Shown piece by piece: positions 1 through 64,000 of a stretch of DNA of 64,000 bases. The position numbers were made by a program, and so were the translations under genes. The notes under the pieces are model-generated. The model ran no database searches. It saw only the letters and a program-made list of their open reading frames with translations, and was not told the DNA's origin. Source of the DNA: Streptomyces sp. WZ-12 (GTDB lineage: Bacteria > Actinomycetota > Actinomycetes > Streptomycetales > Streptomycetaceae). The number at the start of each line of letters is the position of its first letter. The stretch's first letter is position 1. The stretch spans positions 6,993,001 to 7,057,000 of the forward strand of contig NZ_CP118574.1 of assembly GCF_028898845.1 (NCBI RefSeq), in the 5' to 3' direction.

Positions 1-3000
1 TCGGTCACGTCGACTACCTGACCCTGCGCGACGCCTACCAGCAGAACGCCGAGGGCATGATCGCCGGCGGCGCGGATGCCCTGCTGGTAGAGACCACCCA
101 GGACCTGCTCCAGACCAAGGCCGCCGTCCTGGGCGCCCGCCGCGCCCTGGACGCCACCGGCACCGCCCTGCCCCTCATCTGCTCGGTCACCGTCGAGACG
201 ACGGGCACCATGCTGCTGGGGTCGGAGATCGGCGCGGCGTTGACGGCGCTGGAGCCGCTGGGCATCGACATGATCGGGCTGAACTGCGCCACGGGCCCGG
301 CCGAGATGAGCGAGCACCTGCGCTACCTCGCCCGGCACTCCCGGATTCCGCTGTCGTGCATGCCCAACGCGGGTCTGCCGGTGCTGGGCAAGGACGGCGC
401 CCACTACCCCCTGACCGCCGGCGAATTGGCCGACGCCCAGCAGACGTTCGTCACCGAATACGGCCTGTCGCTGGTCGGCGGCTGCTGCGGCACCACCCCC
501 GAGCACCTGCGGCAGGTCGTCGAACGCGTCCGCGACCTCACCCCGCCGGCCCGTGAGGCGCGGCCGGAGCCCGGCGCCGCGTCGTTGTACCAGACGGTGC
601 CGTTCCGCCAGGACACCTCGTACCTGGCGATCGGCGAGCGGACCAACGCCAACGGGTCGAAGAAGTTCCGCGAGGCGATGTTGGAGGGGCGGTGGGACGA
701 CTGTGTGGAAATGGCGCGTGACCAGATCCGCGAGGGCGCCCACATGCTCGACCTGTGCGTCGACTACGTCGGCCGCGACGGGGTCGCCGACATGCGGGAG
801 CTGGCCGGTCGGTTCGCCACCGCCTCCACCCTCCCCCTCGTGCTGGACTCCACCGAACTCGACGTCCTTGAGGCCGGGTTGGAGAAGCTGGGTGGCCGTG
901 CGGTCATCAACTCCGTCAACTACGAGGACGGCGACGGCCCCGAATCCCGCTTCGTGAAGGTCACGCGGTTGGCGGCGGAGCACGGTGCCGCGCTGATCGC
1001 GTTGACGATCGACGAGGAGGGCCAGGCGCGGACGGCGGAGAAGAAGGTGGAGATCGCCGAGCGCCTGATCGCCGACCTCTCGGAGAACTACGGTGTCCGC
1101 GAGTCCGACGTCCTCGTGGACTGCCTGACGTTCACGATCTGCACGGGGCAGGAGGAATCCCGCAAGGACGGTATCGCCACCATCGACGCCATCCGGGAAC
1201 TCAAGCGCCGCCACCCCGACGTGCAGACGACGCTCGGCCTGTCGAACATCTCCTTCGGTCTGAACCCGGCCGCGCGGATCGTCCTCAACTCCGTTTTCCT
1301 GGACGAGTGCGTGAAGGCGGGCCTCGATTCGGCCATCGTCCACGCGTCGAAGATCCTGCCGATCGCGCGGTTCGACGAGGAGCAGGTCACCGTCGCGCTG
1401 GACCTGATCTATGACCGTCGCAGCGAGGGGTACGACCCGCTGCAAAAGCTCATGGAGCTCTTCGAAGGCGCCACCGCCAAGTCACTCAAGGCCGACAAGG
1501 CCGCGGAGCTGGCGGCGTTGCCGTTGGACGAGCGGTTGCAGCGGCGGATCATCGACGGCGAGAAGAACGGTCTGGAAGCCGACCTGGAAACGGCGTTGGG
1601 GGAGCGCCCGGCCTTGGACATCGTCAACGAGACGTTGTTGGAGGGCATGAAGGTCGTGGGCGAGCTGTTCGGCTCCGGGCAGATGCAGTTGCCGTTCGTG
1701 TTGCAGTCGGCCGAGGTGATGAAGAGTGCGGTGGCGTATTTGGAGCCGCACATGGAGAAGTCCGACGACGAGGGCAAGGGCACGATCGTGCTGGCCACCG
1801 TCCGCGGCGACGTGCACGACATCGGCAAGAACCTCGTCGACATCATCCTGTCCAACAACGGCTACAACGTCGTCAACCTCGGCATCAAGCAACCCGTCTC
1901 CGCCATCCTGGAGGCCGCCGAGGAACACCGCGCCGACGTGATCGGGATGTCGGGGCTGCTGGTGAAGTCGACGGTGATCATGAAGGAGAACCTGGAGGAG
2001 CTCAACCAGCGCAAGATGGCGGCCGATTACCCCGTCATCCTCGGCGGCGCCGCCCTCACCCGCGCCTACGTCGAACAAGACCTCCACGAAATCTACGAGG
2101 GCGAGGTCCGCTACGCCCGCGACGCCTTCGAGGGCCTGCGCCTGATGGACGCCCTGATCGCCGTCAAGCGCGGCGTTCCCGGCGCGACGCTCCCCGAGCT
2201 GAAGCAGCGGCGGGTGCCCAAGCGGGAGGTGCAGGTCACCGAGCCCGAGCCGGAGGAGGGCACCGTCCGCTCGGACGTCGCCGTCGACAACCCGCTGCCC
2301 ACCCCGCCGTTCTGGGGCACCCGCGTCATCAAGGGCATCCAACTGGCCGACTACGCCTCCTGGTTGGACGAGGGGGCGCTGTTCAAGGGGCAGTGGGGGC
2401 TGAAGCAGGCGCGCACGGCCGAGGGGCCCAGCTACGAGGAGCTGGTGGAGAGCGAGGGGCGGCCGCGGCTGCGCGGCTGGCTGGACAAGCTCCAGACCGA
2501 AAACCTCCTGGAAGCCGCCGTGGTCTACGGCTACTTCCCCTGCCACTCCAAGGGCGATGACCTGATCCTGCTCGGCGAGGACGGGACGGAGCGGACGCGG
2601 TTCACCTTCCCCCGGCAGCGCCGCGGGCGGCGCCTGTGCCTGGCGGACTTCTTCCGCCCGGAGGAGAGCGGGGAGACGGACGTCGTCGGGCTCCAGGTCG
2701 TCACCGTCGGCTCGAAGATCGGCGAGGCCACCGCCGAACTGTTCGCGGCCAACTCCTACCGCGACTACCTCGAACTCCACGGCCTGTCCGTGCAGTTGGC
2801 CGAGGCCCTGGCCGAATACTGGCACGCCCGCGTCCGCGGTGAGCTCGGCTTCGGCGGTGAGGACCCGGCCGACGTCGAGGACATGTTCGCGTTGAAGTAC
2901 CGGGGGGCGCGGTTCTCCCTCGGCTACGGGGCGTGCCCCAACCTCGAAGACCGGGCCAAGATCGCCGATCTGCTCCAGCCGGAGCGGATCGGGGTCCAGC

Positions 3001-3089
3001 TCTCCGAGGAGTTCCAGCTCCACCCGGAGCAGTCCACCGACGCCATCGTCCTCCACCACCCGGAGGCCAAGTACTTCAACGCGCGGTAG
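1..3089 (+). CDS. metH: Cobalamin-dependent methionine synthase (5' end outside window)
   Basis: Transfers a methyl group from methyltetrahydrofolate to homocysteine through cobalamin. The reading frame is open from base 3, so the first ~140 residues of a ~1170-residue enzyme lie outside the window. Domains seen in order: homocysteine-binding barrel with zinc cysteines (NCATGP near base 275, GGCCGTTPEH near 480), pterin-binding barrel (AIGERTNANGS near 630), the B12-binding domain with the cobalt-ligand histidine in GDVHDIGKN (near 1805), and the C-terminal reactivation domain with the SAM-binding motif GYGACPN (near 2930). All key residues are present. It stops 166 bp before the HAD gene. 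A B12 riboswitch is common ahead of such genes, but that region is not visible. Confidence 0.97.
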   Translation, partial: GHVDYLTLRDAYQQNAEGMIAGGADALLVETTQDLLQTKAAVLGARRALDATGTALPLICSVTVETTGTMLLGSEIGAALTALEPLGIDMIGLNCATGPAEMSEHLRYLARHSRIPLSCMPNAGLPVLGKDGAHYPLTAGELADAQQTFVTEYGLSLVGGCCGTTPEHLRQVVERVRDLTPPAREARPEPGAASLYQTVPFRQDTSYLAIGERTNANGSKKFREAMLEGRWDDCVEMARDQIREGAHMLDLCVDYVGRDGVADMRELAGRFATASTLPLVLDSTELDVLEAGLEKLGGRAVINSVNYEDGDGPESRFVKVTRLAAEHGAALIALTIDEEGQARTAEKKVEIAERLIADLSENYGVRESDVLVDCLTFTICTGQEESRKDGIATIDAIRELKRRHPDVQTTLGLSNISFGLNPAARIVLNSVFLDECVKAGLDSAIVHASKILPIARFDEEQVTVALDLIYDRRSEGYDPLQKLMELFEGATAKSLKADKAAELAALPLDERLQRRIIDGEKNGLEADLETALGERPALDIVNETLLEGMKVVGELFGSGQMQLPFVLQSAEVMKSAVAYLEPHMEKSDDEGKGTIVLATVRGDVHDIGKNLVDIILSNNGYNVVNLGIKQPVSAILEAAEEHRADVIGMSGLLVKSTVIMKENLEELNQRKMAADYPVILGGAALTRAYVEQDLHEIYEGEVRYARDAFEGLRLMDALIAVKRGVPGATLPELKQRRVPKREVQVTEPEPEEGTVRSDVAVDNPLPTPPFWGTRVIKGIQLADYASWLDEGALFKGQWGLKQARTAEGPSYEELVESEGRPRLRGWLDKLQTENLLEAAVVYGYFPCHSKGDDLILLGEDGTERTRFTFPRQRRGRRLCLADFFRPEESGETDVVGLQVVTVGSKIGEATAELFAANSYRDYLELHGLSVQLAEALAEYWHARVRGELGFGGEDPADVEDMFALKYRGARFSLGYGACPNLEDRAKIADLLQPERIGVQLSEEFQLHPEQSTDAIVLHHPEAKYFNAR

Positions 3090-3255
3090 CGCGGTGGGGC
3101 ACCGGGGCCCTGGGGAGCGCCTCGCACGCACCCCGGGCGCTCCCGGCGCCACGGTCGTACACTGGTCGGTCCGGTAGCGGCCGGTCGTTCCCCCAGCCCG
3201 GGGAGGCGGCCGGCCCTTTCGCCCCTTGAGGGGACGTCCCAACGGAGGTGGATGG

Positions 3256-3969
3256 ATGACCAGCAGCATCCCCGCAGTCGGCCCGCGCACGGCCGAAGCC
3301 GCGACCCTCCAGGCCGTCTTCCTCGATCTCGACGGCACCCTCGTCGACACCGAGGGCTTCTGGTGGGAGGCCGAGGCGGAGGTCTTCGCCGGACTCGGTC
3401 ACGTCCTCGACGACTGCCATCGGGAGGTCGTCGTCGGCGGACCGATGTCCCGCAGCGCCGGCTATCTGCTCCGGGCGACCGGCGCCGACATCGGCCTGGA
3501 GGAGCTGAGCACCCTGCTCAACGAGGCGTTCGCGGCCCGGATCGGCCGCGGGGTCCCGCTGATGCCCGGTGCCCGCCGCCTGCTGTCCGAACTGGCCGCG
3601 CACCGCATGCCCACCGCGCTGGTCTCCGCCTGCCACCGGAGCGTCATCGAGCAGATGCTGCACTCCCTCGGCCCGGAGAACTTCACCCTCACCGTCGCCG
3701 GCGACGACCTGGCGCGCACCAAGCCGCACCCGGACCCGTATCTGACCGCGGCCGCGCGGCTGGGCGTGGACCCGGCCCGGTGCGCCGTCGTCGAGGACAC
3801 CCTGACCGGGGTGCGCGCGGGAGAGGCCGCCGGCTGTCTGGTGGTGGCGGTGCCGTCCGTGACGCCGGTCCCGCCGGCTCCGGGCCGGAGCGTGGTGCGG
3901 ACCCTCGAAGAAGTCGATCTCCCTTTTCTGCAGGCCCTCCTCACGGAAAGCCGGGGAAGCGTGCACTGA
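3256..3969 (+). CDS. HAD-superfamily hydrolase, beta-phosphoglucomutase-like subfamily
   Basis: 237 residues. The nucleophile motif DLDGTLVDTEG lies near residue 24, a motif II serine in the ALVSACH stretch, the lysine in RTKPHPDP, and motif III in VVEDTLTG, so all HAD catalytic elements are there. The insertion after motif I is an alpha-helical cap, as in small-molecule sugar or nucleotide phosphatases; the substrate cannot be told. ATG at 3256 is chosen because GGAGG lies at 3244-3248; a TTG 30 bp upstream has no ribosome site. A TACACT -10-like hexamer at 3158-3163 suggests its own promoter after metH. Confidence 0.85.
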   Translation: MTSSIPAVGPRTAEAATLQAVFLDLDGTLVDTEGFWWEAEAEVFAGLGHVLDDCHREVVVGGPMSRSAGYLLRATGADIGLEELSTLLNEAFAARIGRGVPLMPGARRLLSELAAHRMPTALVSACHRSVIEQMLHSLGPENFTLTVAGDDLARTKPHPDPYLTAAARLGVDPARCAVVEDTLTGVRAGEAAGCLVVAVPSVTPVPPAPGRSVVRTLEEVDLPFLQALLTESRGSVH

Positions 3970-4328
3970 GCGTACAGCGGTGAATGCTTCGGAACTCACG
4001 GCAGCGATACGCTCATTTTCCGTGACGAATACCCGGTGGAATTCGCTGGCCACCGGACCGCTAGGATGCGTGACGTTTCTCACGCGTGCTGCCGTCGACA
4101 GCGGCGCCGGTCGGTGTTCCAGGGGGTCTCATCGGTGGTTTCTACGGGGGTAAGTGTCCGGATTGGTGGAGCAACGTGCGAAACGTTCCGCGGTCCGGAT
4201 ATCGATCACCCTGTTCCCGTTATCGCTCCGCCATATCGCCGTAACTTCCTTGCGTCGATGACCGACTGGCGACGCCTACTAATCTCGACGCGAGCAACAC
4301 CTCTGCGCTGATAAGGAACCTGCCGACG
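3970..4328 (+). promoter_or_regulatory. 359-bp intergenic region with inverted repeats ahead of the peptide-binding lipoproteins
   Basis: No convincing gene. It is less GC-rich than its neighbours. It holds an inverted repeat CGGTGG-N10-CCACCG (4034-4055), a -10-like TAGGAT (4062-4067), and directly after it a perfect inverted repeat GCGTGA-N6-TCACGC (4068-4085) placed where a repressor would block initiation. AAGGAA at 4313-4318 is the ribosome site for the gene starting at 4329. A short open frame across 4036-4311 lacks a ribosome site and coding character. Confidence 0.45.
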
Positions 4329-5936
4329 ATGAATCGCAAGACCTTGGTGCTGCCGGCGCTGGCCGGACTCCTCGCCCCGGCTCTCGCCGCTTGTGGCAGC
4401 AGTGACGGCACGGGCTCGGGCGGCTCGCCGATCGTCGTCGGTGTCGCCTCGCAGATCGAGGCCACCAAGGCGGCGCCCGCGCCGCTCGACCCCGCGGCGG
4501 CGTACGACATCGACGCCTGGAACGTGTTGCGCAGCACCTTCCAGACGCTGATGCGGGTGCCCCGTTCCGGTACCGCTCCGGTGCCCGAGGCCGCCGAGTC
4601 CTGCGGCTTCCGGGACACCCAGAACGAGCAGTACCGGTGCACCCTGCGCAGCGGCCTGAAGTTCTCCAACGGCCATGCCCTGACGGCACAGGACGTGAAG
4701 TTCTCCATCGACCGGCTGCGGACCATCAACTACACCAACGGTCCGGTGTCGCTGCTCAACGACGTCGACCGGGTCGAGACGCCCAGCGACCGCGAGGTGG
4801 TCTTCCACCTCACCAAGCCGGACGCCACCTTCCCGCAGAAGCTGGCCACCCCCGCCGCGGCCATCGTCGACAGCCAGGTGTACCCCAAGAACGCCCTCTA
4901 CAAGGGCTGGGAGACGGCCGGTTCGGGCCCGTACACCCTGAAGACCGAGCACAGCGGCGACCGCCTCAGCAAGGCCGACTTCACCAAGAACCCCGAGTAC
5001 AAGGGCGGGCTGACGGTGAAGAACGACAAGGTCGAGATGCGGTTCTTCGACGACTCCGCTGACATGGAACAGGCGCTCCGCAAGGGCGAGATCGACCTGC
5101 TGAGCCGCGGTCTGACGCCCCAGCAGGTCAAGGGCCTCCAGAACTCCGGGGACAAGCACCTGATGCTCCAGGAGATGCCCGGCCAGGAGATCCGCTACCT
5201 CGCCTTCAATACCAACGACCCGGCCGTCTCCAACAAGGCCGTCCGGCAGGCGATAGCCCAGGTCGTCAACCGCTCCCAACTGGTGCGCGACGTCTACTCC
5301 TACACCGCCGACCCGCTGTACTCCCTGGTGCCCACCGGTGTCACCGGGCACATCAACTCCTTCTTCACCAAGTACGGCAACCCCAACGTCGCCGCCGCCC
5401 GCCAGACCCTCCAACAGGCCGGCATCAACACCCCGGTGAAGTTCACGCTGACCTACTCCAAGAACCACTACGGGTCCAGCACCGCCAAGGAGTTCGCCGC
5501 CCTCCAGCAGCAGCTCAACAGCACCAAGCTGTTCGACGTCAACACCAAGGGCGTCGACCGCTGGCAGCAGTTCCGCACCGATGAGTCGGACCACAAGTAC
5601 GCCGTGTTCGGCATGGGGTGGTTCGCGGACCTCCCGGACGCCGACAACTACCTCGCACCGTTCGTCGGCAAGGGCAACTTCCTCAACTCCCCCTACCACA
5701 ACGAGAAGATCGAGAACCAGCTCATCCCGGGCACCCGCCAGCAGACCGACCGCAACGCCGCCGCGGCCGGCTTCAAGCAGGTCCAGGACATCCTCGCCGA
5801 CGACGTCCCGTTCCTCCCGCTGTGGCAGGGCAAGCAGTACGTCGCCGCCCGTGACAACATCACCGGCGTCGAATGGGCCGTCAACTCCTCCTCGGCGCTG
5901 CAGATCTGGGAGCTGGGCCGCGGCGTCGCCAGCTGA
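4329..5936 (+). CDS. Peptide-type ABC transporter substrate-binding lipoprotein (SBP family 5), copy 1
   Basis: 535 residues, normal length for DppA/OppA-type receptors. The N-terminus is a lipoprotein signal (MNRK, hydrophobic stretch, LAACGSS) with lipidated Cys at residue 22, so it should sit on the outer face of the membrane. Family features include the region around LKFSNGHALTAQDVKFSIDR and the C-terminal FLPLWQGKQY segment. It is followed 78 bp later by a clear paralogue with matching segments throughout. No permease or ATPase gene is present nearby, so the pair must share a transporter encoded elsewhere or act as sensors. The ligand is unknown; oligopeptides are likely. Confidence 0.92.
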   Translation: MNRKTLVLPALAGLLAPALAACGSSDGTGSGGSPIVVGVASQIEATKAAPAPLDPAAAYDIDAWNVLRSTFQTLMRVPRSGTAPVPEAAESCGFRDTQNEQYRCTLRSGLKFSNGHALTAQDVKFSIDRLRTINYTNGPVSLLNDVDRVETPSDREVVFHLTKPDATFPQKLATPAAAIVDSQVYPKNALYKGWETAGSGPYTLKTEHSGDRLSKADFTKNPEYKGGLTVKNDKVEMRFFDDSADMEQALRKGEIDLLSRGLTPQQVKGLQNSGDKHLMLQEMPGQEIRYLAFNTNDPAVSNKAVRQAIAQVVNRSQLVRDVYSYTADPLYSLVPTGVTGHINSFFTKYGNPNVAAARQTLQQAGINTPVKFTLTYSKNHYGSSTAKEFAALQQQLNSTKLFDVNTKGVDRWQQFRTDESDHKYAVFGMGWFADLPDADNYLAPFVGKGNFLNSPYHNEKIENQLIPGTRQQTDRNAAAAGFKQVQDILADDVPFLPLWQGKQYVAARDNITGVEWAVNSSSALQIWELGRGVAS

Positions 5937-6014
5937 CGCGCGTTCCGTTCCGTTACCGCCGCGGTAGTCCCGCCGCGGCACGACCGGCACCACCAGAACG
6001 TGAGGAACCACCGA

Positions 6015-7610
6015 GTGAAGCGTGACCAGTGGCTCGCCGCCCCGATCGGAGCGGGGCTCACGACCGTCCTGCTCACGGTCGCCGGGTGCAGTACGGACGC
6101 CTCGGAGTCGTCCGGCCACGGCGAACCCGTCGTCATGGGGATGACCGACAAGGTCATCGCCACCGACCCGGCGTCGGGGTACGACCCCGGCTCCTGGCTG
6201 CTGTTCAACAACGTCTTCCAGTCGCTGCTCAGCTTTCCCAAGGGCAGCACCACCCCCGAACCGGAGGCCGCCGAGCGCTGCGGCTTCACCGGCGGTGACA
6301 GCAAGGTCTACCGCTGCACCCTCAAGGACGGCCTGACCTTCAGCAACGGCGACAAGCTCACCTCCAAGGACGTCAAGTTCTCCTTCGACCGCATCCAGCG
6401 CATCAAGGACAAGAACGGCCCCGCCGTGATGTTCGCCGCCCTGGACTCCGTCGAGACCCCGGACGCCCGGACCGTGGTGTTCCGCCTCAAGGCGCCCGAC
6501 GCCACCTTCCCCATGAAGATCGCCTCGGGCGCCGGCTCCATCGTCGACCACGCCGCCTATCCCGCCGACCGGCTGCGCGCCGACGGCAAGGCCGTCGGCT
6601 CCGGCGTCTACGCCCTCGACTCCTACGGTCGCGAACAGGCCACGTTCTCCGTCAACACCGCCTACAAGGGCCCCGCCAAGGCCAAGAACTCCGGGATAAC
6701 CCTGAAGTTCTTCGCCGGCGGCGCGCAGCTCAAGAAGGCCGTCGAGAGCGGCGGCGTCGACGTCGCCTACCGCGGCCTGACCATGAAGGACATCGCCGCC
6801 CTCGACCGCGCCTCACTGCACCAGCAGCACGGCACCCAGGTCGTCCAGGGCGGCAGCGCCGAGGTCATGCACCTGGTCTTCAACCTCGACGACCCCACCG
6901 CCGGCAAGCTGGGCGTCCGCAAGGCCGTCGCCTACCTGTTGGACCGCTCCACCCTCGTCCGGGACGTCTACCAACGCACCGCCGAACCGCTCTACTCGGT
7001 CGTCCCGGCCGGCATCACCGGCCACAACACCGCCTTCTTCAACACCTACGGTGACCGCCCGCAGCCCGACCAGGCCGCCGCCGCCCTGCGCGAGGCCGGC
7101 ATCCAGGGCAAGGTGCCGCTGACCCTGTGGGCCACCCCCGACCGGTTCGGCCCCGGCACCGTCCCCGCGGTCCGGGAGATCGCCCAACAGCTCAACGCCA
7201 GCGGCCTGTTCGACGCCCAGGTGCGCAGCGTGCCCACCGACGCGTACGACCGGGGCGTGACCGCCGGCAAGTTCGGCGTCTACGTCAAGGGCTGGATCCC
7301 CGACTACCCGGACCCGGACAACTTCACCCAGCCGTTCTTCGGCAGGGACAGCGTGCTGGCCAACCACTACGACTCCCCGGCCATCACCGGCCGCCTGCTG
7401 CCCCAGACCGCCGACCAGCCCAACCGCGCCGCCACCAAGCCCGCCTTCCGCGAGCTCCAGGACATCGTCGCCAAGGACCTGCCGGTCATCCCGATCTGGC
7501 AGGGCAAGCAGTACGCGGTGGCCCGCCAGGGCGTCTCCGGCCTGGAATGGACCCTGGACTCCTCGACCGTCTTCCGCTTCTGGGAAATCAGCAAGTCCGC
7601 CGACGCATAA
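6015..7610 (+). CDS. Peptide-type ABC transporter substrate-binding lipoprotein (SBP family 5), copy 2
   Basis: 531 residues. GTG at 6015 is chosen over GTG at 6000 because GAGGA at 6002-6006 is spaced correctly for 6015 and would lie inside the longer form. Lipobox LTVAGC puts the lipidated Cys at residue 25. It aligns with the preceding protein through RCTLKDGLTFSNG, KDVKFSFDRI and IPIWQGKQY, which indicates a tandem duplication that has since diverged. Its end faces a response regulator on the other strand, with a repeat element in between. Like copy 1 it has no transporter partner in the window. Confidence 0.91.
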   Translation: MKRDQWLAAPIGAGLTTVLLTVAGCSTDASESSGHGEPVVMGMTDKVIATDPASGYDPGSWLLFNNVFQSLLSFPKGSTTPEPEAAERCGFTGGDSKVYRCTLKDGLTFSNGDKLTSKDVKFSFDRIQRIKDKNGPAVMFAALDSVETPDARTVVFRLKAPDATFPMKIASGAGSIVDHAAYPADRLRADGKAVGSGVYALDSYGREQATFSVNTAYKGPAKAKNSGITLKFFAGGAQLKKAVESGGVDVAYRGLTMKDIAALDRASLHQQHGTQVVQGGSAEVMHLVFNLDDPTAGKLGVRKAVAYLLDRSTLVRDVYQRTAEPLYSVVPAGITGHNTAFFNTYGDRPQPDQAAAALREAGIQGKVPLTLWATPDRFGPGTVPAVREIAQQLNASGLFDAQVRSVPTDAYDRGVTAGKFGVYVKGWIPDYPDPDNFTQPFFGRDSVLANHYDSPAITGRLLPQTADQPNRAATKPAFRELQDIVAKDLPVIPIWQGKQYAVARQGVSGLEWTLDSSTVFRFWEISKSADA

Positions 7611-7658
7611 GCCAGTTACCGGCCCCACAACGACCGATCACGACAACCCCCACCGACC

Positions 7659-7906
7659 GTTTTCCCCACCCCACAACGGGAGGTGACGGGCCGGAGGGGG
7701 CGGTGTGTCAGACGTAAAGCGAAGCAGTCTGGCACACCGCCCCCGGAGGCCCGTCACCGCACCCAACAGCCCCGCGCAGCGGACCGGCCCGCCGCAGGCG
7801 CCACGGCGGGACAGTCAACAACGTGGGGCGCAGCCGGCCGCAGGCCCACGGTGGGAAAGCCAACAACGTGGGGCGCAGCCCGCCGCAGGCCCACGGTGGG
7901 AAAAAG
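7659..7906 (+). repeat. Dispersed hairpin element, copy A
   Basis: Core is a 77-bp imperfect palindrome at 7682-7758: left arm 7682-7713, loop GTAAAGCGAAGCA at 7714-7726, right arm 7727-7758. The arms pair along their length except one T-G wobble and a symmetric GGA/GGA internal loop. To the right follow the linker CCCCGCGCAGCGGACCGG and 45-bp tandem units beginning at 7803, 7848 and 7893, each with GGYGGGA. The ends, TTTTCCCCACC (7660-7670) and GGTGGGAAAAAG (7895-7906), are imperfect terminal inverted repeats. It lies between convergent genes. The same core recurs at 33923, 34210, 40414 and 58951. Confidence 0.85.
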
Positions 7907-7918
7907 AGCCCAGCGCAG

Positions 7919-8590
7919 CTACTGCGCCCCCGGCCGCACCAATCCACTCTCATACGCATAGACCGCCGCCTGCACCCGGTCCCGCAGCCCCAGCTTCGTC
8001 AGCACATGACCGACGTGCGTCTTGACCGTCGTCTCGCTGACGAACAGGTCCGCGGCGATCTCGGCGTTGGACAGCCCGCGGGCCACCAGCTTCAGCACCT
8101 CCACCTCCCGCTCGGTGAGCGTGTGGAGGGTGTCCGGCACCGGCTCCTCGCCGGACGGCAGATGCCCGGCGTACTTGTCCAGCAGCCGGCGGGTGATGCT
8201 CGGCGCGAGCATCGCCTCGCCCGCCGCCACCACCCGGATCGCCTGCACCAGTTCGCCCGCCGGGGCGTCCTTGAGCAGGAAGCCGCTGGCCCCGGCGCGC
8301 AGCGCCTCGACGACGTACTCATCGAGGTCGAAGGTGGTCAGCACCAGCACCTTCGCCGGGCCGTCCTTCTCCGGGCCGGTGATCTGCCGGGTGGCCTCGA
8401 CGCCGTCCATCCGCGGCATCCGGATGTCCATCAGCACCACATCGGGCTGCAGCGCCCGCACTTGCTCCAGCGCCTGGAGCCCGTCGCCCGCCTCACCGAC
8501 GACCGCCAGATCCTGCTCGGCCTCCAGGATCATCCGGAAACCCGTACGCAGCAGGGGCTGGTCGTCGACCAGCAGGACGCGGATGGCCAC
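7919..8590 (-). CDS. NarL/LuxR-type response regulator, orphan
   Basis: 223 residues. The receiver domain spans residues 1-120 with acidic pair D9-D10, phospho-acceptor D55 in LMDIRMP, the Thr in VLVLTTFD and a Lys in LLKDAPAG. A LuxR-type helix-turn-helix lies near the C-terminus (LTEREVEVLKLVARGLSNAEIA). This class normally pairs with a histidine kinase encoded next door, but here the neighbours are a repeat element and a nuclease gene, so its kinase is elsewhere. The domain assignment is certain; the signal and target genes are unknown. Confidence 0.93.
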   Translation of the reverse strand: MAIRVLLVDDQPLLRTGFRMILEAEQDLAVVGEAGDGLQALEQVRALQPDVVLMDIRMPRMDGVEATRQITGPEKDGPAKVLVLTTFDLDEYVVEALRAGASGFLLKDAPAGELVQAIRVVAAGEAMLAPSITRRLLDKYAGHLPSGEEPVPDTLHTLTEREVEVLKLVARGLSNAEIAADLFVSETTVKTHVGHVLTKLGLRDRVQAAVYAYESGLVRPGAQ

Positions 8591-8625
8591 AAGCTCTCCT
8601 TCGACGGGGCGGGATCATTCGATAC

Positions 8626-9666
8626 CTATTCGACCCGCTCCATTCTGCCCTGCGGGCCGCCCGCGCCGTCCGCCGGGCGCACCGGCGACGACGGCACCTC
8701 CAGGGGAGCGGCCTCCGGGCCGCCGTCCAAACCGGCCGCCGCCACCCGCACCGGCAACGGATACACCGGGGGAGTGCCGCCGAACTCCGGGCAGTGCGCC
8801 TGGTGATCGCACCAGCCGCACAGCTTCGTCGGCCGCGGCCGCCAGTCGCCGGACTCCGTCGCCTGCCGGATCGCCTCCCACAGCGCCAGCAACTTCCGCT
8901 CCACGCCCCGCAGATCGCGCTCGTCCGGGTCGTACGTCAGCACGTCGCCGCTGCCCAGATAGACCAGTTGGAGCCGGCGCGGCACCACGCCCCGCAGCCG
9001 CCAGACCACCAGCGCGTAGAACTTCATCTGGAACAGCGCGCCCTCGGCGTACTGCGGCCTGGGCGCCTTCCCGGTCTTGTAGTCGACCAGGCGCACCTCG
9101 CCCGTCGGCGCCACGTCGACCCGGTCGATGAACCCCCGCAGCCGCAGCCCGGAATCGAGCACCGTCTCCACGAACAGCTCGCGGTCGGCCGGCTCCAGCC
9201 GCGTCGGGTCCTCCAGCGTGAACCAGCGATCCACCAGCTCGGCGGCCTGGGTCAGCCACTGCCCCAACTGCGCGCCGTCCGCGTCCTGGTCGAACAGCTC
9301 GGCCAGCTCCGGGCGCTTGGCCAGCAGCTTCTCCCACTCGACCGGCACCAGCGCGCGGGCCCCGTCCGCCGTGCGCTCCGCCGCGGGGGCGTCGAAGAGC
9401 CGCTCCAGCACCGCGTGCACGACCGTGCCGCGGGTGGCCGCCGGGCTCGGCTTCTCCGGCAGCTTGTCGATCACGCGGAAGCGGTAGAGCAGCGGGCACT
9501 GCATGAAGTCGCTCGCCCGCGACGGCGACAGCGCCTCCGGCGGCCGCGCCCCACCCCGCGCTGGCACCGCGGCCCCCGCCGGCGCCGCACCCTGCGCCGG
9601 CACCGCGGCCGCCCCCGGCCCGTCACCCGGTGCGTCCGCCTCGGTCTTCTCCGTGCTCCATCCCAT
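8626..9666 (-). CDS. RecB-like PD-(D/E)XK nuclease family protein
   Basis: 346 residues. After a low-complexity Ala/Pro-rich N-terminus (to about residue 45) comes LSPSRASDFMQCPLLYRFR, the N-terminal Fe-S cysteine region of AddB/RecB-like nucleases. Then come GTVVHAVLE, the nuclease core VDYKTGKAPRPQY with the catalytic Asp and Lys, and a C-terminal cysteine set (LCGWCDHQAHCPEF). Four cysteines spaced this way normally hold a 4Fe-4S cluster. ATG at 9666 is chosen because a PafBC-type promoter has its -10 TAGGGT only 7 bp upstream, predicting a leaderless mRNA. A longer open frame extends upstream but would include the promoter. Probable DNA repair role. Confidence 0.88.
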   Translation of the reverse strand: MGWSTEKTEADAPGDGPGAAAVPAQGAAPAGAAVPARGGARPPEALSPSRASDFMQCPLLYRFRVIDKLPEKPSPAATRGTVVHAVLERLFDAPAAERTADGARALVPVEWEKLLAKRPELAELFDQDADGAQLGQWLTQAAELVDRWFTLEDPTRLEPADRELFVETVLDSGLRLRGFIDRVDVAPTGEVRLVDYKTGKAPRPQYAEGALFQMKFYALVVWRLRGVVPRRLQLVYLGSGDVLTYDPDERDLRGVERKLLALWEAIRQATESGDWRPRPTKLCGWCDHQAHCPEFGGTPPVYPLPVRVAAAGLDGGPEAAPLEVPSSPVRPADGAGGPQGRMERVE

Positions 9667-9673
9667 GCCCAGA

Positions 9674-9696
9674 ACCCTACGGCCCACCACTGACAA
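9674..9696 (-). promoter_or_regulatory. PafBC-type (RecA-NDp) DNA damage promoter of the RecB-like nuclease
   Basis: Read on the minus strand: TTGTCAGTG, eight bases, then TAGGGT. This fits the actinobacterial damage-promoter pattern TTGTCRGTG-N8-TAGNNT at every specified position and at exact spacing. The -10 ends 7 bp before the ATG at 9666. PafB and PafC, which activate such promoters, are encoded at 25321-27293. Confidence 0.8.
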
Positions 9697-9864
9697 TCGC
9701 CGTCGGATCACAAACGGTGAGGTCACCACCGCCGCTCGCGCCCCGCAACGGATCACGGCCGGAAGCTCCGCATACCATCGACGTCGAGCACCTTTGCCCT
9801 GCATGATCGAGTTGTCAGGCAGTGCAGTGCAGGTGTGGAAGCCGTATTTCAACGAGGGGACGCC

Positions 9865-11166
9865 GTGGACGAGAGCGGGAAGCCGCAGGACCCCCAGGAG
9901 TCCGGGCAGGACCGGCCGCCCCAGCCGCCTGAGAGCGCGCCCGAGGGCTCCCAGGCGCCGTCGCGCCCACCGGGTCCGGCGCGGGGCACCGACCGGGAGA
10001 GCGCCACCCCCAAGGCCCCCGGCGGCGGCATCCTCATGGGGCGGCCCTTCGGCGTGCCGGTCTACGTGGCGCCCAGCTGGTTCCTGGTCGCCGCCCTCAT
10101 CACCTGGGTGTTCGGCGGCCAGTTGGACCGGGTCCTCCCGGAGTTGGGCGCCGCCCGCTACCTGGTCTCACTCTTCTTCGCGGTCGCCTTCTACGCCTCC
10201 GTGCTCGTCCACGAACTCGCCCACACCGTCGCGGCCCTCCGCTTCAAGCTGCCCGTCCGCCGGATCCAGCTCCAGTTCTTCGGCGGCGTCTCCGAGATAG
10301 AGAAGGAATCCGAGACCCCAGGCCGGGAGTTCGTGCTGGCCTTCGTCGGCCCGCTCCTCTCCCTCGTCCTCGCCGGCGTCTTCTACGTGGGCATGCGCCT
10401 GGTCGCACCGGACACCGTCCCGGGCGTGCTGCTCGCCGGCCTGATGATCTCCAACCTCATCGTCGCGGTCTTCAACCTGCTGCCCGGCCTGCCCCTGGAC
10501 GGCGGCCGGATGCTGCGCGCCGTCGTCTGGAAGATCACCGGCAGGCCGATGAGCGGCACCGTCGCCGCCGCCTGGGTCGGCCGCGCGCTCGCCGTCACCG
10601 TCCTCATCGGGCTGCCGCTGCTCACCCACACCGGCGCCCTCGGCCGGGCCCCCGAGGAGATCGGCGGCGCCGACTCGCTCACCGACGCGCTGCTCGCCGC
10701 CATCCTCGCCGCCATCATCTGGACCGGCGCCGGCAACAGCCTCCGCATGGCCCGGCTGCGCGAACGCCTCCCCGACCTCACCGCCCGTACGCTCACCCGG
10801 CGCGCCATCCCGATCGAGACCGACACCCCGCTCTCCGAGGCGCTGCGCCGAGCCAACGACGCCGGCGCCCGCGCCCTGGTCGTCGTCGACCGCCAGGGCT
10901 TCCCCACCGCCCTGGTCCGCGAGGCCGCCATCGTCGGCGTCCCCGAGCACCGTCGCCCCTGGGTCGCCGTCGGCAGCCTGGCCCAGGACCTCAAGGACGG
11001 CATGCGGGTCGGCGCCGAACTCGCCGGCGAGGACCTCCTGGACCACCTCCGCGCCACCCCCGCCACCGAGTACCTCGTCATCGAGCAGACCGGCGCGATC
11101 TACGGCGTCCTCTCCGCCGCCGACGTGGAACGCGCCTTCGTGGCCGCCATGGCGCGGCCTTCCTGA
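9865..11166 (+). CDS. M50 site-2-type membrane metalloprotease with CBS domains
   Basis: 433 residues. A cytosolic Pro-rich N-terminus is followed by membrane segments. The zinc motif HELAH lies in the membrane helix near residue 115 and the second zinc site NLLPGLPLDGG near residue 210, both diagnostic of S2P/SpoIVFB-type intramembrane proteases. Residues ~310-430 look like a pair of CBS domains (RAIPIETDTPLSEALRRAND and VLSAADVERAF). GTG at 9865 is chosen because AGGGGA lies directly upstream; another GTG at 9835 has none. It is divergent from the nuclease and heads the block leading to trmI. The substrate is unknown; S2P enzymes usually cleave anti-sigma factors or signal-peptide remnants. 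Confidence 0.9.
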   Translation: MDESGKPQDPQESGQDRPPQPPESAPEGSQAPSRPPGPARGTDRESATPKAPGGGILMGRPFGVPVYVAPSWFLVAALITWVFGGQLDRVLPELGAARYLVSLFFAVAFYASVLVHELAHTVAALRFKLPVRRIQLQFFGGVSEIEKESETPGREFVLAFVGPLLSLVLAGVFYVGMRLVAPDTVPGVLLAGLMISNLIVAVFNLLPGLPLDGGRMLRAVVWKITGRPMSGTVAAAWVGRALAVTVLIGLPLLTHTGALGRAPEEIGGADSLTDALLAAILAAIIWTGAGNSLRMARLRERLPDLTARTLTRRAIPIETDTPLSEALRRANDAGARALVVVDRQGFPTALVREAAIVGVPEHRRPWVAVGSLAQDLKDGMRVGAELAGEDLLDHLRATPATEYLVIEQTGAIYGVLSAADVERAFVAAMARPS

Positions 11167-11281
11167 AGAGCCGCCACGGCCGGGGCCGAGCCCGTCGGTG
11201 CAGGCCCCCGGCCCCCGTAGCGGGCGCCCCTCCCCACCGTCCCTGGTACGGAGGACGGCCAACGGCCGGTAGGCTGGTCAC

Positions 11282-12277
11282 ATGTCCGAACCGACCGGTG
11301 CCGCCCGCCGTCGCGGGCCCTTCAAGGTCGGGGACCAGGTCCAGCTCACCGACCCCAAGGGACGCCACTACACGTTCACGCTCGAAGAGGGCAAGAGCTT
11401 CCACACCCACAAGGGAGCCTTCCCCCACGACGAGCTGATCGGCGCGCCCGAGGGCAGTGTTGTCCGTACCACCGGAAACGTCGCCTATCTCGCGCTGCGT
11501 CCCCTGCTCCCCGACTACGTCCTGTCCATGCCCCGCGGTGCCGCCGTGGTCTACCCCAAGGACGCGGGGCAGATCCTGGCGATGGCCGACATCTTCCCCG
11601 GGGCCCGCGTCGTGGAGGCGGGGGTGGGGTCCGGCTCGCTGAGCAGCTTCCTGCTGCGCGCCATCGGCGACCACGGCATGCTGCACTCCTACGAGCGCCG
11701 CGCCGACTTCGCGGAGATCGCCACCCAGAACGTCGAGCGTTACTTCGGCGAACCGCACCCCGCCTGGACGCTCACCGTCGGCGACCTCCAGGACAACCTG
11801 TCCGACACCGACGTCGACCGCGTCATCCTGGACATGCTCGCCCCCTGGGAGTGCCTGGAGGCCGTCTCCAAGGCCCTGGTGCCCGGCGGCATCCTGTGCG
11901 CCTACGTGGCCACCACCACGCAGTTGGCCCGCACCGTCGAGGCGATCCGCGAACACGGCACCTTCAACGAGCCGTCGGCCTGGGAGACCATGGTCCGCAC
12001 CTGGCACGTGGAGGGCCTCGCCGTCCGCCCCGACCACCGCATGATCGGCCACACCGGCTTCCTGCTCACCGCCCGTCGGCTCGCCGACGGCGTGGAGCCC
12101 CCGCTGCGCCGCCGCCGACCGGCCAAGGGCGCCTACGGGGAGGACTACACCGGGCCGGGTGGGCGGGAAAAGGCCGCGCCGGGTGGGCGGGAAAAGGCCG
12201 CCACCGACAAGCCCGACGGCACCGCCACCGCGGATGTCGCCACCGACCTCACCGACGGTGCGCCCGAGCGCGACTGA
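11282..12277 (+). CDS. trmI: tRNA (adenine-58-N1)-methyltransferase
   Basis: 331 residues. The N-terminal domain carries the KVGDQVQLTDPKG and FHTHKG segments of actinobacterial TrmI. The Rossmann methyltransferase core has SAM motif I VVEAGVGSGSLS near residue 108 and motif IV DRVILDMLAPW. It makes m1A58 in the T-loop of tRNAs. TAGGCT at 11270-11275 lies 6 bp before the ATG, so the mRNA is probably leaderless. The C-terminal tail (from about residue 290) is not conserved and has an eight-residue duplication, PGGREKAA twice, made by a 24-bp tandem repeat at 12155-12202. trmI beside arc is the usual actinobacterial arrangement. Confidence 0.94.
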   Translation: MSEPTGAARRRGPFKVGDQVQLTDPKGRHYTFTLEEGKSFHTHKGAFPHDELIGAPEGSVVRTTGNVAYLALRPLLPDYVLSMPRGAAVVYPKDAGQILAMADIFPGARVVEAGVGSGSLSSFLLRAIGDHGMLHSYERRADFAEIATQNVERYFGEPHPAWTLTVGDLQDNLSDTDVDRVILDMLAPWECLEAVSKALVPGGILCAYVATTTQLARTVEAIREHGTFNEPSAWETMVRTWHVEGLAVRPDHRMIGHTGFLLTARRLADGVEPPLRRRRPAKGAYGEDYTGPGGREKAAPGGREKAATDKPDGTATADVATDLTDGAPERD

Positions 12278-12305
12278 CGCCAGGGCCCAACCACCCGAAC
12301 CGACC

Positions 12306-12360
12306 GGCGCCGCCGACGAGTTCCCCCGCGCGGGAACCGTCGGCGGCGCCGTTTCGTTCT
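12306..12360 (+). terminator. Rho-independent terminator after trmI
   Basis: GGCGCCGCCGAC...GTTCCC (12306-12325) pairs with GGGAAC...GTCGGCGGCGCC (12332-12350) with one bulged base and a 6-base loop. It is followed by GTTTCGTTCT. It closes the trmI transcript before the gene at 12492. Confidence 0.85.
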
Positions 12361-12491
12361 CCTCGTGGACCGGTGCAAAGGACGCGTGCGGAAAGTGCGT
12401 GAACTCCGCCCCGCCGGTTCCTTGCCGCCCCCGCCTGTGGAACGATGCTGGGCACTCCCACCGCCACAGCACCTCACAGGAGTTACCGCAC

Positions 12492-13079
12492 GTGCAGCCC
12501 TTGGCAGGCCAGGACCTGTTGCACACCCAGCCCCACCCCATGCACTGGCTCGCCACCGCCACCGCCATCTCGGCGGTGATCGCGGTCTCGTCCCTGTTCC
12601 AGCCCGTCGGCGCGAGCGCCACCGCCGTCGGCAACTCCACCGCCAAGTCCGCCCCGGTGGCCGCGGCGCCCGACCCGAGCCGGGTGGCGTTCCCGGTCAA
12701 CTGCGGCCCCAACCGCGTGGACGTGGTGGAGAAGGTGTCCGGTGACCTCGACGGCGCTGGCGGCACCCAGACCGTCGCCGTGGTCCGTTGTCACAGCGAG
12801 GCCGGCACCCCGCCCAGCGGCGTCTACGTCCTTGCGCAGCCCTCCGGTTCCACGGCCGCGCCCCGTATCGTGGCGACGCTCCTGGCGCCCGCCCAACGAC
12901 TCTCCGTCCAGGGCCTCGACCTCCAGGGGCGGGTGGTCTCCGCGACCGTCCAGGGCTACTCCTCGCCCGACGTCCCGCGCTACCTCCCGGACGTGCACAA
13001 GACCCTCAAGTGGCAATGGCAGGGCGGGAAGTTCGTCCAGCGCGAACTCCCCGCCACTACGGCGACCGAGGGTGCCTGA
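12492..13079 (+). CDS. Hypothetical secreted or membrane-anchored protein
   Basis: 195 residues, not assigned to a family. GTG at 12492 is chosen because AGGAG lies at 12478-12482, nine bases upstream; upstream starts in the same frame would overlap trmI and its terminator. One hydrophobic segment (residues ~19-40) begins after HPMHW and ends near GASA, so it is either an uncleaved signal anchor or a signal peptide. The rest is a soluble beta-rich-looking domain with two cysteines (VNCGPN and VVRCHSE) that could pair outside the cell. Similar proteins sit beside arc in other Streptomyces as far as I recall. Function unknown. Confidence 0.75.
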   Translation: MQPLAGQDLLHTQPHPMHWLATATAISAVIAVSSLFQPVGASATAVGNSTAKSAPVAAAPDPSRVAFPVNCGPNRVDVVEKVSGDLDGAGGTQTVAVVRCHSEAGTPPSGVYVLAQPSGSTAAPRIVATLLAPAQRLSVQGLDLQGRVVSATVQGYSSPDVPRYLPDVHKTLKWQWQGGKFVQRELPATTATEGA

Positions 13080-13172
13080 TCCGTCGCGCGACGTGTGTGC
13101 GTCCGGGGCTCGTCTACGCCCCGCCTACGCCGCGTCCGCGAAGCGTCTACGCCCTGTCAGCAACCCTGTTGC

Positions 13173-13463
13173 TCAGGCATCCGGTCCGTAGACCTCGACG
13201 CCGTCCGAGACCCGGCGCACGTGAATGCAGTCGCCGGGGCACTCGTTGGCCGAGTCCCGCACGTCGTTGAGGAGCGGCAGCGGCACGGGCGTTGTGGCGC
13301 CCTGCTCCTGCAACAGCTCGTCGGCGGGGCTCTTCACATAGGCCAGGCCGTCGATGTCGAGCTCGAAGACCTCGGGCGCGTATTGCGCGCAGATCCCGTC
13401 CCCGGTGCACAGATCCTGGTCGATCCAGACTTCGAGCTCCGGTGCTTCGTCCTGCGCGGTCAT
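13173..13463 (-). CDS. Ferredoxin, 3Fe-4S/4Fe-4S single-cluster type
   Basis: 96 residues, acidic. The cluster ligands are in LCTGDGICAQYAPEVF (N-terminal pair) and NECPGDCIHV (C-terminal), typical of Streptomyces small ferredoxins that feed cytochromes P450 or other oxygenases. The middle (PADELLQEQGATTPVPLP) is the variable loop. ATG at 13463 is preceded on the minus strand by GGCAGGCGAG. It stands alone between the gene ending at 13079 and arc, divergent from arc. No P450 is in the window, so its redox partner is unknown. Confidence 0.92.
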   Translation of the reverse strand: MTAQDEAPELEVWIDQDLCTGDGICAQYAPEVFELDIDGLAYVKSPADELLQEQGATTPVPLPLLNDVRDSANECPGDCIHVRRVSDGVEVYGPDA

Positions 13464-13712
13464 CTCGCCTGCCGTTCCTGCTTACGTGAACCGTTTTTGT
13501 CTAAGTGGCGCCAGCCCTGACGGGTGTTGACCGTCTCGACGATACAACCGCTCGCTTTCCGATGTTGTTGGGTGGGTATTCCCCTGGCGTGAGGACGTGC
13601 GCAAGGGTGAAGATCGGACACACCCCGACAGTCTTTTCGATCTAGGGGTTTCAACCTGCACCGGCCCAGGTAGGGTCTGGAAGCGTCCAGCTCCTTGGAG
13701 GAGGTGAGGACC

Positions 13713-15479
13713 GTGGCAGCCCACGACGACGACATCAACCGCGGCATCCGGCCCGGGCGCGGGTCTGAAGATCCAGCCGGTCAGGTTGCCTATCTTGAGC
13801 AGGAGATCGCCGTCCTGCGACGCAAGCTCGCCGACTCTCCGCGGCACACGAGGATTCTCGAAGAGCGGATCGTCGAGTTGCAGACCAACCTGGCCGGCGT
13901 TTCCGCCCAGAACGAACGCCTCGCCAATACGCTCCGCGAGGCCCGCGACCAGATCGTCGCCCTCAAGGAAGAGGTCGACCGACTCGCGCAGCCGCCGGCA
14001 GGATTCGGCGTCTTCCTGCAGGCGAACGACGACGACACCGTCGACATCTTCACCGGGGGCCGCAAGCTCCGGGTGAACGTCAGCCCCAGCGTCGAGGCCG
14101 AAGACCTCCGGCGCGGCCAAGAGGTGATGCTCAACGAAGCACTCAACGTGGTCGCGGCGATGGAGTTCGAGTCCGCCGGCGACATCGTCACGCTCAAGGA
14201 GATCCTTGAGGACGGCGAGCGCGCGCTGGTGATCGGGCACACCGACGAGGAGCGGGTGGTGCGGCTCGCTGAGCCGCTGCTGGACATCACCATCCGCCCC
14301 GGCGACGCCCTGCTGCTCGACTCCCGTTCCGGGTACGTCTACGAGGTCATCCCCAAGAGCGAGGTCGAGGAACTGGTCCTCGAAGAGGTCCCGGACATCG
14401 ACTACACCAAGATCGGCGGTCTGAGCGGTCAGATCGAGCAGATCCGGGATGCGGTCGAGCTCCCCTACCTCTACCCCGACCTCTTCAAGGAGCACGAACT
14501 CCGCCCGCCCAAGGGCGTCTTGCTCTACGGCCCGCCCGGCTGCGGCAAGACCCTCATCGCCAAGGCGGTCGCCAACTCCCTTGCCAAGAAGGTCGCCGAG
14601 GTGACCGGGCAGCCCGCGGGGAAGAGCTTCTTCCTGAACATCAAGGGCCCGGAGCTGCTCAACAAGTACGTCGGCGAGACGGAGCGGCACATCCGGCTGG
14701 TCTTCCAACGCGCCAGGGAGAAGGCGAGCGAGGGCACGCCCGTCATCGTCTTCTTCGACGAGATGGACTCGCTCTTCCGCACCCGCGGATCCGGCGTCAG
14801 CTCGGACGTGGAGAACACCATCGTCCCGCAGCTGCTCTCCGAGATCGACGGCGTCGAGGGCCTGGAAAACGTGATCGTCATCGGTGCCTCGAACCGCGAG
14901 GACATGATCGACCCCGCGATCCTGCGCCCCGGCCGGCTCGACGTGAAGATCAAGATCGAGCGTCCGGACGCCGAGGCGGCCAAGGACATCTTCTCGAAGT
15001 ACCTGACCGAAAGGCTTCCGCTGCACTCCGACGATCTCGCCGAACACGGGAATTCCCGCAAGGCGGCGGTCAGCGGAATGATCCAGTCGGTCGTCGAGCA
15101 GATGTACGCGGAATCCGAGGAAAATCGCTTCCTGGAGGTCACCTATGCCAATGGTGACAAGGAAGTCCTCTACTTCAAGGACTTCAACTCCGGCGCGATG
15201 ATCGAGAACATCGTGGGACGTGCCAAGAAGATGGCCATCAAGGCTTTCCTTGAGCACAACCAGAAAGGTCTGCGGGTCTCCCACCTCCTCCAGGCATGCG
15301 TGGATGAGTTCAAGGAGAACGAGGACCTGCCCAACACCACCAACCCGGACGACTGGGCCCGTATCTCCGGAAAGAAGGGCGAGCGGATCGTCTACATCCG
15401 CACCCTGGTCACCGGAAAGCAGGGCGCGGACACCGGCCGCTCCATCGACACGGTGGCGAATACCGGCCAATACCTGTAA
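13713..15479 (+). CDS. arc: Proteasome-associated AAA ATPase (Arc/Mpa)
   Basis: 588 residues, the usual size. Residues ~20-80 form the coiled coil ([17 protein letters not shown] onward) that binds Pup; two OB domains follow, then the AAA module with Walker A GPPGCGKT, Walker [11 protein letters not shown] and the arginine-finger region. The C-terminus ends in QYL, with the penultimate tyrosine needed to open the 20S gate. GTG at 13713 is chosen for the GGAGGTGAGGA upstream (13698-13710); an upstream in-frame start would overlap it. A TAGGGT -10-like box lies at ~13671. It unfolds pupylated proteins and feeds them to PrcAB encoded downstream. Confidence 0.97.
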
Positions 15480-15487
15480 CGCCGCTC

Positions 15488-15534
15488 TCCGGCTGCGGAT
15501 GTCCTGCACGGGGCGTCCGCAGCCGGACGCTTTT
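15488..15534 (+). terminator. Rho-independent terminator after arc
   Basis: A perfect 12-bp stem, TCCGGCTGCGGA (15488-15499) with TCCGCAGCCGGA (15516-15527), 16-base loop, followed by CGCTTTT. It separates arc from the dop transcript. Confidence 0.88.
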
Positions 15535-15633
15535 CCGGGGCGTGCCCACCGCCCGGGTGAGCCAGCGACGGATCAGGGAAAACCGGACTGGAGCAATGAC
15601 TGTAATGATCTCCCCAGCGCCGCAAAGGCGTTC

Positions 15634-15708
15634 TAGGCTCTTCGGTACCGCTGCGTCTCGCTGTGCGGACGCGGGGAACGTACACGGACCGGAAGCGCAG
15701 CGGTTTTT
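15634..15708 (+). promoter_or_regulatory. Putative dop promoter and terminator-like leader hairpin
   Basis: A TAGGCT -10-like box at 15634-15639 predicts a start near 15646. At that point begins ACCGCTGCG (15647-15655), which pairs perfectly with CGCAGCGGT (15696-15704), followed by T5 (15704-15708). Nested smaller pairings exist inside. T-tracts after stems are rare in this genome, so this could be a leader terminator 46 bp before the dop start codon. The rest of 15535-15753 shows nothing I can name. Confidence 0.45.
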
Positions 15709-15753
15709 GAGCGCCTGCCCCATCCGGGGGCGCCGCCGGGCAAGGAGGGCCGC

Positions 15754-17265
15754 ATGACCGTACGGCGAGTAATGGGAATCGAGACGGAGTACGGGATCTC
15801 CGTCCCCGGCCACCCGAACGCCAATGCCATGCTCACCTCGTCCCAGGTCGTCAACGCCTACGCGGCCGCGATGCACCGGGCACGACGTGCTCGCTGGGAC
15901 TTCGAGGAGGAGAACCCGCTGCGGGACGCCCGCGGCTTCGACCTCGCCCGCGAGGCCGCCGACGCCAGCCAGCTCACGGACGAGGACATCGGCCTGGCCA
16001 ACGTCATCCTCACCAACGGGGCCAGGCTCTACGTCGACCACGCCCACCCCGAGTACAGCGCCCCCGAGGTCACCAACCCGCGGGACGCGGTGCTCTGGGA
16101 CAAGGCCGGCGAGCGGATCATGGCCGAGGCCGCCGAGCGGGCGTCCCAGGTACCCGGTGCCCAGCCCATCCACCTCTACAAGAACAACACCGACAACAAG
16201 GGCGCCTCCTACGGGACGCACGAGAACTACCTGATGAAACGGGAGACCCCGTTTTCGGACATCGTGCGGCACCTGACGCCGTTCTTCGTCTCCCGGCAGG
16301 TGGTCACCGGCGCCGGACGGGTCGGCATCGGCCAGGACGGGCACGAGCACGGCTTCCAGATCAGCCAGCGCGCCGACTACTTCGAGGTGGAGGTGGGCCT
16401 GGAGACGACCCTCAAGCGGCCCATCATCAACACCCGCGACGAGCCGCACGCGGACGCGGAGAAGTACCGCCGGCTGCACGTGATCATCGGCGACGCCAAC
16501 CTCTCCGAGATCTCCACGTACCTGAAGCTGGGCACCACCGCGCTGGTGCTGTCCATGATCGAGGACGGCTTCATCGCCGTCGATCTCGCCGTCGACCAGC
16601 CGGTCCGCGCCCTGCACCAGGTCTCGCACGACCCGTCGCTGAGCCATCTGGTCACGCTCCGCAGCGGCCGCACGCTGACCGCGGTGCAACTCCAGATGGA
16701 GTACTTCGAGCTGGCCCGCAAGTACGTCGAGGACCGCTACGGCGCGGACGCGGACGAGCAGACCAGGGACGTGCTCTCCCGGTGGGAGGACGTGCTGGGG
16801 CGGCTGGAGAACGACCCGATGAGCCTGGCCGGGGAGCTGGACTGGGTCGCCAAACGGGAGCTCATGGAGGGCTACCGCCGCCGTGACGGCCTGGACTGGG
16901 ACGCCGCCCGGCTGCACCTCATCGACCTCCAGTACGCCGACGTGCGCGCCGAGAAGGGCCTGTACAACCGTCTGGCGGCCCGCGGCCGGATCCAGCGGCT
17001 GTTGGACGAGCCGGCGGTGGAGCGGGCCGAGCTGAAGCCTCCGGAGGACACCAGGGCCTATTTCCGGGGGCGTTGCCTGGAGCAGTACGCGGACGATGTG
17101 GCCGCGGCCTCGTGGGATTCGGTCATCTTCGACCTGCCCGGTCGGGACTCCCTGCAGCGGGTGCCCACGCTGGAGCCGCTGCGCGGGACCCGTAAGCACG
17201 TCAAGGAGCTACTGGATCGTTGCCGTACGGCAGAGGAGCTGGTCAGGACGTTGTCCGGGCGCTGA
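15754..17265 (+). CDS. dop: Deamidase/depupylase of Pup
   Basis: 503 residues. A carboxylate-amine-ligase-like fold. Starts with [10 protein letters not shown] (Mg-binding Glu), then [20 protein letters not shown] with the catalytic Asp, [20 protein letters not shown], and [20 protein letters not shown]. Compared with PafA in this window it has the Dop-specific insertion near residues 45-80 ([18 protein letters not shown]). It converts Pup's C-terminal Gln to Glu so PafA can use it, and removes Pup from targets. AAGGAGG precedes the ATG. Pup here ends in GGQ, so Dop is needed. It is followed by pup after 188 bp. Confidence 0.97.
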
Positions 17266-17371
17266 GGCGGGGCAGGTGCATGGCAAATCCGCCATGATCC
17301 ACGGCCGTTCGACGGCTGAAAGGGGCGCGGTGCGGGAATCATCGAGGTGACTCCCGGGCGTTGCAGGAAGT

Positions 17372-17403
17372 GCAGGGCCGATGTCGGACCCTGCTTGTAG
17401 GGT
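17372..17403 (+). promoter_or_regulatory. Probable pup promoter with overlapping inverted repeat
   Basis: TAGGGT at 17398-17403 is a good -10 box 50 bp before the pup start. Just upstream is a perfect inverted repeat GCAGGG-N11-CCCTGC (17372-17394) that covers the -35 to -10 spacer, so a bound protein could control pup separately from dop. Another small repeat CATGGC-N6-GCCATG lies at 17279-17296. Confidence 0.4.
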
Positions 17404-17453
17404 CGGATCTTGAAGGTCACATCGAGCGGGGCAAACCGAGCGGGGTGAGGGAT

Positions 17454-17672
17454 ATGGCGACCAAGGACACCGGCGGCGGACAGCAGCGGGCCACCCGGTC
17501 CACCGAAGAGGTCGAGGAGCAGGCCCAGGACGCAGAGGTCTCGGGGGATCTCAAGGAGCGTCAGGAGAAATTGTCCGACGACGTCGATTCCGTTCTGGAC
17601 GAGATTGACGATGTCCTTGAGGAAAATGCCGAGGATTTCGTGCGGTCATTTGTCCAAAAAGGCGGACAGTAA
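17454..17672 (+). CDS. pup: Prokaryotic ubiquitin-like protein
   Basis: 72 residues, acidic and largely disordered as expected. The C-terminal half ([20 protein letters not shown]) forms the helix bound by the Arc coiled coil, and the protein ends [11 protein letters not shown]. The final Gln means it is made as an inactive precursor that Dop deamidates. ATG at 17454 is chosen because GGGGTGAGG precedes it and the family starts MATKDTGGG. Located between dop and the proteasome subunits as in other Streptomyces. Confidence 0.97.
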
Positions 17673-17704
17673 GCGCAAATCGGGCGCTTATCTCTGACGC
17701 TCGC

Positions 17705-17993
17705 CGGTCGGCGCACTGTGCGCGGTGCGAAGAGAATTCCCGCGCCCGGTGCCCGGCCGGCGAGCGTGGCTTCGGGCGGGTGCCGCCCGGCCCGCCGGAT
17801 ACCGGATCCCGACATGTGGATCACGGCGCCAAGGCGGGTAGGGTCCGAGACGTACTCTGCTTCGGCTGCAACGCAGCCTTGGGTCAATTCAAGGATCGGC
17901 CGGACGTACCTCGGGCGGGCGGCCGAGAATCCGGAAGGAAACGTGTGGAAGCCAACACTCCAAGCACCGGGCGTCTGCCGGCTGCCTTCCTGA
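17705..17993 (+). pseudogene. Frameshifted remnant of an endonuclease VII-like HNH gene between pup and prcB
   Basis: In one frame, 17808-17908 reads [16 protein letters not shown] then [16 protein letters not shown], matching the histidine and cysteine zinc/HNH core of recombination endonuclease VII family proteins (typically HVDHDH...GRVRG.LC..CN.ALG.F.DRPD). The expected ending [16 protein letters not shown] then CRLPS continues in another frame and stops at 17993. One extra base near 17909 (GTACCTC) would explain the switch. The N-terminal part is degraded and has no ribosome site or start in the core's frame. The 3' end overlaps the start of prcB. Streptomyces often carry an intact small gene of this type at this spot, as I recall, so this is a lost gene. 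Confidence 0.6.
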
Positions 17994-18790
17994 CGCCTGG
18001 ATCCTCGTCGTTCGTGGACTTCCTCGGGCAGCACGCACCAGGGCTGTTGCCGGGCAACCGCTCGGTGCCGCCCGTGCAGGGGGCCTTCGAGGCCCCGCAC
18101 GGAACGACCATCGTGGCGGTCTCGTTCCCCGGCGGTGTGGTGCTCGCCGGCGACCGGCGGGCCACGATGGGCAATGTCATCGCGCAGCGCGACATCGAGA
18201 AGGTCTTCCCGGCCGACGAGTACTCGGCGGTCGGCATCGCGGGCACGGCCGGTCTCGCGGTGGAGATGGTCAAGCTGTTCCAACTGGAGCTGGAGCACTT
18301 CGAGAAGGTCGAGGGGGCCCAACTCTCCCTGGAGGGCAAGGCGAACCGGCTCTCGACGATGATCCGCAGCAACCTCGGGATGGCCATGCAGGGCCTCGCC
18401 GTGGTGCCGCTCTTCGCCGGTTACGACCTCGACCGCGAGAAGGGCCGGATCTTCTCGTACGACGTCACCGGCGGGCGCTCGGAGGAGCACGGCTTCTCGG
18501 CCACCGGCTCCGGCTCGGTCTTCGCGCGCAGCGCGCTGAAGAAGCTCTTCCGGGAGGACTTCACGGAGCATCAGGCCGCCACCGCCGTCGTCCAGGCGCT
18601 CTACGACGCCGCCGACGACGACTCGGCGACCGGCGGTCCTGACATGGCACGGCGGATCTACCCCATCGTCACGGTGATCACCGAAGAGGGCTTCAAGAAG
18701 CTGACCGAGGCCGAGGTTTCGGAGATCGCCCGCGCCGTGCACGAACGCCGTCTTGACCAGCCCGACGGCCCGCGCGCCGCGCTGCTCTGA
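17945..18790 (+). CDS. prcB: 20S proteasome beta subunit
   Basis: 281-residue precursor. GTG at 17945 fits GGAAGG at 17934-17939. A 53-residue propeptide ends at EAPHG, giving the catalytic N-terminal Thr of [19 protein letters not shown] after self-cleavage; the downstream Lys/Arg region (DRRATMGN) and SGSGSVFA-like loops ([12 protein letters not shown]) are present. It forms the proteolytic inner rings. The upstream open frame is the endonuclease VII remnant and should not be taken as an N-terminal extension. prcA follows after 71 bp. Confidence 0.96.
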
Positions 18791-18861
18791 CGGGACGGAT
18801 GGTTGTAGCGGTGCGCCCCCAGACAGCGGATAAGCTTTTGACAGGAAGGGACGGATAGCCG

Positions 18862-19701
18862 GTGTCGACGCCGTTCTATGTCTCACCCCAGCAGGCCATG
18901 GCCGACCGCGCCGAGTACGCCCGCAAGGGCATCGCGCGCGGCCGCAGCGTCGTGGTGCTGCAGTACACCGACGGCGTGCTCTTCGTCGCGGAGAATCCCT
19001 CCCGGGCCCTGCACAAGGTCAGCGAGATCTATGACCGGATCGCCTTCGCGGCGGTCGGCAAGTACAACGAGTTCGAGAACCTGCGGATCGGCGGCGTCCG
19101 CTACGCCGACCTGCGCGGTTACACCTACGACCGGGAGGACGTGACCGCCCGCGGGCTGGCCAACGTCTACGCCCAGACGCTCGGCACGATCTTCTCCAGC
19201 GCGGCCGAGAAGCCCTACGAGGTCGAGCTGATCGTCGCCGAGGTGGGCAACGCCCCGGAGGACGACCAGATTTACCGGCTGCCGCACGACGGCTCGATCG
19301 TCGACGAGCACGGCTCGGTCGCGGTGGGCGGCAACTCCGACCAGATCAGCAGCTATCTCGACCAGCGGCACCGCGACGGGATGACCCTGGCGGAGGCGCT
19401 GCGGCTGGCGGTCGAGTCGCTCTCCCGGGACACCAACGGCGGCGAGCGGACGCTGACCGCCGAGCACCTTGAGGTCGCGGTGCTGGACCGCACCCGCCCG
19501 CAGAAGCGGAAGTTCAAGCGCATCCTGGGGCGCCAACTCTCCCGGCTGCTGGACGAGCACGCCGCCGCGGAGAAGGAGAAGGACGGGTCCGGGGAGGGCG
19601 CGGGGGAGTCCTCGGACGCCGCCGGGTCCGGCGGCAGCGGCAAGGACGCCGGGAAGAAGGACGCCGACGGCGCGGAGGAGTCCGGCGCCGCGGAGGAGTA
19701 A
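18862..19701 (+). CDS. prcA: 20S proteasome alpha subunit
   Basis: 279 residues. N-terminus [25 protein letters not shown] is the alpha-ring H0 helix that forms the gate. The core contains [20 protein letters not shown] and [12 protein letters not shown]. The last ~45 residues are a low-complexity acidic, Gly/Ser/Lys-rich tail (from about residue 232) that differs among species. GTG at 18862 follows AGGAAGGGACGG. Forms the outer rings that accept Arc's C-terminal QYL. Confidence 0.96.
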
Positions 19702-19740
19702 CCGTTCGCGGCCGGCCGTACCGCCGGTCGTCCGTGCGGG

Positions 19741-19779
19741 CCGCGCGCCCCGTGGGTCAACTCCCGCCGGGGCGCGCGG
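19741..19779 (+). terminator. Convergent terminator between prcA and the lacI-type gene
   Basis: CCGCGCGCCCC (19741-19751) pairs perfectly with GGGGCGCGCGG (19769-19779). It overlaps the last codons of the minus-strand regulator and could stop both transcripts. Confidence 0.7.
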
Positions 19780-20833
19780 CGTTGTGCGCACCGTCCGGCG
19801 GCGGCGCCGTGGAGCCGCGCGGGACGAGGGTGACGGGCAGAGTGGCGGCGTCGGCCGGGGTGCCGTCGAGGGCGGCCAGCAGGGCCCGCATGCCGGCCTC
19901 ACCGAACTCCTCGGCCGGGAGCCGGACCGTCGTCAACTCCGGTTCCACCGCGAGCGCGAGGGCCAGGTCGTCGAAGCCGGTGACCGAGATGTCCTCGGGG
20001 ATCCGCAGCCCGAGGCGGCGCACCGCCTTGCAGGCGCCGGCGGCGATGATGTCGTCGTCGCACAACAGCGCGGTGGGGCGCGGGCCGGAGGCGGTGAGCG
20101 CGGCGTGCGCGGCGCGCAGGCCGGCGTCGACGTTGAGCGCGGCGGGCTGCCGGCGCAGCGCCGCGTCGGGGACGCCGGCCAGGGCGTCGGCCAGTGCCCG
20201 GGCGCGGACGGCGAAGGTCCAGGAGTCCACGTCGGCCGCGAGATGGGTGATCCGGCGGTGGCCCAGGCCCGTGAGGTGGGTGGCCAACTGCCGTACGCCG
20301 TCGGCGATGTCGAGGTTGACGACGGCGGAGGCGGCCCGGTCGTCGGGGTCGCTGTCGAGCATCACCAGCGGCAGCCCGGCGGTGCGCAGCGCGGCGAGGG
20401 CGTCGGCCGCCATCGAGGAGGCGATGACGCCGTCCAGCGCGGCGGAGGCGGAGTCGAAGGGGTCGCGCGCCGGGCCGGTGCCTTCGGGGGACGGGTAGAG
20501 GACCACGCCGAAGTCGTGGTCGGCGGCGACCCGGGCGGCGCCGGTGAAGACCCGGGCGAAGAACTCGGTGGTCAGTGCGGGGACGACGAGCAGCGCGGTG
20601 CGGGTGCGGCCGGTGCGCAGGCTGCGGGCGGCGAGGTTGGGGCGGTAGCCCAGGTCGCGGGCGGCCGCCCGGACCGCCTCGGCCTTGCCGGCGGAGACCC
20701 GGCCGCGCCACTTGTCGCCGAGGACCAGGGAGACCGCGGCCTGCGAGACGCCGGCGGCCCGGGCGACGTCGCGGCTGGTGGCCCGGGCGCCGGCCCGGTG
20801 GCTGGCGGGCGCGGTGGCCTCGTTGCTGGTCAC
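19757..20833 (-). CDS. LacI-family transcription repressor
   Basis: 358 residues. N-terminal LacI helix-turn-helix ATSRDVARAAGVSQAAVSLVLGDKW and hinge LGYRPNLAARSLRTGRT, then a periplasmic-binding-protein-like effector domain (LLVVPALTTEFFARVF, TALLCDDDIIAAGA, VTGFDDLALA). GTG at 20833 is chosen because AAGGAG lies 11 bases upstream; a GTG at 20845 overlaps that site. Divergent from the MFS gene, with a strong inverted repeat between them, so it probably represses the MFS gene and itself. The ligand is likely a small sugar-like molecule. The pair interrupts the proteasome-pafA block. Confidence 0.92.
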   Translation of the reverse strand: MTSNEATAPASHRAGARATSRDVARAAGVSQAAVSLVLGDKWRGRVSAGKAEAVRAAARDLGYRPNLAARSLRTGRTRTALLVVPALTTEFFARVFTGAARVAADHDFGVVLYPSPEGTGPARDPFDSASAALDGVIASSMAADALAALRTAGLPLVMLDSDPDDRAASAVVNLDIADGVRQLATHLTGLGHRRITHLAADVDSWTFAVRARALADALAGVPDAALRRQPAALNVDAGLRAAHAALTASGPRPTALLCDDDIIAAGACKAVRRLGLRIPEDISVTGFDDLALALAVEPELTTVRLPAEEFGEAGMRALLAALDGTPADAATLPVTLVPRGSTAPPPDGAHNAARPGGS

Positions 20834-20893
20834 CGGGTGTGTCACTCCTTGGGGCCGGCGCTGCGGGGGTGGACCCGCTCACTGCCGCCATGG

Positions 20894-20920
20894 TACGTAT
20901 GACCCCGCACGTTATACGTA
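20894..20920. promoter_or_regulatory. Probable operator between the lacI-type and MFS genes
   Basis: Perfect 7-bp inverted repeat TACGTAT-N13-ATACGTA. Each arm is itself built on the palindrome TACGTA. The bases are AT-richer than surroundings and lie in the 126-bp divergent promoter region. The natural candidate ligand is the adjacent LacI-type repressor. Confidence 0.5.
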
Positions 20921-20959
20921 ACACGTCCCGGCATTCGGACCGGGCGGAGAGGGGCAAGC

Positions 20960-22219
20960 GTGGCCGCGGGATATGCGGAATTGCTCAGGACCCGATATGC
21001 CGCCCGGCTGCTGGCCGGGACCCTGGTCGGCAGGCTGCCGAACGCCACCGCCGGGCTGGCGGTGGTCCTCTACGTCCGGGACCAGGGCGGCAGTTACGCG
21101 CTCGCCGGCGCGCTGTCCGCCGTCTACGGCGTCTGCACCGCCATCGGCCAGCCGCTGCTCGGCCGGGCCGTCGACGTGTACGGGCAGCCGAGGGTGATGC
21201 TGCCCGCGGCGGCGTGCTCCGCGTTCGGCATGGCGCTGCTGACCGTCGTGGGGGTCGCGCCACACTGGCCCGCCGTGCTCGCCATGGTGATCGCCGGGGT
21301 GTGCACCCCGCCCCTGGAGGGCGGGCTGCGGGCCCTGTGGCCCAACGTGCTCAAGCGGCCGGACCGGGTGCACTCGGCGTACGCGCTGGACGCGGTGGCG
21401 CAGGAAGTCATGTTCGCGGTGGGGCCGTTGCTGGTCACGCTCTGCGTGGCGGCCTGGTCGGCGGCGGCCGCGCTGCTGGTGATCAACGCGATCGGGGTGC
21501 TGGGTGCGCTCTCCGTCGTGGTCTCCGCGCCGTCCCGGGAGTGGCGCAGCGCGGCCCGGGAGGCGCACTGGCTGGGCGCCCTCCGCTCGCCGGGGATGCT
21601 GGTGTTGGTCGGTGCGTTCTTCTTCGTCGGGCTGGCGCTGGGGTCGATCGCGGTGGCCGCGGTGGCCTACGCCGACCGGCACGGCGGCGGGATGGTCTCC
21701 AGCTATCTGCTCTCCGCGTTGGGGGTGGGCGCGCTGGCCGGGGGGCTGGTCTACGGCGCCCGGCAGTGGCCGGGGCGGCCGGAGGCGCGGCTGCGGCTGC
21801 TCGTCGCGCTGTTGGCGCTCGGGTACCTACCGCTCTTCCTGGTGCCGGGTGTTGTGGGGATGACGGCGTTGACCGGGGTCGCCGGGGTGTTCCTGGCGCC
21901 GTCGTTGGCCTGCGCGTTCGTGGTGGTGGACCGGCACGCGCCCAAGGGGACGGTGACGGAGGCGTTCTCGTGGTTGGTGACCACGTTCGGGGTCGGTTCG
22001 GCGGTGGGTGCCTCGGCGGCCGGGCCGGCGCTGGAACACGGCGGTCCGGCCGCGGGATTCGCCGTCGCGGGGGCCGGCGGGGTGGCCGCGTTGGTGGTTC
22101 TTTTGTCGATGAAGCGATTCCTGGGCGATCCCGTGGCGCCGGCCGAGCCGCCCGTCGGGACGGAAAATGATCGGAACGGGGCCGTCGAACCCGGTTTCAG
22201 AGCAGGCCATCAGGCGTAA
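20960..22219 (+). CDS. MFS transporter
   Basis: 419 residues, about twelve hydrophobic segments and the MFS loop signature between helices 2 and 3 (LLGRAVDVYGQPRVM). GTG at 20960 follows GGAGAGGGG. Substrate unknown; it resembles drug- or sugar-efflux MFS proteins of the YfcJ/ProP-like breadth. The divergent LacI-type repressor suggests induction by a small molecule. The C-terminus ends 9 bp before pafA, but pafA has its own -10 box inside this gene's last codons. Confidence 0.88.
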   Translation: MAAGYAELLRTRYAARLLAGTLVGRLPNATAGLAVVLYVRDQGGSYALAGALSAVYGVCTAIGQPLLGRAVDVYGQPRVMLPAAACSAFGMALLTVVGVAPHWPAVLAMVIAGVCTPPLEGGLRALWPNVLKRPDRVHSAYALDAVAQEVMFAVGPLLVTLCVAAWSAAAALLVINAIGVLGALSVVVSAPSREWRSAAREAHWLGALRSPGMLVLVGAFFFVGLALGSIAVAAVAYADRHGGGMVSSYLLSALGVGALAGGLVYGARQWPGRPEARLRLLVALLALGYLPLFLVPGVVGMTALTGVAGVFLAPSLACAFVVVDRHAPKGTVTEAFSWLVTTFGVGSAVGASAAGPALEHGGPAAGFAVAGAGGVAALVVLLSMKRFLGDPVAPAEPPVGTENDRNGAVEPGFRAGHQA

Positions 22220-22228
22220 TGTTCAGTC

Positions 22229-23590
22229 ATGGACCGCCGCATTTTCGGGCTGGAGAACGAGTACGGCGTCACGTGCACGTTCAGGGGACAGCGCCGACTG
22301 TCGCCTGACGAAGTGGCGCGGTACCTCTTCCGCCGTGTCGTGTCATGGGGCCGCAGCAGCAATGTCTTCCTGCGGAACGGCGCCCGCCTGTACTTGGATG
22401 TGGGATCGCACCCGGAATACGCAACTCCCGAGTGCGACAACGTGACCGAGCTGGTCACCCACGACAAGGCCGGCGAGCGCATTCTCGAAGGTCTGCTCGT
22501 CGACGCGGAACGCCGCCTGCATGAGGAGGGAATCGCGGGCGACGTCTATCTCTTCAAGAACAACACCGATTCGGCGGGAAACTCCTACGGCTGCCACGAG
22601 AACTATCTGGTGGCCCGGCACGGTGAGTTCTCCCGGCTCGCGGACATCCTCATTCCGTTCCTGGTCACCCGGCAGTTGCTGTGCGGGGCCGGCAAGGTGC
22701 TGCAGACCCCGCGCGGTGCGGTCTACTGCGTGAGCCAGCGCGCCGAGCACATCTGGGAGGGCGTCTCCTCGGCGACCACCCGCTCCCGGCCGATCATCAA
22801 CACCCGCGACGAGCCGCACGCGGACGCCGAGCGCTACCGCCGACTGCACGTCATCGTCGGCGACTCGAACATGTCCGAGACCACGATGATGCTCAAGGTC
22901 GGCGCCACCGACCTGGTGTTGCGGATGATCGAGGCCGGCACCGTCATGCGTGATCTGACGCTGGAGAACCCGATCCGGGCGATCCGCGAGGTCAGTCACG
23001 ACACCACCGGCCAGCGCAAGGTGCGGCTGGCCAGCGGGCGCGAGGCGTCCGCGCTCGAAGTGCAGCAGGAGTACTACGAGAAGGCCGTGGATTTCTGCGA
23101 CCGTCGCGGAATCCGCACCGGAATCGTCGAGCGCGTCCTGGAGTTGTGGGGCCGCACCCTGGAAGCCGTCCGTGACCAGGAACTCGATCGGATCGCCACC
23201 GAGATCGACTGGGTGATGAAGCATCAGCTCATCGAGCGGTACCGCGCGAAGCACAACATCAGCATGTCCCATCCGCGGGTTGCGCAGATAGACCTCGCGT
23301 ATCACGACATCCACCGCCGCCGGGGCCTTTACTACCTCCTGGAGCGGAAGGGCCAAGCGGCGCGGATCTGCAACGACTTGAAGATCTTCGAGGGCAAGTC
23401 GGTTCCGCCGCAGACCACACGGGCGCGGCTGCGCGGGGACTTCATTCGTCGGGCCCAGGAGCAGCGCCGCGATTTCACCGTCGACTGGGTGCATCTGAAG
23501 CTCAATGACCAGGCGCAGCGCACGGTGCTGTGCAAGGACCCGTTCCGTTCCGTGGACGATCGGGTGGAGAAGCTGATCGCCGGCATGTGA
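22229..23590 (+). CDS. pafA: Pup-protein ligase
   Basis: 453 residues. [16 protein letters not shown] carries the Mg-binding Glu; [23 protein letters not shown] carries the catalytic Asp; [21 protein letters not shown] and [20 protein letters not shown] are shared with Dop, showing their common ligase ancestry. It lacks the Dop insertion after the first strand. It attaches Pup-Glu to target lysines using ATP. TAATGT at 22217-22222 lies 6 bp before the ATG, indicating a leaderless mRNA independent of the upstream MFS gene. Confidence 0.97.
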
Positions 23591-23610
23591 GCGTCGCAAA
23601 TGCACGGCGG

Positions 23611-23639
23611 TGCGCCGGGAGCGGAATGCTTCCGGCGCA
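23611..23639 (+). terminator. Terminator after pafA
   Basis: TGCGCCGG (23611-23618) pairs with CCGGCGCA (23632-23639), with inner AGC/GCT pairing around GGAAT. A short T-containing stretch follows. Confidence 0.7.
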
Positions 23640-23742
23640 TTGTCGTGTGCGGACCGGCTGCTGTGTTTGCAGAAGCGGGCACAGCGACAGGTCGTAGAGT
23701 GGCGGGCATTGCCCATCTTCCCCACGAGCCCGAGTTGGACAG

Positions 23743-24759
23743 ATGCTGAATTCTTCCGGGGGCCGCTTCCCCCGCCCGTTCGCCACGCACACCCGTCGCG
23801 CCGCCGCTGCCGCGCTGGCCGTGCCCGTTCTGCTCCTCGCCGCCGCCTGCGGTTCCGACAGCGGCAGCGGCTCCGGCGACGCGGTGGTCAAGGTGACGGG
23901 CGCGGCCGGTGCGAAGCCCACGATCTCCGTGCCCAAGGACGCCAAGCCGGCCGACAAGGCCGTCACCAAGACCCTGATCGAGGGCAAGGGCGCGACCGTC
24001 AACAAGGGGGACCTGGTTCGGCTGGACTTCTCCGCGCAGACCATGAAGGGCCAGAACCTCGGCAGTAGCTGGACGCCGCAGCCGGGTGCCAAGCCGGGGG
24101 CGGCGCGGACCCAGGTCGTCACCGAGGTCACCGACCAGATGACGCAGCAGATGCTGCCGCCGAAGGTGCTGACCGCGGCGGCCGGGCAGAAGGTCGGCGG
24201 CCGTTTCGAGGTCGAGGGCACCGCCAAGGCGCTGATCGGCGAGGGCCTCAACCCGCAGTCCGGGATCAAGCCGGAGGACGGCCTGGTCTGGGTGGTGGAC
24301 GTGGTCGGCGCGAAGAAGGTGGACAAGAAGGCGAAGGCCGAGGGCACCCAGGCGGCGCCGGAGGACGGCATGCCGGAGGTGAAGGCCGCGGACGACAAGG
24401 CCGCCACGATCACCGTCCCCAAGGGGGAGAAGGCGCCCACCGACCTCAAGCAGCAGGTGCTGATCAAGGGCAAGGGCCCGGAGGTCAAGGCCGGCGACGG
24501 GCTCATCGCCCAGTACACCGGCGTCAAGTGGGAGGACGGGAAGAAGTTCGACTCGTCGTGGGACCACGGTGGCGCGACCGCCTTCCAGATCGGCACCGGG
24601 CAGGTCGTCCAGGGCTGGGACAAGGCGCTGGTCGGCAAGCACGTCGGGGACCGGGTGGAGATCGTGATCCCGCCGAAGCTGGGCTACGGTGCCAGCCCCG
24701 AGCACCAGTTGGCGAAGAACACCCTGGTCTTCGTGGTCGACATCGTCGGCACGGTCTGA
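23743..24759 (+). CDS. FKBP-type peptidyl-prolyl isomerase lipoprotein with two FKBP domains
   Basis: 338 residues. Lipoprotein signal with lipobox LLAAAC, lipidated Cys at residue 36, so it acts on the outer face of the membrane. The C-terminal FKBP domain (residues ~225-338) is complete: GDGLIAQYTGVKWEDGKKFDSSWD, VVQGWDKALVGKHVGDRVEI, IPPKLGYG. The first domain (residues ~75-190) is degenerate: it keeps the fold pattern but lacks the YxG and FD active-site residues. Followed 68 bp later by a cytosolic FKBP. It probably helps folding of exported proteins. Confidence 0.92.
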   Translation: MLNSSGGRFPRPFATHTRRAAAAALAVPVLLLAAACGSDSGSGSGDAVVKVTGAAGAKPTISVPKDAKPADKAVTKTLIEGKGATVNKGDLVRLDFSAQTMKGQNLGSSWTPQPGAKPGAARTQVVTEVTDQMTQQMLPPKVLTAAAGQKVGGRFEVEGTAKALIGEGLNPQSGIKPEDGLVWVVDVVGAKKVDKKAKAEGTQAAPEDGMPEVKAADDKAATITVPKGEKAPTDLKQQVLIKGKGPEVKAGDGLIAQYTGVKWEDGKKFDSSWDHGGATAFQIGTGQVVQGWDKALVGKHVGDRVEIVIPPKLGYGASPEHQLAKNTLVFVVDIVGTV

Positions 24760-24827
24760 CCCGGCGGCCATCGGGATCTGCGAGACTGACCCGGTAATCG
24801 AAAAGATTCGCAAGTAGGAGCACATTC

Positions 24828-25202
24828 GTGAGCATCGACAAGCCCGAGATCGACTTCCCCGAGGGCCCGGTTCCCACCGACCTGGAGATCGTGGACCTGT
24901 GGGAGGGCGACGGGCCGGTCGCCAAGGCCGGGGACATGGTCTCCGTGCACTACGTCGGCGTCTCCTACAGCACCGGTGAGGAGTTCGACGCGAGCTGGAA
25001 CCGCGGCAAGCCGCTCCAGTTCCAGCTCGGTGTCGGCCAGGTCATTCCGGGCTGGGACAAGGGCGTGCAGGGCATGAAGGTGGGCGGCCGGCGTCGGCTG
25101 ACCATCCCGCCGCACCTCGCCTACGGTGAGCGCGGCGCCGGCGGCGGCCGGATCGCGCCCAACGAGGCGCTGATCTTCGTCTGCGACCTGGTCTCCGTCT
25201 GA
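24828..25202 (+). CDS. Cytosolic FKBP-type peptidyl-prolyl isomerase
   Basis: 124 residues, one complete FKBP domain. Active-site features YVGVSYSTGEEFDASW, VIPGWDKGVQGMKVGG and IPPHLAYGERGAGG are intact. No signal peptide, so it is cytosolic. ATG at 24828 follows AAGTAGGAG. It resembles the second domain of the upstream lipoprotein. Neighbour of pafB in actinobacteria. Confidence 0.94.
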   Translation: MSIDKPEIDFPEGPVPTDLEIVDLWEGDGPVAKAGDMVSVHYVGVSYSTGEEFDASWNRGKPLQFQLGVGQVIPGWDKGVQGMKVGGRRRLTIPPHLAYGERGAGGGRIAPNEALIFVCDLVSV

Positions 25203-25220
25203 GCGACCCCGCAGCACGTC

Positions 25221-25262
25221 CCGAGGGTCCGCGCCGCCCGGCGGTGCGGGCCCTCGGCTTTT
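25221..25262 (+). terminator. Terminator after the FKBP gene
   Basis: CCGAGGG (25221-25227) pairs with CCCTCGG (25251-25257), extended by inner CCGC/GCGG pairs, and is followed by CTTTT. It precedes the pafB promoter region. Confidence 0.85.
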
Positions 25263-25320
25263 GCGGTACGCACACAGGGCGGTACGGTCACCCGTTGGGA
25301 GCTAACGAGAGAGGGCGTCG

Positions 25321-26328
25321 ATGGCGATTGCCAAGGCCGAGCGGCTGATGAATCTGGCGCTGTGCCTGTTGGGGACGCGACGCCCGTTGACCAAGCACGA
25401 GTTGCGGTCCTCGATCGAGGCATACGTCGAGACCTTCGGGTCGGGCAGGGGCGCTTCGTTCGGGCCGGGGAGCGCGTCCGACGACTCCTTCAACCGGATG
25501 TTCGAGCGGGACAAGGACGACCTGCGCGAGCTGGGGCTGGTCATCGAGACCGTCGACGGCATCGACGGCGAGGTCGGCTACCTGGCCCGCCGCGACAGCA
25601 ACCGACTGCCCCCGATCACCCTCGACGCCGAGGAGTCCGCGGCCCTGGGCCTGGCCGCCAAGGTCTGGCAGCAGGCCCGGCTGGCCGGCGCGGCCAGCGG
25701 CGCGCTCCAGAAGCTGCGGGCGGCCGGGATGCCGCTGGCCGGGGAGCGCGACGACGTGGACGCCGGGCAGCCGCACAGTGCCCTGGAGCCGCGGATCCCC
25801 ACCCACGAGGCGGCCTTCGAACCGCTGATGCTGGCCTGCCGGGACCGCCGCCCGGTCGTCTTCGACTACCGCAAGTCCAACGCCGCCCGCCCCGAGCAGC
25901 GGCACCTCGAACCGTGGATCCTGGAGTGCTGGCGCGGCCACTGGTACGTCGCCGGCTGGGACCGCGACCGCGGCGCCGAGCGGGTCTTCCGGCTCTCCCG
26001 GATCACCGGCAAGGTCCGTTCCCGGCAGGGGAAGTTCACCGCCCCGGTGCCCGACCACGTCACCGTCCGGGAGACCGTCGAGCGCTGGGCGGGCGAGGCC
26101 GCGACCGGCACCGCGCGGATCAAGCTGCGCGCCGGGCACGGCTACCCGCTGCGCGCCCGGGCGTTGGCCGTTCGCGAACTGGGCGACGGCTGGGACGAGT
26201 TGGAGATCCCCTACGGGCACGGGCTGGACGCCTGGCTGGTGGAGTTCGGGCCCGACGCGGTGGTACTGGAGCCGGCGGAGCTGCGCACCGAGGTCATCGA
26301 CCGGCTGCGCGCCGTGGCCAAGGGCTGA
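25321..26328 (+). CDS. pafB: WYL-domain transcription activator subunit PafB
   Basis: 335 residues. N-terminal winged helix (AERLMNLALCLLGTRRPLTKHEL), then a WYL domain with PVVFDYRK and WHW-type core WRGHWYVAGWDRDRG, and the C-terminal WCX extension. PafB pairs with PafC to activate the LexA-independent DNA damage regulon at RecA-NDp promoters. ATG at 25321 follows AGAGAGGG. pafC follows after 14 bp, so both are co-transcribed. Confidence 0.95.
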   Translation: MAIAKAERLMNLALCLLGTRRPLTKHELRSSIEAYVETFGSGRGASFGPGSASDDSFNRMFERDKDDLRELGLVIETVDGIDGEVGYLARRDSNRLPPITLDAEESAALGLAAKVWQQARLAGAASGALQKLRAAGMPLAGERDDVDAGQPHSALEPRIPTHEAAFEPLMLACRDRRPVVFDYRKSNAARPEQRHLEPWILECWRGHWYVAGWDRDRGAERVFRLSRITGKVRSRQGKFTAPVPDHVTVRETVERWAGEAATGTARIKLRAGHGYPLRARALAVRELGDGWDELEIPYGHGLDAWLVEFGPDAVVLEPAELRTEVIDRLRAVAKG

Positions 26329-26342
26329 GAGGGGACGGGACC

Positions 26343-27293
26343 ATGGCTGCGAACGCGATCGACCAGACCCGCCGGATGCTGTCGTTGGTGACGTACCTGC
26401 GCGAGCGCCCCGGCGCCCGCGTCGGGGACGTCGCGCGCGCCTTCGGCATCACCGAGGACGAGCTGATCGCCGACCTCGACGTGCTGCCGATGTGCGGGAC
26501 GAGCTTCCGCGGCGGCGACCTGATGGACATCGACACCGACGGCGACCGGATCTGGTGGCACAACCCCGACGACGTCGCCGAGCCGCTGCGGCTGGCCGCC
26601 GACGAGGCGACCGCGCTGTTGGTCGCGGCCCGCGCGGTGGCCACCCTCCCGGGGCTGCGCGAGGGCGATCGGCAGGCGCTGCTGCGGGCCACCGCGAAGC
26701 TGGAGGCGGCGGCCGGCGAGGCGGCCGGGGCCAGTTCCCGGCTGGCGGTGACCTTCGAGTCGGAGGGCGGGGTCTTCGCCGACGTGGACCGGGCGATCGC
26801 CGAGCGGCGCCGACTGTGGCTGCGCTACTACTCCCCGGCCCGCGACGAGTTGACCGAGCGCGAGGTGGACCCGATCCGGCTGTTCGCCGTCGGCCACACC
26901 TACATGGAGGCGTGGTGCCGGCTCTCCGAGGCCCGGCGCACCTTCCGGCTCGACCGGGTCGCCGAGATCAGGTTGCTGGACGCGCCCGCCGACCCGCCGC
27001 CGGTCGAGCTGCGGGACCTGTCGGAGGGGCTGGTGCAGCCGGCGGCCGAGGACCCCGAGGTCGCCATCGAGGTCGGGCCCGGCGGCCGGTGGGTCGCCGA
27101 GTACTACCCGCACGACAGCGCCGAGGAACTGCCCGACGGGGGGCTGCGGATCACCCTGCGCACGCCCGACCCGGCCTCGCTGCGCCGGCTGGGGCTGCGG
27201 CTGGGCGGGGACGGCCGGATCGTGTCGCCGCCGGCGCTCGCGGCCAGCGCCCGGGAGGCGGCCCGGCAGGCGCTCGCGGCGTACGGCGAGTGA
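26343..27293 (+). CDS. pafC: WYL-domain transcription activator subunit PafC
   Basis: 316 residues. Starts at ATG 26343, preceded by GAGAGGGGACGGG; an open frame continues far upstream as a shadow of pafB. The N-terminal helix-turn-helix TRRMLSLVTYLRERPGARVGDVA is followed by EDELIADLDVLPMCG. The WYL domain has LWLRYYSPARDELTEREVDP and HTYMEAWCRLSEARRTFRLDR. Paralogue of PafB. Two promoters of the type it recognises lie in this window (9674 and 29531). Confidence 0.95.
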   Translation: MAANAIDQTRRMLSLVTYLRERPGARVGDVARAFGITEDELIADLDVLPMCGTSFRGGDLMDIDTDGDRIWWHNPDDVAEPLRLAADEATALLVAARAVATLPGLREGDRQALLRATAKLEAAAGEAAGASSRLAVTFESEGGVFADVDRAIAERRRLWLRYYSPARDELTEREVDPIRLFAVGHTYMEAWCRLSEARRTFRLDRVAEIRLLDAPADPPPVELRDLSEGLVQPAAEDPEVAIEVGPGGRWVAEYYPHDSAEELPDGGLRITLRTPDPASLRRLGLRLGGDGRIVSPPALAASAREAARQALAAYGE

Positions 27294-27352
27294 GACCGGC
27301 CCGTCCTCGGGCGGGTCGGCGCACCGATGACCGTAGGAGAAGGCAGCGAAGG

Positions 27353-27613
27353 ATGACGACCACGATGGCGACGACCACTCTGGCGGGCATGACCGCTCCG
27401 GTGCTCTTCAAGGCGGCCTGCCCGGTGTGCCGGGGACGCTTCGAACTGGCCTCGGACGCCTTCCGGTTGGCCATCGGCGCCAGCCGCCGCACCACCTTCT
27501 ACTCCTTCACCTGCCCCGACTGCGGCCGTGCGGTGCGCCGGCCGGCCGGGGAACGGATCGTGGAGCTGCTCACCGGCGGCGGGGTGCGCACGCTGCGGCT
27601 GCACGCCGGCTGA
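27353..27613 (+). CDS. Small zinc-ribbon-like hypothetical protein
   Basis: 86 residues. Two CxxC pairs, CPVCRGRF near residue 23 and CPDCGRAV near residue 58, predict a single zinc ribbon. GAAGG precedes the ATG. It lies 59 bp after pafC and may be carried on the same transcript. I do not recognise a function; small zinc ribbons often bind nucleic acid or partner proteins. Confidence 0.75.
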   Translation: MTTTMATTTLAGMTAPVLFKAACPVCRGRFELASDAFRLAIGASRRTTFYSFTCPDCGRAVRRPAGERIVELLTGGGVRTLRLHAG

Positions 27614-27639
27614 TCCGCACCGCCCGATAGGCTCGCCCC

Positions 27640-27849
27640 ATGCTCTGGCCCATGCTCGCCGTCGCCCTCGGTTTCCTCGGGATCGCCGTCCTCGGCGTCC
27701 TCGCCGTCCGCGTCTTCGTCCAGGTGCGGAGACTGTCCCGGGAGGTTGGCACGGCGACGGAGCGGATCCAACGGGCCACGGAGGACCTGGAGCGCGCCGC
27801 GGTGCCGCTCGCCTCCCGGATGCACGACGTGGGACGCGGCCGGACCTGA
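27640..27849 (+). CDS. Small single-span membrane protein
   Basis: 69 residues. One transmembrane helix (residues 3-27, LWPMLAVALGFLGIAVLGVLAV), then a charged amphipathic helix (QVRRLSREVGTATERIQRATEDLE) that could form a coiled coil. TAGGCT at 27627-27632 lies 7 bp before the ATG, so it is probably leaderless and expressed separately from the gene upstream. The size and layout recall TatA-like or YtxH-like proteins, but it lacks their motifs. Function unknown. Confidence 0.7.
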   Translation: MLWPMLAVALGFLGIAVLGVLAVRVFVQVRRLSREVGTATERIQRATEDLERAAVPLASRMHDVGRGRT

Positions 27850-28062
27850 CCGGCGGCGACCTCTGCTGTCACGGGCGTGCGGGCGGTAGGCTGCTGGCGG
27901 TTCAGGCGGCCCGGGATCGTCGGGGCAATCCGGAGTATGCACGGGGATTGCCGGACGTTCACCACCGAACGTTACGATCGAGGCAACCACCAGGACGCCA
28001 GTCCGACCCCCCATCGGCAGGCACCACAGGAGACGCCGCCCACGGCGAGAAGGTAGTCGCAC

Positions 28063-28365
28063 ATGCTAGCCAACCTGAGGCCCACCGAAATTCTGCTGAT
28101 CATCGCCGTGATCTTCCTGCTGTTCGGCGCGAAGAAGCTGCCGGACATGGCGCGTTCGCTCGGCAAGTCGGCCCGCATCCTCAAGAGCGAGGCCAAGGCG
28201 ATGAAGAAGGAGGGCGAGGCGGAGAAGGCGGCCGAGGGCGGCACCGCCGCTTCCCAGGCGCCCGCCGACGCCGCGCAGCAGGCACCTCGTACCATTCAGG
28301 CTGCGCCCGGTGACGTTTCCAGCTCGCGCCCCGTGGCCGAGCCGAACCGCACCAACCAGAGCTGA
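28063..28365 (+). CDS. tatA: Twin-arginine translocase subunit TatA
   Basis: 100 residues. Short N-terminal transmembrane helix (EILLIIAVIFLLFG) ending at the hinge FGAKKLPDMARSLGKS, then an amphipathic helix and a polar tail rich in Ala, Glu and Gln. TatA polymerises to form the path for folded proteins. ATG at 28063 follows GAGAAGG. tatC follows 63 bp later. No tatB is nearby, which is normal for Streptomyces. Confidence 0.95.
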   Translation: MLANLRPTEILLIIAVIFLLFGAKKLPDMARSLGKSARILKSEAKAMKKEGEAEKAAEGGTAASQAPADAAQQAPRTIQAAPGDVSSSRPVAEPNRTNQS

Positions 28366-28428
28366 CCGAGCCGATCCGGCCGTGCCGACGCCCGTCGGTG
28401 CGGCTGATGCACGAGACGAGGACGTGGG

Positions 28429-29382
28429 TTGCCCAAGTCTGCCCGCAAGCAGGACAAGGACCCCGAGGGGCGGATGCCTCTCGCGGATCACCTCCGTGAG
28501 CTGCGCAACCGGCTGCTGAAATCGGTGCTGGCGATCCTTGTGATCACCGCTCTCGCCCTGTGGCAGTACGAGCCGATAGCTCACTTCGTCACCGGGCCGG
28601 TCGTCGACGCCGTCGGTTGCAAGACCGGCGCCGGGGTCTCGGCGCACCCGCACCCGTGTGCGCAGATCACCGCCAACGGTCTGTTCGCACCGTTCACGAT
28701 CATGCTCAAGCTGTCGCTGACCGTGGGCCTGGTGCTCTCCAGCCCGCTGTGGCTGTACCAGCTCTGGGGGTTCCTCGCGCCGGGCCTGCACAAGCACGAG
28801 AAGAAGTACGCGCTGAGCTTCGTCGCGGCCGGCGTACCGCTCTTCCTCGGCGGCGCCTACCTCGCCTACGCGGTGCTGCCGACCACCGCGGGCGCGCTGG
28901 TCGGGCTGACGCCCCAGGACTGGACCAACCTCTTCCCCGCCGACGACTTCATCGACATCGTCACGCGGATGGTGCTGGTCTTCGGATTCGCCTTCGAACT
29001 GCCGCTGTTGCTGGTGCTGCTCAACCTCGGCGGGGTGCTCACCGGCAAGCGCGTCCTGAGCTGGTGGCGGTTCATGGTGCTGGGCATCACGATCTTCGCG
29101 GCGGTCGCCACGCCGGGTGGCGATCCGCTGACCATGTCGCTGCTGACCCTCCCGATCGTGGCGCTGTACTTCGGTGCGGTGGGCGTCTGCCTGCTCAACG
29201 ACCGCCGGCGCGGGCGGTCCAACCCGGACCGGGAGCTCGACGACGACGAGGCGTCCGAGCTCGACCTGACCCCGTCCGAGGTCGGCGCGATCGAGCCGGT
29301 CGAGTCCCACCGGATGCTGCCGGGGCAGCCCGGCGGGGAGCGTCCCGACGGCGAGCGGCGCGGTTACGACGACGTCACGTGA
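28429..29382 (+). CDS. tatC: Twin-arginine translocase subunit TatC
   Basis: 317 residues with six transmembrane segments. The conserved signal-peptide-binding N-terminus reads MPLADHLRELRNRLLKS, and the family motif FAFELPLLLVLLN is present. The C-terminal ~60 residues are a charged cytosolic tail. TTG at 28429 is taken as the start since GAGGA lies 6 bp upstream; an internal ATG at 28474 would remove the KSARKQDKDPEG segment that I recall in other Streptomyces TatC. The stop codon lies inside an inverted repeat. Confidence 0.94.
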   Translation: MPKSARKQDKDPEGRMPLADHLRELRNRLLKSVLAILVITALALWQYEPIAHFVTGPVVDAVGCKTGAGVSAHPHPCAQITANGLFAPFTIMLKLSLTVGLVLSSPLWLYQLWGFLAPGLHKHEKKYALSFVAAGVPLFLGGAYLAYAVLPTTAGALVGLTPQDWTNLFPADDFIDIVTRMVLVFGFAFELPLLLVLLNLGGVLTGKRVLSWWRFMVLGITIFAAVATPGGDPLTMSLLTLPIVALYFGAVGVCLLNDRRRGRSNPDRELDDDEASELDLTPSEVGAIEPVESHRMLPGQPGGERPDGERRGYDDVT

Positions 29383-29417
29383 GGTGACGGACAGCCGGGG
29401 CGTCACGTGAAGTGACG
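29373..29417. promoter_or_regulatory. Tandem inverted repeats CGTCAC-N5-GTGACG after tatC
   Basis: Two near-identical 17-bp sites, 29373-29389 and 29401-29417, both CGTCAC-GTGAR-GTGACG with perfect 6-bp arms, start-to-start 28 bp. The first contains the tatC stop codon. Iterated spacing looks more like a pair of protein-binding sites than a terminator; the stronger hairpin at 29438 can serve as the terminator. Confidence 0.45.
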
Positions 29418-29437
29418 TACCGCGGAACGGAATTCGC

Positions 29438-29465
29438 GGCCCCCGCGCTCTTCGAGCCGGGGGCC
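29438..29465 (+). terminator. Hairpin terminator of the tat operon
   Basis: GGCCCCC (29438-29444) pairs with GGGGGCC (29459-29465), with nested GCTC-TTC-GAGC. No T-tract. Confidence 0.65.
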
Positions 29466-29530
29466 GTCGGCATGCGCGGGGCGGTCCCGGGCCCGGGGCG
29501 GGGGAGCGGGCCGGCAGAAAGATCAGGTCG

Positions 29531-29553
29531 TTGTCAGAGGTGGCCGGTAGGCT
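29531..29553 (+). promoter_or_regulatory. PafBC-type (RecA-NDp) promoter of the helicase gene
   Basis: TTGTCAGAG, eight bases, TAGGCT. It fits TTGTCRGTG-N8-TAGNNT with one mismatch (A for T at position 8) and exact spacing. The -10 ends 10 bp before the ATG at 29564, so the mRNA has almost no leader. pafB/pafC are 2-4 kb upstream. Confidence 0.7.
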
Positions 29554-29563
29554 CGTAAGCACG

Positions 29564-32380
29564 ATGACCGAGGACATGTCCCCTGCTGAGCGCTATGCCG
29601 CCGCCAAGCTCCGCACGGCCGAGCAGGCCACCGCACTCGCGCCGTTCCGAGAGCTGTACGACTTCGAGCTGGATCCGTACCAGGTCGAGGCGTGTCAGGC
29701 CCTGGAGGCCGGAAAGGGTGTGCTGGTCGCCGCTCCCACCGGATCCGGCAAGACCATCGTGGGCGAGTTCGCCGTCCACCTGGCCCTCACACAGGGCCGA
29801 AAATGCTTCTACACCACGCCCATCAAGGCGTTGTCCAACCAGAAGTTCCAGGACCTGGTCAAGCGCTACGGGCCCGACCAGGTCGGCCTGTTGACGGGCG
29901 ACAACAGCGTCAACGGCGAGGCCCCGGTGGTCGTGATGACCACCGAGGTGCTGCGCAACATGCTCTACGCCGGCTCGCAGTCGCTGACCGGCCTGGGCTA
30001 TGTGGTCATGGACGAGGTGCACTACCTCTCCGACCGCTTCCGGGGCGCGGTCTGGGAAGAGGTGATCATCCACCTCCCCGAGTCGGTGACGCTGGTGTCA
30101 CTGTCGGCGACGGTCTCCAACGCCGAGGAGTTCGGCGACTGGTTGGACACCGTCCGCGGCGACACTTCAGTGATCGTCTCCGAGCACCGCCCGGTGCCGC
30201 TGTGGCAGCACGTCCTCGCCGGCCGCCGGATCTACGACCTCTTCGAGGAGCGGGACGGGGCCACCGGCGGCCGCCGGGAGGTCAATCCCGACCTGGAGCG
30301 GCTGGCGCGGATGGAGAACAGCCGGCCGACGTTCGGCCGGGACAAGCGGCGTGGCCGCACCATGCGCGAGGCGGACCGGGAGCGGGAGCGCCGGCAGCGC
30401 GCCCGCATCTGGACGCCGAGCCGGCCCGAGGTGATCGACCGGCTGGACAACGAGGGCCTGCTGCCGGCGATCACCTTCATCTTCAGCCGCGCCGGCTGCG
30501 AGGCCGCCGTCCAGCAGTGCCTGTACTCCGGGCTGCGGCTCAACGACTCCGAGGCCCGCGAGGAGGTCCGTCGGATAGTCGAGGCCCGCACGGCCGGCAT
30601 CCCCGACGACGACCTGCATGTCCTCGGCTACTTCGAGTGGTTGGAGGGCCTGCAGCGGGGCATCGCGGCGCACCACGCCGGGATGCTGCCGACGTTCAAG
30701 GAGGTCGTCGAGGAGCTCTTCGTCAAGGGCCTGGTCAAGGCCGTGTTCGCGACCGAGACGCTGGCGCTGGGCATCAACATGCCGGCGCGTTCGGTGGTGC
30801 TGGAGAAGCTGGTCAAGTGGAACGGCGAGCAGCACGCCGACATCACGCCCGGCGAGTACACCCAGCTCACCGGCCGGGCCGGGCGGCGCGGGATCGACAT
30901 CGAGGGCCATGCGGTGGTGCTGTGGCAGCGCGGGATGAACCCGGGCGCCCTGGCCGGCCTCGCCGGCACCCGGACGTATCCGCTGCGGTCCTCCTTCAAG
31001 CCGTCGTACAACATGGCCGTCAACCTCGTCTCGCAGTTCGGGCGGCACCGCTCGCGGGAGCTGCTGGAGATGTCGTTCGCGCAGTTCCAGGCCGACAAGT
31101 CGGTCGTCGGGATCACCCGCCAGGTGCAGCGCAACGAGGAGGGGCTGGACGGCTACCGCGAGGCGATGGTCTGCCACCTCGGCGACTTCGAGGAATACAC
31201 CCGGCTGCGGCGGGAGTTGAAGGACCGCGAGAACGACATCGCCAAGCAGGGCGCGGTGCAGCGCAGGGCGGCGGCCGCGGCGGCGCTGGAGAAGCTGCGG
31301 CCGGGCGACGTCATCCACGTGCCGACGGGCAAGTACGCCGGGCTGGCGCTGGTGTTGGACCCGGGCATGCCCTCGGGGCGGACCAACGGCCACCGCGGGC
31401 TGGACGCCCAGGACGGCCCCCGGCCGCTGGTGCTGACCGCCGAACGGCAGGTCAAGCGGCTCGGGTCGATCGACTTCCCGGTGCCGGTGACGGCCCTGGA
31501 CCGGATGCGGATCCCGCGCACCTTCAACGCCCGCAGCCCGCAGTCCCGCCGCGACCTGGCGTCCGCGCTGCGCACCAAGGCCGGCCACCTGGTGCCCTCG
31601 CGGCACCGCAAGCCGCGCTCGGAGGCGGCCGACGACCGCGAGATCGCCCGGCTGCGCAAGGCGATCCGCGCGCATCCGTGCCACGGCTGCGACGAGCGGG
31701 AGGACCACGCCCGCTGGGCGGAGCGCTACCACCGACTGCAGCGGGACACCCGGCAGTTGGAGCGCCGGATCGAGGGCCGGACGAACACCATCGCCCGCAC
31801 CTTCGACCGGATCTGTGCGCTGCTGACGGAGCTCGGCTACCTCGAAGGCGACACCGTCACCGACGAGGGCCGCCGGCTGGCCCGCCTCTACGGCGAACTG
31901 GACCTGCTGGCCAGCGAATGCCTGCGGGAGGGCGTCTGGGAGGGCCTGAACCCGGCGGAGTTGGCGGCCTGCGCCTCGGCGCTGGTCTACGAGGCGCGCC
32001 AGGCGGACGACGCGGTCGCGCCCAAGCTGCCGGCCGGCAAGGCGAAGGACGCGCTGGCGGAGACGGTGCACATCTGGGGCCGGTTGGACGCCCTGGAGGA
32101 GGAGCACAAGATCAGCCAGGCGGAGGGCGTGGGCCAGCGCGAGCCGGATCTGGGCTTCGCCTGGGCCGCCTACCGCTGGGCCTCCGGCTTCGGCCTGGAC
32201 GAGGTCCTCGGCGAGGCGGACATGCCGGCCGGCGACTTCGTCCGCTGGTGCAAGCAACTGGTCGACGTCCTCGGGCAGATCGCGGCGGCGGCCCCGGCCG
32301 AGGGCACGGTGGCGCGGTCCGCGCGCAAGGCGATGGACGGGGTGCTGCGCGGGGTCGTGGCGTACTCGTCGGTGGGCTGA
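29564..32380 (+). CDS. helY: Ski2/Mtr4-like DEAD/DEAH-box helicase
   Basis: 938 residues. Helicase motifs in order: Q-like region DPYQVEACQALE, Walker A APTGSGKT, DEVH box VVMDEVHYLSD, motif III SLSATVSN, motif VI LTGRAGRRGID. C-terminal part resembles the arch and DSHCT domains of Mtr4/Ski2 (HPCHGCDEREDHARWAERYHRL; QPELSQ-like GEADMPAGDFVRWCKQL). It probably unwinds RNA or RNA-DNA hybrids. ATG at 29564 is chosen because the promoter -10 lies just upstream; an in-frame start at 29531 would be inside the promoter. The PafBC-type promoter suggests induction by DNA damage. Confidence 0.93.
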   Translation: MTEDMSPAERYAAAKLRTAEQATALAPFRELYDFELDPYQVEACQALEAGKGVLVAAPTGSGKTIVGEFAVHLALTQGRKCFYTTPIKALSNQKFQDLVKRYGPDQVGLLTGDNSVNGEAPVVVMTTEVLRNMLYAGSQSLTGLGYVVMDEVHYLSDRFRGAVWEEVIIHLPESVTLVSLSATVSNAEEFGDWLDTVRGDTSVIVSEHRPVPLWQHVLAGRRIYDLFEERDGATGGRREVNPDLERLARMENSRPTFGRDKRRGRTMREADRERERRQRARIWTPSRPEVIDRLDNEGLLPAITFIFSRAGCEAAVQQCLYSGLRLNDSEAREEVRRIVEARTAGIPDDDLHVLGYFEWLEGLQRGIAAHHAGMLPTFKEVVEELFVKGLVKAVFATETLALGINMPARSVVLEKLVKWNGEQHADITPGEYTQLTGRAGRRGIDIEGHAVVLWQRGMNPGALAGLAGTRTYPLRSSFKPSYNMAVNLVSQFGRHRSRELLEMSFAQFQADKSVVGITRQVQRNEEGLDGYREAMVCHLGDFEEYTRLRRELKDRENDIAKQGAVQRRAAAAAALEKLRPGDVIHVPTGKYAGLALVLDPGMPSGRTNGHRGLDAQDGPRPLVLTAERQVKRLGSIDFPVPVTALDRMRIPRTFNARSPQSRRDLASALRTKAGHLVPSRHRKPRSEAADDREIARLRKAIRAHPCHGCDEREDHARWAERYHRLQRDTRQLERRIEGRTNTIARTFDRICALLTELGYLEGDTVTDEGRRLARLYGELDLLASECLREGVWEGLNPAELAACASALVYEARQADDAVAPKLPAGKAKDALAETVHIWGRLDALEEEHKISQAEGVGQREPDLGFAWAAYRWASGFGLDEVLGEADMPAGDFVRWCKQLVDVLGQIAAAAPAEGTVARSARKAMDGVLRGVVAYSSVG

Positions 32381-32406
32381 CGGGCCCACGGGCCGGAGCC
32401 GAGGTC

Positions 32407-32439
32407 GGTGCCGTCGCGGGGACGTTCCGCGACGGCACC
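32407..32439. terminator. Bidirectional terminator between helicase and SsuD-like gene
   Basis: Perfect 13-bp stem GGTGCCGTCGCGG (32407-32419) with CCGCGACGGCACC (32427-32439), 7-base loop, located between convergent genes. Confidence 0.85.
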
Positions 32440-32458
32440 CACCCCGACTGGCCAACCG

Positions 32459-33571
32459 TTACGACGCCGCGCGTTCCCCGGCCCGCTCCGCGTCGCGCTT
32501 GGCGACCCCCTCGCGGACGAGCGGGATGACGTGTCGGCCGAAGTCGATGGCGTCGTCGAGCAGGTCGTAGCCGCGGGCGGAGAGGATGGTCACACCCAGG
32601 TCGTAGTAGTCCAGCAGCGCCTGGGCGACGGTCTCCGGCGTGCCGACCAGGGCGGTGGAGTTGCCGGCGCCGCCGGTCTCCGCGGCGGTCGGCGTCCACA
32701 GTGCCCGGTCGTGCCGTTCGCCCTGCGCCGCCACCTCCAACAGCCGCTGGGAACCGGCGTTCTGGGGATGCGTCAGCGGGTGCCGGCGGCTGAGGACGCC
32801 GCCCGCCTTGCGGGCCTTGATCCGGGCCAGGGTGTGGTGCGCCTTCTCCCAGGCCAGTTCCTCGGTGGGCGCGATGATCGGGCGGAAGGCCACCTGGATG
32901 CGGGGCACATCGGTGCGACCGGCGGCCGCCGCGGCCGCCTTGACCGAGGCGATCTGCTCGGCGGTCTGCGCCAGCGGCTCGCCCCACAGGCAGTAGATGT
33001 CCGCCTCCGCACCGCCCGCCGCGTACGCCGCGGGTGACGAACCGCCGAACGACACCTGCGGGTGCGGCTGTTGGAGCGGGAAGGTGTCGGAGACGAAGTC
33101 CTGGAAGCGGTAGTGGGTGCCCTCGTGGTCGAAGGGGTCGTGGCTGGTCCAGGCCCGTTTCACGATCCGGATGTACTCGCGGGTGCGGGCGTAGCGCTCG
33201 TCCTTGGTGAGGGTGTCGCCCTCGCGGCGCTGCTCGTGGTCGTTGCCGCCGGTGATGAAGTGCACCGCGAGCCGGCCGTCGCTGATCCGGTCCAGGGTGG
33301 CGAAGGTCTTCGCGGCGAACGTCGGATAGGAGACGTTGGGGCGGTGCGCCACCAGCAGTTGCAGCCGCTCGGTGCGGGCCGCGACGTAGGCGGCGGCGGG
33401 GGAGGGATCGGGGGAGCCGGAGCCGTAGGCGAACAGGACCCGGTCCCAGTCGTACTCCTCGTGGGCGCGGGCGAGTTTGAGGGTGTACTCCTTGTCGAAG
33501 GAGGCGCCGGAGCGCGGGGTGACTTCGGAGCCGTCGTGGGTGGCGGCTATGCCGAGGAACTCGACAGGCAT
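32459..33571 (-). CDS. ssuD: LLM-class flavin-dependent monooxygenase, alkanesulfonate monooxygenase (SsuD)-like
   Basis: 370 residues. Bacterial luciferase-like barrel with MPVEFLGIAATHDGSEV at the start, VAHRPNVSYPTFAAKTFATLDRISDGRLAVHFITGG (FMN and sulfonate region), and FGGSSPAAYAAGG. These match SsuD-type enzymes that release sulfite from alkanesulfonates using FMNH2. ATG at 33571 is chosen as family start with GAGG upstream; ATGs at 33601 and 33619 have no ribosome site. The reductase SsuE and sulfonate ABC genes are not adjacent. A cysteine-ended leader peptide 87 bp upstream supports a sulfur-related role. Confidence 0.88.
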   Translation of the reverse strand: MPVEFLGIAATHDGSEVTPRSGASFDKEYTLKLARAHEEYDWDRVLFAYGSGSPDPSPAAAYVAARTERLQLLVAHRPNVSYPTFAAKTFATLDRISDGRLAVHFITGGNDHEQRREGDTLTKDERYARTREYIRIVKRAWTSHDPFDHEGTHYRFQDFVSDTFPLQQPHPQVSFGGSSPAAYAAGGAEADIYCLWGEPLAQTAEQIASVKAAAAAAGRTDVPRIQVAFRPIIAPTEELAWEKAHHTLARIKARKAGGVLSRRHPLTHPQNAGSQRLLEVAAQGERHDRALWTPTAAETGGAGNSTALVGTPETVAQALLDYYDLGVTILSARGYDLLDDAIDFGRHVIPLVREGVAKRDAERAGERAAS

Positions 33572-33658
33572 GGGTGCGGCCTCGTCTTCATCGTCGTTCA
33601 TGGGGAACGCGGAATGCACTGACGTGCGGGGTGCGCGAATGCGCGGGGCGCGGAGGCG

Positions 33659-33736
33659 TCAGTGGCAACAGGAGGCGGACCACACGCGACCGAAGTCGAT
33701 GTGGTCCCGGGTGACCAGCCGTTGCTGAGGTCGCAT
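33659..33736 (-). CDS. Cysteine-ended leader peptide upstream of the SsuD-like gene
   Basis: 25 residues beginning MRPQQR and ending LVTRDHIDFGRVWSASCCH. Streptomyces and mycobacterial leader peptides ahead of sulfur genes share an R-x-H-[IV]-D-[LF] segment and C-terminal cysteines, where ribosome stalling on Cys codons senses cysteine. A TTGACG -35 box lies at 33772-33767, with a weak -10 (TCCACT-like) just before the start, so translation would begin almost at the 5' end. It is followed by 87 bp containing short GC hairpins before ssuD. Confidence 0.65.
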   Translation of the reverse strand: MRPQQRLVTRDHIDFGRVWSASCCH

Positions 33737-33788
33737 GAGCTCAGTGGAACAGGCACGTGTGTCTGCCGTCAACCAATTCTTTTGCCTG

Positions 33789-34020
33789 CCCACGTTGTTG
33801 GCTTTCCCGCCGCGCGGGTTGCTGTTCTTAGCGCCTTGCGGCGCTGGCCTGTTGTCCGCTGCCGGTCCGCTGCGCGGGGCGGGGCGAGTTGTCTGGTCCG
33901 CTGCGCGGGGCTGTCGGGGTGCGGTGACGGGCCTCCGGGGCGGGCATGCCAGACTGCTTCGCTTTACGTCTGGCACACCCACCCCTCCGGCCCGTCCCCT
34001 CCCGTGGGTGGGTGGGAAAG
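33789..34020 (-). repeat. Dispersed hairpin element, copy B
   Basis: The 77-bp core at 33923-33999 has arms 33923-33954 and 33968-33999 and a loop that reads TGCTTCGCTTTAC on the plus strand, the complement of the other loops, so this copy is inverted. The linker with CCGCTGCGCGGGGC occurs twice (33868, 33898). The terminal module CCCACGTTGTTGGC...CCCGCC is at 33789-33811. It abuts the -35 box of the ssuD leader. It shares a 59-bp interior block, in inverse orientation, with copy C. Confidence 0.82.
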
Positions 34021-34186
34021 ACGGTGGGTGCCGTGTCCTGTCGGTGGGTCAACTCGGGCCGTTGGGTTAGGTGGTGACTGCCAGAGGACGAGTACGCATG
34101 AGACTGAGCGGCGACCGTAAGAGTACGGGTGGCCCAAGCAACCGGGCGGTGACCGTCAGGGGACCACAGTGGCCAGCCCCCGACTA

Positions 34187-34445
34187 GAGAAATCCACCCC
34201 TCAACGGGAGGGGACGGGCCGGAGGGGGTGGTATGCCAGACGTAAAGCGAAGCAGTCTGGCATACCACCCCCGGAGGCCCGTCACCGCAGCCAACAGCCC
34301 CGCGCAGCGGACCGGCCCCGCGCAGCGGACAACTCAACCCACCCCGCGCAGCGGACCGGCCGGCCGCAGGCGCCACGGTGGGAAAGCCAGCGCCGCAAGG
34401 CGCTAAGAGCAGCAACCCGCGCGGCGGGAAAGCTAACCACGTAGG
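34187..34445 (+). repeat. Dispersed hairpin element, copy C
   Basis: The core lies at 34210-34286: arms 34210-34241 and 34255-34286, loop GTAAAGCGAAGCA at 34242-34254. The linker unit CCCCGCGCAGCGG occurs three times. The terminal module GGCGGGAAAGCTAACCACG ends at ~34440. Block 34387-34445 matches the reverse complement of 33789-33847 in copy B with four differences in 59 bp. The 166 bp between copies B and C (34021-34186) show no gene or motif I can name. Confidence 0.82.
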
Positions 34446-34464
34446 AAGACAGCCAAGCGCAGCG

Positions 34465-35313
34465 TCACGCCGCAGCGGGCTCCTGTTCGGCCTCGACCTG
34501 GGCGTTCCAGTCGCGCTTGCCGGCCTGCCAGCCGTCCTCGTCGTGGCCGGCGCGCCAGTAGCCGGAGATCGACAGCGCCTCGCGCGGGACGGCGTGTTCG
34601 ACGCGGAGCAGTCGGCGCAGCTCCTTGACGAAGCCCGCCTCGCCGTGCACGAACGCCTGGAGCCGGCCCGCGGGGAAGGTCAAGTCCCTTACGGCCCGGA
34701 CGAGTTGGTGGCCGACCGGGGCGGCGTCGCGGTACACCCAGGTGATCTCCGTGCCGGGCGGGGTGGCGAGCTCCTGCCGCTCCTCGGGGGTGGCGACCTC
34801 GATGAAGGCGTGCGCCACCGCGCCCGCCGGCATTCGGCTCAGCGCGGCGGCGATGGCCGGCAGGGCGCTCTCGTCGCCGGCGAGCAGGTGCCAGTCGGCG
34901 GTCGGGTCGGGGGCATAGGCGCCGCCCGGGCCGAGGAACATGATCTCGTCGCCCGGCCGGGCGGTCGCCGCCCACGGGCCGGCCAGCCCGCTGTCGCCGT
35001 GCACGACGAAGTCCACGGTCAGCTCGCGGGCCTGCGGGTCCCAGGCGCGCACGGTGTAGGTGCGCGTGCGGGGCCACTGGGCGCGCGGCAGCTCGGCCCG
35101 GATGTGCGCCATGTCGAACGGTTCGGGGTAGTTGACGTCCGGCAGCGGGAAGACCAACTTGACGTAGTGGTCGCTGAATTCGCCGGCGTCGAACGCCGCC
35201 AGGCCCTCGCCGCCCAGGACCACGCGCACCATGTGCGGGGTGAGCCGCTCGGTGCGCCGCACACGGGCGCGGTGCAGTGTGGGCGTGCTGCGGGCCGGTC
35301 GCTGAGCTGCCAC
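34465..35313 (-). CDS. Siderophore-interacting protein (ferric-siderophore reductase)
   Basis: 282 residues. N-terminal FAD-binding barrel with RTYTVRAWD and DFVVHGDSGLAGPWA, then GDEIMFLGPGGAY and the NAD(P)H-binding SIP domain with LLAGDESALPAIA and the C-terminal GYWRAGHDED. It reduces Fe(III) bound to siderophores to release iron. GTG at 35313 follows AGGGGAGAG. An iron box lies 59 bp upstream, so it should be repressed by a DmdR/IdeR regulator when iron is plentiful. No siderophore synthesis genes are nearby. Confidence 0.93.
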   Translation of the reverse strand: MAAQRPARSTPTLHRARVRRTERLTPHMVRVVLGGEGLAAFDAGEFSDHYVKLVFPLPDVNYPEPFDMAHIRAELPRAQWPRTRTYTVRAWDPQARELTVDFVVHGDSGLAGPWAATARPGDEIMFLGPGGAYAPDPTADWHLLAGDESALPAIAAALSRMPAGAVAHAFIEVATPEERQELATPPGTEITWVYRDAAPVGHQLVRAVRDLTFPAGRLQAFVHGEAGFVKELRRLLRVEHAVPREALSISGYWRAGHDEDGWQAGKRDWNAQVEAEQEPAAA

Positions 35314-35371
35314 GGCTTCTCTCCCCTGGACGCGGTCGGGGCGGGGTGCGCCCGAGGAGCGACCCCGCCTG

Positions 35372-35390
35372 TTAGGTATACCTAACCTAA
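35372..35390 (-). promoter_or_regulatory. Iron box (DmdR/IdeR operator)
   Basis: Minus strand TTAGGTTAGGTATACCTAA, 19 bp, nearly identical to the actinobacterial iron-box consensus TTAGGTTAGGCTMACCTAA. It lies upstream of the siderophore-interacting protein gene and just after the stop of the exonuclease gene, where the promoter is expected. Confidence 0.9.
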
Positions 35391-35394
35391 CAGC

Positions 35395-36333
35395 TCACGG
35401 CCGGAGCGCGCCCAACAATCGCTGCAGTGCGCCGCCCAGCCCCCACTGGGCGGCCAGCGCCTCCAGTCGTTCCGGGTCGGCCGGTTCGACGGGCAGCGCG
35501 ATCTCGCCGTCCGGGATCGGGACGTCGGTGGCCACCTGGACGACCTTGGGTGCGACGGCGAGGTAGGGCCGCGCCTCGGTGAGCCGCTTGCGCTGGGCCG
35601 GGGTGATCTTCGAGGTCGGGTCCTCGGCGGCGGCGATGATGCCGGCCAGGTCGCCGTAGACGTCCAGCAGTTTCGCGGCGGTCTTCTCGCCGACGCCCGG
35701 CACGCCCGGCAGGCCGTCGCTGGGGTCGCCGCGCAGCAGCGCCAGGTCCGCGTAACCGGGGCCGTCCACCCCGTACTTCTCGCGCAGCAGCGCCCCGTCG
35801 GTGAGTTGCAGGGTGCCGACGCCCTTGAGCGGGTACAGCACGCGGATGCCGCGGGCGTCGTCGACGAGTTGGAAGAGGTCGCGGTCGCCGGTGACGATGT
35901 CGACCGGGCCCTTGGCCCGTGCCGTGAGGGTGCCGATGACGTCGTCGGCCTCGTAGCCGGCGGCGCCGATCCGGGCGATGCCGAGTGCGTCCAACACCTC
36001 CTCGATCACCGGGACCTGCGGGGAGAGGGTGTCCGGGATCTCCTCCTCGTCGGGCCCGGTCGACCCCGCGGGCGCCTCCTCGGCGACCCGGTGCGCCTTG
36101 TAGGAGGGGATCAGGTCGACCCGCCACTGGGGGCGCCAGTCGGCGTCCATGCACGCGACCAGGTCGTCGGGGTGGTGGTCCTGGACGAGCCGGGCGATGA
36201 AGTCCAGCAGTCCGCGCACCGCGTTCACCGGGGTGCCGTCCGGGGCCTTGACCGATTCCGGTACCCCGAAATAGGCGCGGAAGTACAGGGAGGCGGCGTC
36301 GAGGAGCATCAGGCGTCGAGTCACACACCGCAT
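35395..36333 (-). CDS. 5'-3' exonuclease (PolA N-terminal-like)
   Basis: 312 residues. LMLLDAASLYFRAYFGVP at the start, MDADWRPQWRVDLIPSYKAHR, GYEADDVIGTLTARA and VTGDRDLFQLV carry the acidic metal ligands of FEN/PolA-type nucleases. The helix-hairpin-helix LPGVPGVGEKTAAKLL binds DNA. It is a stand-alone version of the PolA 5' nuclease, as found in many Streptomyces, for primer removal or flap cutting. ATG at 36333 is preferred; GTG at 36324 and ATG at 36309 are alternatives as no clear ribosome site is visible. Confidence 0.9.
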   Translation of the reverse strand: MRCVTRRLMLLDAASLYFRAYFGVPESVKAPDGTPVNAVRGLLDFIARLVQDHHPDDLVACMDADWRPQWRVDLIPSYKAHRVAEEAPAGSTGPDEEEIPDTLSPQVPVIEEVLDALGIARIGAAGYEADDVIGTLTARAKGPVDIVTGDRDLFQLVDDARGIRVLYPLKGVGTLQLTDGALLREKYGVDGPGYADLALLRGDPSDGLPGVPGVGEKTAAKLLDVYGDLAGIIAAAEDPTSKITPAQRKRLTEARPYLAVAPKVVQVATDVPIPDGEIALPVEPADPERLEALAAQWGLGGALQRLLGALRP

Positions 36334-36363
36334 GATGCCGTATGCCCCAAACGTCGCCCCGGT

Positions 36364-36377
36364 GTGAGGTAACTCAC
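36364..36377. promoter_or_regulatory. Small palindrome in the divergent exonuclease/betaine-transporter region
   Basis: GTGAG-GTAA-CTCAC, a perfect 5-bp inverted repeat within the 203 bp between divergent genes. It is a possible operator for one or both genes; no regulator is assigned. Confidence 0.3.
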
Positions 36378-36536
36378 CGTTGTGTTTGAGCCGGATAAAG
36401 CCGGGCAGGCGCGCAGCCGGAGCGGACCCGGTTGCGGTTTCAACATCTCGCCGGTGAAGACGAGCCGAACTCGTCCCGCACCACGACCTGCCAGCGGGGG
36501 CGGCGGGTCGTTTCTCGTGCGACAAGAGAGGTATAT

Positions 36537-37679
36537 GTGTCCAGGCTGCAAGCCGAGCACTTGTACAAGGTGTTCGGCAGACGACCCGAGGACGGGGTGC
36601 GCAGACTCCAGGCCGGCGCCGGCCGGGAGGAGCTGCGGGCCGATGGCACCACCGCCGCGGTGATCGACGCCTCCATCGAGGTGGACGAGGGCCAGATCTT
36701 CGTCGTCATGGGTCTGTCCGGATCCGGCAAGTCCACGCTGCTGCGCATGCTCAACGGCCTGCTGGAGCCGACCGCGGGCAGCGTCCGCTTCGACGGCCAG
36801 GACCTCACCTCGCTCACGCCCAAGGAACTGCGCGCCGTCCGCTCCCGGAAGATATCCATGGTCTTCCAGCACTTCGCGCTCTTCCCGCACCGCAGCGTGC
36901 TGGAGAACGCCGCCTACGGCCTGGAGGTCCAGGGCGTGGCGCGCGCCGAGCGGGAGCGGCGCGCCACCGAGGCGCTGGAGCTCGCCGGGCTCAAGGGCTG
37001 GGAGAAGTCCTGGCCGGACGAGCTCTCCGGCGGCATGCAGCAGCGCGTCGGCCTGGCCCGCGCGCTGGCCACCGACGCCGATCTGCTGCTGATGGACGAG
37101 TCCTTCAGCGCGCTCGACCCGCTGATCCGCCGCGATATGCAGGACCAGCTTCTGGAGCTGCAGAAGACGCTGAAGAAGACCATCGTCTTCATCACCCACG
37201 ACCTCAACGAGGCGATGCGGCTCGGCGACCAGATCGCCGTGATGCGCGACGGCCGGATCGTCCAGACCGGCAGCGCCGAGGACATCCTGGTGCGGCCCGC
37301 CAACGACTACGTCGCCTCCTTCATCCAGGACGTCGACCGCAGCCGGGTGTTGACCGCCGGCGCGGTGATGACGGACGTCGACTCCGTGCTGGGCGACGCC
37401 GCCCCGGGCGGGACCGGGTTGGCCACCGCCGCCGCGTTCCGGGCCGCCGCGCCCGCCACCGTCGGCGTGGACACCCCGCTCGCCGACCTGTTCACCGCCT
37501 GCTCGACCAGCGCGGTACCGGTCGCGGTCACCGACGAGCGCGGCGAACTGGCCGGCGCGGTCACCGCGGAGCGGCTGCTCGCCGTGCTGGGCGAGCCGAG
37601 CCTCCCGGACGCGGCGCCGACCGTGCCCGCACCGGCCGCCGCCGACAAGACCGAGGGCACGGTGACCGCCGATGCCTAG
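36537..37679 (+). CDS. Glycine betaine/proline-type ABC transporter ATP-binding protein
   Basis: 380 residues. Walker A GLSGSGKST near residue 60, signature LSGGMQQRVGLARAL, Walker B DLLLMDESFSALDP, then a C-terminal region with a CBS-like segment (from about residue 270), typical of OpuAA/ProV where it senses ionic strength. GTG at 36537 is chosen because AGAGAGG precedes it; the frame is open further upstream without a ribosome site. It overlaps the permease gene by 8 bp, so the two are translationally coupled. Role: import of osmoprotectants. Confidence 0.93.
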   Translation: MSRLQAEHLYKVFGRRPEDGVRRLQAGAGREELRADGTTAAVIDASIEVDEGQIFVVMGLSGSGKSTLLRMLNGLLEPTAGSVRFDGQDLTSLTPKELRAVRSRKISMVFQHFALFPHRSVLENAAYGLEVQGVARAERERRATEALELAGLKGWEKSWPDELSGGMQQRVGLARALATDADLLLMDESFSALDPLIRRDMQDQLLELQKTLKKTIVFITHDLNEAMRLGDQIAVMRDGRIVQTGSAEDILVRPANDYVASFIQDVDRSRVLTAGAVMTDVDSVLGDAAPGGTGLATAAAFRAAAPATVGVDTPLADLFTACSTSAVPVAVTDERGELAGAVTAERLLAVLGEPSLPDAAPTVPAPAAADKTEGTVTADA

Positions 37680-40275
37680 GATCCAGATCGGTAGCTGGGC
37701 CAACGACGCCGTCAACTGGCTGCGCGACAACCTCGACTGGCTGTTCCAGCTCATCACCACGGTGCTGAACGGCCTCTACAACGCGATCCACACCGTCCTC
37801 GCGGCGCCTCAACCGCTGGTCCTCGCCGGCATCCTGGCGGTGCTCGCCTGGTGGCTGCGCGGACTGCCGGCCGCGGTCCTCACCTTCCTCGGCTTCGCGC
37901 TGATCGACTCCATCCAACAGTGGGGCCCGACCGTCGAGTCGCTCTCGCTGGTCCTGGTGGCCTGCCTGATCACCGTCGTGGTCGCGGTGCCGTTGGGCAT
38001 CTGGGCGGCCCGCAGCCGGGTCGTCGGCGGCATCCTGCGCCCGGTGCTGGACCTGATGCAGACCATGCCGGCGATGGTCTACCTCATCCCCGGCATCCTC
38101 TTCTTCGGCCTGGGCGTCGTCCCCGGCATCGTCGCCACCATCGTCTTCTCCATGCCGCCCGCGGTGCGGATGACCGAGCTCGGCATCCGGCAGGTCGACG
38201 GGGAACTGGTCGAGGCGGCCGAGGCGTTCGGCACCCACCCGCGGCGCACCCTGCTGCGGGTCCAGCTCCCGCTCGCGCTGCCGACGATCATGGCCGGTAT
38301 CAACCAGGTCATCATGCTCGCGCTGTCCATGGTCGTGATCGCCGGCATGGTCGGCGGCGGCGGCCTCGGCGCGTCCGTCTACAACGCGATCAGCTCGGTC
38401 AACGTCGCCCTGGGCGCCGAGGCCGGCCTCGCGGTGGTCATCCTCGCCATGTACCTGGACCGGATGACCGGCGCGCTCAACCAGCGGGTCTCCCCGCTCG
38501 GCCGGCGGGCGCTGGCCAAGGCGCAGGCGGCGCTGGGCGGTTGGAAGTTCCTCCAGTGGCGGCCCGCGACCTCGGTCGCCATGGTCGGCGTCGTCGTGCT
38601 GGCGCTGCTGGCCGGCGGGATGAGCTACCTCAACAACAACGGCTCCGGCGCGTCCGGCGGCGGCAACGGCAAGCCGATCACCCTCGGCTACGTCAACTGG
38701 GACGAGGGCAAGGCCACCACGTACCTCTGGAAGGAGATCCTGGAGGAGCGCGGCTACAAGCCCAAGGTGCAGGCGCTGGAGGCCGGTCCGCTCTTCGCCG
38801 GCCAGGCCCGCGGCGACATCGACGTGCAGACCAACGCCTGGCTGCCGGTCACCCACGCCGAGTACTGGAAGAAGTACCAGGACCAGCTTGAGGACCTCGG
38901 CACCTGGTACGACAAGACCTCGCTGGAGATCGCGGTCCCGTCCTACGTCAAGGACGTCAAGACCCTCGACGACCTCAAGGGCAGGAGCGCCGAGTTCGGC
39001 GGCAAGATCACCGGCATCGAGCCGGGCGCCGGCGAGATGAAGATCCTCAAGGACAAGGTCCTGGGCGCCTACGGGCTGGGCGGCGAGTACAAGGTGCAGG
39101 AGTCCAGCACCGCCTCCATGCTCAGCGAGCTCGACCGGGCCATCCACAACAAGAAGCCGATCGCGGTCACCCTGTGGTCCCCGCACTGGGCGTACGACAA
39201 GTACCAGCTCACCAAGCTCAAGGACCCCAAGGGCGCCTTCGGCTCCGGCGACGGCCTGCACATGCTGGGCCGCAAGGGCTTCGCCAAGGACATGCCCGAG
39301 GTCGCGAAGTGGATGAAGAACTTCCACCTCGACGAGAAGCAGCTCACCAGCCTGGAGAACGCCATCAAGTCGGCCGGCGAGGGCCACGAGCAGGACGGCG
39401 TCCGGAGCTGGCTGAAGCAGAACCCCGGTCTCGTCGAGAAGATCGCGCCGTCCGCGCACGCCACCTACGCCAAGGGCGCGGACGCCGGCAAGTCCCCCAA
39501 CATCGGCTACCCGGCGTGGGACGAGGGCATCGCCACCGCCTACCTGTGGAAGAACGTCCTGGAGAAGCGCGGCTACCAGCCCAACCTGCGCAACCTCGAC
39601 GTCGGACCGATGTGGACCGGCCTGTCCACCGGCCAGATCGACGTGGAGACCGACGCCTGGCTGCCGGTCGCCCAGAAACAGTACTGGGACAAGTACAAGG
39701 ACGATCTGGTCGACGTCGGCGCCTGGTACGACAAGACCTCGCTGGAGATCGCGGTCCCGTCGTACGTCAAGGACGTCAAGTCCATGGACGATCTGCGGGC
39801 GCACAAGGACGAGTTCAAGGGCAAGATCATCGGCATCGAGCCGGGCACCGGTGAGATGCAGCGCCTGAAGAGCACCGTGCTGCCCGCCTACGGCCTGTCG
39901 GACTTCGAGGTCACCTCGGCCGGCACCAGCGCGATGCTCGCCGAACTGGACCGGGCCTACCGCAACCACGAGCCGGTCGCGGTCGTGCTGTGGTCGCCGC
40001 ACTGGGCCTACAACAAGTACCAGCTCACCAAGTTGGCCGACCCCAAGGGCACGTGGGGCGCCAACAACCAGATCAAGACGCTCGGCAACAAGAGCTTCCC
40101 GAAGAAGTTCCCGGAGTTCTACGGCTGGCTGAAGAACTGGAAGATGACGCCCGACGAACTCGGCAGCCTGGAGAAGGACATCCAGGACGCGGGGAAGGGG
40201 AACGAGGACAAGGGCGTCCAGAAGTGGATCGACGGGCATCCGGGGATCGTTGATGAGATGGCGCCCGTGAAGTAG
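37672..40275 (+). CDS. Betaine-type ABC permease fused to two substrate-binding domains
   Basis: 867 residues. Residues ~20-300 are the permease, with the EAA loop EAAEAFGTHPRRTLLRVQLPLALP, and a further membrane segment near 310-330. Then two OpuAC-type binding domains in series: the first from GKPITLGYVNWDEGKATTYLW (~345-600), the second from SPNIGYPAWDEGIATAYLW (~608-867). Both keep the tryptophans that cage quaternary amines (NWDEG/AWDEG, WSPHWAY). Most Gram-positive OpuABC fusions have one binding domain. A 59-bp tract is almost identical between the two domains, 819 bp apart, suggesting duplication with gene conversion. Confidence 0.92.
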   Translation: MPRIQIGSWANDAVNWLRDNLDWLFQLITTVLNGLYNAIHTVLAAPQPLVLAGILAVLAWWLRGLPAAVLTFLGFALIDSIQQWGPTVESLSLVLVACLITVVVAVPLGIWAARSRVVGGILRPVLDLMQTMPAMVYLIPGILFFGLGVVPGIVATIVFSMPPAVRMTELGIRQVDGELVEAAEAFGTHPRRTLLRVQLPLALPTIMAGINQVIMLALSMVVIAGMVGGGGLGASVYNAISSVNVALGAEAGLAVVILAMYLDRMTGALNQRVSPLGRRALAKAQAALGGWKFLQWRPATSVAMVGVVVLALLAGGMSYLNNNGSGASGGGNGKPITLGYVNWDEGKATTYLWKEILEERGYKPKVQALEAGPLFAGQARGDIDVQTNAWLPVTHAEYWKKYQDQLEDLGTWYDKTSLEIAVPSYVKDVKTLDDLKGRSAEFGGKITGIEPGAGEMKILKDKVLGAYGLGGEYKVQESSTASMLSELDRAIHNKKPIAVTLWSPHWAYDKYQLTKLKDPKGAFGSGDGLHMLGRKGFAKDMPEVAKWMKNFHLDEKQLTSLENAIKSAGEGHEQDGVRSWLKQNPGLVEKIAPSAHATYAKGADAGKSPNIGYPAWDEGIATAYLWKNVLEKRGYQPNLRNLDVGPMWTGLSTGQIDVETDAWLPVAQKQYWDKYKDDLVDVGAWYDKTSLEIAVPSYVKDVKSMDDLRAHKDEFKGKIIGIEPGTGEMQRLKSTVLPAYGLSDFEVTSAGTSAMLAELDRAYRNHEPVAVVLWSPHWAYNKYQLTKLADPKGTWGANNQIKTLGNKSFPKKFPEFYGWLKNWKMTPDELGSLEKDIQDAGKGNEDKGVQKWIDGHPGIVDEMAPVK

Positions 40276-40288
40276 GCGCTGGATTCTT

Positions 40289-40512
40289 CCCACGTTGTCG
40301 GCTTTCCCGCCGTGAGCCCGCGGCTGGCCGCGCCCCACGTTGTCGGCTTTCCCGCCGTGGGGGTTGCTGTTGGCGCCTGCGGCGCGGGACCGCTGCGCGG
40401 GGCTGTTGGGTGTGGGGACGGGCCTCCGGGGCCGGTGTGCAGGACTGCTTCGCTCTACGTCCTGCACACCGGCCCCTCCGGCCCGTCCCCTCCCGTTTGT
40501 TGGGTGGGATGT
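40289..40512 (-). repeat. Dispersed hairpin element, copy D
   Basis: The core lies at 40414-40490, with arms 40414-40445 and 40459-40490 and the loop TGCTTCGCTCTAC (inverted, one base different from the other copies). Near the stem tip it has GCAGGAC/GTCCTGC where copies A-C have CCAGAC/GTCTGG. The terminal module CCCACGTTGTCGGC...CCCGCC is present twice, at 40289-40311 and 40334-40356, exactly 45 bp apart, the same period as in copy A. It fills the gap between two plus-strand genes; no gene lies in 40276-40582. Confidence 0.83.
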
Positions 40513-40582
40513 GGTTGGTGGGGGTTGCGGCCGGTGGTTCTCAGCGGGCCGTTTCCCAGGGGGTTGGGCCTACCGTTGAGGT

Positions 40583-41320
40583 ATGGGGCTGCGCGTGGTG
40601 TCTTTGGTGCCTTCGTTGACGGAGGCGGTGGCGGTGAGTGCGCCCGGGGTGGTGGTGGGGGCCACGGATTGGTGCAGTCATCCGGTGGGGCTGGATGTCG
40701 TGCGGGTCGGGGGGACCAAGAATCCCGATGTCGGGCGGATCGTGGGGTTGGGTCCGGATGTGGTGATCGCCAACGAGGAGGAGAACCGGGCGGTTGACCT
40801 GGCGGCGTTGCGGGCCGCGGGATTGCGGGTCTTGGTGACCGAGGTGCGGTCGTTGGAGCAGGCGTTCGCCGAGTTGGCGCGGGTGTTGGCGGAGGGGTGC
40901 GGGCTGGCGCGGCCGGGGTGGTTGGACGCGGCGGAGGACGCCTGGCGGGCGGTGCCGGTTCCGGTGGTGGAGCGGACCGCGGTGGTGCCGGTGTGGCGGC
41001 GGCCGTGGATGGTGGTGGGGCGGGACACCTTCGCCGGGGACCTGTTGCGGCGGCTCGGGGTGCGGAACGTGTACGCGGAGCACGAGGAGCGGTATCCGCG
41101 GATCGCGTTGGGCGAGCTCAATGCCGTCGGGGCGGATCTGGTGGTGTTGCCGGATGAGCCCTACCGGTTTGCCGGGGACGATGGGCCCGAGGCGTTTCCG
41201 GGGATGCCGGCGGCGTTGGTCAGTGGGCGTCATCTGACGTGGTACGGGCCGTCGTTGGTGCGGGCGCCGCAGGTGTTGGCGGCGGGGCTGGCCGAGTCGG
41301 CGTGGGTGCGGCGGCTCTGA
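40583..41320 (+). CDS. Cobalamin/metal-receptor-like binding protein (BtuF fold, no signal peptide)
   Basis: 245 residues. Starts MGLRVVSLVPSLTEAV, with GATDWCSHP and VGGTKNPDVGRIVGLGPDVVIANEEENR, the usual pattern of helical-backbone BtuF-type receptors. No signal peptide or lipobox is present, so this version is cytosolic or exported in another way. TACCGT at 40571-40576 lies 6 bp before the ATG, with GAGG overlapping, so it may be leaderless. No BtuC/BtuD genes are adjacent. The fold is clear; the ligand is uncertain. Confidence 0.82.
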   Translation: MGLRVVSLVPSLTEAVAVSAPGVVVGATDWCSHPVGLDVVRVGGTKNPDVGRIVGLGPDVVIANEEENRAVDLAALRAAGLRVLVTEVRSLEQAFAELARVLAEGCGLARPGWLDAAEDAWRAVPVPVVERTAVVPVWRRPWMVVGRDTFAGDLLRRLGVRNVYAEHEERYPRIALGELNAVGADLVVLPDEPYRFAGDDGPEAFPGMPAALVSGRHLTWYGPSLVRAPQVLAAGLAESAWVRRL

Positions 41321-41327
41321 TCGTGAG

Positions 41328-42470
<1,143 letters not shown>

Positions 42471-42508
42471 GGCACAACGGTCGCCCGTCCGGTCCCCGCC
42501 GACCAGGG

Positions 42509-42534
42509 ATCTTGTCTCTATGAGGGCATAAGAT
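42509..42534. promoter_or_regulatory. LysR-type operator between TDT exporter and LysR genes
   Basis: ATCTTGT (42509-42515) and ATAAGAT (42528-42534) form an imperfect inverted repeat (6 of 7), enclosing TATG-AGGG-CATA. This fits T-N11-A LysR boxes. TAAGAT (42529-42534) is also a -10 box 6 bp before the LysR ATG, so autoregulation is likely. Confidence 0.5.
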
Positions 42535-42540
42535 GGGGTT

Positions 42541-43491
42541 ATGAGTGGCGAGACGAAGGAGTGGGCCGGGGCGCCGGGCGACGGGGTTCCGCTGCACCAC
42601 CGGGTGCCGGACCTCGGGGCGCTGGAGCTGCTGCTCGCCGTCGCCCGGCTCGGCAGCCTGGGCCGGGCCGCGCGGGTGATGGGCATCACCCAGCCCGCCG
42701 CGAGCAGTCGGATCCGTTCCATGGAGCGGCAGTTGGGGGTGGCGCTGGTCGAACGGTCGCCGCGCGGTTCGCGGTTGACCGAAGCGGGGGCGCTGGTCAC
42801 CGACTGGGCGCGGCGGGTGGTGGAGGCCGCCGAGGCGTTCGACGCGGGCACCCAGGCGCTGCGAGGGCGGCGCGATTCCCGGTTGCGGGTCGCGGCCAGC
42901 ATGACCATCGCCGAGTACCTGCTGCCCGGTTGGCTGATCGCGCTGCGCGCGCAGCGCCCGGGGACGGCGGTGTCGCTGCTGGCGGGGAACTCCCGCTTGG
43001 TCGCCGAGCGGCTGCTGGCCGGCGAGGCGGACCTCGGCTTCGTGGAGGGGCTGGACGTCCCGGCGGGGCTGGACGAGGTGGTCGTCGGGCGCGACAGGCT
43101 GGTCGTGGTGGCCGCCCCGTCCCACCCGTGGGCCCGGCGCCGCACCGGGCTGACCGCCGCCGAACTGGCCGCGACGCCGCTGATCCTGCGGGAGCGCGGT
43201 TCGGGCACCCGGCAGGTGCTGGACGCGGCGCTGGCCGGGACCGGGGGGCTGGCCGCGCCGCTGTTGGAGCTCGCCTCGACCACCGCGGTGAAGTCCGCGG
43301 TGGTCAGCGAGGCGGCCCCGTCCGTGCTGAGCGAGTTGGCGGTGCGCGAGGAGCTGACCGCCGGCCGGCTGGTGGCCGTCCCGGTGCGCGGGCTCGAACT
43401 CGCCCGCGAGCTACGGGCGGTGTGGCCCGCGGGCCAGCGGCCGGTGGGGCCGGCGCGCGATCTGTTGGGGCTGACGCGGCGGGGGGCCTGA
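42541..43491 (+). CDS. LysR-family transcription regulator
   Basis: 316 residues. N-terminal winged helix LELLLAVARLGSLGRAARVMGITQPAASSRIRSMERQLGVAL, then a LysR effector domain. ATG at 42541 lies 6 bp after a -10-like TAAGAT, so the mRNA is probably leaderless. By position it controls the divergent TDT exporter. The effector is unknown; TDT neighbours suggest an organic acid or sulfite. Confidence 0.93.
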   Translation: MSGETKEWAGAPGDGVPLHHRVPDLGALELLLAVARLGSLGRAARVMGITQPAASSRIRSMERQLGVALVERSPRGSRLTEAGALVTDWARRVVEAAEAFDAGTQALRGRRDSRLRVAASMTIAEYLLPGWLIALRAQRPGTAVSLLAGNSRLVAERLLAGEADLGFVEGLDVPAGLDEVVVGRDRLVVVAAPSHPWARRRTGLTAAELAATPLILRERGSGTRQVLDAALAGTGGLAAPLLELASTTAVKSAVVSEAAPSVLSELAVREELTAGRLVAVPVRGLELARELRAVWPAGQRPVGPARDLLGLTRRGA

Positions 43492-43507
43492 ACGGCCGCC
43501 TCCGGCG

Positions 43508-43541
43508 GGGCCGGTCCGGTGGGGCGGGGGCGGACCGGCCC
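43508..43541. terminator. Convergent terminator between LysR and NCS2 genes
   Basis: Perfect 11-bp stem GGGCCGGTCCG (43508-43518) with CGGACCGGCCC (43531-43541), 12-base loop. Confidence 0.75.
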
Positions 43542-44833
43542 TACTCCGCGCCGGCCGGCGCCGGTCGGCGGGCCGTGCCGAGGCGGGTGAAGAGCGCCGT
43601 CAGGGTCGCGGCGGTCAGCGCGGCGGCCGGGACGCCGCTGCCGAGGAGGGCGTGCGCCCACGTGGGCAGCGGCGCGTAGAGCCGCGGCGCCAGGAGGGGG
43701 AGCAGACCGGCGAGGAGGGTGAGGGCGAGGACGGTGGCGGCGGCGCGGTCGTCCAGGTCGGTGCCGGCCAGCATCGCGATGCCCATGGCAGCGATCACCG
43801 CGTAGATCACCAGCGCCGCACCGCCGACGACCGGCACCGGGAGCGCCGCCAGCAGCCGGGTGAGGGGCGCCAGCAGCCCGCACAGCACCAGCAGCGCTCC
43901 CGCGGCCGCGGTCACGAACCGGCTGCGGACGCCGGTGAGTCGGACGACGCCGATGTTCTCCGCACTGGTCACCATCGTCACGCCGCCGAACAGCCCGGCC
44001 AGGAGGGACGCCGCCGCATCCGCGCGGGCGGTGCGCGGCACGTCGCGGGCCGGCCGCGGATCCCGGCCCACCGCCCGGCTGTTGAGCACCGTCTGACCGG
44101 TCGCCTCGGCGAGCGAGGCGAGCGCGAAGACCAGCAGCGGCAGCGCGGCGAGCAGGTCGAAGTGCGGGACGCCGTACGGGAGGAGGCGGGGGAGGGCCAG
44201 CACCGCGTCCCCCGGTACGGCGCGGAACGGGGCGCCGCTCAGGGCCGTCGCGGCGGTGCCGACCGCCATGCCCAGCAGGACCGACAACTGCCGCCAGACG
44301 CCGCGCAGCAGCAGGAATCCCAGCGCGGTGGCGGCGACGGTGACCAGCGCCGGGCCGCCGCCGGCGGTCGCCATCGGGGCCGCCACCGCGACCATGGTGA
44401 CCCCGATGACCAGCACCGTCGCGCCCATCACCAGCGGCGGGAAGAACCGCACCAGCCGCCCGTACAGCGGCAGTGCGGCCAGCAGCAGCGCGGCCGCGAG
44501 CAGCACCGCGCCGGAGGCGGTGGCCGCGCCGTGCTCCCGGGCGATCTGGAGGAAGAGGGCGGCCGCCGCGCCGCCGGGCAGCATCACGAACGGCAGTCGG
44601 GCGCCGATCCGCAGCACGCCGAGGGACTGCAACAGCGTCCCGGCGCCGCAGAGCACCAGGGTCGCGCTGAGCAGCGCGGCGGTGCGGTCGGGCGGCAGGT
44701 GCAACCCGCCGGCCAGCAGGAAGACGGTGGAGACCGGGGCGGCGATCATCGCCAGAACGTGCTGGGCGGCGAGCGGCAGCAGCCGGTGCAGCGGAAGGCG
44801 CGCGTCGACCGGCGCGGGCCCGGGGGTGGCCAT
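43541..44833 (-). CDS. NCS2-family nucleobase permease (xanthine/uracil type)
   Basis: 430 residues, about 12-14 hydrophobic segments. The family pattern is visible at LPFVMLPGGAAAALFLQ, PLVMGATVLVIGVTMV and ALASLAEATGQTVLNSRAVGRD (the Glu-containing TM8 region) and GGVTMVTSAENIGVVRLTGVRSR (NCS2 signature near TM10). It starts 3 bp after the stop of the arylsulfotransferase-like gene, so they form one transcript. The specificity is not evident; purines, pyrimidines or urate are typical. Confidence 0.85.
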   Translation of the reverse strand: MATPGPAPVDARLPLHRLLPLAAQHVLAMIAAPVSTVFLLAGGLHLPPDRTAALLSATLVLCGAGTLLQSLGVLRIGARLPFVMLPGGAAAALFLQIAREHGAATASGAVLLAAALLLAALPLYGRLVRFFPPLVMGATVLVIGVTMVAVAAPMATAGGGPALVTVAATALGFLLLRGVWRQLSVLLGMAVGTAATALSGAPFRAVPGDAVLALPRLLPYGVPHFDLLAALPLLVFALASLAEATGQTVLNSRAVGRDPRPARDVPRTARADAAASLLAGLFGGVTMVTSAENIGVVRLTGVRSRFVTAAAGALLVLCGLLAPLTRLLAALPVPVVGGAALVIYAVIAAMGIAMLAGTDLDDRAAATVLALTLLAGLLPLLAPRLYAPLPTWAHALLGSGVPAAALTAATLTALFTRLGTARRPAPAGAE

Positions 44834-44836
44834 CGC

Positions 44837-45994
44837 TCACACCTGCCGCTTCAGCCACGGGAGTTCAGCGGCGGCGTAGCGGTAGGCGCGGAAGACCGCG
44901 TTGTTCTGGGTGGGGAACAGCGCGCCGACCTCCGGTTCGCGGTAGCCGCCGAACTCCGGGACGACGTACTCCCAGCACACCCGGCCCTCGGCAGTGACCT
45001 CGAAGAGCCGGCCGGCGGGGGAGTCGGTGACCAGGGTGTTGCCGTTGGGGAGGCGCTGGGCGCTGCCCATGAACGGCGCGAAGAACGCCTCCCGGGCCGG
45101 GTCGTGGTACTCCCACACCACCTCGCCGGTCGCCCGGTCCACCTCGATGACGCGGGAGTAGGGGACGTCGCAGTCGGGTCGGAAGACGCCGTTGTCGAAG
45201 ATCAGGAAGTTGCCGTTCGGCAGCTCCGTGGGGTGGTGTTGCTGGGAGACCAGTCCCGGTCGGGTGCGCCAACGCACCGCTCCGGTGGCCCGGTTGACGA
45301 CGATCACCGCCGAGACGCTGCGCAGGCTGACCAGCACGTCGCCGTCGGCCAGCGGCAGCACCGAGTTGATCAGCGGCCAGTGCTCCCGCGAGTAGGCCGG
45401 GTGCAGCGGGTACTCCTCCGGATCGAGGTGGTCGGCGGCGCTCCAGGACCACAACGGGCACCCGTCCGCGTCGACTTCGCGGAGGGTGTCGGCGTACACC
45501 GTGCCGCCCGGCTCGGAGCCGGGCACGCCGCCGCGGACCGCCGCGGCCCGGTCACCGGTCAGCGGCTCCAGCGCGGAGTAGAGGATCCGGCCGTCGCCGT
45601 GGTGGTGGGCGTCGTGGTGCTGGAGCGGGTCGGTGTGGGACCGCAGTACCGTGCCGTCGGGGGCGATCTCCTGCATCAGCCCGCCGCGGTACTTGTGCCA
45701 CATCGGGAAGAGCGCGCCCTGGTCCGGGAGGGTGGCGTTGTAGGCGAGGTTGCCGTTGGGGAGCAGGCGGGCGTGGCGGCCGGGGCGGTGCGGAAGGTCC
45801 CAGCGGTGGACGACGGTGCCGCGCAGGTCGATCAGCAGGACCTGGCCGCCGCCGGTCAGCGGGGCGTAGAGCGTGTAGCCGTCGTGCGCGGCGGTGGCGT
45901 CGAGCGCGATCAGGCCGGTGCCGCGCCGTCGACGTGTGTTTTGATCGACTGCGATCGGGCCGGTGGTCAGGCCGGAGGCCGTATCAGAGGTCAT
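44837..45994 (-). CDS. Arylsulfotransferase (ASST)-like beta-propeller protein
   Basis: 385 residues. Repeated blade motifs such as LLPNGNLAYNA, ADGDVLVSLRS, LPNGNFLIFDNG and LPNGNTLVTDS show a beta-propeller of the PF05935-type ASST family. The central histidines DPLQHHDAHHHGDG match the family's active-site area. No signal peptide, so unlike secreted ASST it may be cytosolic. It is co-transcribed with the NCS2 permease and divergent from an XRE-cupin regulator with two shared operator-like sites. The true substrate is unknown. Confidence 0.82.
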   Translation of the reverse strand: MTSDTASGLTTGPIAVDQNTRRRRGTGLIALDATAAHDGYTLYAPLTGGGQVLLIDLRGTVVHRWDLPHRPGRHARLLPNGNLAYNATLPDQGALFPMWHKYRGGLMQEIAPDGTVLRSHTDPLQHHDAHHHGDGRILYSALEPLTGDRAAAVRGGVPGSEPGGTVYADTLREVDADGCPLWSWSAADHLDPEEYPLHPAYSREHWPLINSVLPLADGDVLVSLRSVSAVIVVNRATGAVRWRTRPGLVSQQHHPTELPNGNFLIFDNGVFRPDCDVPYSRVIEVDRATGEVVWEYHDPAREAFFAPFMGSAQRLPNGNTLVTDSPAGRLFEVTAEGRVCWEYVVPEFGGYREPEVGALFPTQNNAVFRAYRYAAAELPWLKRQV

Positions 45995-46024
45995 GCCGGA
46001 TTCCCCTCGTCGAACTGGCTGCCG

Positions 46025-46039
46025 TCAAACTTTGTTTGA
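46025..46039. promoter_or_regulatory. Operator 1 of the XRE-cupin/ASST divergent region
   Basis: TCAAAC-TTT-GTTTGA, a perfect 6-bp inverted repeat, 31 bp upstream of the ASST-like start. It has the same layout as a second site exactly 20 bp away. Confidence 0.65.
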
Positions 46040-46044
46040 TGAGG

Positions 46045-46059
46045 TCGAACGGCGTTAGA
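46045..46059. promoter_or_regulatory. Operator 2 of the XRE-cupin/ASST divergent region
   Basis: TCGAAC-GGC-GTTAGA, sharing TCRAAC-N3-GTTWGA with operator 1. The centres (46032 and 46052) are 20 bp apart, two helical turns, as expected for dimers binding side by side on one DNA face. Confidence 0.6.
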
Positions 46060-46134
46060 CGCTAGGGCCGGTGTGTTGCGGGGTCGTGAACGGCACGATA
46101 AGGAGTACGCGATGGCGTCGGTGGGGAGCGGACG

Positions 46135-46698
46135 ATGAGCGGGGTCGGGAGCGCGGCCGAGGTGCCGCGGGTGGGCGCGGCGGTCCGACGGCGGCGCCGC
46201 GCGCGGGAGTTGACCCTGGCCGACCTCGCCCGCGCCACCGGACTGTCCGCCCCGTTCCTCAGCCAGGTCGAGAACGACCGGGCCCGCCCCAGCATGCGTT
46301 CGCTCCAGTCGATAGCGGACGCCCTGGAGACCACCGCGGTCCGACTGCTGGCCGCCGCCGACGGGCCGCGCACGGTGGACGTGGTGCGGGCCGACTCGGC
46401 CGCCGTGCCCGAGGACGGCGAGACCGGCCGGGTGCGCCCGCTGGTCCGCGGCCACCAGCAGCTGCACGCCCTGGAGTTCACCGGCCGGCACGACTGGCGG
46501 CGCGAATTCCGGCACCCGCACGACGAGTTGATGTACGTGATCGAGGGCGCGGTGGAGGCCGAGGCGGACGGCCGCCGCTACGCACTCGGCCCGGGCGACA
46601 CCCTCTACTGCTCCGGCGGGATCACCCACCGCTGGCGGTCCCTGGCGCCGGAGAGCCGGGTGCTGTTGGTGGGGGTGGCGGATGACTTCCGGGGGTGA
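46135..46698 (+). CDS. XRE-family regulator with C-terminal cupin domain
   Basis: 187 residues. Helix-turn-helix at residues 13-67 (RRRRRARELTLADLARATGLSAPFLSQVENDRARPS), then a cupin at ~105-180 with FRHPHDELMYVIEGAVE and LGPGDTLYCSGGITHRW, whose histidines and Glu could bind metal. This layout is that of PuuR-like regulators of polyamine or amino acid use. Convergent with a PuuD-like hydrolase and divergent from ASST/NCS2. The twin sites at 46025-46059 are its likely targets. Confidence 0.92.
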   Translation: MSGVGSAAEVPRVGAAVRRRRRARELTLADLARATGLSAPFLSQVENDRARPSMRSLQSIADALETTAVRLLAAADGPRTVDVVRADSAAVPEDGETGRVRPLVRGHQQLHALEFTGRHDWRREFRHPHDELMYVIEGAVEAEADGRRYALGPGDTLYCSGGITHRWRSLAPESRVLLVGVADDFRG

Positions 46699-46719
46699 GG
46701 GGGCGGCGGCCGCCGGCGC

Positions 46720-47439
46720 TCACACCTCGGCCGCGGCCGTCCCCCGGGCCGCCGTCACCAGGGTCTCCATCACGCGGGTGTCGTCGCCGGCCTCCGGATG
46801 CCACTGGACGGCCAGGGTGAGGGCCGGTGCGTCCGGGAGTTCCAGCGCCTCGACGGTGCCGTCCTCCGCGTACGCCGAGACCACCAGCCCGCGGCCCAGG
46901 CGGTCCACGGCCTGGTGGTGGTAGGTCGGCACGGCCACCGGCTCGGGCAGCGCCGCGCTCAGCAGCGTGCCGGGCACCGCCGCGATCTCGTGCCGGCCGA
47001 AGACCCCGGGCGGGCCGACGTGGCCTTCGAGGTGCTGGACGAGGGTGCCGCCGAGCGCCACGTTCAGCAGTTGCAGCCCCCGGCAGATGCCCAGCAGCGG
47101 CACCCGGGCCGCCAACGCCGCCTCGATCAGGGCCAGTTCCCAGGCGTCCCGGTCCAGGGCGGGCGGCCCGGTGCGGGGGTGCGGCTCGGCCCCGTAGCGG
47201 GCCGGGGAGACGTCCGCGCCGCCGGCGATCACCAGCCCGTCCAGCCGGGCGACGGTCGCCGCGGCGGTCTCCGGGTCGCCGGGCGGCAGCATGGCGGGCA
47301 GCCCGCCCGAGCGCTGCACCAGGCGCGGGTAGCCGGCCGGCAGCAGCGCCGCGGGCAGCGTCCACACTCCCCACCGGGCCTCTTCCTGGTAGGTGCTGAT
47401 GCCGATCAGCGGGGGCTGCGGCTGGGGCGGCTGGGGCAT
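46720..47439 (-). CDS. Class I glutamine amidotransferase-like gamma-glutamyl hydrolase (PuuD-like)
   Basis: 239 residues. Starts after a Pro/Gln-rich stretch with LIGISTYQEEARWGVW; catalytic Cys in GICRGLQLLNVALGG, and the His-Glu pair in AVQWHPEAG. These match PuuD, which cleaves gamma-glutamyl-GABA. Near the GlnA4-like ligase and dehydrogenases it probably removes glutamate from a gamma-glutamyl intermediate. ATG at 47439 follows GGAGGAG. The gene is followed upstream by a permease on the same strand. Confidence 0.92.
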   Translation of the reverse strand: MPQPPQPQPPLIGISTYQEEARWGVWTLPAALLPAGYPRLVQRSGGLPAMLPPGDPETAAATVARLDGLVIAGGADVSPARYGAEPHPRTGPPALDRDAWELALIEAALAARVPLLGICRGLQLLNVALGGTLVQHLEGHVGPPGVFGRHEIAAVPGTLLSAALPEPVAVPTYHHQAVDRLGRGLVVSAYAEDGTVEALELPDAPALTLAVQWHPEAGDDTRVMETLVTAARGTAAAEV

Positions 47440-47513
47440 CGGGGGGCTCCTCCGTGCGGTGTGGGGCGCTGCGGGTGGTTCTGGGGTTACCTGCGGGGCG
47501 GGGTGAACTGGCC

Positions 47514-48992
47514 CTAGTCGCGTTCGAGTTCGGCCTCCGCGGCGGCCAGGGCCGCGAACTCCTCCTCGGGCGCGGCCGCCACCAGCCGGTGGCGGGAGTA
47601 GAGGGCGAAGTAGGCCAGGGCGAGGCCGTAGACGGCGAGCGCGATCAGCGCGGCCTCCTTGTCGACCAGGAAGGTCGCCACCAGCGCCGAGCAGGCCAGC
47701 ACGAAGGCCACGCCGGAGGTCAGCATGCCGCCCGGGGTGCGGTACGGGCGGTGCAGGCCGGGCTCGCGGCGGCGCAGCACGAGGTGCGAAAGGGCCATCA
47801 GGGCATAGGAGATGGTGGCGCCGAAGACCGCGACGTTGAGCATCCGGGCGCCGTCGCCGGTGGCCGCGGCCAGCCCGAAGCCCAGCGCGCCGGGGACCAG
47901 CAGGCCGAGGTAGGGCGCCTTGCGGCGGCTGGTCAGGGAGAGGAAACGGGGCAGGTAGCCGGCCCGGGAGAGCGCGAAGAGCTGCCGGGAGCCGGCGAAG
48001 ATGAGGGAGAAGAAGGACGCCACCAGGCCGGCCAGGCCGGCGTAGTTGACGATCCGGCTGACCGTGGTCGGGGTGCCGTGCGGCTGGAGCGCCTGGACCA
48101 GCGGGTCGCCGACGGACTGGATCGCGGCCGAGCCGCGCGCGCCGGTGGCCGCGGTGAAGGTGATCAGCGCCAGGAGCAGCAGCACGCCCATCGCGGCCGC
48201 CATCGCCCGCGGCAGCGTACGCGCCGGGTCCCTGGTCTCCTCGGCCGCCAGCGGGACGCCCTCCACGCCCAGGAAGAACCACATCCCGAACGGGAACGCC
48301 GCCCAGATGCCCAGCACCCCGAACGGCAGCCACGAACTCGCCCCGAAGGCATCGGGCTCGACCGGGATGTCGTTGAGCGCGTCGACGTGGAAGTCGCTGA
48401 GCGCGGCGAGCGCGAAGACCAGCAGCGCGGCGACCGCGATCGCGGTGACCACCAGGCTGAACCGCAGCGCCTCGCCCACGCCCCACAGGTGGATCCCGAT
48501 GAAGAGCACGAAACAGGCCAGATAGACGGGCCAACTGGAGTGCAGTCCGAACAGGCCCAGCGATTCGACGTAGTCGCCGATGAAGATCGAGATCGCGGCC
48601 GGCGCCAACACGTACTCGATCAGGATCGCGGTGCCGGTCAGGAAGCCGCCCCACGTGCCCAGCGCCCGCCGGGCGAAGCCGTAGCCGCCGCCCGCGGTGG
48701 GCAGGATCGAGGCCAACTCGGCCAGCGCGAAGACCAGACAGGTGTACATCAGGCCCATCAGGACCGCGGCGATCGCCAGTCCGCCGAAGCCGCCGTGCGC
48801 CAGCCCGTTGTTCCAGCCCGAGAAGTCGCCGGAGACGACGTAGGCGACGCCGAGGCCGGTCAGCAGCAGCGGGCCGGCGCTGCCGCGGCGCAGCGTCCGC
48901 CGCTCCAGATAGGCGTCGCCGCTCGGGGGCCCGCCGTCGGGGGACGCGGCGGACGGCGCGCGGGTGCTGTCGGCATGGGTGCTGTCGGCCAT
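47514..48992 (-). CDS. APC-family permease, ethanolamine-permease-like
   Basis: 492 residues, twelve hydrophobic segments. The first helix region VAYVVSGDFSGWNNGLAHGGFGGLAIA is very like ethanolamine permeases (Eat family). Further matches are TAGGGYGFARRALGTWGGFLTG and FFLGVEGVPLAAEETRDP. ATG at 48992 is chosen since AGGAG lies 7 bp upstream; an in-frame start at 49019 has none. It is divergent, through the FadR gene, from the ligase operon. It probably imports ethanolamine or a similar amine. Confidence 0.87.
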   Translation of the reverse strand: MADSTHADSTRAPSAASPDGGPPSGDAYLERRTLRRGSAGPLLLTGLGVAYVVSGDFSGWNNGLAHGGFGGLAIAAVLMGLMYTCLVFALAELASILPTAGGGYGFARRALGTWGGFLTGTAILIEYVLAPAAISIFIGDYVESLGLFGLHSSWPVYLACFVLFIGIHLWGVGEALRFSLVVTAIAVAALLVFALAALSDFHVDALNDIPVEPDAFGASSWLPFGVLGIWAAFPFGMWFFLGVEGVPLAAEETRDPARTLPRAMAAAMGVLLLLALITFTAATGARGSAAIQSVGDPLVQALQPHGTPTTVSRIVNYAGLAGLVASFFSLIFAGSRQLFALSRAGYLPRFLSLTSRRKAPYLGLLVPGALGFGLAAATGDGARMLNVAVFGATISYALMALSHLVLRRREPGLHRPYRTPGGMLTSGVAFVLACSALVATFLVDKEAALIALAVYGLALAYFALYSRHRLVAAAPEEEFAALAAAEAELERD

Positions 48993-49116
48993 GAGCCGCT
49001 CCTGCCTCGCGGGGGACAACCGGAGTAAAGGTTTAGCCGCATACCTTTGTCGCCTCGGCGGCTCAGCGCAAGACCCGTGCGGAAAAGGCCGGCGACATGG
49101 GGCGTAAAAGGGGGCG

Positions 49117-49848
49117 TTACGGCGCCGGCGAGGACAGGAAGCCGCGCAGCAGGGCCGCGGTGCCGCAGCAGTGCTCCCGCATCACCTCGCGGGCGCCGTC
49201 CGCATCGCCCTCCAGCACCGCCTCCACCAGCGCGGCGTGCTGGGTCTGCGAGTGCTCCAAGTTCCGCACCAGCAGCGGGATGCAGTCCAGCAGGTCGTTG
49301 ACGCCGGCCCGGACCGCGGCGTACTGGGCGGCCAGCGACGGCGATCCGGACAGCTCCGCCAGCGTCAGGTGCAGCAGGGTGTCCCGGCGCCGGTAGTCGG
49401 CCAGCGGCGCGTCCTCGGTGGCGGCCAGCGCCTCCCGCAGCCGCGCCGCCTGCTCGCCCGACAGCCCGTGCGCCGCGCACAGCCCGGCCGCGCCGACCTC
49501 CAGTACCTCCCGGAAGCGCAGGATGTCCTCGACGTCGGTCCGGTCGACCCGGCGCCGCAGCTCGGCCTCGCCCGGGCTGTCGGTGCGCATCCGCACGAAC
49601 GTGCCGCCGTACCGGCCGCGCCGGCTCTCCACCAGCCCCTCGTCCTGGAGCACCTTGAGGACCTCGCGCAGGGTGACCCGGCTGATCTGCAGCCGCTCCG
49701 CCAACTCCCGCTCGGCCGGCAGGCGTTCGCCCTGCGGCACCAGCCCGAGCCGGACGATCTGGAGTATCTGCTCCAGCGCCTCCTCGAAGCCGTTGCCCGC
49801 CCGGACCGGCCGCAGCACCGGCGCCAGCCCATCGGCCGCAGCATCCAT
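49117..49848 (-). CDS. FadR/GntR-family repressor of the adjacent gamma-glutamyl pathway
   Basis: 243 residues. GntR winged helix LGLVPQGERLPAERELAERLQISRVTLREVLKVLQDEGLVESRRGRYGG, then an all-helical FCD domain with metal-binding histidines (DTLLHLTLAELSG, EHCCGTAALL). ATG at 49848 follows GAAGGGG. It is divergent from the glnA4-like operon, across 73 bp. In S. coelicolor a regulator in the same position (EpuRI, as I recall) represses glnA4. CCA-ATCAA-TGG at 49861-49871 is a possible binding site. Confidence 0.9.
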   Translation of the reverse strand: MDAAADGLAPVLRPVRAGNGFEEALEQILQIVRLGLVPQGERLPAERELAERLQISRVTLREVLKVLQDEGLVESRRGRYGGTFVRMRTDSPGEAELRRRVDRTDVEDILRFREVLEVGAAGLCAAHGLSGEQAARLREALAATEDAPLADYRRRDTLLHLTLAELSGSPSLAAQYAAVRAGVNDLLDCIPLLVRNLEHSQTQHAALVEAVLEGDADGAREVMREHCCGTAALLRGFLSSPAP

Positions 49849-49921
49849 CGGAACCCCTTCCCAATCAATGGTTCGTGTGCCTACCTTATGGGCTCCGGAT
49901 GCAGCGACAGGAGGCACCACC

Positions 49922-51289
49922 GTGGCAGACCGCAGGCCCCCGCTCTCCGTCGAGGAGCTCACCGCCCTCGTCGACAACGGGGAGATCGACACTGTCGTCC
50001 TCGCCTTCACCGACATGCAAGGCAGGCTCCAGGGCAAGCGGTTCGCCGCCCGCTACTTCCTCGACACCGTCCTCGACCACGGCACGGAGGGCTGCAACTA
50101 CCTCCTCGCCGTCGACGTCGACCTGAACACCGTCGACGGCTACGCGATGTCCTCCTGGGAGCGCGGCTACGGCGACTTCGCGATGCACGGCGACCCCGCC
50201 ACCCTCCGCCGCACCCCCTGGAACCCCGGCACCGCCCTGATCACCGCCGACCTCGCCTGGCACGACGGCACCCCGGTCGTCGCCTCACCCCGGCAGATCC
50301 TGCGCCGCCAGCTCGACCGGCTCGCCGAGCGCGGCTGGAGCGCCCACGTCGGCACCGAGCTGGAGTTCATGGTCTTCAAGGACAGCTACGAGGACGCCTG
50401 GTCCCGCGGCTACCGCGGGATGACCCCGGCCAACCAGTGGAACGGCGACTACTCCGTCCTCGGCACCGGCCGCGTCGAGCCCCTGCTGCGCCGGATCCGC
50501 AACGAGATGGGCGCGGCCGGCATGACCGTCGAGTCCGCCAAGGGCGAGTGCAACCTCGGCCAGCACGAGATCGTGTTCGTCTACGACGAGGCGCTCACCA
50601 CCTGCGACCAGCACAGCATCTACAAGACCGGCGCCAAGGAGATCGCCGCCCAGGAGGGCATGGCGCTCACCTTCATGCCCAAGTACGACGAGCGCGAGGG
50701 CAATTCCTGTCACATCCACCTCTCACTCCAGGACGCGCAGGGCCGCCCGGTGCTGGCCGATGACGCCGGCCCGCACGGCATGTCGCGCACCATGCGGCAC
50801 TTCCTCGCCGGCCAACTCGCCGCGCTGCGCGACTTCACGCTGCTCTACGCCCCCAACATCAACTCCTACAAGCGGTTCCGCCCCGGCTCCTTCGCCCCCA
50901 CCGCCGTCGCCTGGGGCCCGGACAACCGCACCTGCGCCCTCCGCGTCGTCGGCCACGGCCGCGGGCACCGCCTGGAGAACCGCCTGCCCGGCGGCGACGT
51001 CAACCCCTACCTCGCGGTCGCCGGCATGATCGCGGCCGGCCTGCACGGCATAGACCAGGAGCTCGAACTCCCGGACGCCACCACGGGGAACGCCTACGCC
51101 GGAGACGCCGCGCACGTCCCCGCCACCCTCCGCGAGGCCGCCGGGCTGTGGGAGCGCAGCACCGTCGCCCGCGCCGCCTTCGGCGACGAGGTCGTCGACC
51201 ACTACCGCCACATGGCCCGCGTCGAACAGGACGCCTACGACGCCGCCGTCACGGACTGGGAGCGCTTCCGCTCCTTCGAGCGCATGTAA
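49922..51289 (+). CDS. glnA4: Glutamine-synthetase-like gamma-glutamylethanolamide synthetase
   Basis: 455 residues. GS fold: N-terminal beta-grasp LVDNGEIDTVVLAFTDMQGRLQGKRF; catalytic domain with GTELEFMVFKD, ESAKGECNLGQHEIVFVYDEAL, FMPKYDEREGNSCHIHLSL (ATP and metal ligands), NSYKRFRPGSFAPTAVAWG and LENRLPGGDVNPYL. It lacks the adenylylation loop Tyr of housekeeping GSI. Its neighbours (permease, FadR, aldehyde dehydrogenase, SDR, gamma-glutamyl hydrolase) indicate a GlnA4-type enzyme that joins glutamate to ethanolamine; a polyamine ligase (GlnA3) is the alternative. GTG at 49922 follows AGGAGG. Confidence 0.88.
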   Translation: MADRRPPLSVEELTALVDNGEIDTVVLAFTDMQGRLQGKRFAARYFLDTVLDHGTEGCNYLLAVDVDLNTVDGYAMSSWERGYGDFAMHGDPATLRRTPWNPGTALITADLAWHDGTPVVASPRQILRRQLDRLAERGWSAHVGTELEFMVFKDSYEDAWSRGYRGMTPANQWNGDYSVLGTGRVEPLLRRIRNEMGAAGMTVESAKGECNLGQHEIVFVYDEALTTCDQHSIYKTGAKEIAAQEGMALTFMPKYDEREGNSCHIHLSLQDAQGRPVLADDAGPHGMSRTMRHFLAGQLAALRDFTLLYAPNINSYKRFRPGSFAPTAVAWGPDNRTCALRVVGHGRGHRLENRLPGGDVNPYLAVAGMIAAGLHGIDQELELPDATTGNAYAGDAAHVPATLREAAGLWERSTVARAAFGDEVVDHYRHMARVEQDAYDAAVTDWERFRSFERM

Positions 51290-51298
51290 GGAACGCCC

Positions 51299-52672
51299 GT
51301 GCTGCAAGAGCTGACCATCCTCAACCCGGCGACCGAGGAGGTGGTGGCCACCGTCCCCACCACCCCGCCCGCCGAGGTCGACGCGGCCGTCCGCCGGGCC
51401 GCCGCGGCCCAGGAAGTCTGGGCCGCGCTGGCCCCCGGCGACCGGGCCCGGCTGCTGCGCCGGTTCGCCGACGTCGTCGACGCGGCGATCGAACCGCTGG
51501 CCCAACTGGAGCTGCGCGAGGCCGGCCACCCCCTGGGCAACGCCCGTTGGGAGGCCGGCAACGTCCGCGATCTGCTGCACTACGCCGCCGGGGGAGTAGA
51601 GCGGCTGACAGGGCATCAGATCCCGGTGCCGGGCGGGCTGAACCTCACCCTCCAGGAACCGCTCGGCGTGGTCGCCGTCATCGCCCCCTGGAACTTCCCG
51701 ATGCCGATCGCCGCCTGGGGCACCGCCCCCGCGCTCGCCGCCGGCAACGCGGTCCTCCTCAAGCCCGCCGAGACCACCCCGCTCACCGCCCTCAAGCTCG
51801 CCGAACTCGCCCTGGAGGCCGGGCTCCCCGAGCACCTCTTCCAGGTCCTGCCCGGCGAGGGCGCGGTCACCGGCAGCGCGCTGGTCGACCACCCCGGCGT
51901 CGCCAAGGTCGTCTTCACCGGCTCCACCGCCACCGGCCGGCGGATCGCCGCCCAGTGCGCCGCGCAGACCAAGCGGCTCACCCTCGAACTCGGCGGCAAG
52001 AGCCCCAACATCGTCTTCGCCGACGCCGACCTGGAGGCCGCCGCGGCCGCCGCCCCCGGCTCGTTCCTCGACAACACCGGCCAGGACTGCTGCGCCCGCA
52101 GCCGCATCCTGGTCCAACGCAGCGTCTACGACCGCTTCCTGAGCCTGCTGGAGCCCGCGGTCAAGGCGTTCACCGCCGGCGACCCGAACGACCCCGCGTC
52201 CCAGATGGGCCCGCTGATCTCCGCCGCCCAGCGCGACCGGGTGCGCTCCTACGTCCCCGAGGACGCCCCGGCCGCCATCCGCGGCGCGGTCCCCACCGGC
52301 AAGGGCTTCTGGTACCCGGCCACCGTCCTGGAGGGCCGCCCCGAGGACCGCACCGCCGTCGAGGAGATCTTCGGGCCCGTGGCCGTCGCCCTCCCCTTCG
52401 ACGACGAGGCCGACGCCGTCCGGCTCGCCAACGCCACCGACTACGGCCTGGCCGGCTCCCTGTGGACCCGCGACGTCGGTCGCGCGCTGCGCATGGCGCG
52501 CGCCGTCGCCGCCGGCAACCTCTCGGTCAACTCGCACAGCGCGGTGCGCTATTGGACCCCGTTCGGCGGCTTCAAGCAGTCCGGTCTCGGCCGCGAACTG
52601 GGCCCGGACGCGCTGACGCCCTTCACCGAGACCAAGAACGTCTTCCTCGCCACCGAGCCGGCCGGCTCGTGA
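51299..52672 (+). CDS. Aldehyde dehydrogenase
   Basis: 457 residues. Active-site Asn in APWNFP, Glu in LELGGKSPN, Cys in GQDCCARS, and the NAD-binding GSTATGRRIA. All catalytic residues are present. It starts with GTG 9 bp after the glnA4-like stop and follows AAGGA, so it is coupled. In this context it would oxidise a gamma-glutamyl-aldehyde, the product of the glutamylated amine. The closest families are gamma-glutamylaminobutyraldehyde and betaine-aldehyde dehydrogenases. Confidence 0.93.
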   Translation: MLQELTILNPATEEVVATVPTTPPAEVDAAVRRAAAAQEVWAALAPGDRARLLRRFADVVDAAIEPLAQLELREAGHPLGNARWEAGNVRDLLHYAAGGVERLTGHQIPVPGGLNLTLQEPLGVVAVIAPWNFPMPIAAWGTAPALAAGNAVLLKPAETTPLTALKLAELALEAGLPEHLFQVLPGEGAVTGSALVDHPGVAKVVFTGSTATGRRIAAQCAAQTKRLTLELGGKSPNIVFADADLEAAAAAAPGSFLDNTGQDCCARSRILVQRSVYDRFLSLLEPAVKAFTAGDPNDPASQMGPLISAAQRDRVRSYVPEDAPAAIRGAVPTGKGFWYPATVLEGRPEDRTAVEEIFGPVAVALPFDDEADAVRLANATDYGLAGSLWTRDVGRALRMARAVAAGNLSVNSHSAVRYWTPFGGFKQSGLGRELGPDALTPFTETKNVFLATEPAGS

Positions 52673-52704
52673 TCCGCACCGTCACCACCCACTAGGAGAG
52701 CCAC

Positions 52705-53505
52705 GTGACCGACCAGACCGCCGTGTGCCGCCGCCTCGTCGGCCGTACCGCCGTGATCACCGGAGCCGGCAGCGGCATCGGCCTGGCCACCGCCCGCCGG
52801 TTGGCCTCCGAGGGCGCCCACGTCGTCTGCGCCGACATCGACGAGAAGGCCGGCAAGGCCGCCGCCGAGGAGGTCGGCGGCACCTTCGTCCAGGTCGACG
52901 TCACCGACGCCGAGCAGGTCGAGGCGCTCTACAAGACCGCCTACGACACCTACGGTTCGGTGGACATCGCCTTCAACAACGCCGGGATCTCGCCGCCCGA
53001 CGACGACTCCATCCTGACCACCGGCATCGACGCCTGGAAGCGCGTCCAGGAGGTCAACCTCACCTCGGTCTACCTCTGCTGCAAGCACGCACTGCCCTAC
53101 ATGCGGCGGCAGTTCGAGCAGACCGGGCGCGGCGGCTCCATCATCAACACCGCCTCCTTCGTGGCCGTGATGGGCGCCGCCACCTCGCAGATCAGCTACA
53201 CCGCGTCCAAGGGCGGCGTGCTGGCGATGTCCCGCGAACTGGGCGTGCAGTTCGCCCGCGAGGGCATCCGCGTCAACGCGCTCTGCCCGGGGCCGGTCAA
53301 CACCCCGCTGCTGAAGGAGCTGTTCGCCAAGGACCCGGAGCGGGCCGCGCGCCGCCTGGTGCACGTCCCGGTCGGCCGGTTCGCCGAGCCCGAGGAGATC
53401 GCCTCCGCGGTCGCCTTCCTCGCCAGCGACGACTCCTCGTTCGTCAACGCCGCCGAATTCCTCGTCGACGGAGGCATCGCGGGCGCCTATGTGACCCCCT
53501 TGTAG
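52705..53505 (+). CDS. Short-chain dehydrogenase/reductase
   Basis: 266 residues. Cofactor motif TGAGSGIGLA, NNAG motif FNNAGIS, catalytic Ser in TASFVAVMGAATS and YxxxK in SYTASKGGV; FLVDGG near the end. Asp in CADIDE after the second strand predicts NAD preference. Third gene of the glnA4-like operon (32 bp spacing), so it probably oxidises the alcohol end of the glutamylated amine before the aldehyde dehydrogenase acts. GTG at 52705 follows AGGAGAG. The operon ends at a strong terminator. Confidence 0.93.
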   Translation: MTDQTAVCRRLVGRTAVITGAGSGIGLATARRLASEGAHVVCADIDEKAGKAAAEEVGGTFVQVDVTDAEQVEALYKTAYDTYGSVDIAFNNAGISPPDDDSILTTGIDAWKRVQEVNLTSVYLCCKHALPYMRRQFEQTGRGGSIINTASFVAVMGAATSQISYTASKGGVLAMSRELGVQFAREGIRVNALCPGPVNTPLLKELFAKDPERAARRLVHVPVGRFAEPEEIASAVAFLASDDSSFVNAAEFLVDGGIAGAYVTPL

Positions 53506-53523
53506 GCTTCCATGATCAATATC

Positions 53524-53551
53524 GGGACCGGCGCCCGCGGGCGCCGGTCCC
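53524..53551. terminator. Strong terminator after the glnA4-like operon
   Basis: A perfect 28-bp palindrome: GGGACCGGCGCCCG followed at once by its complement CGGGCGCCGGTCCC. It separates the operon from the secreted phosphatase. Confidence 0.88.
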
Positions 53552-53582
53552 GCCGTGCTTCCCCCTTGACCACGGAGGACAC

Positions 53583-54923
<1,341 letters not shown>

Positions 54924-54957
54924 GCGCACCGCCGGACCACGGGCGAGGCCCGCGCCG

Positions 54958-56214
54958 TCACAGGAAGGTGCGGCCCTCGCCCCGGTACGTCGGCACCGTC
55001 GCCACCACCCGGTCGCCCTCGACCAGGTGCAACTGCGCGAACCGCTCGCACAGTTCGCCCGCCTTGGCGTGCCGGAACCACACCTTGTCGCCGACCGCCA
55101 GCCCGTCCGCCGCCGCCCCCAGCAGCGGCGTCTGCACCTCGCCCGGCCCCTCCTGCGGGTCGTAGCGCAGCCCGGCCGGCAGATACGGCTCCGGCAGCCG
55201 GTCCGCACCGGCCACCCCCGACGCCGGATAGCCGCCGCCCAGCACCGTGACGACCCCGGGCCCCGGACGCCGCACCACCGGCTGGGCGAACAGCGCCGCC
55301 GGACGCCCGGTGAACGACCGGAAGTTGTCGAACAGCCGCGGCACGTACAGCCCCGAACCCGCCGCGATCTCGGTGACCGCCGCCTCCGCCGCGGTGTGCT
55401 GCACGCTCCCCGTCCCCCCGCCGTTGACGAACTCCAGCCGCGGCGCCACCTGCCGCACCGCCCGCACGGCCGCCCACCGCCGCTGCGCCAACTCCCGCCG
55501 CGCCGCCGCCTGCATCACCCGGATCGTCCGCGAACGCACCGGCCGCCCCGCGACCTCGTCACCCACTCCCGCCACATGCCCCTCGTAGGCCATCAGCCCC
55601 ACCAGCCGGAAACCGGGCCGGCGCACCACCGTCCGGGCCAAGGCGGCGAGTTGCTCCGGGTCCCGCAGCGGCGACCGCCGGGCCCCGACCCGCACCCGCC
55701 CGCCCAACAGCCGGTAGGAGGTGTCCAGTTCCAGGCAGATGCGGACCTCCGCGCCGCTGCCCGGACCGCCCGGACGGGCCGCGTCGATCAGATCCAGTTG
55801 CGCGGGGTCGTCGGCCATCACCGTCACCGCCGCCGCCGACGCGGGATCGCCGACCAGTTCGGCGAAGCCGGCCCGGTCCGCCGACGGGTACGCCAGCAGC
55901 ACGTCCGGGAAGCCGGACCGGGCCAGCCACAGCGACTCGGCGAGCGTGAAGCTCATGATCCCGGCGAAGCCGTCGCGCGCCAGCACCCGCTCCAACAGCG
56001 CCCGGCAGCGCACCGACTTGCTCGCCACCCGGATCGGCTTCCCCTTCGAACGGCGCACCAGATCGGCGGCGTTGGCGTCGAAGGCGGCCAGATCGACCAC
56101 GGCCAGCGGCGCGTCGAGGGAGGCGGTGGCCCGGTCGAGCGGGGTCCGTCCGGAGCCGGGCGCCCGGGGCGCGGGAGCGGTGGTGGCATGCGCGTCGGTG
56201 AAGAGCGGGGACAT
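54958..56214 (-). CDS. Fold type III PLP enzyme, amino acid deaminase/aldolase (D-threonine aldolase/DSD1-like)
   Basis: 418 residues. Alanine-racemase-like N-terminal barrel with PLP lysine in IRVASKSVRC, and GLMAYEGHVAGV; C-terminal beta domain with VVTVLGGGYPASGVAG and VWFRHAKAGELCERF, which hold the His and Cys zinc ligands of DSD1-type enzymes. It should act on D-hydroxy-amino acids; whether it is an aldolase or a dehydratase cannot be told. Convergent with the phosphatase, only 34 bp apart. Confidence 0.87.
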   Translation of the reverse strand: MSPLFTDAHATTAPAPRAPGSGRTPLDRATASLDAPLAVVDLAAFDANAADLVRRSKGKPIRVASKSVRCRALLERVLARDGFAGIMSFTLAESLWLARSGFPDVLLAYPSADRAGFAELVGDPASAAAVTVMADDPAQLDLIDAARPGGPGSGAEVRICLELDTSYRLLGGRVRVGARRSPLRDPEQLAALARTVVRRPGFRLVGLMAYEGHVAGVGDEVAGRPVRSRTIRVMQAAARRELAQRRWAAVRAVRQVAPRLEFVNGGGTGSVQHTAAEAAVTEIAAGSGLYVPRLFDNFRSFTGRPAALFAQPVVRRPGPGVVTVLGGGYPASGVAGADRLPEPYLPAGLRYDPQEGPGEVQTPLLGAAADGLAVGDKVWFRHAKAGELCERFAQLHLVEGDRVVATVPTYRGEGRTFL

Positions 56215-56429
56215 GGCCCGCAGCCTGCCAGACCGCGCTACCCCTGGTAAGGGGACGAACCGCGCCGGAAGTGTCGCGGGAGCGCGCGGGGGTTGGAGCG
56301 GCGGCCCGGCCAGCCCTTAAAGTGGCTCGACACCGCAACCAGCAGGTCAGCGGCGTGTTGTCCGGATACGAACCACCCTGCCCCGATTGCTTGTCGGGTC
56401 CGGGGCACACCGTGCGAGGGGGAGCGCTG

Positions 56430-57740
56430 GTGAGCGCCGACGCCGATTACGCCGATGCGCCGCGCATCCCACCCATACCCCCGCGCCCGCCGCACCGCCC
56501 CGCCGGGCCCGCCCCCGACGAGGACCCCAAGACCACCGTCCTGCGCCCGGTCCCCGCCGAGCCCCCCCGCCCGCCCGCCGGCCGCTCCCCGCCGAGACCA
56601 CCCCGGCCCCCAAGCCGACCCCGTCGCCCGCCGCCCCCGCGCCCGAGCCGAACGCGGCCCCACCCCGGCCCCCACCGCGCCCCCCCGGTCGACGACCCCG
56701 CCGCCGCCGGCCAGGCCACCCCCCCCCACCCCCGCACGGAGCCGCCCGCCGCCCCGCCGCCGCCCGCGCCGGCGCCCCCCCGCTCGTTCCGCGACACCGC
56801 CGCCTTCCACCTCGCCAACAGCGCCGCCCTGTGGGACGACGCCCGCGCGACCGCGCCGCGCACCCCGCGCCACCCCCCCGCCCCCGAGCCCCCACCCGCC
56901 CCCGACCGGCCGTCAACTCCCGCCCACCCCACCGGAGTCGAGGCGGAACCGCGCCGTCCACTGGCCGACCGCCTGCCCGGCAACCGGGTCGTGGCCGCGG
57001 CCGTCTCCCTGGTCCTCGGCATCGGCCTGATCGCCGGTGCCGCGGCCGGCAGTTGGCTCACCGACACCCCCGCCAAGGGCACTCCGACGCCCGAGGCCGT
57101 CTTCGCCAGGGGCCGGGACGCCTGGCGCAACACCCCCGTCGACGCCCTCTTCCCGCGCACCGTCGAGGGCCTGGCCGCCGGCCCCGGCGGCGCCGACCGC
57201 ACCTGGATCCGGATCGCGGTCGCCCCCGACACCGGCTGCACCCCCGCCGCCGAGGGCCCGCTCGCCAAGGAACTCGCCCCGGCCGGCTGCGCCCGCCTGC
57301 TCCGCGCCACCTACGTCGACGCCACCCGCACCGGCGTCATCACCGTCGGCGCCCAGACCACCCAGGCCGACCGGTCCAAAATGATGGACCTCAACGCCCG
57401 CTTCAGCACCAACGACCTGGCCACCCGCAGCGCCCTGATGCCGCCGCCGCTGGCCGCCAAGGGCACCGCCGCCGAGGACTTCGGTCCCGCCCAGCGCGCC
57501 AGTTGGACGATCCGGGTCCTCACCGACGTCCCGGTCGTGGTCTACGCGGTCTCCGGCTTCGCCGACGGCCGCGAGGTCGCCGACCCGCAGCCCGCCGACG
57601 CCGCCGTCCAACCCGGCACCGCCACCGCCCCCGCCGAGGCCGGCCTCGGCCACGACGCCAAGGGCCTCGCGGACAAGATCAGCACGACCTTCCGCACCGC
57701 GTCCGGCCTCCCCGCGCAGCCCACGGAGCAAGCCCCATGA
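56430..57740 (+). CDS. Proline-rich membrane protein, partner of mycosin-like protease
   Basis: 436 residues. GTG at 56430 is chosen because GAGGGGGAG lies just upstream. Residues ~10-170 are extremely Pro/Arg-rich and disordered; one membrane helix (~190-215, VVAAAVSLVLGIGLIAGAA) leads to an extracellular domain of about 220 residues with two cysteines (DTGCTP, PAGCAR). Between two C7 runs (~56561 and ~56681) third-position GC drops in this frame and is ideal in another, suggesting paired indels. Its stop overlaps the ATG of the protease gene (ATGA), so they act together. Function unknown. Confidence 0.75.
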   Translation: MSADADYADAPRIPPIPPRPPHRPAGPAPDEDPKTTVLRPVPAEPPRPPAGRSPPRPPRPPSRPRRPPPPRPSRTRPHPGPHRAPPVDDPAAAGQATPPHPRTEPPAAPPPPAPAPPRSFRDTAAFHLANSAALWDDARATAPRTPRHPPAPEPPPAPDRPSTPAHPTGVEAEPRRPLADRLPGNRVVAAAVSLVLGIGLIAGAAAGSWLTDTPAKGTPTPEAVFARGRDAWRNTPVDALFPRTVEGLAAGPGGADRTWIRIAVAPDTGCTPAAEGPLAKELAPAGCARLLRATYVDATRTGVITVGAQTTQADRSKMMDLNARFSTNDLATRSALMPPPLAAKGTAAEDFGPAQRASWTIRVLTDVPVVVYAVSGFADGREVADPQPADAAVQPGTATAPAEAGLGHDAKGLADKISTTFRTASGLPAQPTEQAP

Positions 57741-58906
57741 CCAAGCCCGCGTGGCGCACCGCGGCCGTCGCCCTGACCTCCGCCGCGCTGGCCGTCCTGC
57801 CGTCCCTGCCGGCCCGCGCCGACACCCTCCGCGCCCAGGAATGGGGCCTGGCGGCCATCCACGCCCAGGACGCCTGGGGGACCACCAAGGGCGCCGGCGT
57901 CACCGTCGCCGTCCTGGACACCGGCGTGGACGCCGACCACCCCGACCTCACGGGCCAGGTGCTGCCCCAGAAGGACCTCATCGGCTTCGGCGCCCGCCCC
58001 GGCGACGACACCTACGCCCAGCACGGCACCGGCATGGCCAGCGTCATCGCCGGCCACGGCCACGGTCCCGGCCGCTCCGACGGCGTCCTCGGCGTCGCCC
58101 CCGAGGCCAAGATCCTGCCCGTCCGCGTGATCCTGGAGGACCACGACCCCGAGCGCCGCCGCGCCCGCGACCAGAAGGCCGGCGCCCTCGCCGACGGCAT
58201 CCGCTGGGCCGCCGACCACGGCGCCGACGTGATCAACATGTCCCTCGGCGACGACAGCGAGACCGCCCACCCCGACTCCCGCGAGGACGCCGCCATCCAG
58301 TACGCCCTGGGCAAGGGCATCCCCGTCGTCGCCTCCGCCGGCAACGGCGGCCTCAAGGGCAACCACGTCTCCTACCCCGCGGCCTACCCCGGCGTCATCG
58401 CCGCCACCGCCGTCACCCATCTGGACGCCCGCGCGCCCTTCTCCACCCGCCACTGGTACGCCACGGTCAGCGCCCCCGGCTACGACATCCTCATGGCCGA
58501 CCACGGCACCGGCTACGTCTCCGGCTGGGGCACCAGCCCCGCGGCCGCCTTCGTCTCCGGGGCCGTCGCGCTGCTCCGCTCCGCGCACCGCGGTCTCAGC
58601 CCGAACCAGATCCGCGACCTGCTCACCGGCACCGCGCAGCACCGCCCCGAGGGCGGGCGGGACGACGAGTACGGCGCGGGGCTCGTCGATCCCGCCGCCG
58701 CGCTGACGGCCGCCGAGCGGCTCGCCCCAACTCCGCAGAAGCCGGCCCCCGTTGCCTATCCCCACCGGTACTTCGGCCCCGGCCCGGTCGCCGATCCCGG
58801 CGATGACACCCCCGTCAACTGGATCCCGTGGGCCCTAGGCGCCACCGGCGTCGGGCTCGTAGCAGTAGCGCTCTTCCTCTGGCGCCGATCCGCCGCGCTC
58901 GACTGA
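57737..58906 (+). CDS. Mycosin-like subtilase, membrane-anchored S8 protease
   Basis: 389 residues. Signal peptide (to PARA), catalytic Asp in VAVLDTGVDADHPDL, His in QHGTGMASVIAG, Asn in ASAGNGG and Ser in GWGTSPAAAFVSG. C-terminal transmembrane helix (IPWALGATGVGLVAVALFLW) followed by RR, as in MycP proteases of type VII secretion. No ESX genes (EccB-E, EsxA) are in the window, so it may act with the upstream membrane protein instead. ATG at 57737 overlaps the upstream stop. The length is typical. Confidence 0.92.
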   Translation: MTKPAWRTAAVALTSAALAVLPSLPARADTLRAQEWGLAAIHAQDAWGTTKGAGVTVAVLDTGVDADHPDLTGQVLPQKDLIGFGARPGDDTYAQHGTGMASVIAGHGHGPGRSDGVLGVAPEAKILPVRVILEDHDPERRRARDQKAGALADGIRWAADHGADVINMSLGDDSETAHPDSREDAAIQYALGKGIPVVASAGNGGLKGNHVSYPAAYPGVIAATAVTHLDARAPFSTRHWYATVSAPGYDILMADHGTGYVSGWGTSPAAAFVSGAVALLRSAHRGLSPNQIRDLLTGTAQHRPEGGRDDEYGAGLVDPAAALTAAERLAPTPQKPAPVAYPHRYFGPGPVADPGDDTPVNWIPWALGATGVGLVAVALFLWRRSAALD

Positions 58907-58927
58907 GCTCCCCGCCCCCACCCACCT

Positions 58928-59108
58928 GTTTTTCCTACCCCCCAACGGGAGGTGACGGGCCGGAGGGGTGGGTGTGCAGGACGTAAAGCGAAGCAGTCCT
59001 GCACACCCACCCCGGAGGCCCGTCACCGCACCCAACAGCCCCGCGCAGCGGCACCGCGCCGCAGGCGCAAAGACAGCACCCCATGGCGGGAAAGCCAACA
59101 ACGTGGGG
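58928..59108 (+). repeat. Dispersed hairpin element, copy E
   Basis: The core lies at 58951-59027: arms 58951-58982 and 58996-59027, loop GTAAAGCGAAGCA at 58983-58995. Apart from the constant GGA/GGA internal loop the arms pair perfectly. The 5' flank GTTTTTCCTACC, the linker CCCCGCGCAGCGG and a single terminal module GGCGGGAAAGCCAACAACGT follow. It is the shortest copy and lies between mycosin and sseB; the sseB promoter begins ~28 bp beyond it. Confidence 0.85.
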
Positions 59109-59148
59109 CCGAGGCGAACCCGCGCCGACGCGCGGATACGCTCGGTGG

Positions 59149-59880
59149 GTGGAGAAGAACATTCCGAATCCTGGCTTTGCGGACGATGACGGGTCCGCCG
59201 ATCCCGCGCTGGCGGCGGCGCTCGCGGCGTACGACGCGGATCGCGGTGCCGAAGGCTCCTTGCTGACCGCGCTGGCGGAGGCCCGCGTCCTGGTGCCGGT
59301 GGTGGCGGTGCTCGGGGAGGTCGAGACCGGGCCCGACGGGCTGCGGCGGGAGAAGACCAGCGACATGGCGGTCCCGACGCTCAGCGCGCCGGACGGTCGC
59401 CGCGCCCTCCCCGCGTTCACGTCCATGGAGACGCTCCAGCGCTGGCGGCCGGACGCCCGGCCGGTCGCGGTCCCGATGCGGCAGGCCCTGCTGGCCGCCT
59501 CCCACGAGCAGGCCGACACCGTCGTGATCGACCTGGCCGGGCCGGTCACCTACCAGTTGACCGGCGCCGCCCTGCGGGCCCTCGCCGAGGGCCGGACCAG
59601 CGCCGACCCGCTCGCCGACCCCGCCGTCACCGAGGCGCTGCGCGCCCTCCTCGACGCCGAACCCGCGGTGCACCTCGCGCACCTGACCCCGTCCGCCGAG
59701 ACCGACGGCACCCTCGCCCTCGGCCTCGCGCCCGGCACCGACCCCGCCGAGGCCGCCCAGCGGCTCGCCCAGGCGCTCGCCGGCGACGAGACGCTCCGCG
59801 CCCGGCTGGTCCGCGGCCTCGACCTGGCCCTTCTCCCGCCCGGTTCGAACGCCCCGGGGGAGCCCCTCTACCGACGCTGA
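59149..59880 (+). CDS. SseB-family protein
   Basis: 243 residues. An SseB N-terminal domain, with VLVPVVAVLGEVETGPDG, TLSAPDGRRALPAFTSMETLQRW and PVAVPMRQALLAA, then a C-terminal SseB-like part. Named after a Salmonella serine-sensitivity protein; the function in actinobacteria is not known to me. GTG at 59149 is chosen because TACGCT (59137-59142) lies 6 bp upstream, predicting a leaderless mRNA; the frame is open upstream into the repeat element, which is not coding. Confidence 0.85.
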   Translation: MEKNIPNPGFADDDGSADPALAAALAAYDADRGAEGSLLTALAEARVLVPVVAVLGEVETGPDGLRREKTSDMAVPTLSAPDGRRALPAFTSMETLQRWRPDARPVAVPMRQALLAASHEQADTVVIDLAGPVTYQLTGAALRALAEGRTSADPLADPAVTEALRALLDAEPAVHLAHLTPSAETDGTLALGLAPGTDPAEAAQRLAQALAGDETLRARLVRGLDLALLPPGSNAPGEPLYRR

Positions 59881-59902
59881 CCCACCGGGATACGAGTCCG
59901 GC

Positions 59903-59925
59903 GCCGCCCGCCTCCAACGGGCGGC
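59903..59925 (+). terminator. Terminator after sseB
   Basis: GCCGCCCG (59903-59910) pairs with CGGGCGGC (59918-59925), loop CCTCCAA, followed by TTCGT. Confidence 0.7.
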
Positions 59926-59982
59926 TTCGTCCCACGGGCCGCACAATGCGAGGAGAGCTCAAGATCCACGCGAGGAGAGCCC

Positions 59983-60747
59983 ATGGAGACCACGGAGACC
60001 CGCACGGTCGCATCCGAATTCCTCGGCACGCTGCTCCTGGTGTTCTTCGCCGTCGGCGCGGCAGTGCTGGCCGGCGAATACATCGGCACCTTCGGCATCG
60101 CCCTGGCCTTCGGATTCGTCATGCTGGCACTTGCCTACGCCCTCGGCCCGATCTCGGGCTGCCACATCAACCCCGCGGTGACGCTCGGCGCGCTGCTGGC
60201 CAAGCGCATCACGGTCCGCACCGCCGTCGAGTACTGGATCGCGCAGATCCTCGGCGGCATCGTCGGCGCCGCCCTGCTCTTCCTGGTGGCCAAGCAGGTA
60301 CCGGGCCTGCAGACCCACGGGGCCTTCGGCACCAACGGCTGGGGCGACCGCTCGGCGGTGCACATCAACCTCGGCGGCGCGTTCGTCGCCGAGATCGTGA
60401 TGACCTTCTTCTTCGTCTTCGTCGTCCTGGGCGTCACCCACAACACGGCGGTGACGGGCTTCGCCGGCCTGGCCATCGGTCTCGCCCTGGGCCTGGTCCA
60501 CCTCTTCGGCATCCCGTTGGACGGCACCTCGGTGAACCCGGCGCGGACCCTGGGCCCGGCGATCTTCGCTGGCGGCGCGGCCATCACCCAGGTGTGGTTG
60601 TTCATCCTCGCGCCACTGATCGGCGGCGCGCTGGCGGCGGTGGTGCACCAGCTCACCCACCCGCAGGAGGAGCACGTCGGGACCGCCGACCGGGCCGCCG
60701 GCGAGCCGACCAAGCCGGACGAGCCGGCCTCCGGCGACCGCGTCTGA
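59983..60747 (+). CDS. aqpZ: Aquaporin (AqpZ-type water channel)
   Basis: 254 residues, six transmembrane helices. Two NPA boxes, CHINPAVT and SVNPART. The selectivity-filter positions counted from the NPA motifs are Phe (20 before the first Asn), His (in VHLFGIPLDGT), Thr and Arg, the same four as E. coli AqpZ, which favours water over glycerol. C-terminal tail of ~30 polar residues. ATG at 59983 follows CGAGGAGAG. Confidence 0.92.
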   Translation: METTETRTVASEFLGTLLLVFFAVGAAVLAGEYIGTFGIALAFGFVMLALAYALGPISGCHINPAVTLGALLAKRITVRTAVEYWIAQILGGIVGAALLFLVAKQVPGLQTHGAFGTNGWGDRSAVHINLGGAFVAEIVMTFFFVFVVLGVTHNTAVTGFAGLAIGLALGLVHLFGIPLDGTSVNPARTLGPAIFAGGAAITQVWLFILAPLIGGALAAVVHQLTHPQEEHVGTADRAAGEPTKPDEPASGDRV

Positions 60748-60760
60748 CCCGCAGCCCCCT

Positions 60761-60809
60761 CCACGACGACGAGCCCCGGCCGGGATGCGGCCGGGGCTCG
60801 TCGTCGTGG
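60761..60809. terminator. Convergent terminator between aquaporin and DUF1844 genes
   Basis: A perfect 21-bp stem: 60761-60781 (CCACGACGACGAG then CCCCGGCC) with 60789-60809, loop GGGATGC. Confidence 0.9.
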
Positions 60810-60813
60810 TGCG

Positions 60814-61200
60814 TCAGCCGTAGACGGGGCCGGTGTACTTCTCGCCGGGGCCCTGGCCCGGCTCGTCCGGGACCACCGACGCCTCGCGGAAGGCGAGTTG
60901 GAGCGACTTCAGGCCGTCCCGCAGCGGCGCCGCGTGGTACGAGCCGATCTCGGTGGCGCTCGCGGTGACCAGCCCGGCCAGCGCGTGGATCAGCTTGCGG
61001 GCCTCGTCCAGGTCCTTGTGGTCCGCGCCCTCCTCGGCGAGCCCGAGGTTGACCGCCGCCGAGCTCATCAGGTGCACCGCGACCGTGGTGATCACCTCGA
61101 CCGCCGGCACCTCCGCGATGTCCCGGGTCATGGTCTCGAAGTCGGGCGCCTGGCCGGCGGTCTCCGCGGCGGCCGGCTGCTGGGGGATCTGCTCGCTCAT
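60814..61200 (-). CDS. DUF1844 family protein
   Basis: 128 residues, acidic. DFETMTRDIAEVPAVEVITTVAVHLMSSAAVNLGL and DEARKLIHALAGLV are the DUF1844 pattern. ATG at 61200 is chosen since CAGGAAG lies upstream; an in-frame start at 61236 would precede that site. It is regularly found divergent from infC in actinobacteria, which hints at a link with translation, but its function is not known. Confidence 0.9.
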   Translation of the reverse strand: MSEQIPQQPAAAETAGQAPDFETMTRDIAEVPAVEVITTVAVHLMSSAAVNLGLAEEGADHKDLDEARKLIHALAGLVTASATEIGSYHAAPLRDGLKSLQLAFREASVVPDEPGQGPGEKYTGPVYG

Positions 61201-61334
61201 GTGCTGGGGTTTCACTTCCTGCTGGAGGGGTCGCACTCCAGACTAGGACCCCCGCCCGGCGGCCCCGCGCGCGGGAGCGCAGGGGCCGCCGGGCGGCCCG
61301 GTGCACGGGAGTGGGGTCGCCCTCTTGACTCGTG

Positions 61335-61598
61335 TATTCTGGTGTTCCGACCGGCCGGACACGTAGGTGACCGGCCCACAAGTGGAGGCTCCGATCTCCC
61401 ACCCGGCCGACCTCAGGTTGGCGGGTCAACGGTCTGGCTGCGCCCCGCGGAGACTTCGCGACGGTGCTCCTGATCTCATGGAGCCCCGCCTGTGTCCCGT
61501 CCGGGGCGTTTTTCATGCTTCCGGCGCGGTTGGTCACACCGAACAGACGTTACGCGGCAGTCCGCCAGGCCGTCGCGTGGTGCTACCGAGGAGGATCC
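61335..61598 (+). promoter_or_regulatory. infC leader region with attenuator
   Basis: TATTCT at 61335-61340 is a -10-like box, so the leader would be about 250 nt. It contains a terminator, GCCCCG (61483-61488) with CGGGGC (61502-61507) then GTTTTT to 61513, and an alternative stem GGTGCTCC (61463-61470) with GGAGCCCC (61480-61487) that uses the terminator's left arm. The two are mutually exclusive, as expected of an attenuator. Control of infC-rpmI-rplT by a leader is known in Bacillus; the ligand here is not known. Confidence 0.55.
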
Positions 61599-62213
61599 AT
61601 CAGCGCCGAGCCCCGCATCAACGACCGGATTCGCGTCCCCGAGGTGCGACTCGTCGGTCCCAGTGGCGAGCAGGTCGGCATTGTGCCGCTTGCCAAGGCC
61701 CTGGAGCTTGCGCAGGAGTACGACCTTGACCTGGTCGAGGTGGCGGCGAACGCCCGTCCGCCGGTCTGCAAGCTCATGGACTACGGAAAGTTCAAGTACG
61801 AGTCGGCCATGAAGGCCCGTGAGGCGCGCAAGAACCAGGCGCACACGGTCATCAAGGAGATGAAGCTCCGGCCGAAGATCGACCCGCACGACTACGACAC
61901 CAAGAAGGGTCACGTCGTCCGGTTCCTCAAGCAGGGTGACAAGGTCAAGATCACGATCATGTTCCGTGGTCGCGAGCAGTCCCGGCCCGAGCTGGGCTTC
62001 CGGCTGCTCCAGCGGCTCGCGGAGGACGTCCAGGACCTCGGCTTCATCGAGTCGAACCCGAAGCAGGACGGCCGGAACATGATCATGGTCCTCGGTCCGC
62101 ACAAGAAGAAGACCGAGGCGATGGCCGAGGCCCGCGAGGCGCAGGCTGCCCGCAAGGCGGAGCGCCAGGGTGTGGCTCCCGCGGAGCCCGCTGAGGAGCA
62201 CGCCGAGGCGTGA
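61599..62213 (+). CDS. infC: Translation initiation factor IF-3 (ATC start)
   Basis: 204 residues from ATC at 61599. AGGAGG lies at 61589-61594 and the family N-terminus [20 protein letters not shown] follows at once. No ATG, GTG or TTG is near. IF-3 genes use rare start codons (AUU in E. coli) so that IF-3, which rejects such starts, limits its own synthesis. The N-domain contains [15 protein letters not shown], the C-domain [17 protein letters not shown] [20 protein letters not shown] at 61515 is in frame but sits right after the T-tract with no ribosome site. Confidence 0.95.
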
Positions 62214-62336
62214 GCTCTTGGGTGAGCTGCCCCGGATCCAGGCCGGGGCGCCAGCCCCGGAACAATCGACACATCTGACGCTCCCGTATGCCGGTCTCCG
62301 CCGGTGGGGGCGCCACTGACGAGGAGAGTACGGCGC

Positions 62337-62531
62337 ATGCCGAAGAACAAGACGCACAGCGGTGCCAGCAAGCGCTTCAAGATCACTGGCTCCGGCAAGG
62401 TGCTGCGCGAGCGCGCAGGCAAGCGCCACCTGCTTGAGCACAAGTCGTCCCGCGTGACGCGTCGCCTCACCGGCAACGCCGAGATGGCCCCGGGCGACGC
62501 CGCGAAGATCAAGAAGCTTCTCGGCAAGTGA
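62337..62531 (+). CDS. rpmI: 50S ribosomal protein L35
   Basis: 64 residues, strongly basic: [20 protein letters not shown] at the start and [10 protein letters not shown] at the end, the full length of bL35. ATG at 62337 follows GAGGAGAG. It lies 123 bp after infC, in the standard infC-rpmI-rplT order. Confidence 0.98.
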
Positions 62532-62537
62532 GCCGGG

Positions 62538-62563
62538 GCGCTCCGCCACGTGAAGCGGAGCGC
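62538..62563 (+). terminator. Hairpin between rpmI and rplT
   Basis: GCGCTCCGC (62538-62546) pairs with GCGGAGCGC (62555-62563). No T-tract, so it may only reduce read-through or protect the mRNA 3' end. Confidence 0.5.
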
Positions 62564-62639
62564 GCCGACCGGACCGGGACCTAACGTCGATTCGGGCCGT
62601 GTGATGACCAACCACGGCCCCGCTACAAGGAGTTAACAA

Positions 62640-63026
62640 GTGGCACGCGTCAAGCGGGCAGTCAACGCCCAGAAGAAGCGCCGGGCGATCCTGGAGCAGG
62701 CCAGCGGTTACCGCGGCCAGCGCTCCCGCCTCTACCGCAAGGCCAAGGAGCAGGTCACCCACTCCTTCGTCTACAACTACAACGACCGCAAGAAGCGCAA
62801 GGGCGACTTCCGTCAGCTGTGGATCCAGCGCATCAACGCCGCTGCCCGCGCCAACGGCATGACCTACAACCGCTTCATCCAGGGTCTGAAGGCCGCCAAC
62901 GTCGAGGTGGACCGCAAGATCCTCGCCGACCTGGCCGTGAACGACGGCAACGCGTTCGCCGCGCTGGTCGAGGTCGCGCAGAAGGCGCTGCCGAGCGACG
63001 TCAACGCCCCGAAGGCTGCCGCCTGA
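62640..63026 (+). CDS. rplT: 50S ribosomal protein L20
   Basis: 128 residues. [25 protein letters not shown], the long basic N-terminal helix, and [17 protein letters not shown] at the C-terminus. GTG at 62640 follows AAGGAG. L20 is an early assembly protein of the large subunit and represses this operon in other bacteria. Confidence 0.98.
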
Positions 63027-63070
63027 GGCTCAGCCTGACAGCGCACTGGCGTCGGCAAGACGTCGGGATT

Positions 63071-63102
63071 GCGGACCCGCGGGCCCCGGCCTGCGGGTCC
63101 GC
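63071..63102 (+). terminator. Terminator after rplT
   Basis: A perfect 10-bp stem GCGGACCCGC (63071-63080) with GCGGGTCCGC (63093-63102), followed by CGCGTTTC. Confidence 0.8.
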
Positions 63103-63165
63103 CGCGTTTCCGGCCCCGGTCCGCGCCGGGTCCCCGCACCGAACGAAAGAAGCGAGCCGCCGCCC

Positions 63166-64000
<835 letters not shown>

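What the first reader, a model, noticed from the sequence alone, without database searches (positions are those of the whole stretch)
7682..59027. Five-copy dispersed element with an exact 32-13-32 hairpin core
The same 77-bp palindrome occurs at 7682-7758, 33923-33999, 34210-34286, 40414-40490 and 58951-59027. In all five the arms are 32 nt and the loop 13 nt (GTAAAGCGAAGCA; one copy has one change). The arms vary between copies but mostly vary together: tips are CAGAC/GTCTG or AGGAC/GTCCT, and middles change on both sides. A GGA/GGA internal loop is constant. Conserved loop plus co-varying stem indicates selection on structure, either as RNA or as a protein target in DNA, not just copying. 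All copies are intergenic. Options: a mobile MITE-like element, a REP-like element moved by a TnpA(REP)-type enzyme, a bidirectional terminator, or a processed RNA. I do not recognise the family.
Basis: partly seen in the sequence, partly recalled or inferred. Interest (0 to 1): 0.8.

Follow-up and report, generated by a model that had tools for sequence, protein, structure and literature searches.

The report
Mosaic hairpin element replacing gene terminators
The five hairpins are cores of a mosaic DNA repeat, for which no name was found, that occupies about 40 gene ends in this Streptomyces chromosome, mostly where an ordinary transcription stop signal would be expected, and that may do that job.

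Summary
In detail: all five 77-bp palindromes are at the stated places. They are cores of a larger mosaic: 72 hairpins at 43 sites in this genome, 29 of them divergent hairpin pairs around a body with 31-bp tandem repeats, with outer runs of small-hairpin modules. Stems co-vary; the 13-nt loop is nearly invariant. GGA/GGA holds in the window but not genome-wide. Sites favour convergent genes (45 of 99; background 32 of 272). Where a gene end faces the element, modules reach to a median 8 bp from the stop codon, and a native terminator-like hairpin remains at 5 of 39 flanks, against 20 of 21 element-free convergent junctions. At 30 of 48 facing flanks an outer module reads as a T-tailed stem. 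Many sites are shared between species. No Rfam match, no Y1 transposase, and no text match for the loop in the open-licence library. Best reading: a BOX/SPRITE-like interspersed repeat that took over termination. Termination was not measured; the mobiliser is unknown.

The parts
7682..7758 (+). 77-nt hairpin, single copy, loop GTAAAGCGAAGCA
7650..7681 (+). remnant of the body's R end (CCACCGACCGTTTTCCCCACCCCACAACGGGA)
   Evidence: compared by eye
7759..7904 (+). outer modules: mini-hairpin CCGCGCAGCGG and 45-bp units with GGCGGGAAAGCCAACAACGTGGG-like sequence, ending about 14 bp before the gene at 7919-8590 (-); no T-tailed module here by the pattern
33783..33922 (-). outer modules of the left half of the pair
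33800..33830 (+). terminator-like module read towards higher coordinates: stem CCCGCCGCGCGGG (33806-33818) then TTGCTGTTCTTA; the nearest gene on this side, 32459-33619 (-), points away
33923..33999 (-). 77-nt hairpin, left half of the divergent pair
34000..34209 (.). body of the pair: R end, 31-bp-type units, L end (TAGAGAAATCCACCCC)
34210..34286 (+). 77-nt hairpin, right half of the divergent pair
34287..34463 (+). outer modules of the right half, ending at the 3' end of the gene at 34465-35262 (-); holds a T-tailed module (6 T of 12)
40286..40413 (-). outer modules of the single copy, ending about 10 bp from the 3' end of the gene at 37672-40275 (+); holds a module with 5 T of 12
40414..40490 (-). 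77-nt hairpin, single copy, loop GTAGAGCGAAGCA
58951..59027 (+). 77-nt hairpin, single copy, top covariance-model score in the genome (102 bits)
59028..59109 (+). outer modules of the single copy, upstream of an SseB-domain gene; junction shared with other element-bearing species

Best explanation
A family of mosaic interspersed repeats in part of the genus Streptomyces. A full copy is: outer modules - hairpin - body with a variable number of 31-bp repeats - inverted hairpin - outer modules. Copies arrived at gene ends, mostly between convergent genes, and there took the place of the native bidirectional terminator. Transcripts entering from either neighbour meet small GC hairpins, in this genome often followed by a T-rich tail, and then the 32-bp-stem hairpin, which stops transcription or protects the 3' end. 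Shown: architecture, co-variation, loop conservation, position at gene ends, absence of a native terminator-like hairpin at most occupied facing flanks, sharing of junctions between species. Inferred: that termination really occurs there, and that spread is by an unknown mobiliser or by recombination among copies.
For: Convergent junctions 45 of 99 against background 32 of 272 (Fisher p 2e-11); divergent 6 of 99 against 85 of 272. At 39 flanks with a gene 3' end facing the element the unique sequence left before the stop codon is median 8 bp (quartiles 1, 8, 18), and 5 of 39 keep a hairpin of -12 kcal/mol or better, against 20 of 21 element-free convergent junctions of G000 loci (p 2e-10). At site 7682, of 29 relatives' loci 27 hold both flanking genes; all 27 have a 60-196 bp gap with a strong hairpin, and none of the 29 loci has the loop motif. 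At site 6177031, 13 of 29 relatives' loci hold both genes: 7 have gaps of 6-49 bp, 1 of 111 bp, 5 of 545-1018 bp, where this genome has 637 bp. 30 of 48 facing flanks carry a module that reads, from the gene, as a GC stem plus at least 5 T in 12 nt, against 1.8% of random 12-mers. Co-variation. Term-seq in S. clavuligerus found more strongly structured 3' ends without than with a U-rich tract, 353 and 182 (PMC8269248, passages), so a bare GC hairpin can mark a 3' end in this genus. 10 of 12 sites of G294 and 8 of 12 of G387 lie at junctions that G064 also occupies.
Against: No transcript data. Enrichment at convergent genes is also what tolerance of a neutral or selfish insert gives. The T-tailed module is as common where the neighbour points away (14 of 24) and by my G000-derived pattern is rare in G064 (3 of 34 facing flanks), 2 of 11 in G294 and 4 of 16 in G387; the pattern was written after seeing the G000 sequences. 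The big hairpin has no U-tract on either side. 5 of 39 flanks keep a native hairpin. At 6177031 several relatives have gaps too short for a terminator, so replacement is not general. With a median of 8 bp left a hairpin could hardly fit, so its absence shows displacement, not function.
Confidence: 0.57

Rival explanations
1. A purely selfish, non-autonomous mobile repeat (MITE/BOX-like) that survives where insertion harms least, at convergent 3' ends; the hairpins serve its own movement and any termination is incidental.
For: Relatives' loci without the loop motif: 29 at each of three sites; nearest relative of a hairpin lies in the same species for 144 of 197 (shuffled mean 28.5, maximum 51); convergent bias is also reported for pneumococcal BOX, RUP, SPRITE and IS, read there as tolerance (PMC3049150, passages).
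Against: Junctions are shared between species whose flanking proteins are 75.7-98.3% identical, which suggests long retention; no copy with cargo between the hairpins seen; inward T-tailed modules and loss of native hairpins suggest use by the host.
Confidence: 0.21
2. A REPIN-like inverted doublet moved by a RAYT/TnpA(REP)-type HUH transposase acting on single-stranded DNA.
For: Inverted doublets are the main form (29 of 43 sites). The two hairpins of a pair are inverted copies (99-nt arms, 90% complementary), and the whole pair in the window folds, as RNA, into one long hairpin across the body (-274.5 kcal/mol, z -16). Compensatory changes are described for REPINs (PMC3116915, passages).
Against: No PF01797 match in the genome, while controls ring in 5 of 14; each half is itself a 77-nt hairpin with a 13-nt loop; outer modules have no counterpart in the passages read.
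Confidence: 0.06
3. A DNA-structure site: the loop holds GCGAAGC (recalled: unusually stable DNA mini-hairpin) and the outer modules hold GCA triloops like Streptomyces telomere palindromes, so a protein binds cruciform or single-stranded DNA for replication, segregation or recombination.
For: Loop identical in 64 of 72 G000 hairpins and 49 of 50, 14 of 15, 17 of 18 in three other genomes; GCA loops closed by sheared G-A pairs are described for telomeres, with Tap binding sequences in those palindromes (PMC4513846, passages); the outer G.A positions of the internal loop persist while its centre is G, C or T.
Against: The 43 sites lie in 1.26-7.40 Mb of a 9.17-Mb contig, not at its ends; strong preference for gene ends; seen in a minority of the genus.
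Confidence: 0.08
4. A processed or divergently transcribed small RNA family read outward from the body, the hairpin being its functional part.
For: In G000 the loop-plus strand, which reads outward, carries 68 G.T against 1 A.C cell, in both chromosomal orientations and both halves of the chromosome (split at 4.6 Mb, my assumption).
Against: The asymmetry rests on few inherited changes (9 against 1 column/type) and is weak elsewhere: 4 G.T against 2 A.C inner cells in three other genomes, 60 against 20 in named species; no sigma-70-type promoter match in 33600-34500.
Confidence: 0.08

Closest known systems
BOX elements of Streptococcus pneumoniae (PMC3049150, passages read)
   Same: Interspersed, intergenic, modular: fixed end modules around an internal module that is absent, single or repeated; strong predicted folding; over-represented between convergent genes; mobiliser unproven.
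   Different: Here two inverted copies of one long hairpin with a near-invariant loop, and outer modules running to the stop codons; other genus, GC-rich. Sequences were not compared.
SPRITE, pneumococcal terminator-like repeat (PMC3049150, passages read)
   Same: Terminator-like stem, close to CDS 3' ends, strongest in convergent gaps, suggested by its authors to be co-opted as a terminator.
   Different: SPRITE is one 18-bp duplex with a U-rich tract; here a 32-bp stem without U-tract plus separate small T-tailed modules and an internal tandem array.
REPIN / RAYT system (PMC3116915, passages read)
   Same: Inverted doublets as the main form, compensatory changes, and a pair that can fold as one long hairpin.
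   Different: No Y1 transposase match in the genome; size, own 13-nt loop in each half and outer modules differ.
Ype, Efa and Bor stem-loop repeats (PMC1590033, passages read)
   Same: Repeated stem-loops near coding regions or CDS 3' ends, discussed as acting on mRNA stability.
   Different: Other genera; no mosaic pair architecture in the passages read. Sequences were not compared.
Streptomyces telomere palindromes (PMC4513846, passages read)
   Same: Small hairpins with GCA loops.
   Different: Internal and dispersed, none of the 43 sites near the contig ends; only a loop resemblance.

Membership tests
BOX-type modular repeat | fixed end modules around a variable number of internal tandem units | tested here: met
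   body 140-438 bp in 27 aligned pairs; Tandem Repeats Finder gives period 31, 8.7 copies in the longest
BOX-type modular repeat | sequence homology to boxA/B/C | not tested
   no comparison of sequences made
Intrinsic terminator | GC hairpin followed by U-rich tract, read from the gene | tested here: inconclusive
   outer module at 30 of 48 facing flanks in G000, but 3 of 34 in G064, 2 of 11 in G294, 4 of 16 in G387
Intrinsic terminator | the 77-nt hairpin itself followed by a U-rich tract | tested here: not met
   flanks of the copies show none; the scan of 33600-34500 finds only the outer module
Intrinsic terminator | transcript 3' ends at the site | not testable with these tools
   no transcript data held
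REP/REPIN | inverted doublet as the main unit, able to fold as one hairpin | tested here: met
   55 -+ doublets and 0 +- in four complete genomes; fold of the window pair
REP/REPIN | RAYT (Y1 transposase) in the genome | tested here: not met
   0 matches to PF01797, controls ring in 5 of 14
MITE | terminal inverted repeats with target-site duplication | not tested
   element ends vary; target duplications were not looked for
Known RNA family | match to an Rfam model | tested here: not met
   no gathering-level match to the element; in 33600-34600 below that level only microRNA models far under their cut-offs
Streptomyces telomere | location at chromosome ends | tested here: not met
   43 sites within 1.26-7.40 of 9.17 Mb

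The most novel reading that the evidence does not exclude
A dispersed set of terminators that evolves in concert: the near-invariant loop is read by one trans-acting factor (protein or RNA), so that dozens of gene ends share a common, possibly regulated, 3'-end signal, and copies at old junctions are continually rewritten from other copies in the same genome while pairing is kept.
Probability: 0.15. Interest if true: 0.85.

Novelty: new variant of a known kind. Interest (0 to 1): 0.56.

Why it matters
If right, about 40 gene ends in one chromosome have been taken over by one repeat family, a clear case of repeats becoming part of a genome's terminator set, in a genus where terminators have been little studied. 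The loop and arms make a direct test possible: what reads the loop, and why do arms drift together within a genome but less so between genomes. The family also seems to break draft assemblies, and could offer strong insulators for Streptomyces engineering if termination is confirmed.

Tried and rejected
REP/TnpA(REP): no Y1 transposase match. Rfam: none. Phages: no match. Plasmids: one record, the 2.8-Mb linear p1 of Streptomyces sp. BHT-5-2, 7 places, without usable annotation. Cargo between hairpins: none; recognised -+ pairs in named loci are 89-203 bp apart. Literature: no paper of the open-licence library holds any of four 14-letter pieces of the loop region; the listings (top 20, 20, 7 and 15 rows) show no title or abstract start describing this family; papers outside that library were not searched. 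Absence around the middle of the chromosome, suggested, was dropped after the covariance model found diverged copies there. Strand asymmetry as proof of an RNA was downgraded.

Limits: gene calls come from a simple codon-position script of mine, not from an annotation. The own-genome searches scored 40 of 226 and 150 of 21,006 first-look candidates, so 72 hairpins is a lower bound. For the alignment, 199 hairpins were reduced to 70 by identity and by a pairing filter, and I gave 50 of the 70; its 95.2% paired is therefore inflated. One search repeats the count on the 34 distinct G000 77-mers without a pairing filter. One search also skipped copies with fewer than 15 inner pairs. The covariance model was trained on such loops. 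One search scored 2 and 12 candidates per genome, so their counts are lower bounds. Two weak G000 matches (4980992, E 7.8e-8; 8007747, E 2.1e-4) were left out of the 72; the second lies outside the 1.26-7.40 Mb span. In one search one pair (5865938) was aligned in the wrong orientation. Comparisons without paralogs or with fewer than three paralogs or other-junction copies (57 became 50) were dropped. In one search, 1 of 100 sites had no usable gene context, and its probability for the chromosome arms took the span from the data, so it is only indicative. Three of the 120 pattern stretches are from other genera (Lysobacter, Kocuria, an Acidothermaceae MAG) and hold no hairpin. Target-site duplications were not examined.
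Full report
WHAT WAS CHECKED. They fold far beyond shuffles. In the window the internal loop is GGA/GGA in all five.

WHAT THE THING IS. A search of the window's own genome (9.55 Mb, 2 contigs; the window is C1:6993001-7057000) gave 105 matches to a 270-bp query, from which 61 hairpins were verified: 27 divergent pairs and 7 singles. A covariance model built from 50 hairpins added 11 diverged ones, making 72 hairpins at 43 sites: 29 pairs, 14 singles. All 43 sites are on the large contig, between 1.26 and 7.40 Mb of 9.17 Mb; a weak match at 8.0 Mb was left out. In four complete genomes every doublet is of the -+ kind, 55 of 55; one close +- arrangement was seen in S. niger, L090, and reads as two single copies.

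ANATOMY. Pairs mostly have two unlike ends: one hairpin is preceded by ...AGAGAAATCCACCCCTCAACGGGA, the other by ...ACCGTTTTCACCCACCCCCAACGGGA. Between them is a largely homologous body of 140-438 bp with a 31-bp unit in varying number, 8.7 copies in the longest (GTCCTCTGACGGTCACCACTCAGGCTCACGC). Outside each hairpin come mini-hairpins with GCA loops (CCGCGCAGCGG, GCGCCGCAGGCGC) and a unit with GGCGGGAAAGCCAACAACGTGGG, which has 124 matches in the genome with up to 3 mismatches, against 5 for the reversed control; of those listed most lie at element sites and a few stand alone (by eye). One site (1743570-1743868, L035) has four such units with only the 3' arm of a hairpin left. The two hairpins of a pair are inverted copies, and the window pair folds, as RNA, into one long hairpin across the body rather than two separate ones; each half alone is a hairpin too.

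STRUCTURE UNDER CONSTRAINT. On 50 distinct hairpins, chosen partly for pairing, 95.2% of paired cells are standard pairs (shuffled mean 77.3%), 21 of 29 pairs show double changes, and the covariation score is 0.443 (shuffled 0.113, 0 of 500 as high; slid versions 0.030-0.065). On the 34 distinct G000 77-mers, not chosen for pairing, 955 of 986 cells are paired (shuffled mean 862, maximum 882) and 14 of 29 pairs show double changes (shuffled mean 7.4, maximum 10). The loop is GTAAAGCGAAGCA in 64 of 72 G000 hairpins, 49 of 50 in G064, 14 of 15 in G294, 17 of 18 in G387. The internal loop of 59 G000 77-mers is GGA/GGA in 40, GGA/GCA in 14, GGA/GTA in 1; 4 pair there fully, with four different triplets. 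Co-variation may be kept by selection, but also by copying between well-paired copies or by palindrome-correcting repair; these were not separated. The excess of G.T over A.C mismatches on the outward strand is strong in G000 (68 against 1) but weak elsewhere, so it is only a hint that this strand is the one that folds.

WHERE IT SITS. In the four complete genomes 45 of 99 sites lie between convergent genes (background 32 of 272) and 6 of 99 between divergent genes (85 of 272). A partly overlapping set with named species gave 54 of 101 convergent, 7 divergent, 40 co-directional, against 59, 148 and 321 of 528. Where a gene's 3' end faces the element in G000, the modules run to a median of 8 bp from the stop codon; 5 of 39 such flanks keep a native terminator-like hairpin, while 20 of 21 element-free convergent junctions of G000 loci have one. 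At the 7682 site, between an SBP_bac_5 gene and a response regulator, 27 of 29 relatives' loci hold both genes, all 27 with a strong hairpin in a 60-196 bp gap, and none of the 29 has the loop motif; here the 308-bp gap is nearly all element. At 6177031, 13 of 29 relatives' loci hold both genes, with gaps of 6-49 bp in 7, 111 bp in 1 and 545-1018 bp in 5, while S. albospinus has an element there. At 58951 none of 29 relatives' loci has the loop motif, yet S. albireticuli and Streptomyces sp. Ru73 have an element between the same two genes.

A STOP SIGNAL AT EACH END. Read from the neighbouring gene inward, the outer module is CCCGCCGCGCGGG or a variant followed by TTGCTGTTCTTT or similar: 30 of 48 facing flanks have at least 5 T in the 12 nt after the stem, against 1.8% of random 12-mers. 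It is as common where the neighbour points away (14 of 24), so it belongs to the element. With the same pattern, written from G000, it is found in 3 of 34 facing flanks in G064, 2 of 11 in G294 and 4 of 16 in G387. In the window 3 of 5 copies have it. In S. clavuligerus 353 strongly structured 3' ends lack and 182 have a U-rich tract (PMC8269248, passages), so the large hairpin may also mark 3' ends.

EVOLUTION. The family is limited: 19 of 392 genus genomes have a model match at E <= 1e-6, some of them weak, and named carriers include S. lydicus, S. albospinus, S. kronopolitis, S. niger, S. sioyaensis, S. celluloflavus and S. albireticuli. Sites are old: with both flanking genes matched, G294 shares 10 of its 12 sites and G387 8 of its 12 with G064; G000 shares 5, 4 and 2 of its 43 with G064, G294 and G387. 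Yet the hairpin's closest relative is in the same species for 144 of 197. Over 50 comparisons at shared junctions, identity to the same-junction copy in the other species averages 0.817, to the median other-junction copy there 0.802, and to the median copy of its own genome 0.858; the same-junction copy beats the other-junction median in 27 of 50. For the 25 that start from G000 the values are 0.822, 0.806 and 0.895, and 14 of 25. Among complete genomes 47 comparisons give 0.867, 0.819 and 0.835, and 36 of 47. So site-specific signal remains between closer species and is nearly lost in the first set, while copies within a genome stay alike. That fits either homogenisation among copies or repeated re-insertion at favoured junctions; the data do not decide.

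MECHANISM. The most likely account is a BOX/SPRITE-like mosaic repeat that settled at gene ends and became the terminator there. The alternatives, a purely selfish insert, a REPIN, a DNA-structure site or a small RNA, are weighed in their own sections. Nothing here measures transcription.

NOVELTY. No Rfam family; no paper of the open-licence library holds the loop pieces searched, and the listings show none that describes the family by title or abstract start. The general kind, interspersed stem-loop repeats at gene ends, is known (PMC3049150, PMC1590033, passages). The combination of near-invariant loop, inverted long hairpins, internal tandem array and terminator takeover looks new within that kind.

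Noticed in passing
window 61346-61514: Rfam Scr1601 (RF02830) Streptomyces small RNA, 124 bits, above its gathering score.
   Followed up: no
window 34000-34209 and bodies of the pairs: 31-bp tandem unit with a core ACGGTCACC, about three helical turns apart, as if for a protein binding on one DNA face.
   Followed up: partly
G000 C1:1743570-1743868 (L035): Truncated element: four outer units and only the 3' arm of the hairpin, apparently after loss of the other half.
   Followed up: partly
L240, L241, L242 (G000 6029614-6030797, 7379500-7379813, 6817723): A second subfamily in the same genome with different stems, body and outer units but the same loop, one copy with one loop change.
   Followed up: partly
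window 59083-59110: The longest ORF of the SseB-domain gene (ATG at 59083) starts inside the outer module, so either the start lies downstream or the module supplies the first residues.
   Followed up: no
draft-genome loci such as L113, L126, L168: Contigs begin at the hairpin, so the family seems to break short-read assemblies.
   Followed up: no
NZ_CP081497.1 (Streptomyces sp. BHT-5-2 p1, 2.8 Mb): A linear record filed as plasmid holds 7 places with the element.
   Followed up: no
L093, L109, L120, L186: One junction occupied in several species keeps same-junction similarity better than most in some comparisons, perhaps outside the homogenisation.
   Followed up: partly
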